A stretch of DNA of 64,000 bases from an uncultured Verrucomicrobiota bacterium (lineage in GTDB: Bacteria; Verrucomicrobiota; Verrucomicrobiia; Methylacidiphilales; UBA1321). Under the pieces are notes generated by a model, which saw only the letters and a program-made list of their open reading frames with translations, did no database searches and was not told the origin of the DNA. Numbering within the stretch: position 1 is the first letter of the stretch; the number at the start of each line of letters is the position of its first letter. The DNA is taken from the NCBI GenBank assembly GCA_903863295.1, contig CAIPBM010000171.1, positions 1 through 64,000 on the forward strand. Reading direction: 5' to 3'. Positions 1 through 64,000 of the stretch are shown here, in pieces. Made by a program: the position numbers and the translations under genes.

Positions 1-709
1 TCTTCAAGCCCCGGCCAATGGCCTCAGCAATCTCACGCATCGGCACGCCTTCTTCGGCTACTGCGTGGTATTTAGCGCCCGCTTCATGGTTCTCCAGCGC
101 CAACCGGTAAAGCCGGGCAACGTCGGATGCATGTGCAGCGGCCCATCGATTATTTCCTTCCGCCACGTAAGCCGATACGCCTTTCTCGCGAGCGAGGGCG
201 ATAAGAAAACTTACCAGTCCTTGCTTGACCGGGTCATGAACCTGGGGCAGGCGCATCACTGAAGCGCTGACGTCTTTCAAGGCCAAGGCGGTCTGCTCGG
301 AAACGCGCGGAAGCGGAAGGTTCGCCGGTAAAGCCAGGTCCTCCGTCGCCAATTGCCCCGGCGCAGCCAGCCCCGCTACCCCAGAGGTGACGATCAGGGG
401 ACGATCAGAACCGGCGAGCACGGAGCCCAGAGCCTCAATCGCGCGTCGGTCGATTTCGCAGACCTCTGCGAATCTCGAGAAGTCGTGAATAAACCCGGTG
501 TGAATCACCCCATCCGCATGGAGCGCCCCCTGGCGCAGGCTTTCCAGATTTTCCAGATCACCCCGATGTGCCTCGGCCCCAGCCGCGATGAGCGCCTCAG
601 CTCCCGCGTCTGAACGGGCCAGACCCAGCACCTGATGACCTGCTTCGATTAATTCCCGGACCAAGGCGGTACCGATGAATCCTGTTGCTCCTGTTAGAAA
701 TATTTTCAT
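1..709 (-). CDS. NAD(P)-dependent epimerase/dehydratase, C-terminus cut by window edge
   Basis: Translating the minus strand from the ATG at 709 gives an open frame of 236 codons that runs off the window. It begins MKIFLTGATGFIGTALVREL, the extended-SDR Rossmann motif TGxxGFIG for NAD(P), and later has VTSGVAGLA and a sugar-epimerase-like body (HTGFIHDFSRFAEV). It is most like the NmrA/epimerase-type oxidoreductases that act on small molecules or sugars in the cytosol; the substrate cannot be told. The stop codon is not in the window. The gene is divergent from a TetR regulator at 860, with a good sigma70-type promoter and a possible operator between them, so TetR control is likely. Confidence 0.85.
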   Translation of the reverse strand, partial: MKIFLTGATGFIGTALVRELIEAGHQVLGLARSDAGAEALIAAGAEAHRGDLENLESLRQGALHADGVIHTGFIHDFSRFAEVCEIDRRAIEALGSVLAGSDRPLIVTSGVAGLAAPGQLATEDLALPANLPLPRVSEQTALALKDVSASVMRLPQVHDPVKQGLVSFLIALAREKGVSAYVAEGNNRWAAAHASDVARLYRLALENHEAGAKYHAVAEEGVPMREIAEAIGRGLK

Positions 710-790
710 TTTAGAGTTCCTCGACCGGATGGCTCTGGCCGGTTCTTTGTTTGAGTAAAATCAGCTCCTTGAGCCGTGTGGATGGATTTT

Positions 791-819
791 AATGTATACA
801 GTGGGCACTATGTTGTCAA
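791..819 (-). promoter_or_regulatory. sigma70-type promoter of the epimerase, with a possible TetR operator in the spacer
   Basis: Read on the minus strand, a perfect -35 TTGACA (814-819) is followed by 17 bases and then TACATT (791-796). The spacer holds the inverted repeat AGTGGGCACT (800-809), and the 8-bp palindrome TGTATACA lies at 793-800. A TetR-family repressor is encoded divergently at 860, so this is the natural place for its operator. The promoter match is seen directly; the operator role is inferred. Confidence 0.6.
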
Positions 820-859
820 TGGAAACATGCTGCAATTTGTTCGCTGACCGTGTAACCTA

Positions 860-1462
860 TTGAAAGTGAAAGAGTCTCCCCGTCCCTACCATCATGGCCA
901 TTTGCGCGAAGCTTTGTTGAAAGCGGCCGAGAAAGCCTTGGAAAGCGGCGGTGCCCAAACCATTTCACTCCGGGAGCTCAGTCGCGAACTCGGCGTCAGT
1001 CACACCTCCCCCCGGCGTCATTTCGCTGATAAACAGGCACTATTGGATGCCCTCGCGTTACGCGGTTTTGAACGTTTTGAAATCGCCCTCGGGCGCGCCG
1101 CCGCGGCGTCCGGCGATTTCAAGAGCCGGTTGACCAAGTTGACTCGCGCCTACGTTAATTTTGCGCTCAAGCACCCCGCCTTGCTCAGTCTTATGTTTGA
1201 GGCCAAGCATCGTGTGGACGCTCCCCGTGAATTGCTCGAAGCCAGCGAAAAAGCTTTCGCCCATGCTCACTCCACCTATGCGGCCGGACAGGCGGCGGGC
1301 GAGGTTATCCCGGGCGATCCTTGGAGACTCTCACTCGTCGTATTCGCTGCCATGCAGGGGCTTATGGTTCTTTCCACCAACGGGAAATTCAAGGGCATAC
1401 CTCTGGATCACCTGGTCGGTGAGATCATTGAACGCATCATTCTCGGCCTTCGTCCGCGTTAG
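860..1462 (+). CDS. TetR/AcrR family transcriptional regulator
   Basis: A 200-aa protein of normal TetR length. The N-terminal HTH lies at about residues 30-60 (ISLRELSRELGVSHTSPRRHF, with the typical ADKQALLDAL helix after it), preceded by the YHHGHLREALL start that is frequent in this family. The C-terminal ligand domain resembles the TetR C-terminal type with LMFEAKHR and a late MQGLMVL helix. Start is a TTG at 860, since no ATG precedes the conserved YHHG. It is transcribed divergently from the epimerase gene ending at window position 1 and probably represses it and itself. The inducer is unknown. Confidence 0.85.
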   Translation: MKVKESPRPYHHGHLREALLKAAEKALESGGAQTISLRELSRELGVSHTSPRRHFADKQALLDALALRGFERFEIALGRAAAASGDFKSRLTKLTRAYVNFALKHPALLSLMFEAKHRVDAPRELLEASEKAFAHAHSTYAAGQAAGEVIPGDPWRLSLVVFAAMQGLMVLSTNGKFKGIPLDHLVGEIIERIILGLRPR

Positions 1463-1600
1463 TTGCGTCTTCTCCATCTCCTCCCGGAGACCCAAGGGCC
1501 GACTTAGAACAGATGTGAGGCTAACCTCCAATAAAGTGCGTACTAAGACTGGTGCCGTTCACGAAAGGTGGTATGAATAGCTAGGATGATTTAGATTCCG

Positions 1601-3910
1601 ATGAACCCGCCATTCCCAACGGATGAGGCTCAAAAGAATGCAGGGCTCCCTCTGCTGAAGGAAAAGCTATTTTTAGATCCGATCATCAACAGCCTTCCTG
1701 GGGCCATATATCTGCATGACCGGGAGGGGCGTCTACTCCGCTGGAACCAAGATTTCGAAACGCTCTCCGGTTACTCCGCCGACGAGATTGCCCGCAGAGC
1801 TTTCCTCGATTTTTTCTCTCCCGACCAGAAATCGTTTTTGAAGGAACGAATGGAGGAAGTTCTTTCTAAGGGAGAATCTTCGATTGAAGCCACCTTGGTC
1901 ACTAAAGACGGTCGCCGTGTGCCATTTTTCGTGACGGGCCGGCAAATCACGATGGAGGGGGCTCCTTGCATCGTCGGTTTGGGTATGGATTTTTCCGCGC
2001 GCCAGGCGGCGGGAAAAGCCCTCCAGGAGAGTGAACGAAAATATCGCGAACTGGTTGAACACGCCAACAGCATCATCCTGCGTTGGACTCCAGATGGCTG
2101 TGTCACTTTTCTCAACGAATACGGCCTGAAATTCTTTGACTACACTGCGGAAGAAATCATCGGTCGACATGTCGTCGGTACGATTGTCCCGGAAATTGAA
2201 AGCACCAGCCGGGATCTGCGACCGTTGATGGAGGAAATTCTCAAGAACCCGAAGGCCTTCGAGAAAAATATCAACGAAAACATGCGTCGCAATGGTGAGC
2301 GGGTTTGGATCGCCTGGACCAACAAGACGGTGTTCGATGACAATAACCAAATCAAGGAAGTCCTCAGTATCGGAACCGACATCACCGAGCGTCGACGTGC
2401 CGAGGCCCAGATTGCAGAACAGGCGGCTTTCCTCGACAAGGCGCAAGACGCCATCGTCGTTCGCGGCTTGGATGGCCAGATCCTTTATTGGAACCAGGCC
2501 GCCGAAATAATCTATGGCTGGAAGCGGGAGGAGGTTCTCGACCGGAATGTCCTTGAGCTCTCCTATATTGATCCGGATATCTACCATAAAATTAACCAAG
2601 ATGTTTTGGCCCAGGGAGAATGGTCGGGGGAAGTCCGGCATCTCACCAGAAATCGCCGGGAAATCGTGGTCGAGTCCCGCCTGACCCTTATTCGCGATAA
2701 CGCCGGACTACCCAAATCAATCCTGGCCATCAATACCGACATCACGGAAAAGAAAATCATCGAGGCCCAATTCCTCCGGGCCCAGCGCATGGAAAGCATT
2801 GGTACGTTGGCAGGGGGCATTGCGCATGATCTCAACAACATCCTGACCCCGATCCTGATGTCCATTGATGCGCTCAAGACCAAAACCCTCGATCCGCAGG
2901 CGATCAAGATGCTGGAATCGATCGGCGTCAGCGCCAAGCGGGGTGCCGATATTGTCCGGCAGGTCCTAACCTTCGCCCGCGGCATTCAGGGCGAGAGGGT
3001 TGAAATTCAGCCGAAGCATTTGCTCCATGATCTGGAACTGATCATCAAAGACATTTTTCCCAAGGACATCCGTCTCCAGCTTTCGATTCCGGAAGAAACC
3101 TGGTCGATACAGGGCGACCCCACCCAGATGCACCAGGTGCTACTTAATCTTTGCCTGAACGCGCGAGACGCCATGCCGGAGGGCGGCGATCTACGGCTCA
3201 GCATCGAAAACTGCTTTCTCGACCAACAATTCGCGGCCTCAAACTTTCAGGCCAAACCTGGGCGTTACGTCAAATTCAGTGTCATCGACCGCGGCACCGG
3301 CATTCCGCCGGAGATTCTCGAAAAAATCTTTGAGCCCTTCTTCACCACCAAGGATATCAACAAGGGCACCGGCCTCGGTCTTTCGACCGTCACGGCGATT
3401 GTGAAAAGTCACGGCGGGCTGATCAACGTCCAGAGCGAAATGGGACAAGGCACGGCCTTTCACGTCTACCTTCCGGCGATGGAAGCCGTGCACGAAGCAA
3501 AAAAGGAAGCCTCGGAAGAGATCCAGCTCCCCCACGGTCAAGGGGAAACCATCCTCCTGGTGGATGATGAAGCGCCGATCCTTGCGGTCACAAGTGAGGT
3601 GCTTCAGGCCTTCGGCTATCGCGTGATCCATGCTGCTGACGGAGCACAAGCTCTGGAGCTCTATATCCAGCATCAGGACGATATCGCCCTGGTGGTGACA
3701 GATATGCGAATGCCGGTACTGGATGGTTCCGCCATGATCATGGGCCTCACCGCGCTCAATCCCGCTGTCAAGATCATCGCTGCCAGCGGTCTCGATATGA
3801 ATGACCCCATGGCCAAACTCGCCGGCACCGGGGTGAAGCATTTCCTCAGCAAGCCCTACACCCCGGCCACCCTGTTGAAGTTGCTCCGTGCCGTACTTGA
3901 TGAAAAGTAG
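1601..3910 (+). CDS. Hybrid sensor histidine kinase, three PAS domains plus receiver
   Basis: A 769-aa soluble hybrid kinase. Three PAS domains occupy about residues 25-135, 145-265 and 270-390, each ending in a PAC-like D(I/F)(T/S) element. The HisKA H-box [13 protein letters not shown] carries phospho-acceptor His409. The HATPase_c domain shows the N box ([11 protein letters not shown]), DRGTGIPP and GTGLGL. A receiver domain at about 650-769 has the acidic pair VDDE, phospho-acceptor Asp701 in VVTDMRMP and the conserved KPYT lysine. There are no membrane segments or signal peptide, so sensing is cytoplasmic through the PAS domains. No separate response regulator lies nearby, so output may pass through another phosphotransfer protein. 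It stands alone, convergent with the next gene. Confidence 0.93.
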
Positions 3911-3982
3911 GACGAACGAATTGGGGCAGATGTCGAAAGTAGTACGTGCACCCCGATCCCCATTTTTAATCTCAGGATCGAA

Positions 3983-6577
3983 CTAACCAACTTTTCTCAA
4001 AGGAGCCTCGGTGAGGACGGTCTTCCGTCGACGCTGCATCGCTGCAAGCAACACCACACCGCTCAGCAGCATTGCCCAGGTCGAGGGCTCCGGCACCACA
4101 TACGCTCCGATTTGGCCCGTCGTGGTGTTCAAGAAAAGATAGGAGCCGGTTCCAACCCCCGTGGTAACCTGGCCATCCGTTCCGGTCGCACCAAAAATCC
4201 CGGTGGCGTCGATGGAGAGACCGCCGATGATGATCTGGTTGCCGTACACGTCGGTTCCCCCGAGGGTGAGCCCGGAATAGAGGCCGCTGCTAGAGCTGCC
4301 ATTATCAATCAGGTTGTAGAGGGCATTGGTGCCGTTCAACGGCAGAGTGAAGCTCAATTGCAGCTTGGTATTGGAAAAGGCAAGGGCACCGGCGCCCAAG
4401 GTCAGGTGGTTGCTCTGGGCGGAAGTGCCGTCCAGGTTGAACTGGAGCGTGGCATTGCTGAAGGACGACGAAGCGGTATTGCCGAGCGTAAAAGTGGATG
4501 TGGCATCGGTACCATTGCCCACTTGCACGAAACCGTTAATCGTGAAGCTGCCGGGTGTGATTTTGCCCATACCGCCTACCGTGGCCCCGGAGGCCACCGT
4601 CAAAGCTCCGCTGCCGATGGCGGAACCGGTGGCGTTATTAGCCAGCAACTTGCCAGCGTTCACCGAGGTGCCTCCACTATAGGAATTGTCATGGGTTAGG
4701 GTCATGTTGCCCGCACCTGTTTTCAGCAACGCCCCGACCCCACTCAGTGTGCCGGAGAACGTGGCGTTCAGCCCGTTCGTATCGATCATTGAAGTCGAAT
4801 TGGCAACCAGAGTCGCACTGGCGCTCGTGGTCAGATCACTGCCGTAGACCTGTAACGTCCCGCCGCCAAGCTTGAAGGTGTAGGTTCCGCTCGTCCCGCC
4901 GAAATGTTCCGCGAGCCCGCTTCCGCCCACTTGCAGGAGACCTCCGTTCAGGTCGTACTCTCCGGTACCAACCCCCGAAAGATAGAGCGTCCCACCGTTT
5001 TGGATCTGCAGCGTCCCGCCTGTTTGGACAATCGTGCCCTTGCTTCCCTGGGCGATGCTGGGGAGCGTCGTCGTCTGCAGACTGCTCAGGATGATCGCAC
5101 CCGCGCTGGCGAGCGAAAGGGTACCGCCCGAGAGATTGAGCGTGCCCGCGCTTGATCCCAATGTCCGGTAAAACGAGTTACTATCCGTGGGATTGCCATC
5201 CCGGGGATCATTACGTCCAAAAACGTTGAGTGTACTAGCGCCAAGATTCAGTTGTCCGCCGGTGAGATTGTAGACGCCCGTACCGCCCCGGTTACCAATG
5301 TTGAGGGAGCCGCCATCGGTAACCGTACCCGCTGACTGGTTAAACGTCCCCGTACCATTGAAATCGCCCACCCGGAGGCTGGCGGCGGTGGAGGGACCGC
5401 CAACGATGGGAGGAACGGTTCCGGCGGGCAGGGTGATGGTTCCTCCTGTCAGGGTATAGGTGGCGGTGTTTCCGGTGCTATAGCCGATGCCCATTTCATA
5501 GGAAGTCAGCGTTACACCTGATCCTTGATTGATATTGCCCCCCAGGGTGTAAAGGGAGGCGATGGAATTTGTTCCTGCCTTAAATGTGAGGTCACCGGAG
5601 CCTATCTTGGTCAGACCACCATTGGATCCATCATTCGCATCGGTGACTGTTCCGTTCAGGGTCACGTTATGGCCATTTGTGTCCATCGTGGTGCGCGTAT
5701 TTGAACCCAGGTGAAGCGGGACGTTCACCGTCAAATCGGCGCTCGCCTGCAACGTACCGCCATTGCCCTGGATCAATCCGCCTCCCGAAATGCCGCTCGT
5801 CCCCTTGGCGATAATCGTGCCGCCCGAATTCAGGTTGACCGTTCCCTGTGAGCCTAGGTTGAGCCCGTTATTGAATGTTCCGCTGCCACCGGAAATGGTA
5901 TAGGTACCACTGGCACCGCCGCCAATCGCAACCGCGGAATCAGCCGTGAGCGTACCCCCGGTCTGGATCAGCTTTCCGGTCCCGGCCATGCCCACCGTGG
6001 CAGAGCCGGAAGCGTTAACGTAGAGGTTACCGGACTGAAGGTCATACTCGCCCGTGCCGCCTGTGGAGCTACCGATGGTCAACGCCGATCCGGTAAAATT
6101 GAGATTTGCGGATGCCGTCTGGATGATCTTGCCCGAACCTCCCGTACCATCGCCGAGCTGAAGATAGCCACTCGAGTCATTGATCGTTCCGCCTGAAAGG
6201 GTGAGCGTCGATCCATCGTTCACGTAAAACGCCGAGGTCAAGCTGCCCCCGGCCAGGCTCAGGCTGGAGGTGGAATCAATCGAAAGAGTTGAACTACCGC
6301 CACCCTGAAAAATCAGCGATTGAGCAGTCGCGCTGGTACTGGCACCGATGGTCAACGTCTCGGAGCCATTGATCAATCCCGGTTGGGCTGTCGGGAGGCC
6401 ATTGTTCCAATTGGAGGGATTGGTAAAATCGGTACTGGTTGCCCCAGTCCAAATAGTGTCAGCACCGGAGTTGACCGTTGAAACTCCCAGCGCGATCAGG
6501 GTCATGAAGGCAATATGACCGAGACCGATCAATTTTCTAAAGGTGGGCTTGAGTCTCGTATTCATACCCATATCCAT
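3983..6577 (-). CDS. PEP-CTERM protein with autotransporter-type beta-strand repeats
   Basis: An 864-aa secreted protein. The N-terminus has a signal peptide (basic start, then LIGLGHIAFMTLIALGVSTV and an Ala-rich cleavage area). The body is Gly/Ser/Thr-rich with many imperfect beta-helix repeats of the type GTYTISGGSGTFNN, and with autotransporter-associated beta-strand (PATR) units such as LLKTGAGNMTLT and YSGGTSVNAGKLL. The C-terminus is a PEP-CTERM sorting tag: VPEPSTWAML, a hydrophobic helix, then QRRRK. In organisms with exosortase this tag marks export and cell-surface or extracellular-matrix attachment; no exosortase gene is in this window. The start at 6577 has an AAAGGAT ribosome site just upstream. 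The role is unknown, probably surface or biofilm. Confidence 0.9.
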   Translation of the reverse strand: MDMGMNTRLKPTFRKLIGLGHIAFMTLIALGVSTVNSGADTIWTGATSTDFTNPSNWNNGLPTAQPGLINGSETLTIGASTSATAQSLIFQGGGSSTLSIDSTSSLSLAGGSLTSAFYVNDGSTLTLSGGTINDSSGYLQLGDGTGGSGKIIQTASANLNFTGSALTIGSSTGGTGEYDLQSGNLYVNASGSATVGMAGTGKLIQTGGTLTADSAVAIGGGASGTYTISGGSGTFNNGLNLGSQGTVNLNSGGTIIAKGTSGISGGGLIQGNGGTLQASADLTVNVPLHLGSNTRTTMDTNGHNVTLNGTVTDANDGSNGGLTKIGSGDLTFKAGTNSIASLYTLGGNINQGSGVTLTSYEMGIGYSTGNTATYTLTGGTITLPAGTVPPIVGGPSTAASLRVGDFNGTGTFNQSAGTVTDGGSLNIGNRGGTGVYNLTGGQLNLGASTLNVFGRNDPRDGNPTDSNSFYRTLGSSAGTLNLSGGTLSLASAGAIILSSLQTTTLPSIAQGSKGTIVQTGGTLQIQNGGTLYLSGVGTGEYDLNGGLLQVGGSGLAEHFGGTSGTYTFKLGGGTLQVYGSDLTTSASATLVANSTSMIDTNGLNATFSGTLSGVGALLKTGAGNMTLTHDNSYSGGTSVNAGKLLANNATGSAIGSGALTVASGATVGGMGKITPGSFTINGFVQVGNGTDATSTFTLGNTASSSFSNATLQFNLDGTSAQSNHLTLGAGALAFSNTKLQLSFTLPLNGTNALYNLIDNGSSSSGLYSGLTLGGTDVYGNQIIIGGLSIDATGIFGATGTDGQVTTGVGTGSYLFLNTTTGQIGAYVVPEPSTWAMLLSGVVLLAAMQRRRKTVLTEAPLRKVG

Positions 6578-6885
6578 GGGGATCCTTTAGATCGGTCATA
6601 AATAATGCTTCACTTAACTTATAACTTTAGTGTCTAAGGTCAAGGCTATTTAGATCATGTTATAAATTTAGTTCATAAATCGAATATCGTGATGGCAAGA
6701 GATATGAACGGGGTATGAAAAAGACTCTTTTGCCAGTCTATCCATATACCGAGGCGATTTGGCTCATTTCCCGTTTCAAGCCCCTTATCCACCGAATAAG
6801 ATTAACGCATCTCAATCCACGGCGGGTGCGCCGACATTTCATGATTGTAAGTAGCAAATGTCCCAAGCTGGGTATCTTTACTGGT

Positions 6886-7065
6886 ATGAAGACATCATCT
6901 AAAGCGCGTCACGCCTCCAGCCGTCGCACTAAAATCCGGAAACTGACCCTGGGCGAGCTGATCGCCTCCACCTACCGGGCCTGCGGAGAGCGCGTGGCTC
7001 CCCGTATCCTGAAGCTGGCGCTCAATTCGGATCTGGTTCGCCTCGCACCCCAGCCTTCGCACTAG
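6886..7065 (+). CDS. Small basic conserved-type hypothetical protein
   Basis: A 59-aa reading frame starting MKTSSKARHASS and continuing KLTLGELIASTYRACGERVAPRILKLAL. I recall short proteins of this pattern (basic start, then L-T-L-x-x-L-I-x-x-x-Y/F and a helix ending in LVxF/L) as common orphans in Verrucomicrobiota, function unknown. The same frame extends upstream to an ATG at 6715, which has a GGGG before it, but the extra 57 residues look non-coding, so I prefer 6886. Its last 44 bp overlap the 3' end of the convergent DUF72 gene, which is unusual and lowers confidence. Confidence 0.5.
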   Translation: MKTSSKARHASSRRTKIRKLTLGELIASTYRACGERVAPRILKLALNSDLVRLAPQPSH

Positions 7066-8011
7066 CCGCGAGGCCAGTGATCGCGGCATAGATCGTCCAG
7101 AGGGCGCACCCTTCCAGGCGATTGTTGACATAAAGATATCGCCGACGGGATTTTCCCGGCGGCGCAGGTGCGGTAAGAAGTTCGATCAGTGCCAGGCGCA
7201 CGGCGGGATTCGGTTCCTTGATTTCCGTGTAAGGCTGGAACTTTTCCACCGCCTGCTCGAAAGTCCGCCCCGGCTTGAGCAGGAACCGCGCGGTGGCAAA
7301 CTCGCCCGTGAAGCTGCCGGGCAATTTTATTTGCTCTCCCACAGGCGGCATCTTTGACCAGCTATTGAATACATGGGCCACGCCGTGGCGTCTCAGCGTT
7401 TCAAAATAAAGCGGCTGTAGCAGGCTCTCATTGCGCACCTCGACGGAATAGTTCCAGTCCTTGGGTAGCCGGCTGAAAAAAGTATCGAGCGCCTCGACAA
7501 AATCCCGTCCCCGCTCCCAGTCGCCGGGATGAAAATGACCGAATTCAAAGATCAAGGTTCCGATCTGGTCCCGATGCGGCTCGAGTGGCCCGAGGAAACT
7601 GGCCATGAAGAGGTCGGCGTCCAGAAATCGTTCGTTGAACGCGCCGCCCCGTTTGCCATAGCGGGGAAGGGCGGGAAAACGCCGCACCGTGATGTCCTCA
7701 GTCACCTTGAGGGATAGCCGGAAATCGGAGGGGACGTGGGAGAAAATGCCCTCCAGCATCCTGGCGGTGGGAAACTGGTAATAGCCGCCGTCCAGGCACA
7801 CGGTCTTGAAAACCTTGCCGTACTCAAAGAGGCACGTTTTCTCAAACTTGGCCTTGGAAAAGCGACCTCGCGTCTGGTAGCGCTCCGGTGCATAAAGAAG
7901 TCCCTGCCAGCCCGGGTATTTCCAGGACGAGGTTCCGAGATAAACGCCTTGGGCAGCGAGGCCCTGAAGAGCCTCGCTCACCTCCTGGATGGGGTAAGAG
8001 GGGACGATCAC
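7022..8011 (-). CDS. DUF72 domain-containing protein (YecE-like TIM barrel), intact copy
   Basis: A 329-aa member of the DUF72/YecE family, whose biochemical role is unknown. Family hallmarks are visible: GTSSWKYPGW near the N-terminus, FKTVCLDGGYYQFPT, SLKVTEDITV, TLIFEFGHFHPGDW, a YSVEVRN strand and a C-terminal YLYVNNRLEGCALWTIYA. This is the intact reference copy in this window. Two further copies are damaged: a truncated one at 20077-20510 and a frameshifted one at 60513-61486. It lies 8 bp downstream of the desaturase gene on the same strand, so the two are probably co-transcribed. Confidence 0.88.
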   Translation of the reverse strand: MIVPSYPIQEVSEALQGLAAQGVYLGTSSWKYPGWQGLLYAPERYQTRGRFSKAKFEKTCLFEYGKVFKTVCLDGGYYQFPTARMLEGIFSHVPSDFRLSLKVTEDITVRRFPALPRYGKRGGAFNERFLDADLFMASFLGPLEPHRDQIGTLIFEFGHFHPGDWERGRDFVEALDTFFSRLPKDWNYSVEVRNESLLQPLYFETLRRHGVAHVFNSWSKMPPVGEQIKLPGSFTGEFATARFLLKPGRTFEQAVEKFQPYTEIKEPNPAVRLALIELLTAPAPPGKSRRRYLYVNNRLEGCALWTIYAAITGLAASAKAGVRGEPDPN

Positions 8012-8018
8012 CCGGAAA

Positions 8019-9071
8019 TCAGCTCGCCACCAGCTGAGGCCTTTGCCGCGCGAGCTGATCCAGCCTCCGGGCTTCCGCGATCTCCTCGGCCGTGTATTTG
8101 TAAACGATCTTGATCAGGTCCAGCTTTTCCGCCAGGAGCAGAATCTGGTAGGTGATATCGCTGCGAACTTCCTCCGGCAGAATGGCCTGCGACGCGGCGA
8201 TGTCCTTGTGGTGGTGATTATTATGCCAACCCTCTCCCAAGGTGAACCAGTTGAGCCAGCCGCAGTTCTTGCTTTGCTCACCCGTCTCGAACCGCGCGGC
8301 GCCCATCATGTGGGCCAGGGAGTTGATGAAAAATGTGAAGTGATAGGTGAGGAAGGTGCTGGCAAAGAATCCGCCAAAGAGCATCGCCCAGCCGCCGATC
8401 CCGGTAACAATCCCCAATAGAAAGCAGGCAATACCAAGCAAGGTGGGAGCGATCAGATAGCCCCGCGCTTTCTCAAAAAACATGAGTTCCGGGAATTTTT
8501 TCATGTCCGGTACTTTGTCATAATCGGCCTTCTTGTACTTCTTGATCATGACCCACTTCACATGGGAATGGTAAAAGCCCTTCCAGAAACTGCCGGTTTC
8601 TTTGTGGACATAGTCGAACGAATGAACGTCATCCTCGGTGTCGGAGTACTTATGGTGATGGCGATGATGGGAGGCCCACCAGATCACACCCTTTTGGGCG
8701 TCCGCCGTGGCCAGGAAAGCCTCGATAAATTGTACCGTGCGAAGGTACTTCTCTTCCTGCGCGGGAGTGCGAATCAGCCATTTCAGCCAGGCCGGCACCT
8801 TGTTTTTGAAGGAGCGATGGGAAAAATACCGGTGGCGAAACCCGGTGACAAAGAACATCCGCCAGTAGCAATTGAATAGACAGACAAACAGCATCGCCGC
8901 CCCGGCGATGAGTTCGTTGGGATGGGTGACTCCGATCACCAGTCGGTAGCCGATCCAGCCCAGACCGAAAATGCCCAGCAAATTGACGATGAAGAAGCGG
9001 CTCTCATAGATGACATCCATGAGACCAATCTTCTCCCCCACTTCCAATTCATCAGCTTCAGATCCAATCAT
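8019..9071 (-). CDS. Membrane fatty-acid (acyl-CoA/acyl-lipid) desaturase
   Basis: A 350-aa integral-membrane di-iron desaturase, delta-9/stearoyl type. The three histidine boxes are present: HRYFSH at about residue 80, HRHHH at about 135 and HNNHHH at about 285. Hydrophobic pairs lie between them (LLGIFGLGWIGYRLVIG, LIAPTLLGIACFLLGI). It should insert a cis double bond into saturated acyl chains at the inner membrane and so adjust membrane fluidity. The start at 9071 precedes the short soluble N-terminus MIGSEADELE. It is followed after 8 bp by the DUF72 gene. Confidence 0.92.
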   Translation of the reverse strand: MIGSEADELEVGEKIGLMDVIYESRFFIVNLLGIFGLGWIGYRLVIGVTHPNELIAGAAMLFVCLFNCYWRMFFVTGFRHRYFSHRSFKNKVPAWLKWLIRTPAQEEKYLRTVQFIEAFLATADAQKGVIWWASHHRHHHKYSDTEDDVHSFDYVHKETGSFWKGFYHSHVKWVMIKKYKKADYDKVPDMKKFPELMFFEKARGYLIAPTLLGIACFLLGIVTGIGGWAMLFGGFFASTFLTYHFTFFINSLAHMMGAARFETGEQSKNCGWLNWFTLGEGWHNNHHHKDIAASQAILPEEVRSDITYQILLLAEKLDLIKIVYKYTAEEIAEARRLDQLARQRPQLVAS

Positions 9072-9147
9072 GCGCCTAGTATAGCCGATAAATGGAGATA
9101 ATCCAGCAAACGCCGTCGCCTAGTCCGTGGCGAGGCGTCTGGCTAGG

Positions 9148-11457
9148 TCATTCGCGGAAGGAGCACGCCAGTTCATCCACCAGCTTCTTGCGGATGAGGG
9201 CATGGGCGTCGTTGACCTCCTTCTCTGTAAGTGTCTTGTCCGCAGCGCGATAGGTGAGGGCATAGGCCAGCGACTTGTGGTCGGCGGGGATTTTCTCCCC
9301 CTTCGGATCGCGGAAGAGGTCGAAGAGGCGGACGCTCTCCAGATTCGGCGCCTTGGCCTGACGAATAACTTCTTCCACCCGGGCTTGCGGAACTGACTTC
9401 GGCAGAACGATCGCGACATCGCGACGGCTCGGCGGGAAGGCGGGTACCGGGACATATCTCTCCGGTTGGGGCTTACGGGCCAACCACGAATCGAGGTCGA
9501 TCTCGGCGTAGTAGACCGGAACCTTGATGCCGTGGATTTTTAGCTCAGTGGGAGTTATTTGCTCCGAAGATAGGACATCTTTAACGTTAACTCCTGAATT
9601 TTTCGTCAGTAAATCCAATAGCCCCGTCAAATCGTAAACATCGGAGGCACGTTCGCCTTGATACCAAGCGGCATCAGCCCCCAGGCCTGCGACCAGAAGC
9701 CCCAGCCGTATCGGTTCATGGGTGCTTTGATCCCGCTTTTCGTAGACTCGGCCCACTTCAAACAAGCGGAGCTGGGCCACGCCTCGCGCCAAATTCTTCG
9801 CCGCAACCTGGAGCAGCGAGGTCTTGAGGTGTTGGCGCAGATGGGTCTGGAGCTCGCTGAGCGGATTCGCCATTTCAATCGCGGTTTCGCCCGTGGCGAA
9901 ACGTCGCTCAATGAGGGCGTCCGTGACGCATTCGTCCCAACCCCGCGCGGCGAGAACCCGCCGGACGCGCAACAGTCGGTCATGGGCGCGATCCGCATCG
10001 GTCTCCGGATGGAGCCCCGTCGTGACCCGCGACGGGATACCGTCCAAGCCGTGGAGCCGCGCGATTTCCTCAATGAGATCGACTTCACGCGAAAGGTCGT
10101 CGCGGAAGGTGGGCGGCTGCCAGACGTTTTCGTCAGGTTGAGTAGCCGGAAGCTTGGTGCAGCCGAGTCGTGTCAGATTTTCCTCAATCGTGGCGGCAGG
10201 AATCTGGACGCCAAGCAGACTCTCGATCCGCTTCGAGTGAAGCAGAATCGGTCGGCGCGCTTCAGGTGGCGCACCCGCAATCGCTGAGGTCGAGGCGACG
10301 GTCGCTCCGGCAATTTCCACCAGCAACGTCAGGGCACGATCACGGGCAGCCAGCAGCGCACCCGGATCGACCCGGCGCTCATAGCGATAGGAGGAGTCCG
10401 ACATCAGGCCCAGACGGCGACTGGTCCGGCGCACCGTGGCGGGCAGAAACCACGCGGCTTCCAACACCACTTCCGTGGTCGTGTCGGTCACCCCCGTCAG
10501 CTTGCCGCCCATCACGCCCGCGATGGCCACCGGCCCTTGCGCATCGGCGATGACGAGATCATCGGCGAGGAGCGCGTAGGTCTTGTCGTCCAGTGCTTCC
10601 AGCTTTTCTCCCGCGCGGGCGCGGCGGACGTCGATGACGTTCCCGGCCAGCTTCGCCGCATCAAAGGCGTGGAGCGGTTGGCCGGTCTCGAACAACACGA
10701 AATTGGTGATATCGACCACGTTGTTGATCGGTCGATGCCCGGTCGATTCAATCGCTTCCTGCAGCCATTTCGGGCTGGGGCCGACCTTCACGTTGATCAA
10801 ATGCGTCGCCGTATAATAAGGACCCAAATCAGGCGCGTCGAGCTGGGCAGTATACTTGGGCTCCGCTTCCGGAAAAGCGATGGCCGCCGTTGGCAAGGCT
10901 TTAAGTGTCCCTGCGCCGATGGCCGCGATCTCCCGCGCGATGCCGCGATACGAAAGGAGGTCGGGTCGGTTGGACGTGATCTCCACTTCAAAGACCGTGT
11001 CGCCGGGCTGGTACTTGGAGAAGACTTCGCCGACGGGTGCATCAACGGGCAGGATGAGCAGACCCTCGGCGTCCTCAGCCAACGCCAGTTCCTTGGCGGA
11101 ACAAAGCATGCCCTGGGAGAGTTCGCCGCGAAGCTTCGATTCCTTGATCACGAAATCGCCCGGCAATCGCGCACCCGGCAGGGCGAGGGGAACCTTGTCG
11201 TTGTCCTTGTAATTCTTCGCGCCACAGACGATCTGGCGGATGCCCTTGCCATCATTCACCTGGCAAACGCGCAGGCGGTCGGCATTCGGATGGGGGACCG
11301 AGGAAAGTATCTGCGCCACCACGACGTGCGGGCTATCGACGCCGGTGACGGCGACATGCTCGACTTCCGTGCCCGCCAACGTGAGGCGATCAAGCATTTC
11401 CGGCACGGGAACGGTGAGGTCAATATAGTGGCTGAGCCAGCGGAGCGAGAATTTCAT
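9148..11457 (-). CDS. pheT: Phenylalanine--tRNA ligase beta subunit
   Basis: A 769-aa PheRS beta subunit of normal length. It has an N-terminal tRNA-binding (EMAP/OB) domain (VVVAQILSSVPHPNADRLRVC), the B3/4 editing domain (RPINNVVDITNFVLFETGQPLHAFD), a B5 domain and a catalytic-like core with SSYRYERRVDP. The C-terminal FDX-ACB anticodon-binding domain has PAFPPSRRDVAIVLP. With PheS it forms the alpha2-beta2 enzyme that charges tRNA-Phe, and the B3/4 domain clears mischarged Tyr. pheS is not adjacent, so the two subunit genes are separated here. The start is the ATG at 11457. Confidence 0.96.
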   Translation of the reverse strand: MKFSLRWLSHYIDLTVPVPEMLDRLTLAGTEVEHVAVTGVDSPHVVVAQILSSVPHPNADRLRVCQVNDGKGIRQIVCGAKNYKDNDKVPLALPGARLPGDFVIKESKLRGELSQGMLCSAKELALAEDAEGLLILPVDAPVGEVFSKYQPGDTVFEVEITSNRPDLLSYRGIAREIAAIGAGTLKALPTAAIAFPEAEPKYTAQLDAPDLGPYYTATHLINVKVGPSPKWLQEAIESTGHRPINNVVDITNFVLFETGQPLHAFDAAKLAGNVIDVRRARAGEKLEALDDKTYALLADDLVIADAQGPVAIAGVMGGKLTGVTDTTTEVVLEAAWFLPATVRRTSRRLGLMSDSSYRYERRVDPGALLAARDRALTLLVEIAGATVASTSAIAGAPPEARRPILLHSKRIESLLGVQIPAATIEENLTRLGCTKLPATQPDENVWQPPTFRDDLSREVDLIEEIARLHGLDGIPSRVTTGLHPETDADRAHDRLLRVRRVLAARGWDECVTDALIERRFATGETAIEMANPLSELQTHLRQHLKTSLLQVAAKNLARGVAQLRLFEVGRVYEKRDQSTHEPIRLGLLVAGLGADAAWYQGERASDVYDLTGLLDLLTKNSGVNVKDVLSSEQITPTELKIHGIKVPVYYAEIDLDSWLARKPQPERYVPVPAFPPSRRDVAIVLPKSVPQARVEEVIRQAKAPNLESVRLFDLFRDPKGEKIPADHKSLAYALTYRAADKTLTEKEVNDAHALIRKKLVDELACSFRE

Positions 11458-11573
11458 AACAAAAAAGGGAGCCGGAGTATGCGCGATTTTGGGACGAAGT
11501 GTTAGTCTTAAGTGCGGGCCCGGCCCGGAGAAAAGATGAACGCAGGGAACGGGGTGGTGTCGAACCTTTTCGT

Positions 11574-11912
11574 ATGCCCCCGCTTCCTCCCGAGATGACC
11601 GCTCCGCCCGCGGCGGAAAAAATGCTCAAATTTCTCCTGCAAGCCACGCAGGACGGCGACTACGACGCCTTCATCCTCGCCGGCACCGACCGCTTCCAGC
11701 AGGGAATCTCCAAGTCGATGTTTTACCGCGTGAGCGAACAGGTCGCCTCCCGCCTCAAGGCCGGACACACCACCGAATTTCTGACCGAGATCAAACAATG
11801 CGAGCACGGCGTCTATCTCTGGAAGCTAAGCTTCAGCGACAAGGGAAACGAATTCATCGCGCGGCTGGCCATGACCCGGGACGGAAAAGTCGCCGGGTTC
11901 ATGCTCAACTAG
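11574..11912 (+). CDS. Hypothetical protein, possible DUF3887/NTF2-like fold
   Basis: A 112-aa frame from ATG 11574 (MPPLPPEM). It has a helix-rich start (AAEKMLKFLLQATQDGDYDAFI) and strands ending GNEFIARLAMTRDGKVAGFML. The final lines look like the end of a small cone-shaped NTF2/DUF3887-type domain (a residue pattern of action plus GKVAGFxL), but that is a structural guess. A GTG at 11499 would add 25 residues that look non-coding; ATG 11595 is another option. No signal peptide is seen. It is divergent from pheT, and tRNA-Cys follows 75 bp downstream. Confidence 0.6.
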   Translation: MPPLPPEMTAPPAAEKMLKFLLQATQDGDYDAFILAGTDRFQQGISKSMFYRVSEQVASRLKAGHTTEFLTEIKQCEHGVYLWKLSFSDKGNEFIARLAMTRDGKVAGFMLN

Positions 11913-11987
11913 CCGTGCGCTTCAGGGCCGGGAACTTTTGCTTGGCGACCACTCGCAGTCTGAGGTACGCTAAGCGATGCCTTTATC

Positions 11988-12059
11988 GGCGGGGTAGCCA
12001 AGTGGTAAGGCGCGGCTCTGCAAAAGCTGTATGCGTCGGTTCGATTCCGACCCTCGCCT
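11988..12059 (+). tRNA. tRNA-Cys (GCA)
   Basis: A 72-nt cloverleaf. The 5' strand GGCGGGG pairs with 3' CCTCGCC (one G-T pair), with discriminator T as usual for cysteine. The D-loop is AGCCAAGTGGTAAGG. The anticodon stem CGGCT/AGCTG carries loop CTGCAAA with anticodon GCA at 12020-12022. The T-arm is GTCGG-TTCGATT-CCGAC. CCA is not encoded. An integrase gene starts 200 bp downstream in the same direction, so the 3' end of this tRNA is the probable attachment site of the following element. Confidence 0.95.
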
Positions 12060-12258
12060 CTCTTTTCTAAGCTGTTCTTAGACAATGAGGGCATCGGTTA
12101 GAAACCGCCCAAAACGAGCCAAAAAGGCCCAACTGTGTCCAAAAGTGAGTCTAGTTATTCTGGATTTCGCTAACTGGCACATACTTGGGTAATGCGGCGG
12201 TTCCTCCCTAACCGGGGGAATTGGGTCGTTGGTAATTTCTCACTACCGGAGAAATAAC

Positions 12259-13341
12259 ATGAAACCAACCCATCGCCTCATTCGCCGCGCCGGCATCTAC
12301 TACGCCTTTGAGACTGCCACGAGCAAACGTGAAAGTTTGGGCACGCGCGACAAGACCGAGGCCACCCAGCTCCTCGCCGCCAAGATGCAGTCCCTCTTGC
12401 AGCCGATTCTCAATTTGCGAATGGCGAAAGTCTATCTTTCCGGCGCCGACCCGCAGGCGCTTAAACGAACCTGGCGTGATGTCCTCAAGTCGATGATTGA
12501 GTCCAAGCGTGGAGACAACAAGGCGCGCTGGGCCAGAATGGATAGGCATCGTCCACTCGCCTCGCTTTGGGACAAAATCCTAATTCAAACGACTGCCGAG
12601 GACTTCATGCGGTGTTTGAACGCTGGTAGTGTCACGACCAATAAGTTTTTGCGGATTATGCGCAATTACGCCTTGGATTTCGGTTGGTTGCCCCACCCCC
12701 TTATTCCGACACGACATTGGCCTGCGGTAAAATACGGCGACAAGCGCGCCATCACTGCCAGCGAGCATGCTCAGATCATTGCTCGCGAAACCAACCCCGA
12801 ACGCAGAGCTTTTTATGAACTGGCCTGGTTTACGGGTGCGGCCCAGACCGACCTGGCCAACCTCACATCTGATTCCATCCGGTGGAACGACAGGACGATT
12901 TCCTTCTCCCGGCAAAAAACGGGAACGCCGGTAGTGCAATTCTTTGGCGCCGAAACGGAACGCGTGTTGCGTACGCTCCCGCCAAGGGGGCCGCTCTTTC
13001 CTTATCTCAAAACCGTCCGCGCCTCGGATCGGGCCACCGAGTTCAAGCAACGCTGCGAGGGTCTGGGAATCAAAGGCGCCACCCTGCACAGCTACCGGTA
13101 CGCTTGGGCGGAACGAGCGGCGAAGTGCGGCTACCCCGAGCGTCACGCTATGAAGGCCTTGGGGCATGCCAGCAAGAGCATTGCCCAAGCTTACGCAAAA
13201 CGCGCTGAAGTCATCGTCCCGTCTCTCGAGGAATTCGAAAAAGCGACGCCGGAAAAGAAGATTATTTCTTTTGTTAATATTCCCCGTTCAGTCACGCAAA
13301 CTGAGGAGGGTCGGTGCGCCGCTGGAGAAAGCCAGCCCTAA
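12259..13341 (+). CDS. Tyrosine recombinase/integrase with unusual box I
   Basis: A 360-aa phage-type integrase. The N-terminal part (about 1-150) is the arm/core-binding region and the C-terminal part is catalytic. The box II motif HSYRYAWA gives the His-x-x-Arg pair, LGHASKS the second His, and AYAKRA the nucleophilic Tyr. The beta-hairpin Lys is probably in RQKTGTP. In box I the usual TGxRxxEL reads TGAAQTDL, so the first catalytic Arg appears to be Ala. ATG 12259 is preceded by GGAGAAA; the longer frame from 12229 lacks such a site. Its position just after tRNA-Cys suggests it integrated this element. Its 3' end overlaps the convergent gene at 13292 by 50 bp. Confidence 0.88.
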   Translation: MKPTHRLIRRAGIYYAFETATSKRESLGTRDKTEATQLLAAKMQSLLQPILNLRMAKVYLSGADPQALKRTWRDVLKSMIESKRGDNKARWARMDRHRPLASLWDKILIQTTAEDFMRCLNAGSVTTNKFLRIMRNYALDFGWLPHPLIPTRHWPAVKYGDKRAITASEHAQIIARETNPERRAFYELAWFTGAAQTDLANLTSDSIRWNDRTISFSRQKTGTPVVQFFGAETERVLRTLPPRGPLFPYLKTVRASDRATEFKQRCEGLGIKGATLHSYRYAWAERAAKCGYPERHAMKALGHASKSIAQAYAKRAEVIVPSLEEFEKATPEKKIISFVNIPRSVTQTEEGRCAAGESQP

Positions 13342-14197
13342 GATTCTCTGGTAAGGGGTAACGATGGCCTTTCTGTAGCCTTTCTTCGGCACCCTTTTCG
13401 ACAAGCGCGAGACGGCCTTCCTGGATGGCGTACTTGAATTGCTCGGTGGGGATACTGTAATTGGCAGAGAACCAAGTCCGATACTGATCCAGCTTCGACT
13501 TCTCCGCTTCTGTGAGCGTCTGCTGGCGATGGACATGGCGATACAATTTTCGGAAAAGGGCCTTGATGGCAAAATATTCACTTATTGGCACAAGGACCCG
13601 CATAACTTTCTTATAGGCCTCATCCGTAAGATCCTTGATTTCGGCAGCGCATGCTTGAGCCCACTGTTCAGGTGTAAATTGGCCATTGTATTTCTCTTTG
13701 CACTTCTTCCAAGCGAGATCACAAGCTACTCCGCTATCGCGAGAGATCGTCTTGACGAAGTCATGCCATTCTTGTCGGAGTTCCAATAGTTGGGCGAATT
13801 CTGGAAGCACAAGATTCCCAGTCGCCGTTACGGGTGTGCCTGGAACCATATCGTCGATGTGATAGTGGGGTCCGTCGGAGGCATTCGCTACTTTATGAAT
13901 ATCAATCGCATCTTGGCCCTCAAGAGTACCAGCCGTTTTTTTGGAACCTCCATACAAGTACATATCTGCGAATTCTGTTTTCCCTTTTCCTCCCAACTTC
14001 TTGCCATCCATCGGCGGATTTTTCTGGCTCCAAGTAAACGGAGTCTTTTCTTGGATTATTTTCATCAACTCTTGCGGATTGGAGGCGCTCAAGGTTTGAA
14101 AGTGACGTGGAGTCACCTGAACAGCTTCTGCCAAGGCGGCAGCCTTAATGCCCAAAGCGCGGCAAAGACGGTTCACAGGATTGTTGGGATCGTTCAC
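13292..14197 (-). CDS. Unknown protein with N-terminal HTH-like segment
   Basis: A 301-aa protein I do not recognise. Residues 8-36 (RLCRALGIKAAALAEAVQV) look like a helix-turn-helix of the XRE type. The middle is polar with YLYGGSKKTAGT. The C-terminal half is strongly helical and basic (YFAIKALFRKLYRHVHRQQ). No signal peptide or membrane segment. It is transcribed towards the integrase and divergently from the small HTH gene at 14303, with short palindromes between. That layout is typical of a repressor/regulator pair on a mobile element, but its role is inference. Confidence 0.65.
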   Translation of the reverse strand: MNDPNNPVNRLCRALGIKAAALAEAVQVTPRHFQTLSASNPQELMKIIQEKTPFTWSQKNPPMDGKKLGGKGKTEFADMYLYGGSKKTAGTLEGQDAIDIHKVANASDGPHYHIDDMVPGTPVTATGNLVLPEFAQLLELRQEWHDFVKTISRDSGVACDLAWKKCKEKYNGQFTPEQWAQACAAEIKDLTDEAYKKVMRVLVPISEYFAIKALFRKLYRHVHRQQTLTEAEKSKLDQYRTWFSANYSIPTEQFKYAIQEGRLALVEKGAEERLQKGHRYPLPENLRAGFLQRRTDPPQFA

Positions 14198-14272
14198 TCA
14201 TAACGACTCGTTCTGATGATCGCAAAGGTCAAGAACTTTCAATCGCAGCGCTGATATTGGCGCCAGGTGAAT

Positions 14273-14287
14273 GAGAGCTCTCGAGAG
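14273..14287. promoter_or_regulatory. Overlapping palindromes between divergent genes, possible operator
   Basis: GAGAGCTCTCGAGAG contains two overlapping perfect 10-bp palindromes, GAGAGCTCTC and CTCTCGAGAG. It sits between the divergent start codons at 14197 and 14303. The position suits an operator for one of the two HTH proteins it separates. No binding evidence exists. Confidence 0.4.
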
Positions 14288-14302
14288 ACTATCAGTTCTC
14301 CC

Positions 14303-14554
14303 ATGAAAATGCTTCCCGCACGATTGACGGCTGAACAAGTTGCCGAAAGCCTCGGCTTCAAGGCACACGACGTACCCACTCTGGTTCGTGAACGACTGCT
14401 CGTCCCTCTCGGAAAGCCACGTCAACAAAGCGTCAAGTATTTCGCTCAGATCGATATTGAGGGAAAGGCTAAGGATGTGAAGTGGCTGGCCAAGGCCACA
14501 GACGCCATTTACAGGCATTGGCGGGAATCTCGTAGCGGGGAGAACTTGCCGTGA
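14303..14554 (+). CDS. Small helix-turn-helix protein, excisionase/MerR-like
   Basis: An 83-aa frame from ATG 14303 (alternative ATG 14309). LTAEQVAESLGFKAHDVPTL is a winged-helix/excisionase-like recognition motif, followed by VRERLLVPLGKP and a strand containing VKYFAQIDIEG. I recall similar small DNA-binding proteins as frequent on Verrucomicrobiota mobile elements. An upstream in-frame ATG at 14267 would overlap the palindromes and is less likely. It is the first gene of an operon whose members overlap by 4 bp, so it may regulate the operon or direct excision. Confidence 0.65.
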   Translation: MKMLPARLTAEQVAESLGFKAHDVPTLVRERLLVPLGKPRQQSVKYFAQIDIEGKAKDVKWLAKATDAIYRHWRESRSGENLP

Positions 14555-14790
14555 AATTCCTAGGCGAGCCCCCCGCCTTACTTGAATGGATCCCACTTTC
14601 ACCCGCGCACAATGAGGAAATCAGGCAAGCGGCCGAAGCAGCCGATATGACAGCAGATGAACTAATCGCCCAGTGGCTTGCGGAAAAAATTGAGACAAGC
14701 GCGCATTGCGAACTGACTAAAGGCATTGAACCCCGGTTGGTGAACGAACCGGAAGATGGGGCACCTGACCACAACGGAGTTCCAAAATGA
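14551..14790 (+). CDS. Small acidic hypothetical protein
   Basis: A 79-aa protein starting with GTG inside the GTGA overlap with the upstream stop, and ending in an ATGA overlap with the next gene. It contains a helical segment EEIRQAAEAADMTADELIAQWLAEKIE that resembles the C-terminal part of ribbon-helix-helix or antitoxin-like small proteins. No toxin partner is evident. Function unknown; translational coupling on both sides supports it as a real gene. Confidence 0.65.
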   Translation: MKFLGEPPALLEWIPLSPAHNEEIRQAAEAADMTADELIAQWLAEKIETSAHCELTKGIEPRLVNEPEDGAPDHNGVPK

Positions 14791-15194
14791 AATCAGCCTG
14801 CAAAGCCAAAGGGTATTCGGGAGCGAAGAAGGGCATGCACCACGGCCCGGGTTCATCGAAACTCGGAGCGCAGGGGCCCTGGATCCTGGAATGCCTGAAC
14901 AAGAAAATCCCGTATCGTACGATTCTTCGATTACTAAAAGACACGTACGGGAAGGATGCGTCGCTCAGCACCTTGCAAAGCTTCATCAAACGACGCGATG
15001 AGGATATGCAGCTGCCTCAAAGGTCCTCAAAAAAACGACCCCGTTCAGTAAACTCAGGGAAAGCCACCGAACAACTTGCCTCCACCACCCCGATGGGCGG
15101 TGATGTGTTTGAAGCGGCGCGACGTCAAGCGCAGATCAACACAACCAACAAAGCCAAAACCAAACACATTGACGTGTCGAAAGTATATATATGA
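14787..15194 (+). CDS. Small basic protein in the TraK position
   Basis: A 135-aa, very basic protein with a Lys/Arg/Ser-rich start (KSACKAKGYSGAKKG). A central predicted helical unit, WILECLNKKIPYRTILRLL, is followed by a Lys-rich linker. It overlaps the neighbours on both sides by 4 bp. I cannot assign a family from sequence alone. Size, charge and place directly before a ParA-type ATPase and a membrane coiled-coil protein match the order traK-traL-traM of IncP plasmids, where TraK is a small basic oriT-binding protein. That comparison rests on synteny and is inference. Confidence 0.6.
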   Translation: MKSACKAKGYSGAKKGMHHGPGSSKLGAQGPWILECLNKKIPYRTILRLLKDTYGKDASLSTLQSFIKRRDEDMQLPQRSSKKRPRSVNSGKATEQLASTTPMGGDVFEAARRQAQINTTNKAKTKHIDVSKVYI

Positions 15195-16009
15195 AAAACC
15201 AACCCATTAACTATCGTGAAATCAAAAGAAAGAGCCGCTTTATCGCCTCTGGATGCGGCGGCGTAGGTGGCGTCGGAAAAACCACCATCGCGGTCGCCAT
15301 TGCTGATTATCTCCGTCAACGCCGCATTCCCGTTCGGCTTTTCGACGCCGAAAACGAACCCAAGCCTCACGGGCGCCTCAAGAATTATTTTCCTGAGGCT
15401 CAGGTAATCGACATTCACTCCAAATCCAGCCTCGACGAGGTAGCCCGTTCGGCAGTTCACGATAAGGTTCTCACCTTGGTCGATCTACCGGCGGGTGCGG
15501 GGCCGGAACTTCTCGAATGGATCAAGGGTCCGATTCGGGCGTTCCAGCGTCAGAACGTCCCGATGACGCTCGTGTCTCTGCTCTCCTCCGCCCCGCAAAC
15601 GCTCACCTGCGTACTTCGCTGGGTGCTTGCGCTAGATGAGTTCACTGCGGGGGGCGCCAAGATCGACCACTTGCTCACCTTAAACCACCGCGATCCCGGA
15701 CTCTTTAGCCATCTGGAGTCCGAGGCAGGCAAGGCCTTTCTGGAGACCTATAAACCCGGAATCATCCATTTGGCGGGCCGCGATCCCAACATTTACGCGA
15801 TGTTGGAGGGGAAGGATCTGTCGCCGGTGACAGCCTTGGAGCTGTTCCGGGCGGCTGACACCGATCAGAGCGCCCGAGACAGGCTCGGCAAGCTCGACGA
15901 CCCCGTCACCATGTCGCATATCGAGGAAGATGTGGACCAAATCTCCCAAGAGTTCGATAAGGAAATTCACCGTCTGCTCCCGGAGGCTGATGACAGCACC
16001 CAAGTCTGA
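15191..16009 (+). CDS. ParA/MinD-type P-loop ATPase, TraL-like
   Basis: A 272-aa ATPase. The deviant Walker A GGVGGVGKTT lies at about residues 21-30, the switch strand LFDAENEP follows, and Walker B-like TLVDLPAGAG is at about 97-106. The family moves or positions DNA and protein cargo (ParA, MinD, MipZ, conjugation proteins TraL/MobD). It overlaps the upstream gene by 4 bp, and the next gene begins inside its 3' end with a good GGAGG site. No ParB gene or parS match is seen, which argues for the transfer-associated TraL type over a partition system, though this is not proven. Confidence 0.78.
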   Translation: MKNQPINYREIKRKSRFIASGCGGVGGVGKTTIAVAIADYLRQRRIPVRLFDAENEPKPHGRLKNYFPEAQVIDIHSKSSLDEVARSAVHDKVLTLVDLPAGAGPELLEWIKGPIRAFQRQNVPMTLVSLLSSAPQTLTCVLRWVLALDEFTAGGAKIDHLLTLNHRDPGLFSHLESEAGKAFLETYKPGIIHLAGRDPNIYAMLEGKDLSPVTALELFRAADTDQSARDRLGKLDDPVTMSHIEEDVDQISQEFDKEIHRLLPEADDSTQV

Positions 16010-16670
16010 CGGGCAGAACCACGACCGGTGGTACTCCGACTGGTTTAGTGTTGTTTGTGTCTACCTGAATGACGCGCAGGCACTTCTATTCGCCAAATCC
16101 CTCAATTATCTTTCCCGGCAGCGGTCCAATCCCAACGTTCTGTCCGCGATCATCAATTCGCTGGGGCTGCTCACCCTTGTCCTGCACGGGATGGCGCACC
16201 AGGTCACCTCCTTGACTGAGGTTACTACTCGGGGCCATGCACAGACCCGGGACTTGATCTCCAAGTTGGATCAAGTGGCTCAGCTATTACATGAGATTAG
16301 GACCTCTCTCACTGAACTCACACTGACCCTGAATCGCCTGACTGAGAAAATAACCAAGGCGAAGATCCCTTGGGGCAAGGCCGTTCTAATTGCCGTAGTC
16401 AGTTCCTTTATCAGCACAGGGATATTGATTAATGCTGATCACCTTCAGTTTTTGAGGATACCCGATGCCAAGGATGTCGAAATGCGAGACCTGCTTGATG
16501 CAAAAGAACGATTCAGGAAGGCAACCATCAAATTGAAAAATGAAAATGTTGCCCTGGAATTCGAATTGAACAACCGCAAGGAAGTCGATCAAACGGCTTT
16601 AACCCGAGCATACAACGCGGGTTACTCAAAGGCGGCCTCCGACATTCAAAAGAAGTTCGAGGGGCAGTAG
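15990..16670 (+). CDS. Membrane-anchored coiled-coil protein, TraM-position
   Basis: A 226-aa protein from ATG 15990, preceded by GGAGG and overlapping the ParA-type gene. The N-terminal half is soluble. A long heptad-like stretch (SKLDQVAQLLHEIRTSLTEL) precedes one membrane helix (AVLIAVVSSFISTGILI, about 135-151). A charged helical C-terminal part follows (LLDAKERFRKATIKLKNENV). The same frame opens at 15930, but the start there has no ribosome site. Unknown family; a membrane partner of the ATPase is plausible, as with TraM in IncP-type transfer regions. Confidence 0.68.
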   Translation: MTAPKSDGQNHDRWYSDWFSVVCVYLNDAQALLFAKSLNYLSRQRSNPNVLSAIINSLGLLTLVLHGMAHQVTSLTEVTTRGHAQTRDLISKLDQVAQLLHEIRTSLTELTLTLNRLTEKITKAKIPWGKAVLIAVVSSFISTGILINADHLQFLRIPDAKDVEMRDLLDAKERFRKATIKLKNENVALEFELNNRKEVDQTALTRAYNAGYSKAASDIQKKFEGQ

Positions 16671-17078
16671 TAATCTTCCCTGTAAAACCAACAGATATGG
16701 ATGTCCAATACCTAGTTATGACGCAATTAACGCCTATTTTGAAGCCGTTCGAATATGTTCGAATTCAATTTGGCCTTCAGGCTGGAGTAATTCGAACAAA
16801 TTCGAACATATTGCCTGAAAAGGCCGTCATGATGTTCAGAAGTGCCGAGCAAGATGGATGCCCCGCATCTTCTTTCGTCGCCTGGTGGCGACGTTTGGGT
16901 ATATGCCTCGACATATACCCCCCACGTTATGGCGTGTCGCCTGCCCAAATTCGCGCCATCTCATACCAAGCGCACAGGCCAAAGCTGCTGCCACAGCGGT
17001 CGCCCAGAGCTGCCGAATCATCGAATTGAAGTGGCCGGCGCAATAGCAAACCAAGGCAGACGAGAAGGACCTCTGATC
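16671..17078. other. 408-bp intergenic region of the element, rich in inverted repeats
   Basis: No convincing gene. Frames at 16697-17029 and the upstream extension of the 17079 gene cross it, but both encode low-complexity, Cys/His-scattered sequence that simply reads through palindromes. The region holds four separate inverted repeats between 16747 and 16920 (see next entry) and then the ribosome site AGAAGGAC before ATG 17079. Confidence 0.6.
16747..16920. repeat. Cluster of interlocked inverted repeats, candidate origin or DNA-protein nucleation site
   Basis: IR-A: GTTCGAATATGTTCGAAT (16747-16764) and ATTCGAACAAATTCGAAC (16790-16807) are inverted with 17 of 18 matches. Each arm itself holds two GTTCGAA boxes exactly 10 bp apart. 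IR-B: GGCCTTCAGGC (16772-16782), inside the loop of A, pairs with GCCTGAAAAGGCC (16813-16825), outside A, so A and B interlock. IR-C: CGTCGCC-tggt-GGCGACG (16876-16893), perfect 7-bp arms. IR-D: GGGTATATG-cctcga-CATATACCC (16897-16920), perfect 9-bp arms. This density and helical phasing suit an origin of transfer or replication, a partition site, or a structured RNA. Confidence 0.75.
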
Positions 17079-18590
17079 ATGACTCCGTCCCAAAGCGAAA
17101 TGTTTGCTCAAAAGGTGAAAGCACTGTCCAAGCATACCGGCCTTTCCGAAGCCAAAGTAACTGAGTGCCTCATCCATCAGTTGGAGCTCATAACCAGCGA
17201 GTGGGACCTTGCCTCCACAGGCAGATCCCTCAGCGAGGTCATCGAGGCTTCACGTCAGGATCGCAAAAGCGCCGCACTGAAAGTCGGGGAACTGAACTTG
17301 AAAAGCGAGAACCTCAGGCAACGCCTTCAGATTAGCAACGACGTGGTAGCATCCCTAGCGATCTCATTCAGAGAGCATCTGGAAATTGTTCCCGTCATCC
17401 CCGAACTCATGACCGATGCGGATTCGGTCGAAATGGGCGCACCCTTCATCGACAGTGTTGGCCGGATCATTTCAGGGAAACATCAGTATAGAAACCCGAA
17501 TTCCCAAGCTGACCACGCTGGCATTGTCACCCATTGCGGATCGACTTCCATGCCTGTATGGCGAAGCAAATACTCAGTTATTCCTAAAACCGACCGTCCT
17601 AACTTCGATATTTTAGAAATCACAACTTTTGCCCAAGAAGTAGGGCGTAAGCTGTGGGACAAAAGCTATAGCGTCACTGTCGAGAACATTCAGGAATTGG
17701 ATCCGAAAGTCATTGGGTTGGATAGCGATGCGGTTAACAGCGTTTTTTCGAAGCGGAAATATCAAACGCAAAGAAGGGTATGGGAAGTCTTTCTCAACCG
17801 GTTGCGGCGGCTGGCTCGCCACTTTGGCGATCATGAGGAAGCGACCCTGGTCATGGACTTCATGACTGAACGGGAAGACGTCGCGAAGCTATGGGATCGT
17901 TTTGCCGAGGGAAGTGAATCCAGATGGAGACCGCAAAGAAGTATGCCCTGGCACTTTCTTATCCAATTTCCCTATCGCAAGGATTTGCGGAAATCTGATC
18001 CCTTATTAGTGCTTCAGGTCGGTTACCAGCTTTTTAGCAAGCTCACCATTGGGGTTGCGCCTTCAACCGGCTATCGCACCGTCATTAATTCAGCGGATAA
18101 TCGCATGGCCAATCGTATGATGGGTGAACTTATCGCTGGCGTAAGCAAGTGGTTCAATCCCATCTATCTCCTGGTCGATAGCGGCGCCGTGCGCATTAAG
18201 AGCTCCCTCAATCCCAGCATTTCCAGCCCTTTGGAAACGAAAAGACAACGAACCGAAATGCCGATTGACCGTGATAAGGTCGTTGAGGTGATGAGAAAGG
18301 CGGTACCGGACATTGGGGCCGACCCTGAACTGCGCTGGTTTAGATTCAAACGGAATGCCAAAAACTTCAGCGATGGTAATTTTATCCCTTGGCCCCAAGG
18401 TATTGAGCAGAAGACGCGGTCCGGAGTGATCATTGTTGGCCACAAAGATGTCCTTTTTAAGGTGAACCTTTATGACTGGTCGGTGCAGGTTGCCTCACTC
18501 TTGGATCCACACACGGCCAGTGGCATGGTCGCCGCTCATTATCGATACCTCCGAGCAATATATGAACCGAGGGCAACAACAAACTCCTAA
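17079..18590 (+). CDS. Large protein of unknown function on the element
   Basis: A 503-aa protein from ATG 17079 (MTPSQSEMFAQKVKALSKHT) with AGAAGGAC upstream. The N-terminal 110 residues look DNA-binding and helical (TGLSEAKVTECLIHQLELI) with a coiled coil after (VGELNLKSENLRQRL). The C-terminal two thirds are mixed alpha/beta with PWHFLIQFPYRKD and SGVIIVGHKDVLFKVNL. I see no relaxase HUH/His triad, no Walker motif and no known replication-initiator motif. Because palindromic DNA lies directly upstream, an origin-binding or replication role is possible but unsupported by motif. Its last codons overlap the next gene. Confidence 0.7.
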   Translation: MTPSQSEMFAQKVKALSKHTGLSEAKVTECLIHQLELITSEWDLASTGRSLSEVIEASRQDRKSAALKVGELNLKSENLRQRLQISNDVVASLAISFREHLEIVPVIPELMTDADSVEMGAPFIDSVGRIISGKHQYRNPNSQADHAGIVTHCGSTSMPVWRSKYSVIPKTDRPNFDILEITTFAQEVGRKLWDKSYSVTVENIQELDPKVIGLDSDAVNSVFSKRKYQTQRRVWEVFLNRLRRLARHFGDHEEATLVMDFMTEREDVAKLWDRFAEGSESRWRPQRSMPWHFLIQFPYRKDLRKSDPLLVLQVGYQLFSKLTIGVAPSTGYRTVINSADNRMANRMMGELIAGVSKWFNPIYLLVDSGAVRIKSSLNPSISSPLETKRQRTEMPIDRDKVVEVMRKAVPDIGADPELRWFRFKRNAKNFSDGNFIPWPQGIEQKTRSGVIIVGHKDVLFKVNLYDWSVQVASLLDPHTASGMVAAHYRYLRAIYEPRATTNS

Positions 18591-18852
18591 GAGACGTATT
18601 CCCAAAGGTTTTGATAGCGGTCAGGAAGATGGCGTCCTCGGTCGCTCACGGCAAACGGAAGTTGGTGAAAGTGGCGCCATGAGCACCGGCGAAAGAGATA
18701 TGAAATTGGGCATAGCCAAGGCACGGGCTATGGCTTCGCGAGAATTTCCAACGCAGGTGGCGCTGTGGACAGCAATCCGGGAGCGAGTGAAGCCGCGCAG
18801 GAAATTTGGGCCGACTAACAGAAGGATCGCTATAATAAGCTTTCATGAATAA
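18562..18852 (+). CDS. Small basic hypothetical protein
   Basis: A 96-aa frame from ATG 18562 that overlaps the upstream gene by 29 bp. The start MNRGQQQTPKRRIPKGFDSG is polar and basic, and a helical segment GERDMKLGIAKARAMASREF follows. No known domain recognised. The overlap with the upstream gene argues for co-translation. It could be a DNA-binding accessory protein of the element; confidence is limited. Confidence 0.45.
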   Translation: MNRGQQQTPKRRIPKGFDSGQEDGVLGRSRQTEVGESGAMSTGERDMKLGIAKARAMASREFPTQVALWTAIRERVKPRRKFGPTNRRIAIISFHE

Positions 18853-19084
18853 CTGTAACTTTTTTGAAAGATTGAATTTATGGGCTCAGATTTTTTCCTC
18901 CGTCAAAAAATCATTTCGCGGTTTGATTCGGCTGTCGTCAGAGCAGTTTACACTTCTGGCTAGTAGTCAGAAACTTTGGGCCCATCGCTGTACCCGACGG
19001 GTAAGTTTTCCCGCTCTGGACTACAAGAAAGGTCAATGCAATCGAAACAAATTGGAGGCGATCCCAAAGCACCAAATTACCCAA

Positions 19085-19510
19085 ATGATAACTTTGGAGA
19101 TGATGGGTCGCTTGATCCGAAAGTTTTCATCTTTCAATCAATCCAGAAAAGACACTAAAGCGGATGAACTCTTACCGTCTGAAATGGAAGTTGAATCCAC
19201 GGGGCCTCACGTACCTGGGGGGGATGCTAATGGCCGCAATTATGTAGTAACGCTCCTCGACCAGGCGGATAATTCGATTCTCGTGCAATTCGTCAAAGCG
19301 ATGAGAGGTGTCGATGCGGCCAACTACGCCCTTAGTTTTGATGAGGCAGAAAAGGCGAGGGAGGAGGGGTATCAGGTTATCTCCGTCTTTTCCTCGGTTG
19401 ACCTAGACAAGCTGAAACACGACCTCGACGAATTCGGAGGCAAGACTATTGACTACATGGACGCAGACGAGGATACCGCGATTTTGCCGGGAGCCTTCAT
19501 TTCAGATTAA
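19085..19510 (+). CDS. Hypothetical acidic protein, last gene of the element
   Basis: The convincing part of this frame is the C-terminal 110 residues: RNYVVTLLDQADNSILVQFV, then EAEKAREEGYQVISVFSSVD and an acidic end (DYMDADEDTAILPGAFIS). It looks like a small alpha/beta domain. ATG 19085 gives 141 aa; the frame is open to 18845, but that part looks non-coding. A strong inverted repeat that could end transcription follows at 19523. Function unknown. Confidence 0.5.
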   Translation: MITLEMMGRLIRKFSSFNQSRKDTKADELLPSEMEVESTGPHVPGGDANGRNYVVTLLDQADNSILVQFVKAMRGVDAANYALSFDEAEKAREEGYQVISVFSSVDLDKLKHDLDEFGGKTIDYMDADEDTAILPGAFISD

Positions 19511-19522
19511 TCTTCCCTATCT

Positions 19523-19569
19523 GTTCAGTCCCGAAGAGGGTTAGCTTTTGTCAGGAATAGGGACTGAAC
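19523..19569 (+). terminator. Inverted repeat after the last element gene, possible terminator
   Basis: GTTCAGTCCC (19523-19532) and GGGACTGAAC (19560-19569) form a perfect 10-bp stem with a 27-nt loop, 13 bp after the stop at 19510. No U-run follows, so it may be a factor-dependent terminator or another structured site. Confidence 0.45.
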
Positions 19570-19654
19570 GGGCCTTTAATAGCTGCATCCTTTTGATAAT
19601 CAGGAAGGTGAGCGGCTGAGGAGGCTCGAGCTCTCGATTCTAACTCGCGGATGG

Positions 19655-19680
19655 GGAGCGCTGTAAGCTTCTAGCGCTCC
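19655..19680. repeat. Perfect 8-bp hairpin near the right end of the element
   Basis: GGAGCGCT (19655-19662), a 10-nt loop holding AAGCTT, and AGCGCTCC (19673-19680). It follows shortly after TCGATTCTAACTCGC (19634-19648), which resembles the 3' end of tRNA-Cys imperfectly. It could mark the element boundary or terminate transcription. Confidence 0.45.
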
Positions 19681-19791
19681 AACATTATTGTACATTGTCA
19701 ACGCTGTAGACACGGTGGATTGTTAGGAGTTTTGCTAGGACTTTTTGTTAGGACTGAGATAAGATATACAATCCAGGTCGCCCTTCCCGCA

Positions 19792-19986
19792 ATGAGCAAA
19801 GGCACGAACACCCGTAAACACCGTATAAAGGCGTGCATCGCTGACGGACTCGAAATTCAACATCGGTTTCAAGCCGAACCGCTACTCAAAAAAACTGGAC
19901 GTGGCAGCTATACCCGCGAAGCAGTTGCCGAAATCGCTGTCGCCAAGAAAAAGATGGCAAGTTCAAGTTTTGAAATAGTCGAGTGA
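19792..19986 (+). CDS. Small basic hypothetical protein
   Basis: A 64-aa frame from ATG 19792, MSKGTNTRKHRIKACIADGL, then FQAEPLLKKTGRGSYTREAV. The basic helical start and the short G-R-G-S-Y-T-R-x-A-V patch look like a real small protein, possibly nucleic-acid binding. I know no family for it. The frame also opens further upstream at 19720 without better support. It lies alone between the element and the DUF72 relic. Confidence 0.45.
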   Translation: MSKGTNTRKHRIKACIADGLEIQHRFQAEPLLKKTGRGSYTREAVAEIAVAKKKMASSSFEIVE

Positions 19987-20076
19987 AGGCATAAAAATAA
20001 ACTCTCGCTGAAGCCTCCAGTGAGTTGGGTGCCGACGCCTCACGATCATTTCCTCGGCTTCCTTCTTACTTTTCAG

Positions 20077-20510
20077 CTAGAACGCTGAATGAATCGAAGG
20101 TTGTAAAGACTGCCCACATCCAAAAGCCTCCGTTGACCAGCTATTGAACGTATGGGCGACGCCGTGCCGACGAAGCACGTCAAAACATTCCGGCTGCATG
20201 AAATTCTGATTTCTGATCTCAACCGAATAATACCATCCCTTCGGCAACTGGGCAAAGAAGCCATCCAAGGCTTCGACAAACTGAAGTCCTCGCTTCCAAT
20301 CCCTAGAATGAAAATGGCCGAATTCAAAAATTAGGGTGCCAATCTGGTTTTTGTACATCTCGAGCGGTGCGAGAACGCTCGCGATGAAAAGATCTGGATC
20401 AAGTAAGCGGTCATTGATGGTTCCTGCGCGTTTTCCGCAGCGGGGAAGATTGGGGAACTTCCGCACTGTAATATCTTCCGTAACATCGATCGATATCCAG
20501 AAATCAGGCG
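20077..20510 (-). pseudogene. Truncated DUF72 gene (second copy)
   Basis: Minus-strand translation gives SIDVTEDITVRKFPNLPRCG, then TLIFEFGHFHSRDWKRGLQ, PKGWYYSVEIRNQNF and AHTFNSWS. These match the middle of the intact DUF72 protein at 7022 and even more closely the third copy at 60513. Both ends are missing: the N-terminal third stops where the duplicated element begins (20512), and the C-terminal third is replaced after FNSWS by unrelated residues. It sits in the same orientation and same relation to the element as the third copy, so the whole cassette was duplicated and this copy decayed. Confidence 0.85.
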
Positions 20511-20511
20511 C

Positions 20512-20690
20512 TAGCCCCGCAGCACGAAGAGACGCCCCGTCCGGGCGGTCCTGAGCCAGTCGGTTGACTGGACTCGTTTCCCTCTCACAACGCGGGAGCC
20601 GCTGGCTCTTGCGCGCGCATTGAGATCGGGAAAGAGGGGAGAAATGCATTTCCCCATTTAGGGGAAGGCAACAAACCCCAACCAACGAAA
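20512..20690 (+). repeat. Duplicated structured element, copy A
   Basis: The first 68 bp (20512-20579) are nearly identical to 61572-61638. They hold a G/C hairpin (CGCCC/GGGCG) and CCAGTC-ggtt-GACTGG (20556-20571), which extends to GAG/CTC with one bulge. About 90 bp on, a weaker conserved block follows in both copies: a run of G, then AAATGCATTTCC-like sequence, GGGGAAGGCAA and ACAAACCCC. It ends 4-5 bp before the start codon of the downstream unknown protein in both copies, so it may be a 5' leader RNA or a regulatory DNA element. Confidence 0.7.
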
Positions 20691-20694
20691 GATC

Positions 20695-21318
20695 ATGCCT
20701 AAAAAACTCACCACCGACATCACCGTCCTGCACATCGCCGGAACCGATCAAATCAAAGTCTACCTTCCGGCGCAAACGCAATTCCGGTTCGGCGTCATGG
20801 CCGAAAAAACGCGTTTTTTTCTTCAAACGCCGGTCGTCCAAGACTTCAGGATGAAGCAAAGTCGCGCAATCTTTGATGAATGGCAGAACGGCCAAAGGGC
20901 CCTGGATCGGCTGAGAAGCCGCTCCGAGTATCATGTCCTCGGGCTCGAGGAGGCCCGCAACATCCTGAACCTCATCGTCGGTGCCATCTTGTACTGGTAC
21001 CAACTTGGCGATCGGTGGGTTTACACCAGGAGCGTTCTTCAAAACGCGACCCACATGGCGCATCTGCAACTCCAACCATTAAATGCGCTCACTAGCGCGG
21101 AACTCAAAAAGTCGGGTGCTGCCGCCAAATCCTATGAGGAAATTCGGGAAACGATCGGTTCCGACCCGAAGCACTTCTCAATTTTCCAAATGCACCAATG
21201 GTGGATGGAGCTGCGCCGTTTCCGTAGCCGAAATTTGTACATTAAGGATATCGAACGGAAGCTCGGCATCGCGTGCAAACCGTTTAGGTTCGCGTTGAAA
21301 AAACTCCCCAAGCCTTAA
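20695..21318 (+). CDS. Unknown 207-aa protein, paralogue of the 61745 protein
   Basis: A soluble, mixed alpha/beta protein without recognised domain. The N-terminus has short strands (DITVLHIAGTDQIKVYL). The C-terminal half is helical with ALDRLRS, then ARNILNLIVGAILYWYQLGDR and RWVYTRSVL. The protein at 61745 shares ALDRL, RWxxTRxVL and a following L-x-P-L segment at the same spacing. Both are preceded by the same duplicated element and a divergent DUF72 gene, so they are distant paralogues in a repeated cassette. Start ATG 20695. The helical C-terminal region ends RNLYIKDIERKLGI. Function unknown. Confidence 0.7.
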   Translation: MPKKLTTDITVLHIAGTDQIKVYLPAQTQFRFGVMAEKTRFFLQTPVVQDFRMKQSRAIFDEWQNGQRALDRLRSRSEYHVLGLEEARNILNLIVGAILYWYQLGDRWVYTRSVLQNATHMAHLQLQPLNALTSAELKKSGAAAKSYEEIRETIGSDPKHFSIFQMHQWWMELRRFRSRNLYIKDIERKLGIACKPFRFALKKLPKP

Positions 21319-22486
21319 CCGGTAATTGATCGCTAACTTGCAGCCGACGATCCAAATGGGTTGAGACTTGGCAAATTGGGCACCCATTCCGTGGCGATCC
21401 TAACGGATTGCCACGGGGATGAAACATCGTCCACGATGAGCCTCTCAAGGTCGCTTCGTCGTCCCGTCCCAGCTTGCGCAGAACGATGGCCCTCAAATCC
21501 CGAGCCCGAAGATGATCCGAGTTCAAACGTAGCGAGCGGTCGAGGTGATCGAGCGCCGCAGTCCAGTCACGGCAGCAACAATCGATTTCGGCGAGAGCGT
21601 GAAAACCCGCTGCTTGCCATGCCTGATTCCAAGTGGCCTTGTAGAAGGCCGAGTAAGCGTCGTCGTCACGACCAAGATGACGTAGCGTCAGTCCGAGATT
21701 GTAGCAAGGCTCACCGTCGTAGGGATTCGGGTTTCGTTCAGTCAGGCGAATGATGGCGCGTTGAAACCGTTCCTCAACCCGCACGAACTCGCCCCGCCTG
21801 AGATGCCAGAGTCCCAGAGCATTGTTGCACGGGACATCGCCTGGATCGTGCCGCAAGGCTTCGCTCCAATAGGGCTCGGGACTGCGCGTGGCTTGACGAT
21901 ATTGATCGGGGTGTGAGCCGATGAGGCAGATTTCGTCCAACAATGAAATCTCCTGTGGCGCAGACGGTTCGGTGGCGGCCTCCGGTAATGTGGGCTGCTT
22001 CGATTTTATGGGCTGATAAGTAAGCACCTCCCGGCCATCTTGCGTAAGGAGGACGAGTTTCAGATTCATTAGCTGAACCTTTTTCGGCAGATTCACCTTC
22101 CGGGTTAGCGAATGCGCAGGCGTTAGGTCGGCACTCCAAGAACCGATAATACGCCCGGAACTCGATAGTTGAATGGTCGCTTTCTTAAAAATCTCTGTCA
22201 CGTGGACGCCCACGAATGCGGTTCCCTTTTCCACCTACATTGAGATTGATGCTTCCATCGTCGCTTCCTGGGCAGGGCCGATGTCACGAATCGGATACCA
22301 GAATTGGCTCCAAGTTTTGGTCTCACCCGGTTGAAGAAACGAAAAGTCAGGTTGATTGTCGGTAAAGACCCCGGCCATTAACTCGATATACGGTCCATCA
22401 TTTGTCGTAAGATTGCGATCCCAAGCGTAACCAAATTCGTGGTTACCCCACGTCCACTGCTTCTTTCCCGGAGATTCAAGGAGCCC
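21284..22486 (-). pseudogene. Degraded DUF5107/TPR protein gene
   Basis: Read on the minus strand, 22486 down to 22238 encodes the end of a DUF5107 domain (GLLESPGKKQWTWGNHEFGY, FSFLQPGETKTWSQFWYPI). An in-frame TAG at 22235-22237 stops it. The same frame then continues with FVGVHVTEIFKKATIQL and TPR units (CNNALGLWHLRRGEF, PCYNLGLTLRHLGRDDDAY, LDRSLRLNSDHLRARDLRAI) before losing homology near 21450, probably by a frameshift. Intact DUF5107 proteins of this kind are several times longer, with an N-terminal part that is absent here: the homology is cut exactly where a LacI-family tail begins. Confidence 0.8.
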
Positions 22487-22636
22487 CCTGTAACCATCAT
22501 CGATTGGTGCGCCAACCAAATCGACGCTACGGTGGCCCACCTCACGTTAGACTGCCTCACCCATTCGGATCAGTCCGAGCGCATCAGTGCAGTAGAGCCC
22601 CGTTTGATCGAGAGAAACTCCATTCTGAAGCGGTAA
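22475..22636 (+). pseudogene. C-terminal relic of a LacI-family regulator
   Basis: About 54 codons encode FKEPPVTIIDWCANQIDATV and then ERISAVEPRLIERNSILKR. These match the last 55 residues of the intact LacI-family protein at 50173-51222 (FTEPPLTTIDLCARQ, ERMSAVEPRLIERHSVRK). The DNA-binding domain and most of the effector domain are missing. The relic abuts the DUF5107 relic on the other strand within about 10 bp, so a deletion or rearrangement joined two broken genes. Confidence 0.85.
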
Positions 22637-22771
22637 ACGTCGATCGCGTTGCCTTAGTATCAATCTCCTAAGGTTCATTTCTATTATCGATAGTTTGGGG
22701 CGCTTGTTGTCCACATGACCAACTGTGACAAAAACCAGCCCCAAACCCCGGGGCCTTGCTTTGCGTCGAAT

Positions 22772-23764
22772 TTAGACTTTTTCCCATTTGCCGGATTTTG
22801 CGGAGCAATAAGCAGCTTCCATGATGGCTACAGCATCCAGCGTAACCTCGAGGTCTACCTTCAGACCATCTTCAGGAATCTCCTTGCGAATGGCGGCAAC
22901 AAGGCGGTCCATGCGATCAGGATATTTAGGCCCGTTTTTCAAAGGCTTCGTCTCAAGACCCGGGCCTCCAACGACATAGCCGTCGGCGGTATTCCAGATC
23001 GCGGCCTTCTCCCCCAGAATTTCCAATCCTCCGATACCACCTGTCTGTGTCCACGCGGCTGTCAAAGATCCCACCACCCCGCTGACAAATCGCAACTGCG
23101 CCATTCCCCAGTCATCCACCGCTGTATAGTTTGCGCTGTGGTTGCCCATATCTGCCCAAACTTCCTTTACCGGTCCGAAAAGCGTCCGCACCAGATGAAC
23201 CGCATGGGTTCCCATGTCCATGAAGGCACCACCGCCGGAGAGTTCGGGATTCGTGAACCATTGCAAGTCGGGTGAATCAAACCAGCGTCCGTATGCCGCA
23301 TGGTGGGCGTTTACCATTCGAATGCGGGTGATTTTGCCGAGAGCCTGACTCTTAAGCAGCGAAGCAATTCCTGTCATATTTTCCGAAAAGGGATTCATAT
23401 ATCCGCAGAAAACAGGAACAGGATGTTTTGCGAGAAGATTTCGGACTTCCTTCAAGTCCGCAGTGCTTGTGACCAATGGTTTCTCGCAGAAGATCGGCTT
23501 CTCAACGGGCAGCAATTTTTTCAGCAACGGCAGGTGTTGCGTGTTTTCCGCACAGATGACAAAACCATCCACTTCTTTATTCGCCAGCAGCTCGTCAAGA
23601 TTTGCGAAAAACCTGGACTTGGCTAGCTCGGCATAACGTTTTCCACGGTCGGGTATATCATCCCAAACTCCGAAAATTTTCCGACCATCCGCCGCTTTGA
23701 GGGCTTGCTCGATGAAGGGCTTGGTGTGAATATGAGCAGTCGAGACAAAGGCAATGTTTGCCAT
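22772..23764 (-). CDS. Gfo/Idh/MocA family oxidoreductase
   Basis: A 330-aa NAD(P)-dependent sugar or inositol-type dehydrogenase. The N-terminal Rossmann half lacks the classic GxGxxG (it reads AFVSTAHIHTKPF), but the family motif FCEKPLV is present at about 93-99, and PELSGGGAFMDMGTHAVH carries the active-site region. The C-terminal half is the substrate-binding alpha/beta domain. The altered nucleotide loop is known in some members and may mean tight or altered cofactor binding. Its start lies 8 bp after the stop of the second Gfo/Idh gene, so the two form one operon, opposite an AraC regulator. Confidence 0.88.
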   Translation of the reverse strand: MANIAFVSTAHIHTKPFIEQALKAADGRKIFGVWDDIPDRGKRYAELAKSRFFANLDELLANKEVDGFVICAENTQHLPLLKKLLPVEKPIFCEKPLVTSTADLKEVRNLLAKHPVPVFCGYMNPFSENMTGIASLLKSQALGKITRIRMVNAHHAAYGRWFDSPDLQWFTNPELSGGGAFMDMGTHAVHLVRTLFGPVKEVWADMGNHSANYTAVDDWGMAQLRFVSGVVGSLTAAWTQTGGIGGLEILGEKAAIWNTADGYVVGGPGLETKPLKNGPKYPDRMDRLVAAIRKEIPEDGLKVDLEVTLDAVAIMEAAYCSAKSGKWEKV

Positions 23765-23772
23765 AGGGTTCC

Positions 23773-24820
23773 TTAAAATTTGACGTTTACTTCGCGTTCT
23801 TTGTCACTTGAGCGATAGATCGCTTCCAAAATAGCTATAACCTTGATGGTTTCCGTCCACGGAACCGGCGTGGGTCGATTCTGCGTGACGCAATCGTAAA
23901 AGGCTTTGATTTCCTCATAGTGCGGCCACACATCCGTCTTGGGCATGAAGAGTTGACCATCCGCAAAGACGCTGTTGACCACGGTGGAATATTTAGCAGT
24001 TGGCCACTGCACACCGGCCTTCGTGCCATAGACCCGGAAGGAGAAATCCTCGCTTTCCTCCTGATGAGAAAGCCAGGCAGTCTCCACAGTCATGGTGGCA
24101 CCATTATCAAAGTGGACGAAGCCTGCTGCAAAATCCTCCACATCCATGAGCTTGCGATCCCATTCTCCCCACATGCCGGGAATGGTGTAACCCTTGGCAA
24201 AAATGGTCTTGGCGACGCCCGTGACGCGGACGGGCTTGGGAAAACCCATCACATGCAAGCAGGTATCCAGCGCGTGAACTCCGATGTCCATGCAGGGACC
24301 GCCTCCGGAAAGTTTCCCGTGAATGAACCCGGGGGCCGTGGGAATGAATGCACGCCGGAAGGCGCGCACTCGGGCATGATAAACTTCACCCAAGGTCCCC
24401 GTCTCGGCCCATTTTTTGATTGCGGTGGTGGAGGGCATCCAGCGCATGTGCTGAGCCGTCATGAGCTTTAGCTTTTTTTTATCGGCAAGCTCCCCCATCT
24501 TGCGCACTTCAGCCGTTGATACGGACAAAGGCTTTTCGCAGATGACATGCTTGCCTGCATTCAAAGCAGAAATCACCGCCCCTGTGTGGATGCGGTTTGG
24601 CGTGCAAATATCGACCACGTCAATGCCCTCCCGGACCAAATCCCGATAGTCCGTGAAATACTTGTGAATACCGTTTTCCTTAGCCGCATCAGCCGCTCTT
24701 TTGCCATCCGTATCCGCGACAGCAATGATTTCTGCTCCACTGATCTTTTTTCCATGCTGGGATATGTTGCGACCGACTGATCCCGCCCGCACCAATAATT
24801 CCGACTCTGATTTTCACCAT
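23773..24820 (-). CDS. Gfo/Idh/MocA family oxidoreductase, frameshifted at an A6 run
   Basis: From ATG 24820 the minus strand reads MVKIRVGIIGAGGISRSQHI and then PAWKK. It then needs a one-base shift at the six-A run (complement of 24746-24751) to continue ISGAEIIAVADTDGKRAADA. With the shift, the protein is a normal Gfo/Idh enzyme of about 348 aa: Rossmann GAGGIS, CEKPLS, KLSGGGPCMDIGVHALD, and a C-terminal binding domain. As written, the gene yields only a short N-terminal peptide, or an N-truncated frame lacking the nucleotide motif. Five A instead of six would restore it. Real mutation, slippage or sequence error cannot be told apart here. Confidence 0.82.
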
Positions 24821-24887
24821 GGCTATCCCTTAGCATGGCTCTGATCATCCTTCTTGCACTCGATTGACTCGTATTTACGCTGGGCTG

Positions 24888-25727
24888 ATGTATCGATTAC
24901 TCTTTGATGTAAGGTTGTCCTGTACCTTTGCTGTGTGGCAGTACCGCAACGCTCGCTCCGGAGAAGAGCTTACCCACGATTTTCACGAATTATTCTGGGT
25001 GGAGGACGGCGAAGGGATACACACGATCAATGGTCTGCAGCGCTCCATGACTGCCGGATATCTCATTCTTGTGCAGGATCGTGACTTCCATACTTTCTCT
25101 GTTCCAAAGCAGGGTCAGTCTGTGCAGTTCATTAATTTTGCTTTTCCCGTTCAACTTTGGAAACGCATTAAAAAAAATCATTTTTCTCACGAGACGGCTT
25201 TTTTTGATCTGAAAGATTTCCGACTTCGCGAGTACATGCTCCCGCTTTCCTCGGTCACCAAACTCAAGACGCTTTGCTCGGATTTAGCGACAGGAAATCA
25301 CGATGCTCTTACCGCTGAAACTTTTCTTCTTTCGGTACTGACACTTTTGAAAAATCAGTCGAAACAGACCGAAAAAAAGGAAATCACACCTGCCTGGCTA
25401 ACGAGAACAGTGAAACAAATCCGCATTTACCCCAATTTCACCGGGGGGACTCAAGCCATGGCCCGAATTGCCGGATATTCATCCGAGCATCTTGCCCGAA
25501 GTACGAGAAAATTCCTCGCGACGACACCTCGCGAAATTGTCAATGAAGCGAGGCTCACTCACGCTGCAACCATGCTTTGCTCCACAAATTACTCTATTAT
25601 CAATATCGCGCTTGAATGCGGCTGTGCGAACCTAGGCTATTTTTACAAGCTTTTTACTGCACGTTTTCAGATGACTCCCTCAGAATACCGGGATCGGCAT
25701 AATACGGCATTACATACTATTAACTGA
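24888..25727 (+). CDS. AraC family transcriptional regulator
   Basis: A 279-aa AraC regulator from ATG 24888 (a TTG at 24864 would add 8 residues). The N-terminal cupin-like sensor has HDFHELFWVEDGEG and HTINGLQRSM. The C-terminal two-HTH domain shows MARIAGYSSEHLARSTRKFL and the second helix pair INIALECGCANLGYFYKLF, ending in the family signature MTPSEYR. It is divergent from the two Gfo/Idh genes and most likely controls them in response to a sugar. The intergenic space is short (67 bp between starts). Confidence 0.88.
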   Translation: MYRLLFDVRLSCTFAVWQYRNARSGEELTHDFHELFWVEDGEGIHTINGLQRSMTAGYLILVQDRDFHTFSVPKQGQSVQFINFAFPVQLWKRIKKNHFSHETAFFDLKDFRLREYMLPLSSVTKLKTLCSDLATGNHDALTAETFLLSVLTLLKNQSKQTEKKEITPAWLTRTVKQIRIYPNFTGGTQAMARIAGYSSEHLARSTRKFLATTPREIVNEARLTHAATMLCSTNYSIINIALECGCANLGYFYKLFTARFQMTPSEYRDRHNTALHTIN

Positions 25728-25905
25728 CTTTAAGACGCTTGTACAGATTCAGACTGTGCTTGGGCCTGCGCCATATTTTATGGCTCCTCTAATCGAATTT
25801 CGGCAAAGTGAATCGAGGAGGATGTTTGGTAAGACGAGCAAAGGTACCAAAGGCTGGGATCTGAGGGCTTCAAGTTTGCCAAACTTCCCATAGACCGACT
25901 TCTAG

Positions 25906-28686
25906 TTAAGGCGCAGCGATCTGCCACATTTGATTATAGCCGCCGTTTGCAGACCATTGAATGGCCGAAACCCCGTTCCAGGTTTCGCCTGCATACATGT
26001 CCAAGAGTTGACCGCTATTTTCGTTTGTCATCGTATAATAACCGCCACCGATGCTCTGGAGTTGCCATTTTTGGTTAGGGCCTCCATTGGCCGGCCACTG
26101 CACGTCGGAGGCGCCATTTGCTGTGGAAGCGCCATAGATATCCATCACCATGCCGCTATTCACATTGGTAATCACGTAGCTGCCGTCCGCTTGGACTTGG
26201 AAGTTCCATTGCTGGGCCGTGATGCCGCTATAGGTCCACTGGACGATCGACGTTCCCGCCGTGGTCGAACTTGCCGTGGGTTGCAAGGCAAGCCCGCTAT
26301 TCCGGTTGATGATCTTGTAGGTCCCGTTGGCCACGGCCACGTTGGTGAAGGAAATCCAGTTCAAATTAAATCCTGCGTTGGGTGCTTGAACGGTCAATGT
26401 CCGGTTATTGCCTGCGGCCAGGTGCACATTGGGGATCACCACCGTTGTGAAATTGGTCGTCCCCCACGTCTGGGGAATAGTGACTTGGCCTATGGGAACG
26501 CCATCGAGCAGCAAGACCACCGGGCCGCCGCCCCAATAGGAAGAAGCGCGGATATTGATGTTGTAATTGCCGCCCGTGACGTTGACGGCATATTTCATCC
26601 ATTCACCAGGGTTGATATTGCCGACGTAATACCCGTTGCCTGTATCCGTGGTGGGATAAATATCCACCCCTTCGCTCGTGCGGTAAGCCCCGCCGTCGTT
26701 GGGAATATAGGTATCGTGATAAGCCACCCCTTCGCCGCCCAGGTTGAAGTTATCCGCCTGGATGAGACCCGGGATTGCCATGGGAGTTCCACCGTAAGGC
26801 GTTCCGTTCTGATATTGGTCGATTTTGACGTCGTCGATCAGCGTGGTGTATTGATTACTCAAATCAGTTGCGGTCAGAGTACAGACATACGTCCCGGCGG
26901 AGGGAATGGAAAAGATGACCGAACACGGACGGAAAGTATTGTCGAGGGGAGTCAAAGGCACGCCGACATTTGTTCCGCCGACACTGACCTGGATCGGTTC
27001 AATACCGCCGTTGCACCGTGCGGCCAGAAAAGAAATTCTGTATTCGCCCGGGGCTGTGAAATTGACGCTTTGGCTGATCGTTCCGCCAACCCCGCTGGAT
27101 GAACCGAGAAATGCGGTCTGTGTACCCACCAAGGCGCTCGCGCCAAAACCACTCCCATTGCGCTGGATTCCAGCATTACCCGTAAAGGCCCAAAGGCTGG
27201 CACTGTTGATGGAAGCAGGTGTCATGTAATTGGGCAGATAATAGGGCCAAGCCGTCGTTAAGGGCGTCTCAAAGCTGGCATTGGCAAAGGTGGGGCCGGT
27301 CGTCACATCATCGTTGAAAACGAGGATTTCCACGGAATTCGGGGCGAGCGATAGGCTGGGTGCCGTTCCATTGTAATTAATCGTCGAGGTCGAATATCCG
27401 GAAGAAGATGAAATCGTATAGGCGGTTAGGGGGAAACTCGGTACATCGACGCCGAGAAAGTTCAGGCTGACTGTCTGCGCGCTCGTCGACTGGCAGATCA
27501 ACATCAACGAGCGTTGCGTACCGTTTCGCGTTGCAAGCGCCGCAACTGCACCGGCATTCGTGCTCGATGTTTGACACCAGCAACCGGTGAGAAATTGATT
27601 GGCCAATGCATTCAGGGTGCCGCTTGGTCGAATCGAACTGTAACTGGGGTTTATTTTGCCGTAAGTGTTATCGGCGTCGTTAAAAGAAGTCGCCCCGGCC
27701 AGGTTGCCACCTTCGATGAATGCCTTGAATCTTAACGCATCGTAGACAGCGCTTTGCGGACTTGCCATCTGCCCGGAGGTGTCGTTGTTGTAACTGCCAT
27801 ACATGTTCCATTCGTCGCAAAAAATCGGGACATTGATTCCGGCGTTGAAAGCCAGTTGGGAGACATAGCTGGCGGCGTTGCCTGTCGCATCGCTGTAAAG
27901 CGTGGAAATGGGCTGGGGAGAAAATTCGGAGTAATCATGATAGGTAATAAAGTCAATCTGACCCGCTACAGCCGCAAAGAATGCCGTGTAATTCGCGGTG
28001 TCCCAAGGGTTGCTGAATGCTGGCCCGCCGACCAGGATCGAGGAATCGACGGTTTTCATGGCGTTGCGACAATTCAAGAAGATCGAAGAGAGCGTGGTCA
28101 TGTCTCCGGAGTAAAGGCCATTCAGCTCATTGGTGGGTTCCCAGTATTTGATGTAGGTGCCATTGTTATCCGCGATCTGGACTAACGCCGCACAGAATTG
28201 AGCATAGCTTCCCGTGCCGGTGCCCTGGTACGCCGCGGTTAACTTGCCGTTGCTATCGACCATCCAGGGTGGGAAATTGGCGATATTCATGATTTTATCC
28301 GGCGCACAGCCCTTGGTGGCAGTCAGGATGTTTTTGATACGGTTGGTCAACCAGACTTTGTTGACCGGGTCGATCCAGGTCGAGGCGCTGTCGCCGGACG
28401 ATCCCGACATGGTGACGGCAGAATGGTACCGGAGGAATCCGAGATTCATGTTGGTGAGACACTGGACATAAGCCGGGTTGGTCGCGATCGACTCCGTCGT
28501 TCCGGACCAGACATTGACGCCGTACATATGGGCTGGTGCAGGACTAATGGGTGTTGTCCAGTCCGAGGTAATATTGATCTGGGCGTGCCCCGGCAGGGGT
28601 GAGAACAGGGAGATGCTGATCGCCGCCCATGCGCCGACCCAGCAATTGAGGTACTTCCGAACCTTTACCGTGCAAGATTGATTCAT
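25906..28686 (-). CDS. Secreted GH39-like glycoside hydrolase with CBM6 and ricin-type domains
   Basis: A 926-aa secreted enzyme. Signal peptide at residues 1-36 (ends GHAQ). The catalytic TIM barrel (about 40-390) resembles GH39-type xylosidase/arabino-active enzymes of clan GH-A: WEPTNEL gives the acid/base Glu and IFCDEWNMYG the nucleophile Glu. A beta-sandwich follows, then a jelly-roll domain (about 480-610), a CBM6 (FNLGGEGVAYHDTY, NPGEWMKYAVNV, about 625-770) and a ricin-B/CBM13 trefoil with three QxW repeats (about 780-926). It probably cleaves hemicellulose or arabinan side chains outside the cell. It is divergent from the MFS gene, with a 14-bp palindromic operator 42 bp upstream and a TATAAT -10 (complement of 28703-28708). 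Confidence 0.85.
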   Translation of the reverse strand: MNQSCTVKVRKYLNCWVGAWAAISISLFSPLPGHAQINITSDWTTPISPAPAHMYGVNVWSGTTESIATNPAYVQCLTNMNLGFLRYHSAVTMSGSSGDSASTWIDPVNKVWLTNRIKNILTATKGCAPDKIMNIANFPPWMVDSNGKLTAAYQGTGTGSYAQFCAALVQIADNNGTYIKYWEPTNELNGLYSGDMTTLSSIFLNCRNAMKTVDSSILVGGPAFSNPWDTANYTAFFAAVAGQIDFITYHDYSEFSPQPISTLYSDATGNAASYVSQLAFNAGINVPIFCDEWNMYGSYNNDTSGQMASPQSAVYDALRFKAFIEGGNLAGATSFNDADNTYGKINPSYSSIRPSGTLNALANQFLTGCWCQTSSTNAGAVAALATRNGTQRSLMLICQSTSAQTVSLNFLGVDVPSFPLTAYTISSSSGYSTSTINYNGTAPSLSLAPNSVEILVFNDDVTTGPTFANASFETPLTTAWPYYLPNYMTPASINSASLWAFTGNAGIQRNGSGFGASALVGTQTAFLGSSSGVGGTISQSVNFTAPGEYRISFLAARCNGGIEPIQVSVGGTNVGVPLTPLDNTFRPCSVIFSIPSAGTYVCTLTATDLSNQYTTLIDDVKIDQYQNGTPYGGTPMAIPGLIQADNFNLGGEGVAYHDTYIPNDGGAYRTSEGVDIYPTTDTGNGYYVGNINPGEWMKYAVNVTGGNYNINIRASSYWGGGPVVLLLDGVPIGQVTIPQTWGTTNFTTVVIPNVHLAAGNNRTLTVQAPNAGFNLNWISFTNVAVANGTYKIINRNSGLALQPTASSTTAGTSIVQWTYSGITAQQWNFQVQADGSYVITNVNSGMVMDIYGASTANGASDVQWPANGGPNQKWQLQSIGGGYYTMTNENSGQLLDMYAGETWNGVSAIQWSANGGYNQMWQIAAP

Positions 28687-28727
28687 GATTGCTTAAGTAG
28701 CTATTATAGCAATTTTAGTCAAATAAA

Positions 28728-28741
28728 TCGGAATGTTCAGA
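28728..28741. promoter_or_regulatory. LacI-type operator 1 (GH39 promoter)
   Basis: TCGGAATGTTCAGA, a near-palindrome sharing 12 of 14 positions with the perfect site at 28837. It covers the -35 zone of the GH39 promoter whose -10 lies at 28703-28708, so binding would block that promoter. See the findings for the four-site set. Confidence 0.6.
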
Positions 28742-28836
28742 TTAATTGACGCTTTGGCTGCGCTATTTTTAGCTCTGAAAGTACTACCTGTAAATTTTTA
28801 CAAACAGATTTTTAGAAAAAGGAACTGCTTGGCATC

Positions 28837-28850
28837 TCGGAACGTTCCGA
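28837..28850. promoter_or_regulatory. LacI-type operator 2 (MFS promoter), perfect palindrome
   Basis: TCGGAACGTTCCGA, a perfect 14-bp palindrome with the central CG typical of LacI/GalR-family operators. It sits 80 bp before the MFS start codon and just upstream of a TAATAC -10-like box at 28858-28863. Confidence 0.68.
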
Positions 28851-28929
28851 TTACGATTAATACTCGTCACGCAGTTTCGCGAGGCGTCTAATCGTATCAA
28901 GTCGCCTGCCCTGAGTACCTTCCGGCCCC

Positions 28930-31431
28930 ATGATCATCACGTGTAAGAAGGAGATTCCGTTTCGATGGATATTCTTCGCCATCCTCCCCTGGGCCTCGAT
29001 TGCCTATACGGGGGGCGTGGCCGGCGTGGCGTTTGTCTTTTCGTTGAAGAAATTTGTCGATAACCCCGCCGGACTCACCTTCATTCTCAGTTTGCCGACC
29101 TTCATCTCCATGGTCACAGGGCCATGTACCTGCTTTATGTCGGACCGGATCTGGACACGTTTCGGTCGCCGTAAACCTTTTATCATCACTTCCTGGATCG
29201 GCATGGGAGGCTGCCTAATCCTTATGCCCTTGATGTCGAATTTCTGGGCTCTTGTTGCGACGTTCATCGCCTACAGCTTCTTTTCCGACCTCAATTCTCC
29301 CATTGATCCCCTCCAGCAGGAAATCACTCCTCCGCAGGAAAGGGGACGTTCGACGGGAGCCATGCAGTGGTGCTGGAACCTGGCCAACATCACCTTCTAC
29401 TTTGTCGCGCTGGGCCGCTTTGATGACGTGCAGTACATGAACGGATTGCTTCTGACAGGGGAGACGGTCATCTATTGGTCAGGCGCACTACTCCTGACTG
29501 TGATGCTTTTACTGATTATTCTCGGCATCAAGGAAATCGATCAAAAAAGCCCGCTGGTTGGACAGCGACTCTCCTTCAAAAGCGTCTTTGGCGGAATCCT
29601 TGACCAGGAATTATGGCCGGTCTACATGCTCGTACTGGGAGCTGCCGCGCTTGGTTCAGGGCTAGGGCCGCTGAGCAACCTGCTCTATACAGACCAGTGG
29701 GCGTATTCCAAGCAGGACATGGGCATCAACATGGCGGCGGGTGGCGTCATCAACATCTTCATCATCGGTCTGTTGACCATTTTTGCCGACAAGCTGAACC
29801 GGATGCGCGCCTATCAGACGTTGATCACCCTCTCCGTCATCGTAAATTTATCCTATTTTTGCTACGTCACATTTCTTTTGCCGGACCAACGCCCTTCGTT
29901 GATTGAAATCATCACCTTTGGCGAAACAGGCAGCATCATTGGCCTGCTCACGGGTATGGTCTATTTCCCACTCGTTTACGATTACATCCGTCGCAACAAG
30001 CTGGGCACTTATGTCGCCGGCGCGAATCTGATCAATCGCATTACGGCGTTTATCACGCTGAATGGCGTGGGGCTCTTTATCTGGATCTTTGCCATCTGTT
30101 TTCAACCTCCGGCCGGCGAAATGACGCGGGTCGTTCTCCGTGATAGTTACCAACAGAAAGGCGATGTTCTTCCTCTCCTGCAAAGCCAATCATGGATCAA
30201 TCCTGGTGACAACACGGCTGTACCTGGATCAAGCATCACCGCGACAACCTGGCAAGCCACCGGCGCGGTGAGCGCCACGGGGCGCTGCTGGGAAGTGCGA
30301 CAGCATGACAAGAGCAGCGAGGAACTCGAGGCGACACGGCAACGTCTCCAGCAACAAGAGTCCCTTTTGTTAGGTAACCTGCCGCCGATCGGCAAGGCAG
30401 TCCCCGGCAACTCCGTGGCCAATCCGTCCTCCGATGGAAATAAAGAGCCGACACCGGAAGAGTTGGCGCAAGAAATTAGTACCATCGATTCCAAGCTCGC
30501 TGCCCGGGCCTTCGCCTTTCGGGACCGGGTCGTGGCCGTGTTAAAAGACCGAATGATCGCCGATGGAGACCAAGTCGTTGATGCCAAAATTGGGGAGGTC
30601 CTGCTGATCGAGTTCCCCACCAAAATCCGCCCTGATGCCCACGAGCTGGACGGCATCCTTCGCCTTTTACGGGAGCAGCATCCTGAAGTCATCGATCTTC
30701 GCCCAGTGAAGCTTGAAACGGGGTACGATATCACCGTTAGCGTGCTTTTGAGTGAAACTTCCGATAAAGATACCTCCGTAAATTATTGGAGGGAGGTGGT
30801 GACAAAAGCGGCGCAAGTGAAGGCGCCCGGTTTGTTGGCCTCAGACGTTGAGCCAATCAAGATCACTCAAGCGTCCGCCCTGACTTTGAATTTGATGGTG
30901 GTCGAGGAGCCTCTCGACACCTACGTTTCGCCGATCAATCGAGTCTTTAACCTGGTGCTTGCCTTATTCAATCGCGAACCACGCCCGGATCACCGCTTGA
31001 TTTCACTTGAGCAAAATCTACGATCCTCCCAGGACATGAACCAGTTGCGCGTGGCTGTAGGGAGTTCTCCCAAGACGATCTCGGTGACCGCCGTTCTGCC
31101 CGAATCTTCCACGAGGGTACCGCTTCCAGATGATCCTGTGATGCAAAAGCTCCGCGGACTCCTTGGACCGACCTCCGCTCCGCTAATACTCGGGCAGGCG
31201 CGCGATTTTTACGATCAAATCGTCAAATGCGCCGCGGCGGAAAAACTCACCGTGGCTTCCCCCATCATCGCGGCTTCCTACGCTCCGATGAAATACAATT
31301 ATATGAGCGGTTATCTCTGGATGCTGCTCATGGGCGTGGTCGGCATCTCACTCACCTTTGTCTTTTCACGATTGGAAGCAGCAGGGCGCGTTCGTAAACT
31401 TGGCGCCGAAGAAGCGGAGGCATCATCATGA
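28930..31431 (+). CDS. MFS (sugar:cation type) transporter with a large insertion before the last helix
   Basis: An 833-aa transporter. Eleven membrane helices are read in the first 400 residues (for example WIFFAILPWASIAYTGG and AYQTLITLSVIVNLSYFC), with the MFS loop motif RIWTRFGRRKPFI between helices 2 and 3. A hydrophilic stretch of about 370 residues (about 400-790) follows, with a coiled coil (EELEATRQRLQQQE) and alpha/beta domains. One last helix, LWMLLMGVVGISLTFVFSRL, ends the protein. Usual family length is about 450. It probably imports a sugar released by the nearby hydrolases. It overlaps the next gene by 4 bp and is preceded by a LacI-type operator. Confidence 0.88.
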   Translation: MIITCKKEIPFRWIFFAILPWASIAYTGGVAGVAFVFSLKKFVDNPAGLTFILSLPTFISMVTGPCTCFMSDRIWTRFGRRKPFIITSWIGMGGCLILMPLMSNFWALVATFIAYSFFSDLNSPIDPLQQEITPPQERGRSTGAMQWCWNLANITFYFVALGRFDDVQYMNGLLLTGETVIYWSGALLLTVMLLLIILGIKEIDQKSPLVGQRLSFKSVFGGILDQELWPVYMLVLGAAALGSGLGPLSNLLYTDQWAYSKQDMGINMAAGGVINIFIIGLLTIFADKLNRMRAYQTLITLSVIVNLSYFCYVTFLLPDQRPSLIEIITFGETGSIIGLLTGMVYFPLVYDYIRRNKLGTYVAGANLINRITAFITLNGVGLFIWIFAICFQPPAGEMTRVVLRDSYQQKGDVLPLLQSQSWINPGDNTAVPGSSITATTWQATGAVSATGRCWEVRQHDKSSEELEATRQRLQQQESLLLGNLPPIGKAVPGNSVANPSSDGNKEPTPEELAQEISTIDSKLAARAFAFRDRVVAVLKDRMIADGDQVVDAKIGEVLLIEFPTKIRPDAHELDGILRLLREQHPEVIDLRPVKLETGYDITVSVLLSETSDKDTSVNYWREVVTKAAQVKAPGLLASDVEPIKITQASALTLNLMVVEEPLDTYVSPINRVFNLVLALFNREPRPDHRLISLEQNLRSSQDMNQLRVAVGSSPKTISVTAVLPESSTRVPLPDDPVMQKLRGLLGPTSAPLILGQARDFYDQIVKCAAAEKLTVASPIIAASYAPMKYNYMSGYLWMLLMGVVGISLTFVFSRLEAAGRVRKLGAEEAEASS

Positions 31432-32006
31432 ACCACGACGAATCTCCTCATTCAGTGGAACCAGCCCAAACGGCGACTTACACGCCGGGCAATTCCGGGC
31501 TAAAGGTCGCGATGATCTTCTATGGCTTTTTGCTGTTTGCCGCGGGATTCGTCCTTCTTGCCATGCCCCTACGTTTGATCTTGTTCGGCAAGATGACCAA
31601 AGCCGAAGCCACCCGAATCGTCAAGACCGAGAAGGGACGGCCCGACCTGGTTCTCACGAACGACGAAGCCGTGCAATCGAATTGTGATCCAAATAATTAC
31701 CGCGCGATTTTTTGGAATGAATTTGATTTTCAAACCGGAGCAGGACAAACCATTTCCACCCGCTGTCCGGTGGGAAGTCGATTGAAGCCCCTTTCCCCCT
31801 TGGTGGATGCCGATGGTTTGCCCACCATGGAGATCATCTATTATAATCCGGACAACCCGGGTCAGATCGTCTTCCCAGACGTCGTCAGTACCTGGTTTGC
31901 TCCTGGAGCGCTGATGATCGTCGGTTTACTGGGCGCCATCATTGGCGGGGTTCTCTATTACTGGGCGAATAAACCCATCTTGCTTCCTCACATTGTTCAA
32001 GAGTAG
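31428..32006 (+). CDS. DUF3592-like membrane protein, partner of the MFS gene
   Basis: A 192-aa protein with two membrane helices (MIFYGFLLFAAGFVLLAM near 25-45 and FAPGALMIVGLLGAIIGGVL near 160-180). A beta-rich extracytoplasmic middle has SRCPVGS-like and MEIIYYNPDNPGQIV motifs typical of DUF3592. Its ATG overlaps the MFS stop by 4 bp, so it is translated with the transporter and may assist it. Function of the family is unknown. Confidence 0.75.
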   Translation: MNHDESPHSVEPAQTATYTPGNSGLKVAMIFYGFLLFAAGFVLLAMPLRLILFGKMTKAEATRIVKTEKGRPDLVLTNDEAVQSNCDPNNYRAIFWNEFDFQTGAGQTISTRCPVGSRLKPLSPLVDADGLPTMEIIYYNPDNPGQIVFPDVVSTWFAPGALMIVGLLGAIIGGVLYYWANKPILLPHIVQE

Positions 32007-32056
32007 TTCCGCCTCCTTCCAAAGAGCATGAGGCTCATAATAGGCATCACTTTGGA

Positions 32057-33640
32057 CTACATTACTGAAATCGCCAGAACCGCCAAAGTTGTGGATTTAT
32101 CAGGGTTCGAGTGAATTTCCAGACACGCTACTTTCTTTTGCGGCTGAGGATTGATCCACTCGAGCGTATATAAATATTGGGATTCTAGTGACGGGTTGGA
32201 AGTCGGAGTGGCATCGAAGGCCTTGGCATAAGGTCGGTTCATTTGTTCCCATGAAAAATGCCAATCCTGGATATTGGCTTGGGAACCGTCGGTCTCATCA
32301 GGGTGCGTTCCGGCCAAGACAACCAAGGGCAATTCAACATAGGATTTATCGGTATAAATCAATCGATAGGAGGCGAAAGGGCCAAATGCAGCCCCCCAAC
32401 CACAGGCGTGCAAAAAGTAAATAAAGTGCAGCTTACGGGATAGGGGGATTCGGACTTTTGAGGGTAGTTTTTTATTGAGAGCGTCGCTCTCTAAACGACC
32501 CGATCTCATGAGAATAAAACTTGGGCCTTTATTCTCATTGAGAATTAAAAACGGCACGCCGTGAATGCGCTGCAGTCCAGGTTCCGCCAGAATGAGTGGG
32601 ACATCGCCAAACCAAGGACGGTCACCAAGGGAGAAATAGCCATTAGCCAATGGACAAAGGGAAATAGGTTTTACGGCACCCTTATCAAAAGATAAATAAT
32701 CAGACGAAACCTTTTCCAGATGTGCAGACGGTAAAAGCGCCGATGTGCGAACAGGGCCAAGCTGATCCTGATTCAACTCCTCCAAGATGGTACGATTTTT
32801 CAGTCTATACTGGCTAGGACTACACTGAAATACCTTGGTAAAAGCGGCACGAAAGGCCCTTTCACTTTCAAATCCCACCTGATGGGCGATCTCCTCAATA
32901 ACATCATCTCCCACCGTCAGACGACTTGCCGCCAGTTTAAGGCGTAACCAAGTCACTTGTCCCATCGGGCTGCGGCCTACATCATGCTGACAGGTTCGGC
33001 GCAAATGTTCGCCACTGAGATGAGCCCTTTGCGCGAGGCTTTCAATCGTCCAATTAAATTCAGGATGCTCAATGACATCATTCCAAAGAGCCCAAAGACG
33101 ACTCGTCCCTTGGGCGGGGTTGAATAAACGGAGGATTTTTGTCTGGATGATATCCAACATTTGCCGCAAGAGCGCAGGGTCCTGGTCTGATTGATATTCA
33201 CGCCGAAAGGCGAGGATCATGGCCTCCAGCGGTTGTGCATGAATGGAAACGATTTTGGGCAAGCCAATGCTCTGGCGGATTAGATTGCCGGAATGATAAT
33301 TTAATATGGTGTAACTCCAACCCAAACCAGATGATTGAAAGTCATGCGGTCGGTCGGGAGGTAACAATAGCGCCTGGCCAGGCGCCAATTGCCAGCGTTG
33401 ATCCCCTGACCGGACGGTACCCGCCCCTCCACTGCAAATCGTGACCATCGTAAAAGGCCAGTCCGCTCTAGCGGCTCGATGATAGCGACTCGCCTCCACA
33501 TGCCCTATCTCGACCAAATCATAGTAATCAAAAGCGGGGCAATCCACACGGCGAACCACCCATTCTGAAGCGCTCTTTCCGATCACGCGCTTTTCCCAAG
33601 GGGGTAAATCTTGTGAGAAGCGATCAGAGGATTGAGTCAT
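32057..33640 (-). CDS. AraC regulator with C-terminal carbohydrate-binding-like domain
   Basis: A 527-aa regulator, about 230 residues longer than usual. An N-terminal cupin (about 45-150: SGGAGTVRSGDQRWQLAPGQ) is followed by the AraC HTH pair in the middle (about 185-285: IESLAQRAHLSGEHLRRTCQ, VGFESERAFRAAFTKVF, SPSQYRLKN). The C-terminal part (about 390-527) has LHFIYFLHACGWGAAFGPF, SYVELPLVVLAGTHPDE and YLYTLEWINPQPQKKVACLE, a jelly-roll pattern like NPCBM-associated domains of secreted hydrolases. This region may sense sugar directly. It stands next to the GH35/GH37/GH1 operon and probably controls it. AraC-like direct repeats lie upstream of that operon at 40742-40772. Confidence 0.85.
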   Translation of the reverse strand: MTQSSDRFSQDLPPWEKRVIGKSASEWVVRRVDCPAFDYYDLVEIGHVEASRYHRAARADWPFTMVTICSGGAGTVRSGDQRWQLAPGQALLLPPDRPHDFQSSGLGWSYTILNYHSGNLIRQSIGLPKIVSIHAQPLEAMILAFRREYQSDQDPALLRQMLDIIQTKILRLFNPAQGTSRLWALWNDVIEHPEFNWTIESLAQRAHLSGEHLRRTCQHDVGRSPMGQVTWLRLKLAASRLTVGDDVIEEIAHQVGFESERAFRAAFTKVFQCSPSQYRLKNRTILEELNQDQLGPVRTSALLPSAHLEKVSSDYLSFDKGAVKPISLCPLANGYFSLGDRPWFGDVPLILAEPGLQRIHGVPFLILNENKGPSFILMRSGRLESDALNKKLPSKVRIPLSRKLHFIYFLHACGWGAAFGPFASYRLIYTDKSYVELPLVVLAGTHPDETDGSQANIQDWHFSWEQMNRPYAKAFDATPTSNPSLESQYLYTLEWINPQPQKKVACLEIHSNPDKSTTLAVLAISVM

Positions 33641-33752
33641 AAAACCTAATGGAGTCTAGTATATAAAATGATTTTTCGTCTAACTAAATGCAAACAGTGG
33701 TACTTGTCACTCATACAATGTAAATGTCAAAGGTTTGTGCTTTTACTTTAGT

Positions 33753-35453
33753 TCATTTTTTAACCAGCCTGATTCCAGCTATGTAGAGGGTTCCTTTACC
33801 ACTAAAGGCGAGATGAAAAGCAAAGGTAAAACCGACATCCCTATCCTCCGATAATGATCTAAAATGTATACTTGTTGTATAAAAATTCCATGAGTTAGTA
33901 GCTTCAACCGAATCCGATATCGTTATATGTCCTAGACTATTTTTACTATTCACAGGGTCCGGTTGCCAACCCTCTATTACATACTTAAGGTTGTTAATAT
34001 CCCCATCCGATTTAACCCAAAAGGAGAGCTGATAACGCTCATTTGCTTTTAGGTTGAAACCGTTGTTGCGCGTTATCAATTTTGCATCAGACTCCGGATA
34101 AAAGCTTTCAGGAAACGTCGGATTAGCTAGGATGGGGGTATCCCGATAATATCGTAACGAAGAGGTCAGGCCTGCGTCGTCGGGTGGAACAAAGCCCGGT
34201 TCCACTTTTGCATTGGTACAGACCAATAGATCGTAAGGTGCCCCATAGGCACCATCAAGCGACCAACCATCGGGCTCTAATATCTTGGGTTTCGCTTGGC
34301 CCATTTTTAAAGGAACCATTGAGTCAAATCGAAAATCAGTAGTCTTTCCTATATTGCGGGAGAAATAAACATGGCCATCAGTCGCACCAATAATTAAATC
34401 GGGCAGACCATCTCCGCTTAAACTAGCGAGTGTCGCCGTTGAACGTTCGGGTAATTTCTCGCGTCCTCCTATGAAAACGTGCTGTCCTTTATCAAACACC
34501 GGCGTTTCGTTGGTTGCATCTGGAGTTTGGTTTAAGAATATATTTAAAAAGCCGGCCCGCTCGGTTGTAAGCAGATCAGCTTTACCGTCGCCATTCCACG
34601 ATACAATTTGAGGGATAAGGTGTTCTCGACCCATCCCAGGAATGACCTTTACCATTTTATCCTCACTAAAGCGGGGTTTTTCTGTGCTTCCCTTGTTCTT
34701 CAGCAAGTAAATACTATTAGCTGAGTAGGAGCCATCTCCTAAAAACAAATCCTTAACACCGCTTTGATTCCAGTCTGCAAAAAAAGGCGCAAGATAATTA
34801 CACCAAAGAGAACCATCACGACGGGTTGGGATCGCTATTTCGTCCAAGTCGCGAGGCATTTTAAAAATCGGCTGCAAGTTAGTGCCACTATTATGCAGAA
34901 GAAATAGCCTTCCAAGATAATTGCCCGCAAATAGATCAAGCTTGCCTTGGCCTTCGGTATCGACCAGTTGTATACGAGGAATGACATTATTAGGCACAAC
35001 ATCTTCACGATATGTCCCAAGAACATACGGGTCTCCCAACCAAATGGGCATTACTTCAGCATGGGTGAAAACTGGCGACGCCTTTGTTCCTTGGTTTGGA
35101 AAATACCAAAAAAAGCCCATAGCATCAGCAATAACTAGATCTGGGAGACCATCACCGTTTAGATCCCCAACCGCAATGGAAGGACTGAGCGAAAGGTTCT
35201 CGATGGAGCCAGTATCAGTAACAACGAGTTGCCTGCCTTCCATTAATTTGATCTGCCCCGTCGAATCAACGCATGACCAAGGATTGCTGATCGGCGTGTA
35301 AGATGAGAAATTATCACTAAAGACAATTTCGTCGGCAGAACAGAATCTACCCAAAGCACCATTTGCAATGATCAGAAAACTGATCAGAAAATAAGTAACA
35401 TCGGTGTTCAACAGTTTCACGCACGTGAGTTTGCTAAACATGCTTTTGATCAC
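33753..35453 (-). CDS. Secreted FG-GAP/VCBS repeat protein
   Basis: A 566-aa protein with an N-terminal signal or anchor (YFLISFLIIANGALG). Residues about 90-400 hold FG-GAP beta-propeller blades with DxNxDGxxDLxxxD-type calcium loops (VGDLNGDGLPDLVIADAMG, WNGDGKADLLTTE, LSGDGLPDLIIGA). The C-terminal part (about 450-566) is a beta-sandwich like a carbohydrate-binding module (LKANERYQLSFWVKSDGD). It is the last gene of the glycosidase operon (20 bp after GH1). A role in substrate binding at the cell surface is plausible, not shown. Confidence 0.78.
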   Translation of the reverse strand: MIKSMFSKLTCVKLLNTDVTYFLISFLIIANGALGRFCSADEIVFSDNFSSYTPISNPWSCVDSTGQIKLMEGRQLVVTDTGSIENLSLSPSIAVGDLNGDGLPDLVIADAMGFFWYFPNQGTKASPVFTHAEVMPIWLGDPYVLGTYREDVVPNNVIPRIQLVDTEGQGKLDLFAGNYLGRLFLLHNSGTNLQPIFKMPRDLDEIAIPTRRDGSLWCNYLAPFFADWNQSGVKDLFLGDGSYSANSIYLLKNKGSTEKPRFSEDKMVKVIPGMGREHLIPQIVSWNGDGKADLLTTERAGFLNIFLNQTPDATNETPVFDKGQHVFIGGREKLPERSTATLASLSGDGLPDLIIGATDGHVYFSRNIGKTTDFRFDSMVPLKMGQAKPKILEPDGWSLDGAYGAPYDLLVCTNAKVEPGFVPPDDAGLTSSLRYYRDTPILANPTFPESFYPESDAKLITRNNGFNLKANERYQLSFWVKSDGDINNLKYVIEGWQPDPVNSKNSLGHITISDSVEATNSWNFYTTSIHFRSLSEDRDVGFTFAFHLAFSGKGTLYIAGIRLVKK

Positions 35454-35472
35454 CTATTTTTCCAATAATAGC

Positions 35473-36747
35473 TCAAGTGACAGGCAGCTCAGATAGAAAG
35501 GGTTTCAACGAGTTTCCGCTGAATCCGTTGTTTTCGATAATTTCTTTAAAGAAATCAGCCGAAGGCTTTGGCGTCCTCTGGAAAGTTTGACGATCCACGC
35601 TAACTAATCCAAAACGCGGCTTATAGGAACCCCACTCGTAGTTGTCCATCGTGGACCAATAGATATAGCCATCAACCTTCACGCCACGGTCAATCGCATC
35701 TTTGATGGCGGACAGATATTGCGCGATATAGACAATACGAAAGCGGTCATCGTCCGCGGAGCAGCCATTCTCAGTAATTATGACCGGATAATCCGTGAAA
35801 CGTTGCAGGCTTTGGCAAAGGCCTTCTGGGTAAAACTCCTCCAAATAAAACCTCTTGTCGATGAGCTTCAAATACTTATGCGGATAAACCGTGCCATGGC
35901 AGCTTGCCTTTCGGGCATCGACCATCTCCCGTGTATAAAAGTTAATCGCCCAATAATCGATAGCCCCTTTTAATCCAGGAACCACGACTGCATCGGTGTC
36001 CGGGTAGATAAACTCACCGGTTCGTATGCCGTGAAAAAAGAACTCGTTCGTAATATGATCAAGAAATTGACACATGAGATTGTCAAACTTGTCGTAATAG
36101 CGTTGCGGAAAGAAATGAGAGAGTGCATGTGCTGAACTCACACTCGCCGAGGACTGTGATTTCAAATAGTGATAAACGTGCGCATGGGCTTTCAAAATTT
36201 CCAGTTTCCTCGGACATCCATAATAGCCGCCTCGATTGAATTCGTTGAAAATGTTCCATGAGAAGACGTAGCTCTTGATTTCCGGGACGATACGTTCCAC
36301 GAATCGATAGAAAAAGGGCAGATTCTCTTCCTTGTTGAATTCGCCCTTTTCTTCAAACCATTGCGGGTGAGAAAAGTGGTGCAACGTGACCATCGGTTTG
36401 ATTTTACGCTGGCACAGGAGGGCAAGTAACTCGACGTAATGAGCAATCGCCTCCTCATTCCACTCACCTTCCCTGGGTTCGATCCGGCTCCACTCAATGG
36501 AAAAGCGATAGACCTGGTGCCCCAGACGAGCAAGTAGTTCAACATCCTCACGGAATAGTTCCCAGTGATTGCAAGCCAGACCGGAGGGCTCATCAATATC
36601 CCATTGGCTCCAAATTCCGCCACGTTGTTCCTTGGTCCAAAAATTAGAATGGATGTTATTACCTTCAATTTGATGGGCTGCGGTTGAGCTCCCCCAAAGA
36701 AAGCCAGGAGGAAACTGAATGCGCGGCAAATTAAATATATCGTACAT
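35473..36747 (-). CDS. Glycoside hydrolase family 1 (beta-glucosidase/beta-galactosidase type)
   Basis: A 424-aa GH1 enzyme. FPPGFLWGSSTAAHQIEG is the family N-terminal signature. The acid/base Glu169 lies in NIFNEFNRGG, where the family usually has T(F/L)NEP, and the nucleophile Glu326 in VIITENGCS. No signal peptide, so it acts in the cytosol on imported oligosaccharides. It starts 9 bp after the trehalase-like gene. The change of the Pro after the acid/base Glu to Phe is unusual and may mark a variant specificity. Confidence 0.88.
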   Translation of the reverse strand: MYDIFNLPRIQFPPGFLWGSSTAAHQIEGNNIHSNFWTKEQRGGIWSQWDIDEPSGLACNHWELFREDVELLARLGHQVYRFSIEWSRIEPREGEWNEEAIAHYVELLALLCQRKIKPMVTLHHFSHPQWFEEKGEFNKEENLPFFYRFVERIVPEIKSYVFSWNIFNEFNRGGYYGCPRKLEILKAHAHVYHYLKSQSSASVSSAHALSHFFPQRYYDKFDNLMCQFLDHITNEFFFHGIRTGEFIYPDTDAVVVPGLKGAIDYWAINFYTREMVDARKASCHGTVYPHKYLKLIDKRFYLEEFYPEGLCQSLQRFTDYPVIITENGCSADDDRFRIVYIAQYLSAIKDAIDRGVKVDGYIYWSTMDNYEWGSYKPRFGLVSVDRQTFQRTPKPSADFFKEIIENNGFSGNSLKPFLSELPVT

Positions 36748-36755
36748 AAATCACC

Positions 36756-38057
36756 TCAACCACCGTTCGAATTTCCCATAATCATCCGGCCAAGCAACAC
36801 AACTGAGGCCGAGCTCCAGCCATGCAATGGCGGAACTTCATATCTCTCCTTTGGAAAATTTAACGTCCCTTGGACAACATTATACTTTTCCCACAGATGT
36901 CCCGTTTCCTGATAAAGCCTAACTTGCGTATGTAGAAAGTTAAGAGCTACCTCTCTAGCCTTTTCTACATAACCATATTTCATCAATGCCTCGGTAACCA
37001 TGACATGAAAAGGAGGCCAACCAGCAGGATAATTCCACTGGAGCCAGTCAAACTCCGGGTGCGGACTCAAATAGTACCTGTCGGTCAGAGAAAGTCCGTG
37101 CTCAAAGGAAAACTTGGACAAATGCGAAACCAACGCAGTGGCCTGCTCCGGGGTCGCGATGCCTGCCCACATGCTCCAATAAGCGGTTAGCGACCAGACT
37201 TTAATGTGCTCTCCCAATTTAAAATTGTATTCAAAATAGAATTTGGAATCCGCATCCCACAAATACCGGTTGATTAATTGCGTCCTCCTTGCCGTCTCTT
37301 CTTCCCAAGCCTCAGCCTCTTCAGGTCTGTGCAGCTCGGTTGCCATCCAGGCTAAATTACGCGTGAAATTGACCAGAACACAATTTGTAATCAGCGGGTT
37401 GCAGTCGCGGATATCTCCTCCAAAACCGCAAAAGAAATCCAGTCCACTCTCAGATTCCGCATGGAGCCGGGGCGCATCGGTGTCACCAATATCACGATTG
37501 GTGGTCAATCCCGTTGGCGTCTCGTGGTGATCCGCCATCCAGTAACCCTGATACTCCTTTTTGAATAACGGGTAGGCTGCCAGCAACATGTCTGTATCGT
37601 GGGTTCGTTCCACATAGCGCCGGCAGCCCTCCGTCCACAGTGGCGGTTGCGACCGGGTCAGGTACCAGGAGCGATTTCCGTTCAGCGTCATCCCGTAGCG
37701 GTCTATCTGGAATAACTGATTCCGGATGTTATTCCGCACCAGGTCAGCACGACTGTGTTCGAGCAGGGCGCAATTGATGTAGTAGGTGTCCCAGCCGTAA
37801 ATCTCAGGGAAGGCCTTCTCCGATCCCCCGGGCGTCGTATAGGGGTGCGGCAGATAAAGCAAAGTTTGCTCCGTATCCGCGCGGACATCATCCTCAAGCG
37901 CGGTATGAACGTCGCCATCCCACCACGCCTTTATCCTCTTATCCAACGCCTCCCATGAGGCCCAGAAATCGACTCCATTTTGCGATCCATTGGCGACGCT
38001 GTCCGCCGCTAATTGCGTGAGTGGTTCGGTGTCGACAATGGGTACGTCTGTCGGCAT
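36756..38057 (-). CDS. GH37 trehalase-like glycosidase
   Basis: A 433-aa (alpha/alpha)6-barrel enzyme. Trehalase signature 1 is seen as GGSEKAFPEIYGWDTYY and signature 2 as QWNYPAGWPP. The catalytic Asp segment of trehalases (ESGWDF) reads ESESGLDFF, and the base segment (VEKYD) reads WEKYNVV, so the active-site acids are kept. It lacks a signal peptide. Trehalase is the closest family, but in an operon with GH35 and GH1 it may act on another alpha-glucoside. It begins directly after the GH35 stop. Confidence 0.8.
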   Translation of the reverse strand: MPTDVPIVDTEPLTQLAADSVANGSQNGVDFWASWEALDKRIKAWWDGDVHTALEDDVRADTEQTLLYLPHPYTTPGGSEKAFPEIYGWDTYYINCALLEHSRADLVRNNIRNQLFQIDRYGMTLNGNRSWYLTRSQPPLWTEGCRRYVERTHDTDMLLAAYPLFKKEYQGYWMADHHETPTGLTTNRDIGDTDAPRLHAESESGLDFFCGFGGDIRDCNPLITNCVLVNFTRNLAWMATELHRPEEAEAWEEETARRTQLINRYLWDADSKFYFEYNFKLGEHIKVWSLTAYWSMWAGIATPEQATALVSHLSKFSFEHGLSLTDRYYLSPHPEFDWLQWNYPAGWPPFHVMVTEALMKYGYVEKAREVALNFLHTQVRLYQETGHLWEKYNVVQGTLNFPKERYEVPPLHGWSSASVVLLGRMIMGNSNGG

Positions 38058-39878
38058 TTAGGCCTCGCTCACGTTGACTTCGTCCAGTATCGAATGATCC
38101 AGCCCAGCTACACTTTGAATGGTGGAGTCTCCATGCAGATCAAGCACCGTGATCGTGTTCAATCCAGGCTTAAGCCAGACGCCTGGCAGGTAAAGGGTCT
38201 GCTGCGGACCCACGAACCAGTACCTTCCCAGGAGACGGTCATTGACCCAGACATACCCTTTACCCCAGCCTCGGAGATCAAGGAAGGTATCGCCCGTTTC
38301 CTGGACGGAAAACGTTCCGCGATAAAATCCAGGTTGCCCCGCAGGCAATGGCCCGGGTTTGAACGCAACGGAAGCCAGATTTTTTGCATCAAGAGGATAG
38401 TTTTTAATTTCCCAATCAAAAAGCGTGAGCCATCCATATTCCACCCGGTTCGTGATCCCCTTGACCTCATCCCGCATGCTGGGGCCAAAATTCACCCGCC
38501 CCATCGCCTCCACCAATATGTCTAGGACTGCGGGACCTCCGTCAGGAATGGTCAGGGATAGCGTAGTTTGATGGAGATGCCGGTTTAATGTGCCGATCCG
38601 CCGGCCATTGAGGTAGACCAAGGCGTAATCGTGTACCTCCTTCACGCGCAACTCGGCTGTGCCCGCTGCTCGTCCCTTCAAGTCCGTCCGGTACAAGATG
38701 CAGCCGTGAGACTGGTCATACATCTCCATCGTAACCGGCGCAATCGCCGCGTGCGTTTGCGTGGGGAAGTCCAGAAGAGGCGCTGATTCCGTCAGGTTGA
38801 AACGTGGGATCGTGATGACCGGGATAGGCGCAGGCGGCTCCGGCAACTCCTGTTTCAGGTGCTTGGAAATCCTGTCCCGGAACTTGTAAAATTTCGGCCG
38901 GGTGCCCCCCTGCTCGTCTACCGGCGCAAAAAAATCGTAATTGGAAACATACGGATCATACCGCTTGCCTCCATCATTATTGGCGCCCGGGTAGAATCCA
39001 AAAGTCGTCCCCCCATGGAACATATAAAGACTGAAAGAGACATCCTCCGCGAGCATCCAGTCTAGATCAGCGAGATTCTTTTCCCCGTCCTCCGCTTCTT
39101 TTCCGTTCCGCGGATGACCAAACCAATCGAACCATCCCATCCAGTATTCCCCGCACATGCGGGGATTCTCCGGATAGGCCTTGGCCAGTGCTTGGATATT
39201 CTCCGGAGCCTTCGAGCCAAAATTGGCCACTGTTACGATTCGCTCCTCCGTCTCATCCATCGTCCCGGGTACAAGTTGCGCGGGATTCGCCCAGTCGCAG
39301 CGGAAGAACGGCACGTTAAAGCCACTCGCGCGAAGTGTCTTGCGCAGGCTATCCAGATATTTTTTATCATTACCGTAAACTCCATATTCATTCTCAATCT
39401 GGATCATGAGAATATTCCCGCCGTGACTTACTTGATGCGGGACGAGCTGCTTCGCGACCTCCTTCAGGTAACGCTGGGCCGGCCGCAAAAATCCCGGGTA
39501 AGAGCACCGCAACTGGATATGCGGATCACGTAAGAGATAGGCAGGCAGACCCCCAAAATCCCATTCGGCGCAGGAGTAGGGACCAGGACGCAAAATGACC
39601 CAGAGCCCCAATTCATGCGCCAGGCTACAGAAGGAGGCCACATCCTTGTCTCCGGAGAAATTAAAGACACCGTACGATTCCTCGTGATAATTCCAAAAGA
39701 GATAAACGCAGACCGTATTCAACCCCATCGCCCGCGCGAGCTCCAGTCGATGGCGCCAATACTCCTTCGGTACCCGGGAGTAGTGAACCTCTCCGCAGCG
39801 GATGACAAAAGGCTCTCCATTGAAGACAAAGTGGCGACCTTTGACTGAGAACGCGTTGATATTTTTAAGATGAGACAT
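38058..39878 (-). CDS. GH35 beta-galactosidase
   Basis: A 606-aa GH35 enzyme without signal peptide. The family start is GEPFVIRCGEVHYSRVP. The acid/base Glu164 lies in QIENEYGVYG and the nucleophile Glu244 in CGEYWMGWFDWFG. Two C-terminal jelly-roll domains follow (ending near GLNTITVLDLHGDS). It should release terminal beta-galactose from oligosaccharides, fitting galactose-containing plant polysaccharides. A strong intrinsic terminator lies only 24 bp upstream of its start (39902-39927), so expression must come from readthrough of the PEP-CTERM transcript or a very compact promoter. Confidence 0.92.
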   Translation of the reverse strand: MSHLKNINAFSVKGRHFVFNGEPFVIRCGEVHYSRVPKEYWRHRLELARAMGLNTVCVYLFWNYHEESYGVFNFSGDKDVASFCSLAHELGLWVILRPGPYSCAEWDFGGLPAYLLRDPHIQLRCSYPGFLRPAQRYLKEVAKQLVPHQVSHGGNILMIQIENEYGVYGNDKKYLDSLRKTLRASGFNVPFFRCDWANPAQLVPGTMDETEERIVTVANFGSKAPENIQALAKAYPENPRMCGEYWMGWFDWFGHPRNGKEAEDGEKNLADLDWMLAEDVSFSLYMFHGGTTFGFYPGANNDGGKRYDPYVSNYDFFAPVDEQGGTRPKFYKFRDRISKHLKQELPEPPAPIPVITIPRFNLTESAPLLDFPTQTHAAIAPVTMEMYDQSHGCILYRTDLKGRAAGTAELRVKEVHDYALVYLNGRRIGTLNRHLHQTTLSLTIPDGGPAVLDILVEAMGRVNFGPSMRDEVKGITNRVEYGWLTLFDWEIKNYPLDAKNLASVAFKPGPLPAGQPGFYRGTFSVQETGDTFLDLRGWGKGYVWVNDRLLGRYWFVGPQQTLYLPGVWLKPGLNTITVLDLHGDSTIQSVAGLDHSILDEVNVSEA

Positions 39879-39901
39879 GGTGATGAGATTTAACCAAGAG
39901 C

Positions 39902-39927
39902 AAAAAAGGGCCGCCGAAGCGGCCCTT
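39902..39927 (-). terminator. Intrinsic terminator between the PEP-CTERM gene and GH35
   Basis: On the minus strand AAGGGCCGC-ttcg-GCGGCCCTT forms a perfect 9-bp stem with a UUCG loop, directly followed by a T-run (complement of 39902-39907). It ends transcription from the PEP-CTERM gene, yet sits just before GH35, so it likely acts as an internal attenuator. Confidence 0.85.
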
Positions 39928-39952
39928 AAATCATGAAAAAGCAGTGGAAAAC

Positions 39953-40702
39953 TTAGGCCAACCGGCTGCGCTTACGCTTAATGATCACGAGAGTCAAAAG
40001 TCCGCCGACCAGGAGAGCATAAACAGAAGGCTCGGGCACCACTTGCTCTTGCAGCTGGAAGCCATTCACGTCGATCTCATTTCCACTGAGTTGAGAGGCA
40101 ACTAAATCGAGGTTCCCTCCGGAATCGGCCGTACCAGTCAAAACAATATAGTTGTTAGGCGACAGAAGAGAGGTCGCACTGCTATTGTATCCAACTTGAA
40201 CTGCCGTCGCTCCATTCAGAGACCAAGCTGACTCACGATCCCGATCCGGCGCCGAATAGAGGTAGAGGTTGTAAGTTGAACCGGCGGTAAGGCCGGAGAA
40301 TTTAAAGTCGCCACCAACTGGGTTGTAGGGATAAGGATTGGCGTCAACGTTCAGGAAGCCCTCATAGAGGTTGGACAACACGGTTGAGGGCAGAGAGCTA
40401 CCGCCCGAGCCTCGGGAATATTCGCCCAGAGCTCCGTTGTTGGGCGTTATTACCAAGGTAACGCCAGAGCTCGTGTTTCCAACCGTCTGAAGACTCGTCG
40501 TCAGGGGACTGTAAATTGTGGAAGAAAACGCGATATTGTTCCAGTAATCTCCCAAGGAACCGACCACGCCAGCTCCGGTCTGTATATCGGAGACAGTTGA
40601 ATTATAGGAATTTCCGCCGAACTGAATATCGATTAAAATCTGTGCTTTAGCGGATAAGCCAGCCGATACCAAAAGAAACATCACGAGTAAGGTCTTTTTC
40701 AT
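39953..40702 (-). CDS. PEP-CTERM sorting-domain protein
   Basis: A 249-aa secreted protein. Signal peptide MKKTLLVMFLLVSAGLSAKA, then a beta-rich domain (ILIDIQFGGNSYNSTV, FKFSGLTAGSTYNLYLYSAP) of jelly-roll character. The C-terminal tag is VVPEPSVYALL, a hydrophobic helix and KRKRSR. It leads the GH35-GH37-GH1-FG-GAP gene series and may be a surface-held carbohydrate-binding protein. Two direct repeats typical of AraC targets lie 40-70 bp before its start. Confidence 0.85.
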   Translation of the reverse strand: MKKTLLVMFLLVSAGLSAKAQILIDIQFGGNSYNSTVSDIQTGAGVVGSLGDYWNNIAFSSTIYSPLTTSLQTVGNTSSGVTLVITPNNGALGEYSRGSGGSSLPSTVLSNLYEGFLNVDANPYPYNPVGGDFKFSGLTAGSTYNLYLYSAPDRDRESAWSLNGATAVQVGYNSSATSLLSPNNYIVLTGTADSGGNLDLVASQLSGNEIDVNGFQLQEQVVPEPSVYALLVGGLLTLVIIKRKRSRLA

Positions 40703-40741
40703 ATACTAACGGTATGCCTTTGGACTGCTCTTAGCTAGGCC

Positions 40742-40772
40742 CTAAATCCACCAGTTTCGGCTCTAAATCCAC
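40742..40772 (-). promoter_or_regulatory. AraC-type direct repeats upstream of the glycosidase operon
   Basis: On the minus strand GTGGATTTAG occurs twice (40763-40772 and 40742-40751), exactly 21 bp apart, which is two helical turns and the spacing of AraC-type half-sites. It lies just upstream of the PEP-CTERM gene that heads the operon. The AraC-type gene at 32057 is the natural candidate to bind it. Confidence 0.6.
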
Positions 40773-40869
40773 ATTGCCCTTTTTTGTCTGCCATGGCGAT
40801 CAAGCGCGAATATCTCACGAGCGGCTCTCCGGTCCGTCCCCCAGAAGTTAAAATAATAACGTGGCCGAT

Positions 40870-41532
40870 TTATTTTCGGTACGAATTTGGTAAGGCGGCT
40901 GCGTCCTGATATGTCTTTAGAGCAGCGGCAAAATCAGGTGGCATGGTGGGAAGCATTGCGGGGGATATGGAAACTAGCTCATAATGAGTGGTCCCGAATT
41001 CCCAGACCACTGGCCTTTTGGTCTTGCAGTCAATGTAAGCCGAATAATCGAAGATTAAATTTTGTTCCTTCAGTTGCACCTGCGTCTTAAAATGCCAGCA
41101 CGTCTTGTCCTTCTGATTTTCGATGTCGACGTAATTATCCAGGGCGAGCCACTGCAAATTGGGAAAGTCGATGCTCGCCGAATCATTGCCCCGGGGCAGA
41201 GGGGTAATCATGACTTCATGGTGACCAGGCAGTTGCTCAATGCGGTAGCCCTGGGAGAACCAGACTTCAGAACGGGAGCCATCGGTGTAGACTGAAAGAA
41301 GTTCGCGAGTCGCGGCTGATTTAGTGATCACCAATTGATTGATCAATCGATGACCTGGCGGCGGTTTAGCGGGCGAGTCCAAGTGGCTGACGGCGATCGT
41401 GCACGAGCTGTTATCTGGCACTGGTGAAAGAAACGGTGGTACGGGTTTGGGAGCGGCACTAGGGCTTTGACCGTCAGCCACCAAAGGCAGCAACAGCACG
41501 ACAACAAATGAGAGGATCAAAAACTTATTCAT
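40870..41532 (-). CDS. Secreted hypothetical protein, fifth gene of the Verru_Chthon operon
   Basis: A 220-aa protein from ATG 41532 (MNKFLILSFVVVLLLPLVAD, a signal peptide). The longer frame from 41616 lies inside the upstream gene and lacks a signal start. The mature part is beta-rich (HRLINQLVITKSAATRELL, YRIEQLPGHHEVMITPL). It is loosely like periplasmic lipoprotein-sorting or outer-membrane carrier folds, but I cannot place it in a family. The start overlaps the 3' end of the cassette A gene by 8 bp, so the protein is made with the prepilin-like set. Confidence 0.7.
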   Translation of the reverse strand: MNKFLILSFVVVLLLPLVADGQSPSAAPKPVPPFLSPVPDNSSCTIAVSHLDSPAKPPPGHRLINQLVITKSAATRELLSVYTDGSRSEVWFSQGYRIEQLPGHHEVMITPLPRGNDSASIDFPNLQWLALDNYVDIENQKDKTCWHFKTQVQLKEQNLIFDYSAYIDCKTKRPVVWEFGTTHYELVSISPAMLPTMPPDFAAALKTYQDAAALPNSYRK

Positions 41533-44500
41533 AAACAGGCTCAAGCTGGCTGGCCACAATCTGGCCGGTAAAGCGATCAATCGAGAGGTGCCACCAGTAG
41601 CGTTTCTCGCCCTCAATCTGGAATTGGGTCAAGCCAGTTGCACTCGCGGGATAACGTCCGCTTTGGGCAATGATATCGATCAGGAGATTCCAGGTCCGGG
41701 TATTGCCCACCGCCGCAAGGGGGCGCACGACCGCTTCCCGTCTCGTTTTGTTAAGCGGAAAAGCCGTGTAACTGGTGCTGGCACTATTCTGTCCCAGGAA
41801 TCGCGTCACGAGTTCGCTGCGGTTGGCCAGCGGGCCCGTCGCTGAAGTCGTGCCGAACCGTTCCGTCACCAGTAAATTGGCCAGCGCGGTGGCATCGGAG
41901 GTTGAGATAATCGGATCACCCGTCGCCGCAGCACTGGCAGCCAGTTCGTTCTTCGTCTCACCCTGAAGTATCGCCTGGATGACGGGGGCCTGTCGCGTAT
42001 TCAGATCAACGGTTCCGGCGACGACATCCTCCTCATCGATCGAAAAGAGGTCGAGCAATCCGGCGTCCGCACTATCCTTGGTAAAGAAATCGAGCGATTT
42101 CCAAGGTTCCCCGCGGTGGACGTAGCCAAGCTCACCTACCGTACGGAAGGGCCGCTTGAGGATCAAAGGCCGCTCCGGGTGATCGATACCGGTGTCTGTC
42201 CCAGCCGAAGACTTCATCTGGGCGCTAAAGCCATCAGTGAATCCGTTAGCATCATGGTCATTTCCATCCGCATAGTAGCCATCTCCACCGCGGATGATAC
42301 CGTCGTTATCGGCGTAGTAGTAATTATAGAAACTAAAATTGGTTAATTGGTTTCCACCAGTTTTAATAGCTGTGGGAATATTTTTGGCATTGATATTGAG
42401 AAGACCGGCCCAGACTCCCCCTGGGTAAGTCTGCCATGTTTGATAATTTAAGATCATGTCGTCATACCATCCATTGGAGGTGTATTGTTTCACGAATGAC
42501 TTATAGCCTTGGTAAGCAGCAAGATAGTTCCAAGTGGTCGGAACTCTCATTCGTCCAGTGTCCCAATCGTAGCCCAACAGCCCCCGGGTCGCATTTCCGA
42601 ATACGGAGGGTAGCACCGTCTCGTTAAATGAGGGGCCAACTAAATCGGTGGAGGCTGTATCTTCACGAAAACCCTCGAAAACACCGAAACGGTCTGTGCG
42701 TGGATCGGGCAGCATCCTGTAAGCCGATTTTGGGCGCGTTGTTGCGCTCGCCGATTGGACGGAGGTCAGGCTATGGCTGGGGACTTCCCAGTCATTATCG
42801 ATACCGGACAAGCACTTAAGCCAGCACGAAGGCAAGACCGTACCTGTGTCCGGGGTAACAATGCAGTTCTTGACGCGTTGGATGGTTCTCCAATTGCCGC
42901 TACCCGCAGGGTATTCGCATTGCAAATAGAAAGTGATCCCTCCTGCGCCTGAAATAACTCCAGCATCGGTTGGATTCATTGGGGCACCTGTAGGTGTTGC
43001 AGGCGAGTAGTAGCCACCATGTTCAGCGGTGTATGAGGGCGCAAAAGCATCGCCGGTCTTTAAGCCAATAAAATCCCATCCCGAACCAGACGAATAGTCA
43101 TTCGCCTCGTGTAGATGGTCTGCTGATACCGACACGGTTACGCCAAGATTGGAAGTGAGGACTTGGGGTTCCCGAAAATTATCGGCGGTCGAGTAAGCGC
43201 TCGACGGGATCGTTATAGTTTCGGCGCTGGTGAATGTATTTTGACCATAGGCGTAGGCTTCGGTTTGAAACGTACATCCGGGCCACAGCGACCAAGCGTT
43301 CCCTCCGTTACTACTATTTGAAGAGAAAGCCACCACCGTTGCGGTACCAACGGCGTAGACCCGCAGAGGTAGTGCGGGTCCTGCTTCCGGATTCTGATGC
43401 GGGTTCCAAAGCTCAAATTGCAGCCAGGCCGAGACGTTGGGGTAATACCACGGTTGATTCAATTGCGGATTCCCGTAACCATTAGGATCATTCAGCCCGG
43501 CTGGAACCTTCGCGCGAAAGATGACCTGATTAATCTTGCTGATATAGGGTAGATTGCCGATGCCATAAAAATCATAAAAATCCGACGGCTGATTGCCAGA
43601 AGGCGTACCACCATAGGTAACGGTCGTTGGTGCCGGATCTGCTCCGTACTGATCGATAATATTGGCCCCGATCTGGATGACCTGAAAGTCGGTGCGGCTG
43701 TCGTAATCCACCGTGTCAGACCCAGAGGTTGAGTGGCCGTTGGGAAAACTTGCGTCTTTGTTGAGATCGGTTCCCGCCGTCTTGCCGAGGGAACCATTCA
43801 GAATCCCCGCCTGCAGCAGCTCAAAGAAATCTGGCTCACGGGGTGGGTTCACTTGGGCCACCTGAGCGAGCGTTTTGATCGAACTCGCGACGGTGCTGGG
43901 TGAATCCGGGGAGGTATACGTCCACTTGCCCGTGGCTGAGCTGTAGACCAACCCAAAATAGTCGTGGATCAAGGCATCGTTCGTGGTGCTGTTCGGGTTG
44001 GCGATTTTCTGCTGGATCAGTTGGATACGGGACAACGGAAAGCGCCGCCGCACCAGCGGGTCACCCGCGTTGACCGTGCCGGATCCATCCAGAAGCATCC
44101 CGCCGTTGGCAAACTTGACGCTGGGGAAGTTGCGGTTGACCGAGGTGGCGGACTCGGCGTTATTGGCATATTGATACTGGGATGCCACCGATGCGACCGA
44201 GATCGTATTACTGGAGGTCGCGACTGGATTGGGCGGGCAATAACTCGGCGCATTCAACTCCCGGCTGAACGTGCCCAGATACGGCAGGGCCTGGGCTTCC
44301 GTTCCGCCGGGCCAGGTAAAATTAAAGAAATCGAGCAAGTCCTGGCGCGTTGTGAAAGTCTGGTCGCCGTTCTGGGTCGTCGTAAACGCGGCACTTGGGT
44401 CGTTGGTGTTGTATTGAAAAGTGTTGGTGGAAAAGCCGCCGTGAAACAAGTAATCAAAGTAGGACATGGCTGCGTTGGTGGCATTGGCCGTCCTCGCATT

Positions 44501-45367
44501 GCGCCACTGGACAATCTTGTCGACATCCGCCTGGGTCAGCCCGGGAATCGCCGTCAGGTCGGCCTGCCCCAGGCGTCCACGCTTGCTCGATTTATCGAAG
44601 TCGGTTGCCAGCCCGATCGCGTTGCCTGACGCCGTATTGGAGTTGCATCCCGCCGTATTGGCGTCCAGCAAGCCGCCCTCGTCGTAGATCATGTAGGCAT
44701 ACCGCCCCACGACATAGTTGGTCGAGTTGGAATTGTCCTTTAGTGTCGAGCTCCACGCCGCGAAGGGCTTGGGCCCAGCACGCGTCACCAGCGTCCAATC
44801 GGGCGCGGTGAAATTAGTCGCCACTTCATTGGTGTCCATTAAGAGCGCCTTATTCCAGCGCGCGGCGGTAATCGAGCGACCGTCGATCGATGAGGCGCTC
44901 CCGCTGTTCAACTGGGAAGCCAAGTTGCTGGGGGGAAAGTCACTCGCATCATAAAGTGCGGCATTCGTGCTGGGGAAAAACTGCGCGTTATAGGTGCTCC
45001 GCTTTAATAAATTCGGGAACGGATCGTTCCCGGCACTCGGGTAATAGCCGGCAAAAGCCGGAACAATGGTCAGATTCGTGGTGGGGATGTAGACGTTCTG
45101 GGGATTGTAGGAATTGCTGTTGCCGGCAAATGGGCGGGAACCTGCCGCGATCTCCTGTCGGCAATCGTTCAGGATTTCCTGCAACGCGCCCTGGGCCAAT
45201 TGATCGGCCTTTTGCTGTCCGGCACTGCTGGAGGAAATCTGCCGGCTCGTAGTCGCGCGCGTCAGGATCAATGCCACCAGAAGCGTGAGAATAACCACCA
45301 GCGAGAGGATCAGAATCAGCGCGGCACCATGCGATCCGCTATGAATATTATTTCGGCGCGTTTTCAA
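41525..45367 (-). CDS. Verru_Chthon cassette protein A
   Basis: A 1280-aa protein. The start is taken as TTG 45367, which overlaps the stop of gene C (TTGA) and gives MKTRRNNIHSGSHGAALILI, a prepilin/GspK-PilX-like N-terminal helix (LILSLVVILTLLVALILTRA). Then follows a very long, Asn/Ser/Thr-rich, mostly beta extracellular part. The family (TIGR02600 type) is the large member of a four-gene cassette known from Verrucomicrobia. By analogy with minor pseudopilins it should sit at the tip of a short pilus-like fibre. Its biological role is unknown. A longer frame to 45493 overlaps gene C and has no support. Confidence 0.88.
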   Translation of the reverse strand: MKTRRNNIHSGSHGAALILILSLVVILTLLVALILTRATTSRQISSSSAGQQKADQLAQGALQEILNDCRQEIAAGSRPFAGNSNSYNPQNVYIPTTNLTIVPAFAGYYPSAGNDPFPNLLKRSTYNAQFFPSTNAALYDASDFPPSNLASQLNSGSASSIDGRSITAARWNKALLMDTNEVATNFTAPDWTLVTRAGPKPFAAWSSTLKDNSNSTNYVVGRYAYMIYDEGGLLDANTAGCNSNTASGNAIGLATDFDKSSKRGRLGQADLTAIPGLTQADVDKIVQWRNARTANATNAAMSYFDYLFHGGFSTNTFQYNTNDPSAAFTTTQNGDQTFTTRQDLLDFFNFTWPGGTEAQALPYLGTFSRELNAPSYCPPNPVATSSNTISVASVASQYQYANNAESATSVNRNFPSVKFANGGMLLDGSGTVNAGDPLVRRRFPLSRIQLIQQKIANPNSTTNDALIHDYFGLVYSSATGKWTYTSPDSPSTVASSIKTLAQVAQVNPPREPDFFELLQAGILNGSLGKTAGTDLNKDASFPNGHSTSGSDTVDYDSRTDFQVIQIGANIIDQYGADPAPTTVTYGGTPSGNQPSDFYDFYGIGNLPYISKINQVIFRAKVPAGLNDPNGYGNPQLNQPWYYPNVSAWLQFELWNPHQNPEAGPALPLRVYAVGTATVVAFSSNSSNGGNAWSLWPGCTFQTEAYAYGQNTFTSAETITIPSSAYSTADNFREPQVLTSNLGVTVSVSADHLHEANDYSSGSGWDFIGLKTGDAFAPSYTAEHGGYYSPATPTGAPMNPTDAGVISGAGGITFYLQCEYPAGSGNWRTIQRVKNCIVTPDTGTVLPSCWLKCLSGIDNDWEVPSHSLTSVQSASATTRPKSAYRMLPDPRTDRFGVFEGFREDTASTDLVGPSFNETVLPSVFGNATRGLLGYDWDTGRMRVPTTWNYLAAYQGYKSFVKQYTSNGWYDDMILNYQTWQTYPGGVWAGLLNINAKNIPTAIKTGGNQLTNFSFYNYYYADNDGIIRGGDGYYADGNDHDANGFTDGFSAQMKSSAGTDTGIDHPERPLILKRPFRTVGELGYVHRGEPWKSLDFFTKDSADAGLLDLFSIDEEDVVAGTVDLNTRQAPVIQAILQGETKNELAASAAATGDPIISTSDATALANLLVTERFGTTSATGPLANRSELVTRFLGQNSASTSYTAFPLNKTRREAVVRPLAAVGNTRTWNLLIDIIAQSGRYPASATGLTQFQIEGEKRYWWHLSIDRFTGQIVASQLEPVYE

Positions 45368-46341
45368 AGTGAAGAGGGGGAGGGGAGCGTGTTGATCGGA
45401 ATCGTCCGCGCAAAGATGCGGACCGCCTGCGCAGCCTGAACCGGGAGATTGGCCTGCGTGGCAAAATTTGATTGGTTGATGACGGTCTGCCACTGGGCGA
45501 TCGGTGGAAGGGACTGGTTCGCCCCAACCTTGAAATCGCCCAGAGCCGACGTGACGCCGGAAAGATCCGGAGTGTTGGCCCCATGGGCCACCAGCGCTCG
45601 ACTGCGGTCATCCAGCACCGCGATTGCCATGTAGATGGCCGAGACATCCTGCCAGCCATTCAGCGCGGTATGATTGGGCGTAGAGAGAAACGGGACATTC
45701 GAGAAGGTGCCATCGCTCAGGATGTAGCAATACTCCAGACGAAAGACGCCGTCGGCCAGGACTTGGTAGTCCGTATCCGTTCCCAAATTCAAATCGGGAT
45801 AACCTCCCGCACCGGTCCCGGCAAGGTTCGCCCACGTCGTCGAGAGGGTCGCAGGCAAAAAGACCATCGGAATTCCGGACGAAATCGTATTCCAGCCCGT
45901 TCCCTTTGCCAGCCGCTGCATCTGGTAGGTCTGGCTGTAGATCCGGTAGGCGAGCAGGGAGACCTTATTGCGCGGCGCCGGATCCGGGCTGGCGGAAAAA
46001 TACCCCGACGCCATGGCGTAAAAAGCCATGTTGTCGTTTCCTGCCTGGGTCTGATTGGAATCTTTGACAATATAATCGACATCGGTCCGCTTCAGCATGG
46101 AGGTCAGGTCAATCGTCAAGCGGTCAAAGACCAGCCGGGCCTGGGCGTCAGCATCCATTTTTTCCGTGCTGTGATTTAACAAATTTTGGGCCTCCAGCGT
46201 CAGGGCCGCGCAGACCGCGAAAATGAGCAGCAGCACCGTCATCGCCACGAGCAGTTCCACCAGCGTAAAACCCTGCCGGATCTTTCGTGAGGGAACAGCG
46301 CAGCAAATCATAAAATAGACGCGACGGGAAAGCGATTTCAT
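45364..46341 (-). CDS. Verru_Chthon cassette protein C (prepilin-like)
   Basis: A 325-aa prepilin-like protein. After a basic leader comes the type IV prepilin cleavage motif GFTLVELLVAMTVLLLIFAV, with Gly before the cut and Glu at +5. A periplasmic C-terminal domain follows. This is the third gene of the D-B-C-A cassette. ATG 46341 or the internal ATG 46311 may start it. Processing would need a prepilin peptidase encoded elsewhere. Confidence 0.85.
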   Translation of the reverse strand: MKSLSRRVYFMICCAVPSRKIRQGFTLVELLVAMTVLLLIFAVCAALTLEAQNLLNHSTEKMDADAQARLVFDRLTIDLTSMLKRTDVDYIVKDSNQTQAGNDNMAFYAMASGYFSASPDPAPRNKVSLLAYRIYSQTYQMQRLAKGTGWNTISSGIPMVFLPATLSTTWANLAGTGAGGYPDLNLGTDTDYQVLADGVFRLEYCYILSDGTFSNVPFLSTPNHTALNGWQDVSAIYMAIAVLDDRSRALVAHGANTPDLSGVTSALGDFKVGANQSLPPIAQWQTVINQSNFATQANLPVQAAQAVRIFARTIPINTLPSPSSL

Positions 46342-46404
46342 AGGTGGCTCACCAGTAATTTCAGGGGCCTCTCTGCTCTAGATCTTGTCTCGTCGCACCT
46401 TGAT

Positions 46405-46869
46405 CTAACTGCGGTTGAGTGCAAAAAATACTTCCACGGCTGGCGATGCATTGACGGCTTGGGCCGGCCACGAAAGCTTCGCCAGTCCGGTAATGGTATT
46501 TTGCAAGCTTGGAGGGCTGAGCGTCACGGTGACCTTGTACCTGGCCCCGGCGGAAGTCGCATTCGGCAACGCCCCGCCGGATTGATCCAGATAAATGGTT
46601 TGGGATTGGTTTCCGCTGCTTGTCGCAGTCGGCAGCGACAATTGATAAGTCGGGGAAGTCTGCGCCGTTGCGGGTGTCGATTTTAAATCTGAAACAACCG
46701 TGGACACCACATTGATCCCCGTCGTTTCCTCGGAGGCATTCTTGATCGTTGCCAGACTGAGCGGTAATAGACCCAGCAAAACGATCAGGCAAAAGGACAT
46801 GATGGCAAGCGCCAGAACAACCTCGATCAGGGAAAATCCGCGCTTCTGAGATAAGCACCTGAGGTTCAT
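46405..46869 (-). CDS. Verru_Chthon cassette protein B (prepilin-like)
   Basis: A 154-aa minor-pseudopilin-like protein with motif RGFSLIEVVLALAIMSFCLI and Glu at +5 after the cleavage Gly. It is short and matches cassette B proteins (TIGR02598 type). Its start codon overlaps the stop of gene D (ATGA), so translation is coupled. A gap of 63 bp separates it from gene C. Confidence 0.85.
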   Translation of the reverse strand: MNLRCLSQKRGFSLIEVVLALAIMSFCLIVLLGLLPLSLATIKNASEETTGINVVSTVVSDLKSTPATAQTSPTYQLSLPTATSSGNQSQTIYLDQSGGALPNATSAGARYKVTVTLSPPSLQNTITGLAKLSWPAQAVNASPAVEVFFALNRS

Positions 46870-47579
46870 GGTCGATAAATCCGGACAGCTCCGCTCAGCC
46901 CCGCGACTTGAATGGCTGCATAGTTTGATTGATTACCATAGACCGGCTTCAGGCCAACTTCAAAAAAAGGCGCGGCATTTCCTCCCACCTCGCTGACCAC
47001 CCCCTGAGGATCGATCTGAAGGATACCCGCGCTCGTCACTCCCTGGATGCTCGTCGGCCCCGTGGTATTGGTGAACTGGTAGGTGCCAATCGCAAACGAA
47101 TAGGGCGTGGCGGATTGGGCAAAGGTTGAATCGCCTAGTTTGTAACTGTTGGGCACCACCTGCCGGGCATTCCCACTCGTCGTGCTGTTTGCCGGAAGGG
47201 AGACAGTCTGGATATTGGGGATCTTCAGCAATTTATTAATCGCCTTGTAGGTGCCAGAAGTCTGGTTCAAACTAGGATTGTTGGCGGAGAAAATCTGGGT
47301 CGAGTCGTTGGACGCAATCACCCCGATAATCATGGAGCCGGTGGGCGAAGCTGTGCTGTCCTGCAAAACACCTACATAGACGTACGTGTTCATTGACATG
47401 GCATAGGATCGGGCCTGTTCCAACGTATCGCTCACGCTATAAATACCCTGACTCACCGTATTCGACTTAAACGAAGTGAGAACCGGAGCCCCGAGCCCAA
47501 TCAGAATGACGGCGATGGCACAGACAACCAGCATCTCAACCAAAGTAAAACCCTGTTGTCCGCGGCGATAGTTACTCAT
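46866..47579 (-). CDS. Verru_Chthon cassette protein D (prepilin-like)
   Basis: A 237-aa prepilin-like protein from ATG 47579 (MSNYRRGQQGFTLVEMLVVC), with AAGGG five bases upstream. The frame open to 47648 adds 23 residues without support. After the N-terminal helix comes a GspH-like beta domain (LEQARSYAMSMNTYVYVGVL). It is the first gene of the cassette. Its upstream region carries a LacI-type operator at 47717-47730. Confidence 0.85.
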   Translation of the reverse strand: MSNYRRGQQGFTLVEMLVVCAIAVILIGLGAPVLTSFKSNTVSQGIYSVSDTLEQARSYAMSMNTYVYVGVLQDSTASPTGSMIIGVIASNDSTQIFSANNPSLNQTSGTYKAINKLLKIPNIQTVSLPANSTTSGNARQVVPNSYKLGDSTFAQSATPYSFAIGTYQFTNTTGPTSIQGVTSAGILQIDPQGVVSEVGGNAAPFFEVGLKPVYGNQSNYAAIQVAGLSGAVRIYRP

Positions 47580-47716
47580 AATCCCTTGCCTTTCTTGGAG
47601 GAGGTGTCCGGTTGTAGTGCGTTCAGTGTGATCGGATCCGCTGGACACTTGGCTTGAACCGCGCGCAATTGCATCGTAAGGACAATAATCGCGAGCTAAG
47701 GTCTCGTCAACATAAA

Positions 47717-47730
47717 TCGGAACGATCAGA
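47717..47730. promoter_or_regulatory. LacI-type operator 3 (Verru_Chthon cassette)
   Basis: TCGGAACGATCAGA, whose complement TCTGATCGTTCCGA differs from operator 4 at one position. It lies 138 bp upstream of the cassette D start. Confidence 0.6.
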
Positions 47731-48053
47731 TAATGAGTTATTGTTCTGGTAATAGACGCTTATGCATAACGCTTACTCCTTACTTTCAGCACCTTACAAA
47801 AATAAGATCGCGGAAATTAGCTAGAGGACTTTAGCGAGTCAACCGCGCTTAATATACAAATAAGCCTGTGGAAAGCGCACTATATTCAACCAGCTTCTCC
47901 ACAGATAGAGCGTAGTCTGTAAAAGTTTAGGATGTAATATATTGGTTTTTGACCCAAATTTTTTCTGAACTTAGCACTGAAAGCCCTCCTCCCTAAGGGT
48001 GGCTTAAGCGAAAATGCTGGGCTACCTTCGTCTGTTCCAAATGAAACTTTATA

Positions 48054-48067
48054 TCGGATCGTTCCGA
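48054..48067. promoter_or_regulatory. LacI-type operator 4 (48109 operon)
   Basis: TCGGATCGTTCCGA within the longer inverted repeat ATATCGGA-tcgt-TCCGATAT (48051-48070). It lies 42 bp before ATG 48109 and directly abuts a TATTAT -10-like box at 48068-48073. Confidence 0.65.
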
Positions 48068-48108
48068 TATTATTTGACTTTGTCGCATGAGCGGAGTTTA
48101 CTTTGATC

Positions 48109-48633
48109 ATGCTCAAGATATCTTCTACATTCTCCAAGACTCTAGTCGCCAGTCTACTTTTTATCGCTTGCGCTGCTACGCCAAGCTTTGCCGATCCAGC
48201 CCCAGTTGTCCTTGTTGCAGGTTCAACAGGAGGCGACGTAGAGCTCAAGGAAGACGCTGGTGCTTTGAACGGCACCTATGCGCATCAGGGTAAGGATTAC
48301 AATCCAGTCGCCTTCGCAGCCGTGCCCAAGGATGGTACCTCTTTCACCATCTGGATTCGCCATCGTGGCGGCCCGTTCCAACTCAAGGGCACACCTGGTG
48401 GCCAACAGAAAGAAATCGTCTGGATTTGGGAGAAGCCCACTGAATTTACCTGGACCTCTTTCGGCACCCACACCAAGGACGAGCTTGGAGACTCGGTTGT
48501 GATCATCACCGCCGGTCAACCCGCTGCCGATAGCGGAATCGACGCCGTGCTTGTCGATCCCACCAATACCTTTGATCCGACGACTGCGAAGAAGGAAGAT
48601 TTACTAAAGCTCGCCCCCGCCCCGGCCAAGTAG
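48109..48633 (+). CDS. Secreted hypothetical protein upstream of a GH39-like gene
   Basis: A 174-aa protein from ATG 48109 with signal peptide (SKTLVASLLFIACAATPSFA). The mature domain is a compact beta-sandwich type (VELKEDAGALNGTYAHQGKD, TFTIWIRHRGGPFQLKG). The pattern is compatible with a small carbohydrate-binding fold, but I know no matching family. It is followed after 7 bp by the GH39-like gene, so both are made together, and a LacI-type operator precedes it. Confidence 0.75.
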   Translation: MLKISSTFSKTLVASLLFIACAATPSFADPAPVVLVAGSTGGDVELKEDAGALNGTYAHQGKDYNPVAFAAVPKDGTSFTIWIRHRGGPFQLKGTPGGQQKEIVWIWEKPTEFTWTSFGTHTKDELGDSVVIITAGQPAADSGIDAVLVDPTNTFDPTTAKKEDLLKLAPAPAK

Positions 48634-48640
48634 GACGTCG

Positions 48641-50047
48641 ATGATGTCTTACTCCATGACGCGCTGGTCTGCTTCTGCACTCTTCATCTTCCTCGGTTGT
48701 TCAGGCCTGCTTAACGCTCAGGATCCCTCAACCGACGCTACAGTTGTTAATGTCGATTTTTCCAAGGTAATCGCCACCACCAAGCCCGGAAGTTACGGGT
48801 TGAATGGGTTTGCTGCGATTGACCCAGCGGTGGTCGGCGATGACCGGTACCAGAAAAATCTCGATTACATCCATCCCGGTATTCTCCGCATTCATAGTTA
48901 TAATATGATGGGGGATTCCAAGACGACGCCCGGAGGCTGGCTGGACGAGCAAAATAAACAATGGGACCGCGGAAAAATCAAAGCCGTCCTCGATAAGCTT
49001 CCTCCCGGAGTTGAACTTCTCATCAACGTACCCACCTGGCCGGACTGGATGAGCGCAGACGGCGACAAGTGTCTCGTCGACTCGGATAGCAAGGCCTTTG
49101 CCGACTTCTGCGCTGACTTGGTGCGGATTGTTAATGTTGAGAACAAGCACCACGTCCGCTATTGGGAAATCACCAACGAGAAGGATGATGTCTACTGGGG
49201 AGCCCAAATCAACAATGGCAAACCACCCCGGATCGACGATCTGGTGAAGCTCTACCTCCAGTGCGCCGTGGCTATGAAAGCCGTTGATCCGACCATCCAG
49301 ACCGGCGGCCCTGCCGCGGCTCGTCCAGACCACCAGGATCAGGTTCGCCAATTCATCCATGGGGCCAAAGGCCAGCTCGATTTCGTCTCCTTTCACCAGT
49401 ATGCCAGCGGCAGCGCCAAGGACAGCGATTTATCAGTCTTCACCAAGGCCCAGGATTTCGGCAAAACTTCCGCGCAATATCATGACATTGTCCGTGAAGA
49501 TATTCCGGGACGCACGGTGCCCGTGGCAGGTGATGAATTTAACATTAGCTGGACGTGGGAGACCCAGGATCCCCGCATGAAGAACTACAAGGGGGCTGTG
49601 TTCGATGCCCTGGCCTTGACCAGTCTCGTGCAAAATGGTGCGGACTGGACCTGCGCTTGGAACGATTGCGATGGAGTCTACGGGAAAATGCAGCCGGGCG
49701 ACTATCAACTCCGCCCCAGTGCCGACCTGTATCATCTGTTAAACACCTATTTTATCGGTGACGTGGTCACAACCAGCTCAACCAATCCCAACATCATCGT
49801 CCCCTTTGCCGTGGTGAACGGAAATCACTATGCGCTTGCCTTGATCTCGATGCGCTCCACCCCGCAAGATTGTCAGGTTCAACTTCTACCTGAAGCTGCC
49901 CACACCTTTCCACAGAGTACACCAGCCACCCTCTATGAAATTGATGCGCAGGGCTTGCATCAAACCGCTACAACCTTGTCAGCAATCGCTCAATACCATT
50001 TTCCTTCAAGTTCCGTTGCGATTGTCACTTGGGATAAGCCTCAGTAA
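48641..50047 (+). CDS. Secreted GH39-like glycoside hydrolase
   Basis: A 468-aa enzyme with a signal peptide (WSASALFIFLGCSGLLNAQD) and a GH-A TIM barrel. YWEITNEKDD supplies the acid/base Glu and VAGDEFNISW the nucleophile Glu. It is a single-domain relative of the catalytic part of the 25906 protein (similar Y-G/N-x-N-G start, HPGILRIHSY versus LGFLRYHSA), without its binding modules. A short C-terminal beta-sandwich completes it. The two enzymes probably attack the same polysaccharide and share the same operator type. Confidence 0.82.
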   Translation: MMSYSMTRWSASALFIFLGCSGLLNAQDPSTDATVVNVDFSKVIATTKPGSYGLNGFAAIDPAVVGDDRYQKNLDYIHPGILRIHSYNMMGDSKTTPGGWLDEQNKQWDRGKIKAVLDKLPPGVELLINVPTWPDWMSADGDKCLVDSDSKAFADFCADLVRIVNVENKHHVRYWEITNEKDDVYWGAQINNGKPPRIDDLVKLYLQCAVAMKAVDPTIQTGGPAAARPDHQDQVRQFIHGAKGQLDFVSFHQYASGSAKDSDLSVFTKAQDFGKTSAQYHDIVREDIPGRTVPVAGDEFNISWTWETQDPRMKNYKGAVFDALALTSLVQNGADWTCAWNDCDGVYGKMQPGDYQLRPSADLYHLLNTYFIGDVVTTSSTNPNIIVPFAVVNGNHYALALISMRSTPQDCQVQLLPEAAHTFPQSTPATLYEIDAQGLHQTATTLSAIAQYHFPSSSVAIVTWDKPQ

Positions 50048-50172
50048 CTTGATGCGGAAAGGGATCATGTCCTGCGCGCACCTAAACACAGGCCTCTGCC
50101 CAATCTCGGCTTGCGGAATCTTGGCCATAAACCCAGAACTAGTGCTTGAACTCGCCTAAGACCCGCCGCGCC

Positions 50173-51222
50173 ATGAATCCCCCCAAACCGGCCAATCTCA
50201 AGGCGCTTGCCGATCATCTCGGGCTCAGCATCACCACGGTTTCGGATATCCTGTTGCGTGGGAAGGGAAATTACCGCACCAGAACGATCCAGCGGGTGCG
50301 CGATGCGGCGGTGAAATTAAAGTATCAACCCAATGCCCTCGCGCAAGGCATGCGACGGGGCAACACCAAGACGATTGGGCTGCTCATCACCTTCAATATC
50401 CTCGATCCCTTCTTCGCCGAATTGGTCAATCACCTGGAAGATCTTTTTGAACAGGAAGGCTACATGGTTCTTCTCAGTATCTCGGAAAAGAACATGGAGC
50501 GGGACCGCCAAGTCCTCGACTTTTTTGAATCGCGTCGGGTCGATGGCGTCGTCATGGGACCGATCTATGACTACAAAGAAAACGGTGCTATACACGATTT
50601 TTATAAAACCTCCATTCCATCGGTGGCCTTTCTCGCGGATCCACGCGTCGCCATCGACCGGGTGAATCTTAAGAATGGTCACTACTTCATCGGTAAAATG
50701 GCCGCAGAATATTTCCTCAAGGCCGGACATAAACGAATCGGTTACCTGATGGCGTCCCTGCCACTGAAGAAAAATGAGGGAGACACGCCATTCCGGGGGC
50801 TTTATGACACCCTGGTCAAAGCCGGAGTCTATGAGGAAAAATGGATCTGGCCGGCAGAAAGACCGCTGGCCGAGTTAGGTTACGAGCGGATGAAGATGAT
50901 CCTGAGGGAAAACAAACTGGAAGATCTCCCGACAGCGATTTTCTGTCATAACGATCATTGTGCGATCGGAGCCATGTTTGCCACGCGTGAGGCAGGGTAT
51001 CGCATCCCCGACGATTTGAGTTTCATCGGCACGGATAACATTATCACGTCCGCTTTTACCGAACCCCCGCTCACCACCATCGATCTATGTGCCAGGCAAA
51101 TCGCAGCAGAGGTCGCCCTGCTCATGCTTGAACGGCTCGCGCACAAGGACCGGGCGGAACGCATGAGCGCAGTGGAACCCCGTCTGATCGAGAGGCATTC
51201 CGTGCGCAAAATGATACCCTGA
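50173..51222 (+). CDS. LacI/GalR-family transcriptional regulator
   Basis: A 349-aa regulator from ATG 50173 (a TTG at 50146 would add nine residues). The HTH (NLKALADHLGLSITTVSDIL) and hinge YQPNALAQGMRR are clear. The effector domain (about 65-340) has KTIGLLITFNILDPFF and DDLSFIGTDNIITSAFTEPP typical of periplasmic-binding-like sensors. It is the best candidate for binding the four TCGGAWCGTTCCGA-type sites in this window, two of which flank the divergent region just upstream of its own operon. A truncated relative lies at 22475. Confidence 0.92.
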   Translation: MNPPKPANLKALADHLGLSITTVSDILLRGKGNYRTRTIQRVRDAAVKLKYQPNALAQGMRRGNTKTIGLLITFNILDPFFAELVNHLEDLFEQEGYMVLLSISEKNMERDRQVLDFFESRRVDGVVMGPIYDYKENGAIHDFYKTSIPSVAFLADPRVAIDRVNLKNGHYFIGKMAAEYFLKAGHKRIGYLMASLPLKKNEGDTPFRGLYDTLVKAGVYEEKWIWPAERPLAELGYERMKMILRENKLEDLPTAIFCHNDHCAIGAMFATREAGYRIPDDLSFIGTDNIITSAFTEPPLTTIDLCARQIAAEVALLMLERLAHKDRAERMSAVEPRLIERHSVRKMIP

Positions 51223-51277
51223 TAACAATTTCTTCGTGAAGAGATACCCTGCAAAACAACTTCAAAACCGGTTAGCT

Positions 51278-52044
51278 ATGAAAATACCTGTGCCTTTTTT
51301 CTTGGTAAAACCCCTGCTCAGTTTGTTTTTTATCCCGCTGCTTATCTCCGTCGCTGCGGCAGATGATTCTCAGGCGGTCACCGATTCTGTACCTCAAGCC
51401 CCCGCAGCAGTCACTCCGCCGAGCACACCCTCCAACGGCGACAATCAAGTTCTGGTTCCCGTCCACGATGTCGGTTTTGCCGCCGACTCAACCGTCAAGG
51501 ATGCTGACGGCTATCAGGTTCGCATTGGCGAGCTCTACTCCCCTGGCGGCGAGGCCTATATCCTTCCCTTTCGTCTTCCCGCTTTGCCCCCGGGTCAGCA
51601 ATTCAAAGGTCTCCATTTCCGCGTACAAGTCATGTCGATCTCCTCGGACAACGATACTAGTCCGCTCGGCAATGGCGATTTGTTCGTGCTAGGTGTTCGT
51701 GATAATTTCGCACCCGTCGACGGCGATTATTTTCAAGGCACGCCGCCCGATCCCAAGGCCACTTTGATCCAGCCCGGTTTCCTGAACCCGCAATCTCCCG
51801 TCCGGACCGATAGCACCACGGGGCCCTTCGTCGAAACCACCCCTGATGCCGATGCGAAGCTGGTCGCTTACGTCAATGATCTTTACGCCAAAGGCGATGT
51901 TGCCGGAAAATATCTTCTTTCCGCATCAGCTACGACGTCACCCCTATCCCAACGGGTAATAACGCCTACCAGCTCCTGACTACCGGCGCCAAGGTCGATC
52001 AGGAAAAGCCGACGCTGCTTTATTCCTTGGAGCCCAAAAAATAG
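51278..52044 (+). CDS. Secreted hypothetical protein, frameshifted near its end
   Basis: From ATG 51278 a protein with signal sequence (LLSLFFIPLLISVAAADDSQ) and a beta-sandwich domain (DADGYQVRIGELYSPGGEAY, GQQFKGLHFRVQVMSISSDN). The written frame ends early at 51979 with unrelated residues. A one-base shift at about 51917-51922 (TTCTTTCC) restores FRISYDVTPIPTGNNAYQLL and TTGAKVDQEKPTLLYSLEPK, ending at the TAG at 52044. The intact protein would be about 255 aa. The family is unknown to me; a secreted, possibly substrate-binding role is a guess from its place between the LacI gene and araB. Confidence 0.65.
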
Positions 52045-52168
52045 CCTGGCATGAAGGTCTATCTAGCGGCGCCTTGTCCCCCACGATGGAGATTCCGCGA
52101 AGTCTCGACATTACTGTAAAGTAGCTCGTCTCTTCTGTGAATCCGCATTCATAATAATATTCATTACC

Positions 52169-53851
52169 ATGTTCTACACCCTTGGTATCGATTACGGAAC
52201 AAATTCCGTTAGGGCTCTCATCGTCGATTGCGCGACAGGAGAGGAACTGGGCACTGCGGTGGTCGATTATCCCAGCGGGCATCAGGGCGTCCTTCTTGAT
52301 AAAAACAACCATCATCTGGCCCGCCAAAATCCGGCCGATTATCTTTTCGGTCTTGAAAATAGCGTCAACGCTGCCCTGGCACTGGCCTCTTCCAAGCCCA
52401 GCTTTTCGGCGAGCCAGATCATTGCCATCGGCGTCGATACGACCGGCTCCAGTCCGATTCCTGTTGATGCCCGCAATGTACCCATCGCCCATGATCCCAA
52501 GTGGAGTCAGAACCTTTCCGCGCAATGCTGGCTCTGGAAAGATCACACCAGCTATGAGGAAGCGGCGGAAATCACCCGCCTCGCCGCGCTGCATCGCCCC
52601 AACTACATCGCCAAGTGTGGCAATACCTATTCCTCGGAATGGTTCTGGTCCAAGATCTGGCACTGTCTAAAAGTCTCCCCCGACGTCTTTGGGGCGGCCT
52701 ATAGCTGGGTCGAACTTGCCGATTACATTCCATCCGTCCTGGCTGGAATGACCGATCCCCTTCAGGTCAAACGCGGCATCTGCGCCGCCGGACACAAGGC
52801 CCTCTACAGCGACGATTGGGGCGGCCTGCCAGACAAGGAATTTCTCGACCTGTTGCATCCCAAGCTTGCCGAGCTTCGCGATCGTCTCTACGACAAGGCC
52901 TACGACGCCCAGACCTCCGCGGGGGCGCTTTGCCCGGCCTGGGCGGAAAAGCTTGGGTTGCCGGAAGGGATCCCCATTACGATAGGAGAGTTCGACGTCC
53001 ACTACGGGGCGATTGGCTGCGGCATCGAAGAGGGTGTTTTGGTCAAGGCCATCGGCACCTCCACCTGCGATTGTGCCGTTGTCTCCAGCGACAAGCATGT
53101 CGCCGATATCCCGGGAATCTGCGGGATTGTGCCGGGCGCGATTCTTCCCGGTTACTATGGAATCGAAGCCGGGCAATCAGCCGTTGGGGACATCTTCAAA
53201 TGGTTTGTCGAGGTGATCTGCCAGGGAGATGGGGCGCTTCACCTCCAGTATTCGCAGGAAGCCGCCACGTTACTGCCGGGCCAGAGCGGATTGCTGGCTC
53301 TCGATTGGAATAACGGTAACCGTACGATCCTTGTCGATCCCATGCTGACAGGATTACTCCTGGGCCAGACCCTTTACACCACGCCCGCTGAAATCTACCG
53401 CGCCCTCATTGAAGCGACCGCGTTTGGGGCGAGGGCCATCATTGAACGGATCGAGGAATATGGCGTACCGGTTTCCCGTGTCGTTTGCTGTGGGGGAATC
53501 GCAGAGAAAAACCAACTGCTCATGCAAATTTATGCGGATGTAACCGGGCGCACCATGCAGGTGGCCGGATCAAGCCAGGCTTGTGCGCTGGGGTCGGCTG
53601 TGGCGGCCTCGGTCCTGGCCGGTGAAGCGCACGGCGGTCACAAAAGCTTTGCCGAAGCGCAACGCAAGATGACCAGACTCAAAGACGTTTCCTATCGTGC
53701 CAATCCCGAGAACCAGATAATCTACAACCGGATTTACGTCCTCTATCGCGAACTCCACGACGCCTTTGGCGGAAGACAACCATCTGCCCATCTCGGCCAC
53801 GTCATGAAAGACCTGATCAAACTCAAGCAAGTGCAAAGTCACAACGTGTAG
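52169..53851 (+). CDS. araB: Ribulokinase
   Basis: A 560-aa FGGY-family sugar kinase of ribulokinase length. N-terminal [15 protein letters not shown] is the first phosphate loop. [15 protein letters not shown] and GTSTCDCAV follow, and the C-terminal FGGY motif region is [20 protein letters not shown]. The ribulokinase-like segment [12 protein letters not shown] is present. It phosphorylates L-ribulose to L-ribulose-5-phosphate in arabinose catabolism. araD follows 46 bp downstream, which strongly supports the arabinose assignment; araA is not in the window. Confidence 0.93.
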
Positions 53852-53897
53852 TCCGGCATCTCCCCGCCGATCGCTTCAGAATCTCGATGAAATCACC

Positions 53898-54596
53898 ATG
53901 AGCCCTTTTACCGAACTGAAACATGAGTGCTATGAGGCCAACCTCACGTTGCCGAAATTTGGACTCGTCGATCTTACCTTTGGTAACGTCAGCGTGATTG
54001 ATCGGTCTCGCGGTGTCTTTGGCATCAAACCGAGCGGGGTTGATTACGCGAAGCTGACGCCCGAAGACATCGTTCTCGTCGATCTTGAAGGCAAGCAAGT
54101 GGAAGGGAAATATCGTCCGTCGTCAGACACCGCGACTCATCGCCGACTCTTTCTGGCTTTTCCGGAGATCCGCGCCGTCGTTCATACGCATTCGCGAAAC
54201 GCGGTCAGCTTCGCGCAGGCAGGCCAAGGAATCCCCTGTCTCGGGACGACCCACGCGGATTATTTTTACGGAGAAATTCCGGCCACACGTCCGATGACTC
54301 CGGCTGAAATCAGCGGCGCTTACGAATGGGAAACCGGCAACGTTATTGTGGAACGTTTCGCGAAACTCGATCCACGAAATGTCCCCGCCGTCCTCGTCCA
54401 CGGTCACGGACCTTTTGCCTGGGGGCCAAGCGGCGCGAAGGCTGTTGAAAATGCCTTCGCCCTGGAAATTGTCGCCGAGACGGCGCTCAACGCGCTTCGC
54501 CTCAACCCCAAGGCGGAACCGATTTCTCAAGCCTTGCTCGACAAGCATTTCCTCCGGAAGCACGGATTCTCCGCCTATTACGGCCAAGTTGACTGA
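53898..54596 (+). CDS. araD: L-ribulose-5-phosphate 4-epimerase
   Basis: A 232-aa class II aldolase/epimerase, normal length. [20 protein letters not shown] is the substrate phosphate part. [10 protein letters not shown] gives two zinc-binding His residues and HGHGPFAWG the third. The conserved acidic residue pair lies in SSDTATH. It converts L-ribulose-5-phosphate to D-xylulose-5-phosphate, feeding the pentose phosphate pathway, and pairs with AraB directly upstream. Confidence 0.93.
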
Positions 54597-54654
54597 ACTT
54601 GAAGCTATTCCGGATTAAGCAGTAGGCTCCAAACAGGAGGAGATTCTTAACTGA

Positions 54655-55263
54655 GGTCTAGCTTGCCCGAAGCAGGAGGGTTTTATCGACGGAAAATGGC
54701 AGAGATATTTTGGATTTGCTGGCGGCCACTACATTACTCGCATTCCAGCGGAGGAGATTGAGTTTCCATCGAGATGGCCGTGGCAGGAACTGAACCAGGG
54801 ATTCGATTGCCTGCTCGCGAGCAATGGGAATCATTATTAACCTCCCCTTCATCCGGGGGATGCGTTTCCTCTTACCCTGAAGTTGCGTAATCGTCGCGGT
54901 GTGGATCAGAGTGCTCCAGACACCCTCTACAAATCGGACATTAAGTCCCTGGCCGAGGGCGTGGAAATTCATCTTTATCGCAAGGCAGTCCCAAGCGCCG
55001 GCGAGATCATGAAGGAGACTGACAATCAACCGAACCCCCTTTGGCAAGAGATACCTCGAAAGCAAGCGTCTCCTTCATTCCCGTTGTCAGCAAACACACA
55101 TAACTTGGCTCCCACCGGTGAATTGGAAGTGATGTCTTGCGATCTCGGGGACTTCTATGACCTCTCAACAGTTGGGGAGTATTACGTCGAGATGACTTTC
55201 GATTCCGGCAAATTGAAGTTTGCTGGAGGAACTTCGAATTACCTCCAGTTTTTGATCAAATAA
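54655..55263 (+). pseudogene. Decayed gene with an in-frame TAA
   Basis: One frame stays open from 54655 to 55263 except for a TAA at 54838-54840. The first part reads QEGFIDGKWQRYFGFAGGHY, then IEFPSRWPWQELNQGFDCLL. The second part reads PGDAFPLTLKLRNRRGVDQS, then HNLAPTGELEVMSCDLGDFY and YYVEMTFDSGKLKFAGGTSN. The parts join naturally in one frame, the second resembling an Ig-like protein end. The 5' part of the gene is missing. Family unknown. Confidence 0.55.
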
Positions 55264-55556
55264 CGATGACAGGCCTCACTTAGCGCCCAACCTTCCAGGC
55301 GGCCACTTCTCGGAAGGCGGGTAACCCCGTTTAACGCTAGTGGTAAAACTTGTTGCCAGGTGGCTCTTAACGGGCGCCCTGAAAAATGACTATCGGATAT
55401 AAAAGAATGTCGCGATTGCAGTGCTGTGATGAGAACCGAGACGGGAAAAGGGGTACGGCAAAATCCCGACGTCGCCAGGTAATAGAGCAGGCAGTTGGGT
55501 AGGTAAAAGGGGCGAAAGCTTGCAGACGTGGAAGCCTTTCGCCAGAGTTGTGGATC

Positions 55557-55868
55557 ATGGCAACGAAGAAAACCTCTCCTAAAAAAATTACAAAACCTGC
55601 GAAGAAGACTGTCCGAAAGCCGAACGCTGCATTCCTCAAACCGGTGCAACCGGATGATCTATTAGCGGCTGTCGTGGGATCCAAGCCTCTGCCCCGCACT
55701 GATCTCACCAAAAAGCTTTGGGACTATATCAAGAAGAACAAACTTCAGGACGCCAAGGTTCGTACGCAAATCAACGCCGATGATAAGCTGAAGCCCGTTT
55801 TTAACGGCAAGAAAGCTGTATCGATGTTTGAGATGACCAAATTGGTTTCCGGCCACTTGAAGTCCTAA
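55557..55868 (+). CDS. Free-standing SWIB/MDM2 domain protein
   Basis: A 103-aa protein from ATG 55557. The basic start (MATKKTSPKKITKPAKKTVR) looks like a nucleic-acid-binding tail. The SWIB domain follows (about 35-103: LLAAVVGSKPLPRTDLTKKL, WDYIKKNKLQDAK, FEMTKLVSGHL). Bacterial SWIB proteins are known in Chlamydiae and relatives in the PVC superphylum, where a chromatin or DNA-associated role is proposed. An in-frame ATG at 55548 is possible. Confidence 0.9.
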   Translation: MATKKTSPKKITKPAKKTVRKPNAAFLKPVQPDDLLAAVVGSKPLPRTDLTKKLWDYIKKNKLQDAKVRTQINADDKLKPVFNGKKAVSMFEMTKLVSGHLKS

Positions 55869-55921
55869 ACGGGGAATCAGTAACAACCGTTTCCCCAGGT
55901 GGAGGGCTTACTGAGTTTGCT

Positions 55922-56380
55922 ATGCCGTTGAAACCCAAAATTAGCCCAAAGAAATCTCCAGCGCCTACACAGGTACGTTCTTTCGGAAAGAAAGATTTAT
56001 CCGTCATGGCTTGGATCGAAGATCCTTTCGGTAGGGTTCTATTGGTCAAGCAGACGGCAGGTCGCAAGGCATGGACGTTCCCTGGAGGTAAGGTGGGGGC
56101 GAGCGAGACTCTTACCGCCGCCTTGCATCGGGAGATCAAAGAAGAGTTGGGCTTGCGAATCGAAGCGGCGGCGCTAGTCGATTATTACGATCGTCCAGAA
56201 AAGACCAACGTGACGTTTTTATTTCGTGTTTTGTTGAAACCTGGTGTTCGGCTACGCCTTCCTAAAAGCGAGATCGAGAAGTTCGCTTACCGTAATACAA
56301 TTCCTAGATCAGTAACGCCATCCTTGGCGTACTTTTGGGAACGCGCCCAGAAAAGCTTCGAGCCTCTTACGATGCTCTAG
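55922..56380 (+). CDS. Nudix hydrolase
   Basis: A 152-aa protein with a complete Nudix box: GGKVGASETLTAALHREIKE and then ELGL (Gx5Ex7REUxEExGU) at about residues 58-80. VLLVKQTAGRKAWTFPGG precedes it. It cleaves a nucleoside-diphosphate-linked compound; the exact substrate is unknown. It lies 53 bp after the SWIB gene on the same strand. Confidence 0.9.
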   Translation: MPLKPKISPKKSPAPTQVRSFGKKDLSVMAWIEDPFGRVLLVKQTAGRKAWTFPGGKVGASETLTAALHREIKEELGLRIEAAALVDYYDRPEKTNVTFLFRVLLKPGVRLRLPKSEIEKFAYRNTIPRSVTPSLAYFWERAQKSFEPLTML

Positions 56381-56455
56381 AAATTGATGTTGCTTCGAAG
56401 GCAGTAGCCTTTGTCGAACCATCGGCACAACTTGAAAAAGGCGACCATTTTTGCT

Positions 56456-57160
56456 TCACCACGATATTTCCTCACGATCAGAAAAAAATCTCCCGGTAAG
56501 TCGCGTCGAAGCTTCAGTGGCCAACCAGATTGCCGTATCAGCCCCCTCGCTCACGCTTCGAGCGGCATTGGCCCCGCCCATGTCGGTACGAACCCAGCCA
56601 GGGCACATAGAGTTGACCACGATCCCATCTCTTCGTCCTGCCGCTGCAAACTGGCGAGTTAAGGCGTTGACGGCGGCTTTAGATACACTGTAAGCGGGTG
56701 CATAACTTTCCATGCTGCTGAGAGAACCAGCTTCGCTCGATATATTAATGATTCGGCCAGGTTTGGCCTTTGCCAGTAAAGGCCAAAATGCCTGCGTAAC
56801 CCGTAACGGGCCGAGCGTGTTGGTTTCCAGCGTCGTCAGTAGCATTTGCGGCGTAAGCTTGAGAATTTCCTGCCCCTCGTCTTCAAGGATAGCCGCGTTG
56901 TTGACCAGGACATCCAGCGCATTGCACTCACTCGAAATCCATGCCGCACTACGAGCAATGCTGGCCATGTCGGTGACAACAAGTTCAGCGACCTCAGCTT
57001 TCAGGCCAGCCTTGTGGAACTCTGTAAGAACCGCTTCCCCGGCCTCACGCCGACGAGTACCAACGAACACCCTAAATCCTTTCAGGGCGAGTTGCCGTGC
57101 AATTTCGCGGCCAATCCCTCGATTGGCTCCGGTGACTAAGGCCGTTGGTACTCGTTTCAT
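56456..57160 (-). CDS. Short-chain dehydrogenase/reductase
   Basis: A 234-aa classical SDR. Cofactor motif TGANRGIG at the start, structural NNAA at about 88, catalytic Ser in NISSEAGS, and catalytic YxxxK in YSVSKA. The C-terminal CPGWVRTDMGG is typical of carbonyl reductases. NADPH is suggested by the basic patch GTRRREAG after the second strand. It is the last gene of a four-gene minus-strand operon (with NTF2-like, aldo/keto reductase and an unknown protein) facing an AraC regulator. Confidence 0.92.
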   Translation of the reverse strand: MKRVPTALVTGANRGIGREIARQLALKGFRVFVGTRRREAGEAVLTEFHKAGLKAEVAELVVTDMASIARSAAWISSECNALDVLVNNAAILEDEGQEILKLTPQMLLTTLETNTLGPLRVTQAFWPLLAKAKPGRIINISSEAGSLSSMESYAPAYSVSKAAVNALTRQFAAAGRRDGIVVNSMCPGWVRTDMGGANAARSVSEGADTAIWLATEASTRLTGRFFSDREEISW

Positions 57161-57169
57161 AAGTATGTT

Positions 57170-57622
57170 TTAGGATTTCGACGCCACTTGCTTGAGCAGG
57201 TCCAGATTGCCTTCCTGTCGTTTTAGATTCAGCTTCATTGCGACAATTTTCCACACGCCGTCTGTTTTCACCAGATGGTGCTCATAGCTACCGAAGACCG
57301 TCCAACTATCTCCACCGGCAAGACCCGGATGCCAATGGAAGGCCTGAACATAGGAGAGGCTGGTGGCCTCGTCGCCGGTAATAGCGACCTGATGGTTGGT
57401 GATCATGTGCTGCGTTGCCTGAACGGAGTTCAAGGCTTCCTTCCAACTTTCGATAAGTTGATCGGCCTCTACGCTGGTGGGTTGTCCACCCACCAGCGAG
57501 GTATAGTCCAGATAGACCAGTCCGGCAAACAAGGGACGGCAAGCCGCCCAGTCTTTACCATCAGCCGTAGTGCCCACGGCGTTGATGGTACGAATGATGG
57601 AGACTTCGTCTTGAGGATTCAT
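57170..57622 (-). CDS. SnoaL-like/NTF2-like protein
   Basis: A 150-aa cone-fold protein: helical start (QDEVSIIRTINAVGTTADGK), DWAACRPLFAGLVYLDYTSL, HMITNHQVAITGDEATSLSY and a final strand with HHLVKTDGVWKIVAMKLNL. These are hallmarks of SnoaL-type polyketide cyclase-like or ketosteroid-isomerase-like domains of small-molecule metabolism. It sits between two oxidoreductases. Confidence 0.85.
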   Translation of the reverse strand: MNPQDEVSIIRTINAVGTTADGKDWAACRPLFAGLVYLDYTSLVGGQPTSVEADQLIESWKEALNSVQATQHMITNHQVAITGDEATSLSYVQAFHWHPGLAGGDSWTVFGSYEHHLVKTDGVWKIVAMKLNLKRQEGNLDLLKQVASKS

Positions 57623-57645
57623 AAGGTTCCTTTCTTGTTTAAGAT

Positions 57646-58695
57646 TCAGGCCTTGATCCGGTCGCGCATGCCGCCGTAGGCAAACGTCCGCACCATTTCG
57701 CTGGCAAAGAAGTCGTGGGGAAATCCCATCGACACGGCGCTGGCCTCGTCCAGACGACGGAGCTGCTCGGCTGAGAACGAAATCTCCAGACTCTTGATAT
57801 TGTCCTCAAGCTGAGTGAGTTTTCGCGCACCAATGATCGGGATGACCGGCACGGAGCGGTGACGGAGCCAGGCTAGAGCGACCTGGGCGGGTGTTGCGCC
57901 CATCTCCTTGGCTAGCGCCACAACTTCGTGAATGGTCCGTTGACCGGTCTCGCCCAATGTGGCGAAATCTTTCATCATTTCAGTGTTGAGACGAGCGTCC
58001 TTATTCGCGCTTTGATTTTCAGGCAAATATTTTCCGGTAAGCAAACCGCTGCGCAACGGAGACCACGCCAACACCGTCATGCCCTGGTCTTTGGCCACGG
58101 GAATCAATTCCCGTTCCACCGTGCGTTCCAGGAGGCTGTATTCGATCTGAAGTCCGACGTATTTCGTCCAGCCACGTAGTTCAGCAATCATGTTCGACTT
58201 CGCGACAACCCAGGCCGGGGCGTCGGAGATGCCGACGTAAAGAATCTTGCCAGCCCGCACGAGATCATCGAAAGCCCGCATCACTTCCTCTTCGGGCGTG
58301 ATCTGATCCCAGATGTGCAGCCAGTAGAGATCGATGTAATCAGTGCCCAAACGCTTGAGACTGACTTCGACTGCCTGAACCATGTTCTTGCGTTGATTGC
58401 CGCCCGCGTTGGCATCGCGCCCCGGAGCTGCATTGGTATATTTCGTGGCCACAACCATTTCCTCGCGGTGACCCGCCATGAATTCACCCACAAAGCGTTC
58501 GCTTGCGCCGTTGGTGTAGAGATTCGCGGTGTCGAGAAAGTTGCCGCCAGCTTCGCGGTAGGCATCGTAGATTTTTTTGGCTTCGTCTTTGGCAGCGCCC
58601 CAGCCCCAATCATCGCCAAAGGTCATGGTGCCGAGGCATAGATCAGAAACGCGGAGGCCGCTACGGCCGAGGAGTTGGTAGTTCATGGTATTCAT
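57646..58695 (-). CDS. Aldo/keto reductase
   Basis: A 349-aa AKR barrel protein. NYQLLGRSGLRVSDLCLGTM is the family start. The active site is FLDTANLYTNGASE (Asp and Tyr), VVATKYT (Lys) and YWLHIWDQ (His), the full catalytic tetrad. The C-terminal NADPH-binding end has PIIGARKLTQLEDNIKSL. It reduces aldehydes or ketones. An in-frame ATG two codons later (MNYQ) is an equal start. Confidence 0.92.
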   Translation of the reverse strand: MNTMNYQLLGRSGLRVSDLCLGTMTFGDDWGWGAAKDEAKKIYDAYREAGGNFLDTANLYTNGASERFVGEFMAGHREEMVVATKYTNAAPGRDANAGGNQRKNMVQAVEVSLKRLGTDYIDLYWLHIWDQITPEEEVMRAFDDLVRAGKILYVGISDAPAWVVAKSNMIAELRGWTKYVGLQIEYSLLERTVERELIPVAKDQGMTVLAWSPLRSGLLTGKYLPENQSANKDARLNTEMMKDFATLGETGQRTIHEVVALAKEMGATPAQVALAWLRHRSVPVIPIIGARKLTQLEDNIKSLEISFSAEQLRRLDEASAVSMGFPHDFFASEMVRTFAYGGMRDRIKA

Positions 58696-58742
58696 GGTCG
58701 TATTTAGTGGTGATGGTTTGGACTGAGTTTATTTGGTTAAGG

Positions 58743-59450
58743 TTATTTCTTGGGTTGAAGTTGGGTGGTCGTGACATTCCAGGCTTGGGCGGGGGGCAGA
58801 GCGCCAGGGAAAAACTGGCAGGAGTTGATCTGTGCTGGATTGATCAAACCGATGCCGCCATCCAAACGACGGAAGGCAAAGGCCGCGAAGTCGAACAGAT
58901 CAGTCAGGAAACGACGTTGTTCTCCCACCGTTGGCACCGCCACTTCAATCGACAAGAAGAGGCTTTCGCGATTGGCCAAGTCCAGGCGGGCCAGGACTGA
59001 GATCACTTCCCCTGGCTTCCCGATCAGAGTTTGACGACTATCGGGTGTTTCCTCGCGGATGGCAGCCTCACGGTGAAAATCATTTTCGGTCAACTCTTCC
59101 CAGACCGCTCCTTGCTTTGGATTTCCGCCCGCAAATAACTCGTCACTGTAAACATCCAGGCGGACGATGGCATCGGTGCGGATAACCCGAACATGCCGGG
59201 GAGTTGCCATGATCAGGCTCTTTTGAGCAAAGAGCGTAGCTTCTGAGACCTGTTGAGCTGCTTTCTCGCGCTCGGAAGGTTCGTGAATGGAGCCGTAGAC
59301 CATTTCGCCCGAATTGAGGACGACGTGGAATACCAAGGCGCTATTGGGGTGCAGGATGGCCCGCGTGTTGGTCGAGGAACGAAGTCCTTCAAGCGGAACG
59401 GGGCTCAGTTTGATTTTCTGAACATCGGTGGTAGCTGGGTTCGTTTTCAT
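58743..59450 (-). CDS. Hypothetical protein, first gene of the oxidoreductase operon
   Basis: A 235-aa protein from ATG 59450 (MKTNPATTDVQKIKLSPVPL). The frame runs to 59528, but the added start is not supported. Beta-rich core (ALVFHVVLNSGEMVYGSIHE, VISVLARLDLANRESLFLSI) of possibly PilZ-like or sensor type. I recognise no family. It precedes the aldo/keto reductase and faces the AraC regulator at 59549, so it is probably co-regulated with the operon. Confidence 0.6.
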   Translation of the reverse strand: MKTNPATTDVQKIKLSPVPLEGLRSSTNTRAILHPNSALVFHVVLNSGEMVYGSIHEPSEREKAAQQVSEATLFAQKSLIMATPRHVRVIRTDAIVRLDVYSDELFAGGNPKQGAVWEELTENDFHREAAIREETPDSRQTLIGKPGEVISVLARLDLANRESLFLSIEVAVPTVGEQRRFLTDLFDFAAFAFRRLDGGIGLINPAQINSCQFFPGALPPAQAWNVTTTQLQPKK

Positions 59451-59548
59451 GGGAGCACCATATCCGATGAACCGCTCACGCTCTTGAACGCGGTTGCGAA
59501 AGTTTGGAACAAAATTGCGCTTCGTCATTTACGACCTAATAACGAGTT

Positions 59549-60502
59549 ATGCCCAAGGCAACGAAGCGCGATCATCCCAATAGTGTGATCCCCTTTCAGG
59601 ATGCCTCTGGAAGCACGGTTGCACCCTTGAAGCATCAGCGGGTCATGCTTGATAGCCAGATGCTCGAATGGAGCGGTGTGGTGGTGGAGCGCGGTTCCAA
59701 CGACGCTTTTCATCCTGTAGACGTGCGCGTCCCCTTCCATTATTTCGCACTGAATTGTCACGTACCGCTGATTTACAAATTCAAGAATGAGAAAGGCCGG
59801 ATGGAGACCGTGCGGATGGAAACAGGCCAGATTTGGGTTCATCCGGCCAATGTCCCTTTTACTCACGCAGTCGATCAACATTCCGAATACCTCCTCGTTG
59901 CCATCGATCCCGCCAAGGCAGCCGCGTGCGTGCCCGACCAGCATAATAAGGGAACTTGGACGTTTCGCGGAAGCCGCACCGCTGATGATCCCAGGCTGAA
60001 GCTCCTCATGGAAACCCTGGAAGCCGAGGTAAAGAGCAAGGGCGAAAACGGGGTGTTGTTTTCCGAGACCATCGTCACCGCCATCAGCGCCCACTTTTAC
60101 AAGAATTACGGCATACTTGGGCCGAAGCCCAAGACAGCACCGCGCCAGCTTTCACCCGACAAATTCGCCAAAGCCGACACCTATCTTCGTGCTCATCTCA
60201 CCGAGGCCGTCAGCCTGAACGACGTAGCGAAGGTTGCTGGTTTGAGCCGATTCGAGTTTCTCCGCCAGTTCAAGGCCGTGACTGGATTCCCGCCGCATCA
60301 ATACCTCTTAAACTTAAAGCTGGAGGAAGCCATGAATCGTTTGAAGCGTGGCAGCGAGATTGCAGAGGTAGCTTACGACTTGGGTTTTGCCGATCAGAGT
60401 CACTTCACCCGGCATTTCAAGCTGAGGTATAAAGCCACTCCGAAACAATTTCGTTCCAGTTCGGGAAGTGATGTAATACGGAAAAAGACGCAGCGTAATT
60501 GA
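59549..60502 (+). CDS. AraC family transcriptional regulator
   Basis: A 317-aa AraC regulator. The N-terminal half is a cupin-like sensor (HYFALNCHVPLIYKFKNEKG, QIWVHPANVPFTHAV). The C-terminal HTH pair is clear: VSLNDVAKVAGLSRFEFLRQ, FPPHQYLLNLKLEEAM, IAEVAYDLGFADQSHFTRHF and KATPKQFR. It is divergent from the operon 59450-56456 with a 98-bp intergenic region and probably activates it. Its 3' end is 10 bp from the convergent DUF72 pseudogene. Confidence 0.9.
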   Translation: MPKATKRDHPNSVIPFQDASGSTVAPLKHQRVMLDSQMLEWSGVVVERGSNDAFHPVDVRVPFHYFALNCHVPLIYKFKNEKGRMETVRMETGQIWVHPANVPFTHAVDQHSEYLLVAIDPAKAAACVPDQHNKGTWTFRGSRTADDPRLKLLMETLEAEVKSKGENGVLFSETIVTAISAHFYKNYGILGPKPKTAPRQLSPDKFAKADTYLRAHLTEAVSLNDVAKVAGLSRFEFLRQFKAVTGFPPHQYLLNLKLEEAMNRLKRGSEIAEVAYDLGFADQSHFTRHFKLRYKATPKQFRSSSGSDVIRKKTQRN

Positions 60503-60512
60503 TCGATACGCT

Positions 60513-61486
60513 CTAAGAAAGGTGGTCTGGAGAGGCTATTTGATCCTTCTTTTGGAGCAGTCCAGTAATTGCCGCATAAATGGTCCAGAGTGCGCAACCC
60601 TCCAACCTATTGTTAACATATAGGAATCGTCGACCAGGACGACCCGGCTTGGCAGGAGCTGTGAGCAAATCAATTAGAGCCATTCGACCTTCCAGATACG
60701 GATCTTTAACCTCCGTGTAAGGAGAGAATTTTTCCACCGCCTGTTCGTAGTTCCTCCCAGGCTTGAGCAGAAATCGGGCAGTCGCAAAGTCAGCGGTAAA
60801 GCTGTCGGGAAGCTGTAACTGCTCGGTTACGGGCGGCATGCGTGACCAACTGTTGAATGTATGGGCGAGACCATGCCGACGAAGGACTCTGAAATATTCC
60901 GCCTGTAGGAAATTCTGATTTCTGAGTTCAACCGAATAATTCCATCCCTTCGGCAACTGGGCAAAGAAGCCATCCAAAGCTTCGACGAATTGAAGTCCTC
61001 GTTCCCAATGCCCGGGATGAAAATGGCCGAATTCAAAAATGAGGGTGCCAATCTGGTTTTTGTAAGCCTCGAGGGGTCCGAGAAAGCTGGCGATGAAGAG
61101 ATCTGCATCCAGGAAGCGTTCATTCATCGTCCCGGCTCGCTTTCCATAACGAGGCAAGTTGGGAACTTCCGCACAGTGATGTCTTCCGTAACCTTGATCG
61201 ACATCCGGAAATCAGGCGGTACGTGCGAGAAATAGCCATCCAGCATCTTGGCGCTCGGAAATTGGTAGAATCCCGCATCGAGGCACACCGTCTTGAAGAC
61301 CTGGGCGTATTCATAGAGGCAGGTTTTATCAAACTTGGCTCGGGATAATTTCCCTCGGGTTCGATAACGATCCTCGGTGTAAATCATACCCAGCCAGCCT
61401 TCATACTTCCAGGATGAGGTGCCGACGTGGACCCCCTTTTGCGCCAAACCCCTGATCGCTTCGGTCAGTTCGGCGCGAGGAAACAT
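60513..61486 (-). pseudogene. DUF72 gene with a single-base frameshift (third copy)
   Basis: From ATG 61486 (MFPRAELTEAIRGLAQKGVH) the minus strand encodes the DUF72 N-terminal third up to TEDITVRKFPTCLVM, where a base is missing. The other frame then gives RYGKRAGTMNERFLDADLFI and the full remainder to FLYVNNRLEGCALWTIYA. The comparison with the copies at 7022 and 20077 places the loss near 61158-61165. Otherwise it is full length. It is divergent from the unknown protein at 61745 across the duplicated element. Confidence 0.85.
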
Positions 61487-61571
61487 TGTGATTATTGTTG
61501 GGCGGAAGTCACCGGGAGAAAATCCCAAAAAGTGACAAAAAATTTTGGCGCTGCGCACGTTGTTGACGTTT

Positions 61572-61740
61572 AGCCCGCAGCACGAAGACACGCCCCCTCC
61601 GGGCGGTCCTGAGCCAGTCGGTTGACTGGACTCGTTTTGCCCACGGAAGCGCTGATTGCCTTTGGCATCGCTCCTACGCTCCGTCGGTCAAAAGGGGGAA
61701 CCTGTATTTCCGGATAGTCGGGAAAGCAAACCCTAAAAAC
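61572..61740 (+). repeat. Duplicated structured element, copy B
   Basis: Second copy of the element at 20512-20690. The core 61572-61638 is nearly identical and holds the CGCCC/GGGCG hairpin and CCAGTC-ggtt-GACTGG (61615-61630). The distal part differs more but keeps a G-run, a TGTATTTCC block, GGGAAAGC and AAACCCTAAA just before the start codon. Copy A has matching elements in the same order. Confidence 0.7.
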
Positions 61741-61744
61741 CAGC

Positions 61745-62380
61745 ATGTCCAAAATTAACTCTTCAAAATACACCATCAATATATCCATCGAGCTTCTTGC
61801 AACACGGCGCAGGTTGATACTGCGTTACGGTCCCAATGTCCAACGGCAGTGGTGGGAACTGGCAAGGACCGCCCATGCTTTTCGGAGCAATCAAGACGTT
61901 CAAAAGTTGTTGGCCACATTTCCCCTGACGGCCAGAGAATGGGATATAGCCCAACTGGCGCTGGACCGGCTAGGGGCCGTCAAAGCGCCCACCATTATTT
62001 CGGTCGACGAAGCCCACTACTGCCGCGATTTAGTGACGACAATGCTCCTCTTCTCCCACACGGCTGGAACGCGCTGGGAATGGACGCGCGCCGTTTTAAT
62101 CACGATGGCTCGCATCGATGCCTACGAATTCCATCCGCTTGAACCGCTGGATTCTACCGAGACCCCAGGTCGTGCCGAAGAGTGTTACAATCTCATGCTA
62201 GACATTATAGGGAAACACCCAGGATGGCTTTCGGTCGACTCGATTCACACCTACTGCCTGGAATTTGAAGACTACAAAGGTATCGACCCACGGATCCTTA
62301 CCCTCAAAGCCCGGCTTGAGAAGCTATGTCGCAATTTTCACCAGCTACTAGAAGTCCTGAATCGCGATTCATGCCGATAA
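61745..62380 (+). CDS. Unknown 211-aa protein, paralogue of the 20695 protein
   Basis: A soluble protein from ATG 61745. It is helix-rich with ALDRLGAV, YCRDLVTTMLLFSHTAGTRW and RWEWTRAVLI, then FHPLEPLDST. The same ALDRL...RWxxTRxVL...L-P-L scheme is in the 207-aa protein at 20695. No catalytic motif stands out. It sits 5 bp after the duplicated element and divergent from a DUF72 gene, exactly as the first copy, so cassette function is shared but unknown. Confidence 0.7.
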   Translation: MSKINSSKYTINISIELLATRRRLILRYGPNVQRQWWELARTAHAFRSNQDVQKLLATFPLTAREWDIAQLALDRLGAVKAPTIISVDEAHYCRDLVTTMLLFSHTAGTRWEWTRAVLITMARIDAYEFHPLEPLDSTETPGRAEECYNLMLDIIGKHPGWLSVDSIHTYCLEFEDYKGIDPRILTLKARLEKLCRNFHQLLEVLNRDSCR

Positions 62381-62458
62381 GCCCGCCCTGAACCAGGGTT
62401 CACGGCTTGTGGAAATTTGCGGCATCAGAAACATTCCAAGCTAATCGCTCCTGGTGCG

Positions 62459-62785
62459 CTAAATTATCTTTGCTTGGTAAGTCAGCGAATGCCGTTTGAA
62501 GACCGCTGTCTGCGGATGTATCAATAGCCCCGCGAAAATCGATTTCACCCTCACCTCGGAAAAGTCGCGGTGCCATCGGATCTCAAACTTACCTCCGTCG
62601 AAAATAGCCGCCAAGGCGTTCCCCTTATAATCGTCCTCGTAAGAGATTTCATCCGCTTTCACCTCTGAGTGCTGACCCGAAACCGGAAAGACCACAATCC
62701 CGGCTTCATTAAGTGTGGCTTTATATTGCTCAAGGGGAGTGGAGGCCCATCGCTCCGCAAGATTATCGGTTCCAACGAAGATCAT
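62459..62785 (-). CDS. Hypothetical protein
   Basis: A 108-aa protein from ATG 62785 with a beta-rich end (GNALAAIFDGGKFEIRWHRD, VKSIFAGLLIHPQTAVF). It resembles no family I know, but composition and a clean frame without overlap support it as real. It is on the same strand as the next two genes, 81 bp downstream of them. Confidence 0.65.
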   Translation of the reverse strand: MIFVGTDNLAERWASTPLEQYKATLNEAGIVVFPVSGQHSEVKADEISYEDDYKGNALAAIFDGGKFEIRWHRDFSEVRVKSIFAGLLIHPQTAVFKRHSLTYQAKII

Positions 62786-62866
62786 TTAGCCCTCGAGTTA
62801 AACCATTCTCTCATCCCATGGGATGGACAGCTATTTCAATACCCTCGAAGAATAACGAGATGCTTT

Positions 62867-63466
62867 TCATTTCTCCTTTACACCAGAAGCTCCCAGCCCT
62901 CTACGACTCGGCCAATCGGGCGTCCAGGTAGCAGGCGTATGGGGAGGGGAAAGAGTGACTAATCGCCACGGCGACGGCACGTCATCTATTATCAGTCGCT
63001 CCAGTTGCTCACGCGTGCGTGCGATGTGAAGTGGTGCGATAAGAATTTTCCAAATATGTCCGAGGTCGCGGTCGAAACGGAGTCTTTCTGCCAGCCAAAA
63101 TGTCGAACCCTCAAAGAGCGGCTCCATATCCTCGGTCAGCAGATCGCGGTAGGACAGAAGAGGTTCCAAAGATGGCCTGCCGATGCGGCGATGCGGGCGG
63201 GAAGCGTCGTGGGCCGGGCGACCTCGACACCAAAGATGTCGGGCCATATCCCGCAAGCGCCGTCGGTTGGCCGCTGTGTCCTCGAGGTCGGCAAGATACC
63301 GTCCCTTGGTGCCGAACCAAGCCTCATATTGATCGCCCAAGAGTCGGTGCCCCACAAAACCCAGAGAAAACTCGTAAAAAACGAAATCCTGATCATGAGC
63401 AGTGAATTCCCACCGATCTGCTCTTTTATAAAGAGCATCCTCGCTGAAACGTGGCAAGTCGCTCAT
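62867..63466 (-). CDS. Hypothetical protein coupled to a metallophosphoesterase
   Basis: A 199-aa protein, Arg-rich (AANRRRLRDMARHLWCRGRP) with EFTAHDQDFVFYEFSLGFVG at the start. No recognised domain. Its ATG overlaps the stop of the upstream metallophosphoesterase by 4 bp, so they are co-translated. The C-terminal 40 residues (PSPWRLVTLSPPHTPATWTP) are Pro/Thr-rich and may be poorly conserved. Confidence 0.6.
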   Translation of the reverse strand: MSDLPRFSEDALYKRADRWEFTAHDQDFVFYEFSLGFVGHRLLGDQYEAWFGTKGRYLADLEDTAANRRRLRDMARHLWCRGRPAHDASRPHRRIGRPSLEPLLSYRDLLTEDMEPLFEGSTFWLAERLRFDRDLGHIWKILIAPLHIARTREQLERLIIDDVPSPWRLVTLSPPHTPATWTPDWPSRRGLGASGVKEK

Positions 63467-64000
63467 GGGGCCGGTTCCAGTTGTTTTCCATCAGGCAGGA
63501 CAAGTGTTTCGTTCCAAGGATAAGCGGTAACGCTGACTCGCTCGGGAAGGGAGGGCTCGTCGCCGGAAAATTTGAGGTCGATAACACAAAAATGAAGTTT
63601 TCGGAGCTCCTTCATAGAATCACCAGGCTGCCCCGCATTGATACACAAACTTCGCCCAATCTGGTCATGCCAACATTTGTTCGCAATCGGAGAAAAATGG
63701 TCATGTCCGCTAATGGTCAACCAAGGCTGATACCGTTCAATAGCCTCAGCCCATTCATCCACGCCAGTCATGAGTCCCTCTTCCGCACACAATTTTGTAT
63801 AGGCCGGTGGCTCATGTAACAGCCATAGGGTGCGAGCCGCTCGCCCATGCTGTTCCAAAATTTGCGGCATCCATACCGCCGGGTCCATTTCGACATCCGG
63901 TTTTCCCATGAGGAAATATTCTTCGTTTCCGTAGGTGCACGGGAATCCAACCACTACTAACGGCCCAATCACCGTCGCGTCACCATGAGGAGTGTTAAGA
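63463..64000 (-). CDS. Calcineurin-like metallophosphoesterase, N-terminus beyond window
   Basis: The minus-strand frame is open to the window edge; residues near the edge read LNTPHGDATVIGPLVVVGFP. WLLHEPPAY holds a metal-binding His, TISGHDHFSP the GHxH-type motif and LCINAGQPGD the final strand of calcineurin-like phosphoesterases. The upstream DxH and GDxxD motifs must lie outside the window. Substrate unknown. It leads an operon with the 62867 gene. Confidence 0.8.
   Translation of the reverse strand, partial: LNTPHGDATVIGPLVVVGFPCTYGNEEYFLMGKPDVEMDPAVWMPQILEQHGRAARTLWLLHEPPAYTKLCAEEGLMTGVDEWAEAIERYQPWLTISGHDHFSPIANKCWHDQIGRSLCINAGQPGDSMKELRKLHFCVIDLKFSGDEPSLPERVSVTAYPWNETLVLPDGKQLEPAP

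Follow-up and report, generated by a model that had tools for sequence, protein, structure and literature searches.

On plasmid R388, the stbABC operon adjoins the origin of transfer (oriT), and the 9-bp stbDR repeats, arranged as two sets of five, are the binding sites of StbA. StbA is reported to restrain conjugation and StbB to allow it, and the TraK protein of RP4, which binds beside nic, is counted among the StbA homologues (PMC3098194). Another precedent comes from staphylococci, where an smpO gene accompanying a non-cognate oriT is reported to have made it mobilisable by a foreign conjugative plasmid; this case is a precedent for the adaptor role proposed below. Further literature cited comprises PMC4853378, PMC11389934, PMC8136818 and PMC12421886. 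In the literature collection searched, no papers were found that name Methylacidiphilales together with a relaxase. Here we describe a locus from an uncultured member of this order, in which a set of repeats at 16747–16938 is likely to be the oriT of an integrative mobilizable element at a tRNA-Cys gene, with the relaxase supplied in trans.

The window analyzed is a stretch of 64,000 nucleotides from contig C171 (114,765 bp), part of a 4.1-Mb draft genome (G000) in 194 contigs. The element is inserted at tRNA-Cys (11988–12060, plus strand, identified by ARAGORN), the probable attachment site, with its 3′ end at 12041–12076. There follow a tyrosine integrase (12229–13341, plus strand; PF00589, E = 8.9e-10), a 301-aa open reading frame on the opposite strand, a small conserved protein (14267–14554, plus strand), an operon of TraK-like, ParA-like and third genes, the repeats, and a 503-aa protein (17079–18590, plus strand). 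The repeats do lie, as the preliminary description had placed them, between a TraK/L/M-like operon and a large protein of unknown kind. The integrase is 52% identical to that of locus L023 (G006:C160) in a genus mate, where the related integrase gene is preceded by 36 bp that repeat, at 92% identity, the 3′ end of tRNA-Cys and the bases following it; on these two grounds, L023 is the nearest relative seen. The small protein is HTH-like by eye and has tblastn matches of 36–46% in L023 and L024, and none to a known family. An integrase, one of the marks of iOriT elements, is present, together with one att half at tRNA-Cys. A second copy of the tRNA 3′ end was not found on the 114,765 bp. In an empty-site comparison, pheT–tRNA-Cys is kept in relatives and the DNA beyond the tRNA differs, so no right boundary can be set. 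The tRNA-Cys after pheT (window 11988–12060) looks like an insertion hotspot. At the same tRNA-Cys, locus L146 (G006:C80) carries another integrase gene, a relative of the window's at the DNA level.

The repeats themselves are real and far above chance. When one mismatch is tolerated, the longest inverted-repeat arm in 16671–17078 measures 19 nt; none of 200 dinucleotide shuffles of this interval gave an arm longer than 13 nt. Its lag-10 phasing was reached by 1 of 1000 shuffles. When all 64 kb were scanned for repeats phased at 10–11 bp, the top 120-bp stretch was 16674–16793, with a score of 8; the runner-up scored 4. Folded as single-stranded DNA, the region is far more stable than its shuffles (z of −5.5, with 0 of 200 shuffles as stable, and −5.8). 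The region matches itself alone in its own genome.

The preliminary description had counted four inverted repeats in 174 bp. The first, IR-A (16747–16807, no strand assigned), was said to consist of four GTTCGAA boxes in mirrored pairs spaced at 10 bp, and this is what we find: its arms (16747–16765 and 16789–16807) are 19 nt long, 95% complementary and separated by a 23-nt loop, and TTCGAA boxes start at 16748, 16758, 16791 and 16801, forming two 10-bp-spaced pairs that stand face to face. We propose IR-A as the array for an accessory protein. Two perfect short hairpins were also correctly recognised and appear in the DNA fold at 16876–16893 and 16897–16920. Hairpin 1 (16876–16893, plus strand) reads CGTCGCC-TGGT-GGCGACG, with a 7-bp stem and the loop TGGT. 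Hairpin 2 (16891–16927, plus strand) has a perfect 9-bp inner stem at 16897–16920, GGGTATATG-CCTCGA-CATATACCC, which is the part predicted by the fold; possible outer ACGT pairs (16891–16894 with 16924–16927) are our own reading and are absent from the minimum-energy structure. An extra small hairpin, GATGC-CCC-GCATC, can be made out by eye at 16857–16869. The fourth repeat, IR-B (16772–16825, no strand assigned; GGCCTTCAGGC / GCCTGAAAAGGCC), is weaker than had been claimed. Read by eye, GGCCTTCAGGC at 16772–16782 can pair with 16813–16825 only if 2 nt are bulged out, and the fold predicted for the single strand is made up of IR-A and local hairpins, with no interlocked pair; for both reasons we regard IR-B as the weak part of the structure.

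Following the hairpin, and just past the end of the region first delimited, lies a sequence that had been overlooked, TATGGCGTGTC (16928–16938, plus strand). It resembles the nick-like cores of related loci, and we infer that it is a candidate nick site for a MobF relaxase. Cores in relatives, read upstream of TrwC or TraK, fall into three layouts. The first is CTAAGCnnnGCTTAG-nnn-TATTGCGTCTG (L028, L132 and L133, with TATTGCGTCTC in L039), and hairpin variants of it occur in L110, L117 and L118. The second is CCTTGGGCnnTGCCAAGG-(A/G)GAGATGTCT, in L023 and L025 and, in similar form, L127. In the third, a hairpin of 6–7 bp is followed after 1–2 bases by TGGCGTGT, or by AGGCGCGT in L066; it accounts for 10 of the 16 core-plus-stem places listed, at TrwC and TraL loci. 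Six loci (L028, L035, L048, L050, L086 and L117) stayed outside this count since their stem, gap or core differed, and core matches that had no hairpin or probably lay within coding sequence (e.g., L147, L126 and L038) were dropped. The R388 record reads GCGCACCGAAAGGTGCG-TATTGTCTATAG.

A profile was built from the cores of 17 relatives, with the window excluded, and scored on both strands of the 114,765 bp. TATGGCGTGTC at 16928 shares the top score on the contig, 16.15, and is alone among the best 25 in having a hairpin of more than nine pairs directly upstream; of 6000 random contig positions, 0.03% have as long a hairpin within 0–3 nt. These figures, we stress, overstate the case, because scoring came after we had already spotted both the match and the internal-loop hairpin. 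The perfect stem stops at 16920, seven bases short of the core. The succession of hairpin and nick core that characterizes MOBF oriTs of the R388 type is found at 16928, with its outer stem pairs lying outside the minimum-energy fold.

Homologous elements in which the repeats were missing or randomly placed would have spoken against a functional site. In most cases where a TraK-like gene is present, a phased array lies by the nick hairpin; the exceptions are L131, which has none, and L027 and L028, which are weak. The arrays of related elements stand between an operon of the same kind (a small HTH protein, a ParA-like ATPase and a third gene) and a hairpin with a nick-like core, and a TrwC relaxase gene is close by. 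L023, L024 (G009:C13) and L025 (G004:C41) have the order TraK, TraL, TraM, boxes, hairpin, core, TrwC. In L110, L117 and L118, the array and hairpin are upstream of TraK, and in L028, L127, L132 and L133, they lie between divergent TrwC and TraK genes. The preliminary description had offered oriT, replication origin or partition site, and it is oriT that these arrays beside nick hairpins support well. No replication protein was found among ten open reading frames scanned.

To quantify phasing, a score combining lags 10 and 11 was compared with 1000 shuffles for each of 16 intervals, all selected for carrying a TraK-like or StbA gene. A single shuffle reached the score for the window, none for L023, L024, L110, L117, L118, L133 and R46, 3 for R388, 3 for L025, 4 for L127, 9 for L132 and 11 for NAH7; L027 (25) and L028 (55) are weak, and L131 (418) has no array. 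Thirteen of the 16 intervals therefore stand at ≤11 per 1000, three of these being the plasmids R388, R46 and NAH7. The pitch of 10–11 bp recurs among elements whose boxes differ: TTCGAA in L024 and L025, TTCGAGC in L133 and L118, TTCGGGC in L132, TTCCCAC in L023, TTGAAC in L110 and TTCCAGC in L027. An array test was also applied to TrwC loci, of which 20 were scored (a 21st, L086, was dropped, as the pattern was not located). There was no array, with p > 0.1, at L022, L037, L045, L047, L053, L055, L065 and L125, and none at L131 either. Many TrwC loci lacking a recognisable TraK have no phased array, L066 being an exception (p = 0.002); L020 gave p = 0.038. The array thus seems to accompany the TraK-like protein and not TrwC as such, an association seen in a small set. 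From an inspection by eye of recognition-helix residues against box sequence, we draw no link between the two.

The same comparisons bear on a regulatory explanation, in which the boxes are bound by a transcription factor controlling the 503-aa gene or the operon and the hairpins serve as a terminator or mRNA leader. The array does sit in a 408-bp gap between operon and 503-aa gene, and an oriT array can double as an operator, as illustrated by the stbDRs, which are reported to surround the stb promoter (PMC3098194). In relatives, however, the gene that follows is either TrwC or TraK, in either direction, and the array keeps its place next to hairpin and core, so the array is not tied to one target gene. 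In addition, Rfam at gathering thresholds gave the tRNA as its sole match across 11000–30000, and hence none in the hairpins. We consider this regulatory reading very unlikely.

The operon proteins were compared with StbABC. The TraK/StbA-like HTH protein (135 aa; 14787–15194, plus strand), our proposed box binder, was aligned with 14 relatives. Four of the 15 family members match HTH_32 at E values up to 0.1, and the window's own protein matches nothing itself in the HTH family search. Its predicted model has a confident three-helix core at residues 30–74. A fold search returned nothing significant: the best Foldseek E was 4.2, the best Z was 5.1 (LmrR), and StbA did not appear among the matches listed. 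We therefore take from the model its HTH-like secondary structure and nothing more. The best PDB match by sequence was RpoN (E = 0.022). Against a StbA profile (R388/R46/NAH7), the family gave a probability of 56.6% over 52 columns, confined to the HTH part. The TraL/StbB-like ParA-family ATPase (15191–16009, plus strand) matches CbiA (PF01656, E = 4.6e-6, over the cut-off) and was aligned with 6 relatives; its match to the StbB profile is weak (24.8%). The TraM-like third gene (15930–16670, plus strand; start uncertain) encodes a probable membrane segment, judged by eye, and aligns distantly with its relatives (16–20% identity); it has no match to the StbC profile (2.5%).

Of 62 genomes of the order, 20 encode relatives of the ParA-like protein (E ≤ 0.001); searching with the alignment gave matches in 68 of the 384 genomes examined from the class (E ≤ 1e-12), many of them ordinary ParA relatives. 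The alignment worked better than the single TraL sequence, which as a query gave 0 loci in genome contigs and one 23% match in plasmids. No relatives of the ParA-like or 503-aa proteins were found in viral contigs. TrwC (PF08751, the MobF relaxase) occurs in 13 of the 62 genomes of the order. A separate observation concerns family f9 of the order, where L029–L032, L035 and L036 hold a TraK-like and TraL-like pair in a stretch without TrwC; in L030, the pair lies among ordinary chromosomal genes, the contigs of L030–L032 are 1.3–2.4 Mb long, and TrwC is absent throughout genomes G038, G041, G045 and G051. These pairs have perhaps been domesticated.

A ParA-like ATPase, a small DNA-binding protein and phased boxes are also the anatomy of a partition locus, and the repeats could be a centromere-like site at which the HTH protein and the ATPase position or segregate an excised, plasmid-like form, with transfer secondary or absent. 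R388 gives mixed guidance: StbA bound to the stbDRs is reported to be required for stability, whereas StbB is dispensable for it (PMC3098194). The array here adjoins a nick-like hairpin and core, and those of relatives a TrwC gene, features that would be superfluous in a pure partition site. Such a site is in our view unlikely. Given that StbA and the stbDRs serve both functions in R388 (PMC3098194), a partition role alongside transfer is conceivable.

The oriT reading places the relaxase elsewhere. A MOBF oriT of the R388 type has its cognate relaxase in the same element; here, TrwC was not found on contig C171, and none of PF08751, PF03432, PF03135, PF10412 and PF19044 matches on it, which leaves the contig without a relaxase or mating-pair genes. 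The 503-aa protein, which occupies the position of the TrwC relaxase in related elements, has no family match, and a relaxase hidden inside it is thereby unsupported. It was found in none of 59 other relatives (itself aside) and in no plasmids, with one marginal match (E = 0.009) across 384 genomes of the class. The locus could alternatively be what is left, oriT and operon, of an element, once conjugative or mobilizable, that has lost its relaxase and right end and become immobile, and the orphan in the relaxase position and the missing second att copy on the 114,765 bp would fit such decay. The integrase, operon genes, boxes and hairpins are, however, all intact as reading frames or repeats, and the arrangement is not unique: operon and boxes also occur together on G009:C24 (L027), again a contig without TrwC. 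An immobile remnant appears quite improbable. In L027 (5550–8290), this second TraK-TraL-TraM operon is accompanied by the phased boxes CATTCCAGCTT and by a short hairpin with AGATGTCT.

A relaxase acting in trans, which the preliminary description had suggested looking for, is plausible. Five TrwC relaxases are encoded elsewhere in the same genome, on C79, C145, C153, C164 and C177, and the element probably borrows one from other elements in the cell. PF03432 relaxases were not found in the genome. NCBIfam models identify VirB4/TraC-like ATPases (888–908 aa) on C79, C145 and C164, ATPases that were missed by the VirB4 model PF03135, which has no match in the genome; coupling proteins are present on C145 and C164. 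With five TrwC genes, three of them on contigs with VirB4/TraC-like ATPases, the genome is heavily loaded with conjugative elements. Among the candidate helpers, C79 and C145 have the core GGTGGCGTGTC, which has TGGCGTGTC in common with the window, and neither has a recognisable TraK or phased boxes. C177 has a TraK-like protein and boxes, but its core is TATTGCGTCTG. None combines a window-like core with a TraK-like protein and boxes.

In the mechanism that we propose for the oriT, the TraK/StbA-like HTH protein (14787) would bind the four GTTCGAA boxes, one helical turn apart, as two face-to-face pairs. The resulting complex would be brought into position at the secretion apparatus by the ParA-like ATPase (15191), a role that has also been suggested for StbB and VirC1. 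A MobF (TrwC) relaxase would then bind the hairpins and the core TATGGCGTGTC and nick the plus strand. After excision, a co-resident conjugative element would supply this relaxase in trans. We infer box binding, nicking and its strand, excision and the helper from sequence comparison. More tentatively, these loci may belong to a family of MOBF oriTs, spread over Methylacidiphilales and further genomes of the class, whose arrays conserve pitch and layout as their box sequence drifts; each oriT would have an HTH adaptor of its own. For relaxase-less members, the benefit of retaining adaptor, ATPase and boxes would be that a MobF relaxase from another element can be loaded with them onto a hybrid nick core, making the element an adaptor-coded relaxase hijacker.

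If this is true, oriT-only integrative elements could be found in poorly studied phyla by their architecture where oriT sequence similarity fails, the pattern to search for being a StbA/StbB-like pair accompanied by a phased array, a hairpin and a core. The link between segregation and conjugation seen for StbAB of R388 would extend to elements that own no relaxase. The loci would also make up a natural collection with a constant layout but varying adaptor and box sequences, offering a direct test of how oriT specificity evolves.

The repeats had been thought to be of a new type, but their anatomy is that of known MOBF oriTs with a StbA-type array, as in R388. What is new is that an integrative element without a relaxase has retained an adaptor operon and boxes of its own, which makes it a variant and not a new type of origin. 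Like stbABC-stbDR of R388 (and of R46 and NAH7), the locus has a small HTH-type DNA-binding protein, a ParA-like ATPase and a third gene by a MOBF oriT, and its boxes, repeated roughly once per helical turn, lie near a hairpin that is followed by a nick-like sequence. Differences are nevertheless evident. The window has four 7-bp boxes in two inverted pairs at a 10-bp pitch, whereas R388 has two sets of five 9-bp direct repeats at an 11-bp pitch; the array follows the operon here and precedes it in R388; and the third gene is unrelated to StbC by profile, in an element that, unlike R388, has no relaxase. Because box number, pitch, orientation and third gene differ, we describe the locus as working like stbABC-stbDR and do not class it as a member. 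Gene order and gene sizes are also like those of TraK-TraL-TraM and oriT in RP4 (IncP). The RP4 relaxase is of the MOBP class, whereas the window's relatives carry MOBF (TrwC). The iOriT/IME elements and the staphylococcal oriT mimics of pWBG749 with SmpO share with the proposed oriT here the lack of a relaxase of their own, a helper in trans, and an accessory protein that sets specificity together with its sites. SmpO is an RHH protein, whereas the window's TraK-like protein is HTH. Compared with these systems, the window's element is distinguished by integration at a tRNA gene, a MOBF-type core and a three-gene adaptor operon with a ParA-like ATPase.

Follow-up and report, generated by a model that had tools for sequence, protein, structure and literature searches.

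Four LacI-type operators probably join a prepilin cassette to polysaccharide-degrading enzymes in a local regulon of a verrucomicrobial genome

The stretch of verrucomicrobial DNA analysed here (64,000 nucleotides, hereafter the window) probably holds a local, autoregulated LacI-family regulon that includes a prepilin cassette. Of this model, we observed the sites, their restriction to the locus, the genes present and the repeated finding of the arrangement at other cassettes; binding, repression, the inducer and the pilus function are what we infer. The operators follow the consensus ATCGGAACGTTCCGAT, a 16-bp palindrome with CG at the centre, whose half-site is ATCGGAAC with C at half-site position NT-6. 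The preliminary description had given four 14-mers at 28728, 28837, 47717, and 48054, and each was found there. As 16-mers, the operators are:

28727–28742, no strand: operator 1, ATCGGAATGTTCAGAT, 5′ of GH39a, with two mismatches to ATCGGAACGTTCCGAT
28836–28851, no strand: operator 2, CTCGGAACGTTCCGAT, in the gap between GH39a and the MFS transporter, a perfect 14-bp palindrome
47716–47731, no strand: operator 3, ATCGGAACGATCAGAT, 5′ of the prepilin cassette
48053–48068, no strand: operator 4, ATCGGATCGTTCCGAT, 5′ of the 48103–GH39b–LacI–araB–araD cluster

As had been claimed, all four lie in divergent intergenic regions, GH39a (minus)/MFS (plus) and cassette D (minus)/48103 (plus). These regions span 243 and 454 bp, and each contains two operators, located 36–140 bp 5′ of the gene starts. 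The flanking A..T of the 16-mer is common to three of the four sites, with C...T in the fourth (28836), and the central CG is present in three operators, operator 1 having TG. The set has the form of LacI-family operators, i.e. even palindromes of 16–22 bp with a central CG that lie 5′ of gene starts and are enriched there genome-wide, with the local LacI-family regulons (PurR/RbsR/Cra-like) of Ravcheev et al. 2014 (PMC4052901) as the comparison set.

A scan of the genome itself, proposed earlier as a check, revealed no random spread of the motif: at up to two mismatches, ATCGGAACGTTCCGAT occurs at exactly four places in the 4.1-Mb genome, which are the four operators and all intergenic, and three mismatches give 12 further places compared to ∼14 expected from base counting. 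The 14-mer at up to two mismatches gives 25 places genome-wide, most of those checkable being inside coding ORFs. Within the 64-kb window alone, the 14-mer at up to three mismatches was found six times against 4.1 expected, a weak test that we judged uninformative, and genome-wide counts were used in its place. As the consensus was built from the sites themselves, we added a consensus-free test, in which clusters of palindromic 16-mers that resemble one another, taken from both intergenic regions, were compared with first-order Markov shuffles; none of the 1500 shuffles contained a cluster of four, at each of three settings. The four sites are thereby confirmed as real. It is highly improbable that they act at the RNA level as terminator or attenuator hairpins, or that the pattern arose by chance or from a repeat element. 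Together with its flanking bases (48051–48070), operator 4 does score as terminator-like, but operators 1, 2, and 3 have no terminator score in the scans, all sites are 5′ of genes, a genome-wide family is absent, and the shuffles fail to reproduce the set.

The enzyme, transporter, regulator, and sugar genes around the operators are:

25906–28686, minus strand: GH39a, a GH39-like catalytic part with CBM6/35 and ricin-B lectin domains
28930–31431, plus strand: MFS sugar transporter with a large insertion (MFS_1, MFS_2)
31428–32006, plus strand: small membrane protein whose gene overlaps that of the MFS transporter, no family matched
48109–48633, plus strand: secreted protein (gene 48103), first gene of the GH39b operon, no family matched
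48641–50047, plus strand: GH39b (Pfam Glyco_hydro_39, 46.5 bits, over the gathering score of 26)
50173–51222, plus strand: LacI/PurR-type regulator with an ATG start (Peripla_BP_3, 109.8 bits)
51236–51979, plus strand: secreted protein in the GH39b cluster
52169–53851, plus strand: L-ribulokinase AraB (NF003154, 609 bits, cut-off 428)
53898–54596, plus strand: L-ribulose-5-phosphate 4-epimerase AraD (NF006047, 340 bits, cut-off 257)

Two GH39 operons had been proposed. The assignment of GH39b stands by its Pfam score, while GH39a, at 24.4 bits, falls just under the Glyco_hydro_39 gathering score of 26 though it is clearly homologous to GH39b (28% identity, E 2e-47).

The cassette unit lies on the other side of operator 3:

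46866–47579, minus strand: cassette protein D, a GspH-like prepilin (N_methyl; TIGR02596, 35.7 bits, below the cut-off of 70; likely ATG at 47579)
46405–46869, minus strand: cassette protein B, a GspI-like prepilin (TIGR02598, 56.2 bits, above the cut-off of 51.4)
45364–46341, minus strand: cassette protein C, a GspJ-like prepilin (TIGR02599, 36.9 bits, below the cut-off of 256.5)
41525–45493, minus strand: cassette protein A, very large, with a GspK-like N-terminus; the actual start lies downstream of 45493
40870–41616, minus strand: fifth cassette gene, a secreted protein with homologues beside A at seven loci (L090, L093, L108, L112, L124, L125, and L132)
39953–40702, minus strand: PEP-CTERM protein, encoded last in the cassette unit (TIGR02595, 20.7 bits, cut-off 16)
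39906–39927, minus strand: terminator-like hairpin closing the cassette unit before GH35 (9-bp stem, seven GC pairs, T-rich tail)

From its sequence, the cassette looks like a minor pseudopilin set of the GspH/I/J/K type. The order and N-termini of D, B, C, and A resemble GspH, I, J, and K of the T2SS through weak N-terminal matches, but all the proteins fall below the T2SS GspHIJK family cut-offs, and GspK is only about a quarter as large as protein A. Secretion core genes were not identified in the annotated part of the window. The earlier identification as a Verru_Chthon cassette (TIGR02596, TIGR02598, TIGR02599, and TIGR02600) holds in part: the D-B-C-A set, the prepilin signals, the very large A and the many copies per genome are shared and protein B exceeds its NCBIfam cut-off, whereas C and D fall below theirs, A has no match to TIGR02600, and the set has a conserved fifth protein, which is secreted. 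Given the missing TIGR02600 match, the cassette is filed as a divergent, cassette-like relative. Homologues of protein A at divergent cassettes have 31–35% identity, and two of the three re-scanned gave weak GspK N-terminal matches. A profile of protein A found nothing in the PDB, a Pfam search returned PilX_N alone at chance level, and the AlphaFold2 model, with 10 sequences in the alignment, has a mean pLDDT of 35.

The LacI/GalR-family gene was correctly placed at 50173, where an ATG lies within a longer TTG-initiated ORF from 50146. Its LacI HTH scores 19.4 bits, under the Pfam cut-off of 27, and the full-length alignment to PurR (residues 17–353, E 7e-40) covers the N-terminal HTH, hinge, and ligand domain of a LacI-family transcription factor. 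The protein (50146–51222), encoded in the GH39b–araB–araD cluster, is the likely reader of the operators. Its recognition helix has I, T, and D at AA15/16/20, with M54 in the hinge, and this aspartate is the only acidic residue at AA20 among the LacI genes of the genome. In the LacI family, G at NT-6 of the operator half-site has been linked to arginine at AA20 (PMC2978694); unlike this arginine-20 majority, the window pairs its I, T, D helix with a half-site that has C. In another family, a LacI that has glutamate at AA20 lies amid sites of half-site ATCGAAAC, in which NT-6 is C. A strict aspartate-20/cytosine rule does not hold as a general code, because the regulator at another cassette locus (G008 C50) breaks it, having D20 and sites with A at NT-6. 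No orthologues of the LacI gene were found by a GTDB-wide pattern scan, and a search of 384 genomes from the class gave none with >36% identity.

The palindromes could instead be read by a different LacI-family protein, of which the genome has roughly ten, or by AraC protein 24864 or 32057 in the cluster, which we consider improbable. The link between the 50146 protein and the sites is a predicted one, and arginine at AA20 is missing from several other LacI proteins of the genome as well. However, the sites are restricted to the cluster in which the 50146 gene lies, with one of them 5′ of its own operon, and the LacI of a second cassette locus of this genome (C28) has its own, different motif. 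As for the AraC proteins, the sites of that family are usually direct repeats, unlike CG-centred palindromes.

Promoter boxes near the operators were identified as consensus matches only, and on these matches three sites touch likely promoter boxes, as proposed earlier. Operator 2 occupies the 17-bp spacer of TTGGCA-17-TACGAT, a promoter toward MFS, operator 1 overlaps the −35-like box TGAACA of TGAACA-16-TAAAAT, and operator 4 abuts TATTAT or TTGACT. Operator 3 is located 5 bp 5′ of the −35 box of TTGACG-17-TATTGT, a promoter toward the cassette. This is a position from which LacI proteins repress less typically. Since operator 3 is 5′ of the −35 box and not over the promoter, and a distance of 337 bp separates it from operator 4, its target may be the other operon: the regulon would then be real but the cassette outside it, with operator 3 as an auxiliary site looping to operator 4 to strengthen repression of the GH39b operon, and operators 1 and 2 may pair likewise. 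The two sites per control region are spaced by 109 and 337 bp, the latter being close to whole helical turns (32.1), and ∼7% of LacI-family sites lie >200 bp upstream (PMC4052901). We nevertheless find this arrangement unlikely, as operator 3 is far closer to the best cassette promoter than to operator 4, and the 50146 protein has no obvious C-terminal tetramerisation extension. Furthermore, the operator of the unrelated LacI/cassette pair at C28 is placed alike relative to its cassette promoter, with a TTGACG −35 box directly 3′ of the operator at both loci, and the operator at G008 C50 overlaps the putative cassette promoter.

In the preferred model, with the cassette inside the regulon, the protein of 50173–51222 would bind ATCGGAACGTTCCGAT at four places, two per divergent control region. 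Without inducer, it would hold down GH39a, the MFS transporter and its partner, the 48103–GH39b–lacI–araB–araD cluster, and the cassette D-B-C-A together with the fifth gene and the PEP-CTERM protein. Release would come from a polysaccharide breakdown product, with L-arabinose or an oligosaccharide containing arabinose as the likeliest candidates, and the cassette would be made alongside the enzymes, probably to fit the cell's type II secretion system or type IV pilus to the substrate. The co-regulation of the cassette with polysaccharide enzymes suggested in the preliminary description gains partial support, from the LacI-type operator shape, the exclusivity of the sites to the locus and the LacI gene in the cluster. 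Local LacI-family sugar regulons likewise place CG-centred palindromes of even length in divergent promoter regions, are autoregulated, and target a sugar transporter together with glycoside hydrolases and pentose catabolism; in contrast to them, the window regulon appears to take in a prepilin cassette.

Genomes of the order have up to tens of Verru_Chthon cassettes each, and no paper naming them was found in the literature collection searched. In eight genomes of the genus, 18 of the 54 Verru_Chthon-type cassettes are located ≤10 kb from a regulator with a LacI-type sugar-binding domain, compared to 3.8 expected, and in three other genera 27 of 54 lie within that distance of such LacI-type ligand-domain regulators, compared to 7.0 expected (0 of 20000 simulations for each set). 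Circular rotation of one complete genome at 10 kb gave 13 of 5000. Shared accessory islands may account for part of this co-localisation. Three further loci have LacI-type operator sets at or near the cassette, i.e. C28, G025 C1, and G008 C50. At C28 (GH38/cassette–LacI) the motif is GATAAAACGTTTTATC, with three of its four genome matches within 15.4 kb, and at G025 C1 (LacI–GH39–cassette), which is in another family, all four genome matches of the related motif ATCGAAACGTTTCGAT fall within 15.6 kb. Several regulators at other cassettes have GntR or AraC HTHs, for which CG-centred palindromes are unexpected.

The idea of a wider wiring of such cassettes to carbohydrate sensing is favoured by the co-localisation and by own operators at other loci, but strict criteria (a LacI-type palindrome in at least two copies) select 3 of the 40 cassette loci scanned, compared to 0.16 expected, and most other cassettes among these 40 have no repeated CG-centred palindromes. 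The recurrence of the operator/regulator pairing at unrelated cassettes suggests that the cassettes belong to carbohydrate feeding, and the window regulon is best read as an instance of a general link between minor-pseudopilin cassettes and sugar sensing. It is possible, if rather doubtful, that Verru_Chthon-type cassettes are interchangeable substrate-specific tip modules of minor pseudopilins, with a separate set at each polysaccharide locus that its own sugar sensor turns on, and that they re-tip a type II secretion system or type IV pilus, common to all sets, for the polysaccharide present.

Placement in a sugar-sensing regulon would give Verru_Chthon cassettes a first testable function, a part in the attack on or uptake of specific polysaccharides. 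If true, it would explain why many diverged copies are kept per genome, and would offer a rule for guessing the substrate of a cassette from the adjoining regulator and enzymes. Unlike the window, Verruconatronum alginivorum has a PulG-like single gene (67 homologues), with no four-gene cassette described and no regulator or operator identified there; as in the window, this verrucomicrobial pseudopilin gene lies within a polysaccharide cluster, that for alginate, and another pseudopilin is induced on alginate (PMC13274419).

Two intergenic regions carry the four candidate operators, and the genes they may control lie as follows.

28687-28929, left control region, between GH39a (minus strand) and an MFS transporter gene (plus strand)
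25906-28686, minus strand, GH39a, which carries CBM6/35 and ricin-B domains
47649-48102, right control region, between the prepilin cassette (minus strand) and a secreted-protein-GH39b-LacI gene cluster (plus strand)
Right cluster, plus strand, in order: secreted protein, GH39b, LacI-family gene, second secreted protein, L-ribulokinase, L-ribulose-5-phosphate 4-epimerase

The preliminary description had placed four matching 14-mers in these regions, and a sequence check of the window confirmed its coordinates. The 16-bp candidate operator is ATCGGAACGTTCCGAT, with A and T flanks at three of the four sites and C...T at the exception, site 28836. Genome-wide, ATCGGAACGTTCCGAT at up to two mismatches occurs at four places in 4,095,283 bases, exactly these four, while three mismatches add 12 places, near the base-counting expectation. 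The shorter 14-mer matches 25 genome places at up to two mismatches, within ORFs for most of those checkable. As the consensus was derived from the sites themselves, we also Markov-shuffled both intergenic regions and searched for clusters of mutually similar palindromic 16-mers (1500 trials, three settings); a four-site cluster arose in 0/1500 shuffles. The match count restricted to the window was not significant and was rejected as evidence for the sites. Because the assembly is 93.7% complete, an extra operator elsewhere in the genome is possible.

GH39a and GH39b are homologous (28%, E 2e-47). From pathway knowledge, the kinase and epimerase in the right cluster point to L-arabinose as the sugar. 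A strong terminator-like hairpin (39927-39906) closes the cassette/PEP-CTERM unit ahead of GH35; therefore GH35, the trehalase-like gene and GH1 were not assumed to belong to the cassette operon. Toward the cluster's left edge lies a remnant of a LacI C-terminal domain (22418-22630, plus strand; 54% identity with the 50146 regulator across 69 residues), which lacks an intact full-length ORF and is probably a decayed paralogue.

The window cassette keeps the gene order D, B, C, A. Protein B exceeds the NCBIfam threshold of its Verru_Chthon cassette family; proteins C and D fall far below their own cut-offs, and protein A is not matched by its family (TIGR02600) and has family members at other divergent cassettes (31-35% identity). 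D, B and C weakly match GspH, GspI and GspJ, respectively, and protein A homologues weakly match the GspK N-terminus, which suggests a putative minor-pseudopilin tip complex. A fifth gene (40870-41616, minus strand) encodes a conserved secreted protein that matches no known family, with homologues next to protein A at several other loci (L090, L093, L108, L112, L124, L125 and L132).

Operators 1, 2 and 4 touch or overlap promoter-like boxes of the genes downstream and are thus placed as repressor sites would be. For operator 3, the best -35-like box of the cassette is 5 bp downstream. At C28, an own-genome cassette locus whose LacI and operator both differ from those of the window, the operator is followed at 7 bp by an identical TTGACG box, a placement that nearly matches operator 3. 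A site upstream of -35 may serve activation or looping-aided repression; the operator pairs are spaced 109 bp and 337 bp apart.

The 50146 ORF aligns end-to-end with PurR (E 7e-40) and has recognition-helix residues I15, T16 and D20 (PurR numbering) and methionine at hinge position 54, as in solved PurR entry 1vpw. Camas et al. (PMC2978694) linked residue 20 to operator position NT-6, with arginine pairing with G; the window operators have C at NT-6, and the 50146 protein alone among the LacI-family proteins of its genome has an acidic residue 20. At the G025 locus, in another family, a LacI carrying I, A, E sits amid sites of half-site ATCGAAAC, which differs from the window half-site solely at NT-4, a position linked mainly to residue 16. 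At G008 C50, a regulator with I, N, D accompanies sites carrying A at NT-6, so the residue-20/NT-6 match is support and not proof.

No close relative of the 50146 regulator was found, and the idea was therefore tested at other cassettes. A repeated CG-centred palindrome was present at 3/40 cassette loci against 0.16 expected. At C28 a perfect GATAAAACGTTTTATC separates GH38 from the cassette-LacI operon, a further copy lies upstream of a PATR/PEP-CTERM gene, and three of the four genome-wide matches fall within 15.4 kb of C28; G008 C50 has sites between LacI and cassette, plus downstream. The third match, L126, is weaker and was not relied on. Beyond the 40-locus screen, manual inspection found a set at L139 (G025 C1), laid out as SSF | LacI-GH39-large gene-cassette-PATR-like gene; the motif precedes each of LacI, GH39, the cassette operon and the final gene, and all four genome-wide matches lie inside the 15.6 kb locus.

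Local LacI regulons that govern sugar genes are common (PMC4052901), and for Verruconatronum alginivorum one pseudopilin gene is reported inside an alginate cluster and another pseudopilin is reported to be induced on alginate (PMC13274419); our literature search turned up no paper that names the Verru_Chthon cassette. The specific four-site operator set is new, as is the statistical link of Verru_Chthon-type cassettes with sugar-sensing regulators. For the latter, we located TIGR02599 matches (cassette protein C family) and Peripla_BP_3 regulators in eight genomes of the genus; 18/54 cassettes lay no more than 10 kb from a regulator of this kind, where density predicts 3.8. Three genomes from other genera gave 27/54 (7.0 expected), and rotation of one complete chromosome, keeping each set's clustering, gave 13/5000 at 10 kb. 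These regulators join a LacI, GntR or AraC DNA-binding domain to a common sugar-binding domain type, and several of them overlap or directly adjoin cassette genes, namely at C28, C47, L107, L112, L114 and L125. Cassette neighbours include GH38, GH95, GH130, GH2, GH29, GH3, GH94, GH4 and GH39, and SSF or MFS transporters. That the cassettes are substrate-specific tips is speculative.

In three genomes, closely related GntR/Peripla_BP_3 regulators (L091:6693-7823, L107:7337-8464, L123:11159-12745) overlap or adjoin the cassette's first gene, possibly forming a fixed unit with the cassette. On the window's own contig, a second cassette of stronger TIGR02599 type (G000 C171:80.9-88.5 kb; L086:16958-20000, L087:1-4453) has directly upstream a GntR-type regulator whose sugar-binding domain is LacI-like. 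Large PATR-repeat proteins are also found repeatedly beside cassettes (L089:14361-17576, L090:14060-17719, L105:1563-3005, L110:3407-7561, L113:13391-18175), two of them with a PEP-CTERM motif, and may be surface partners of cassette products.
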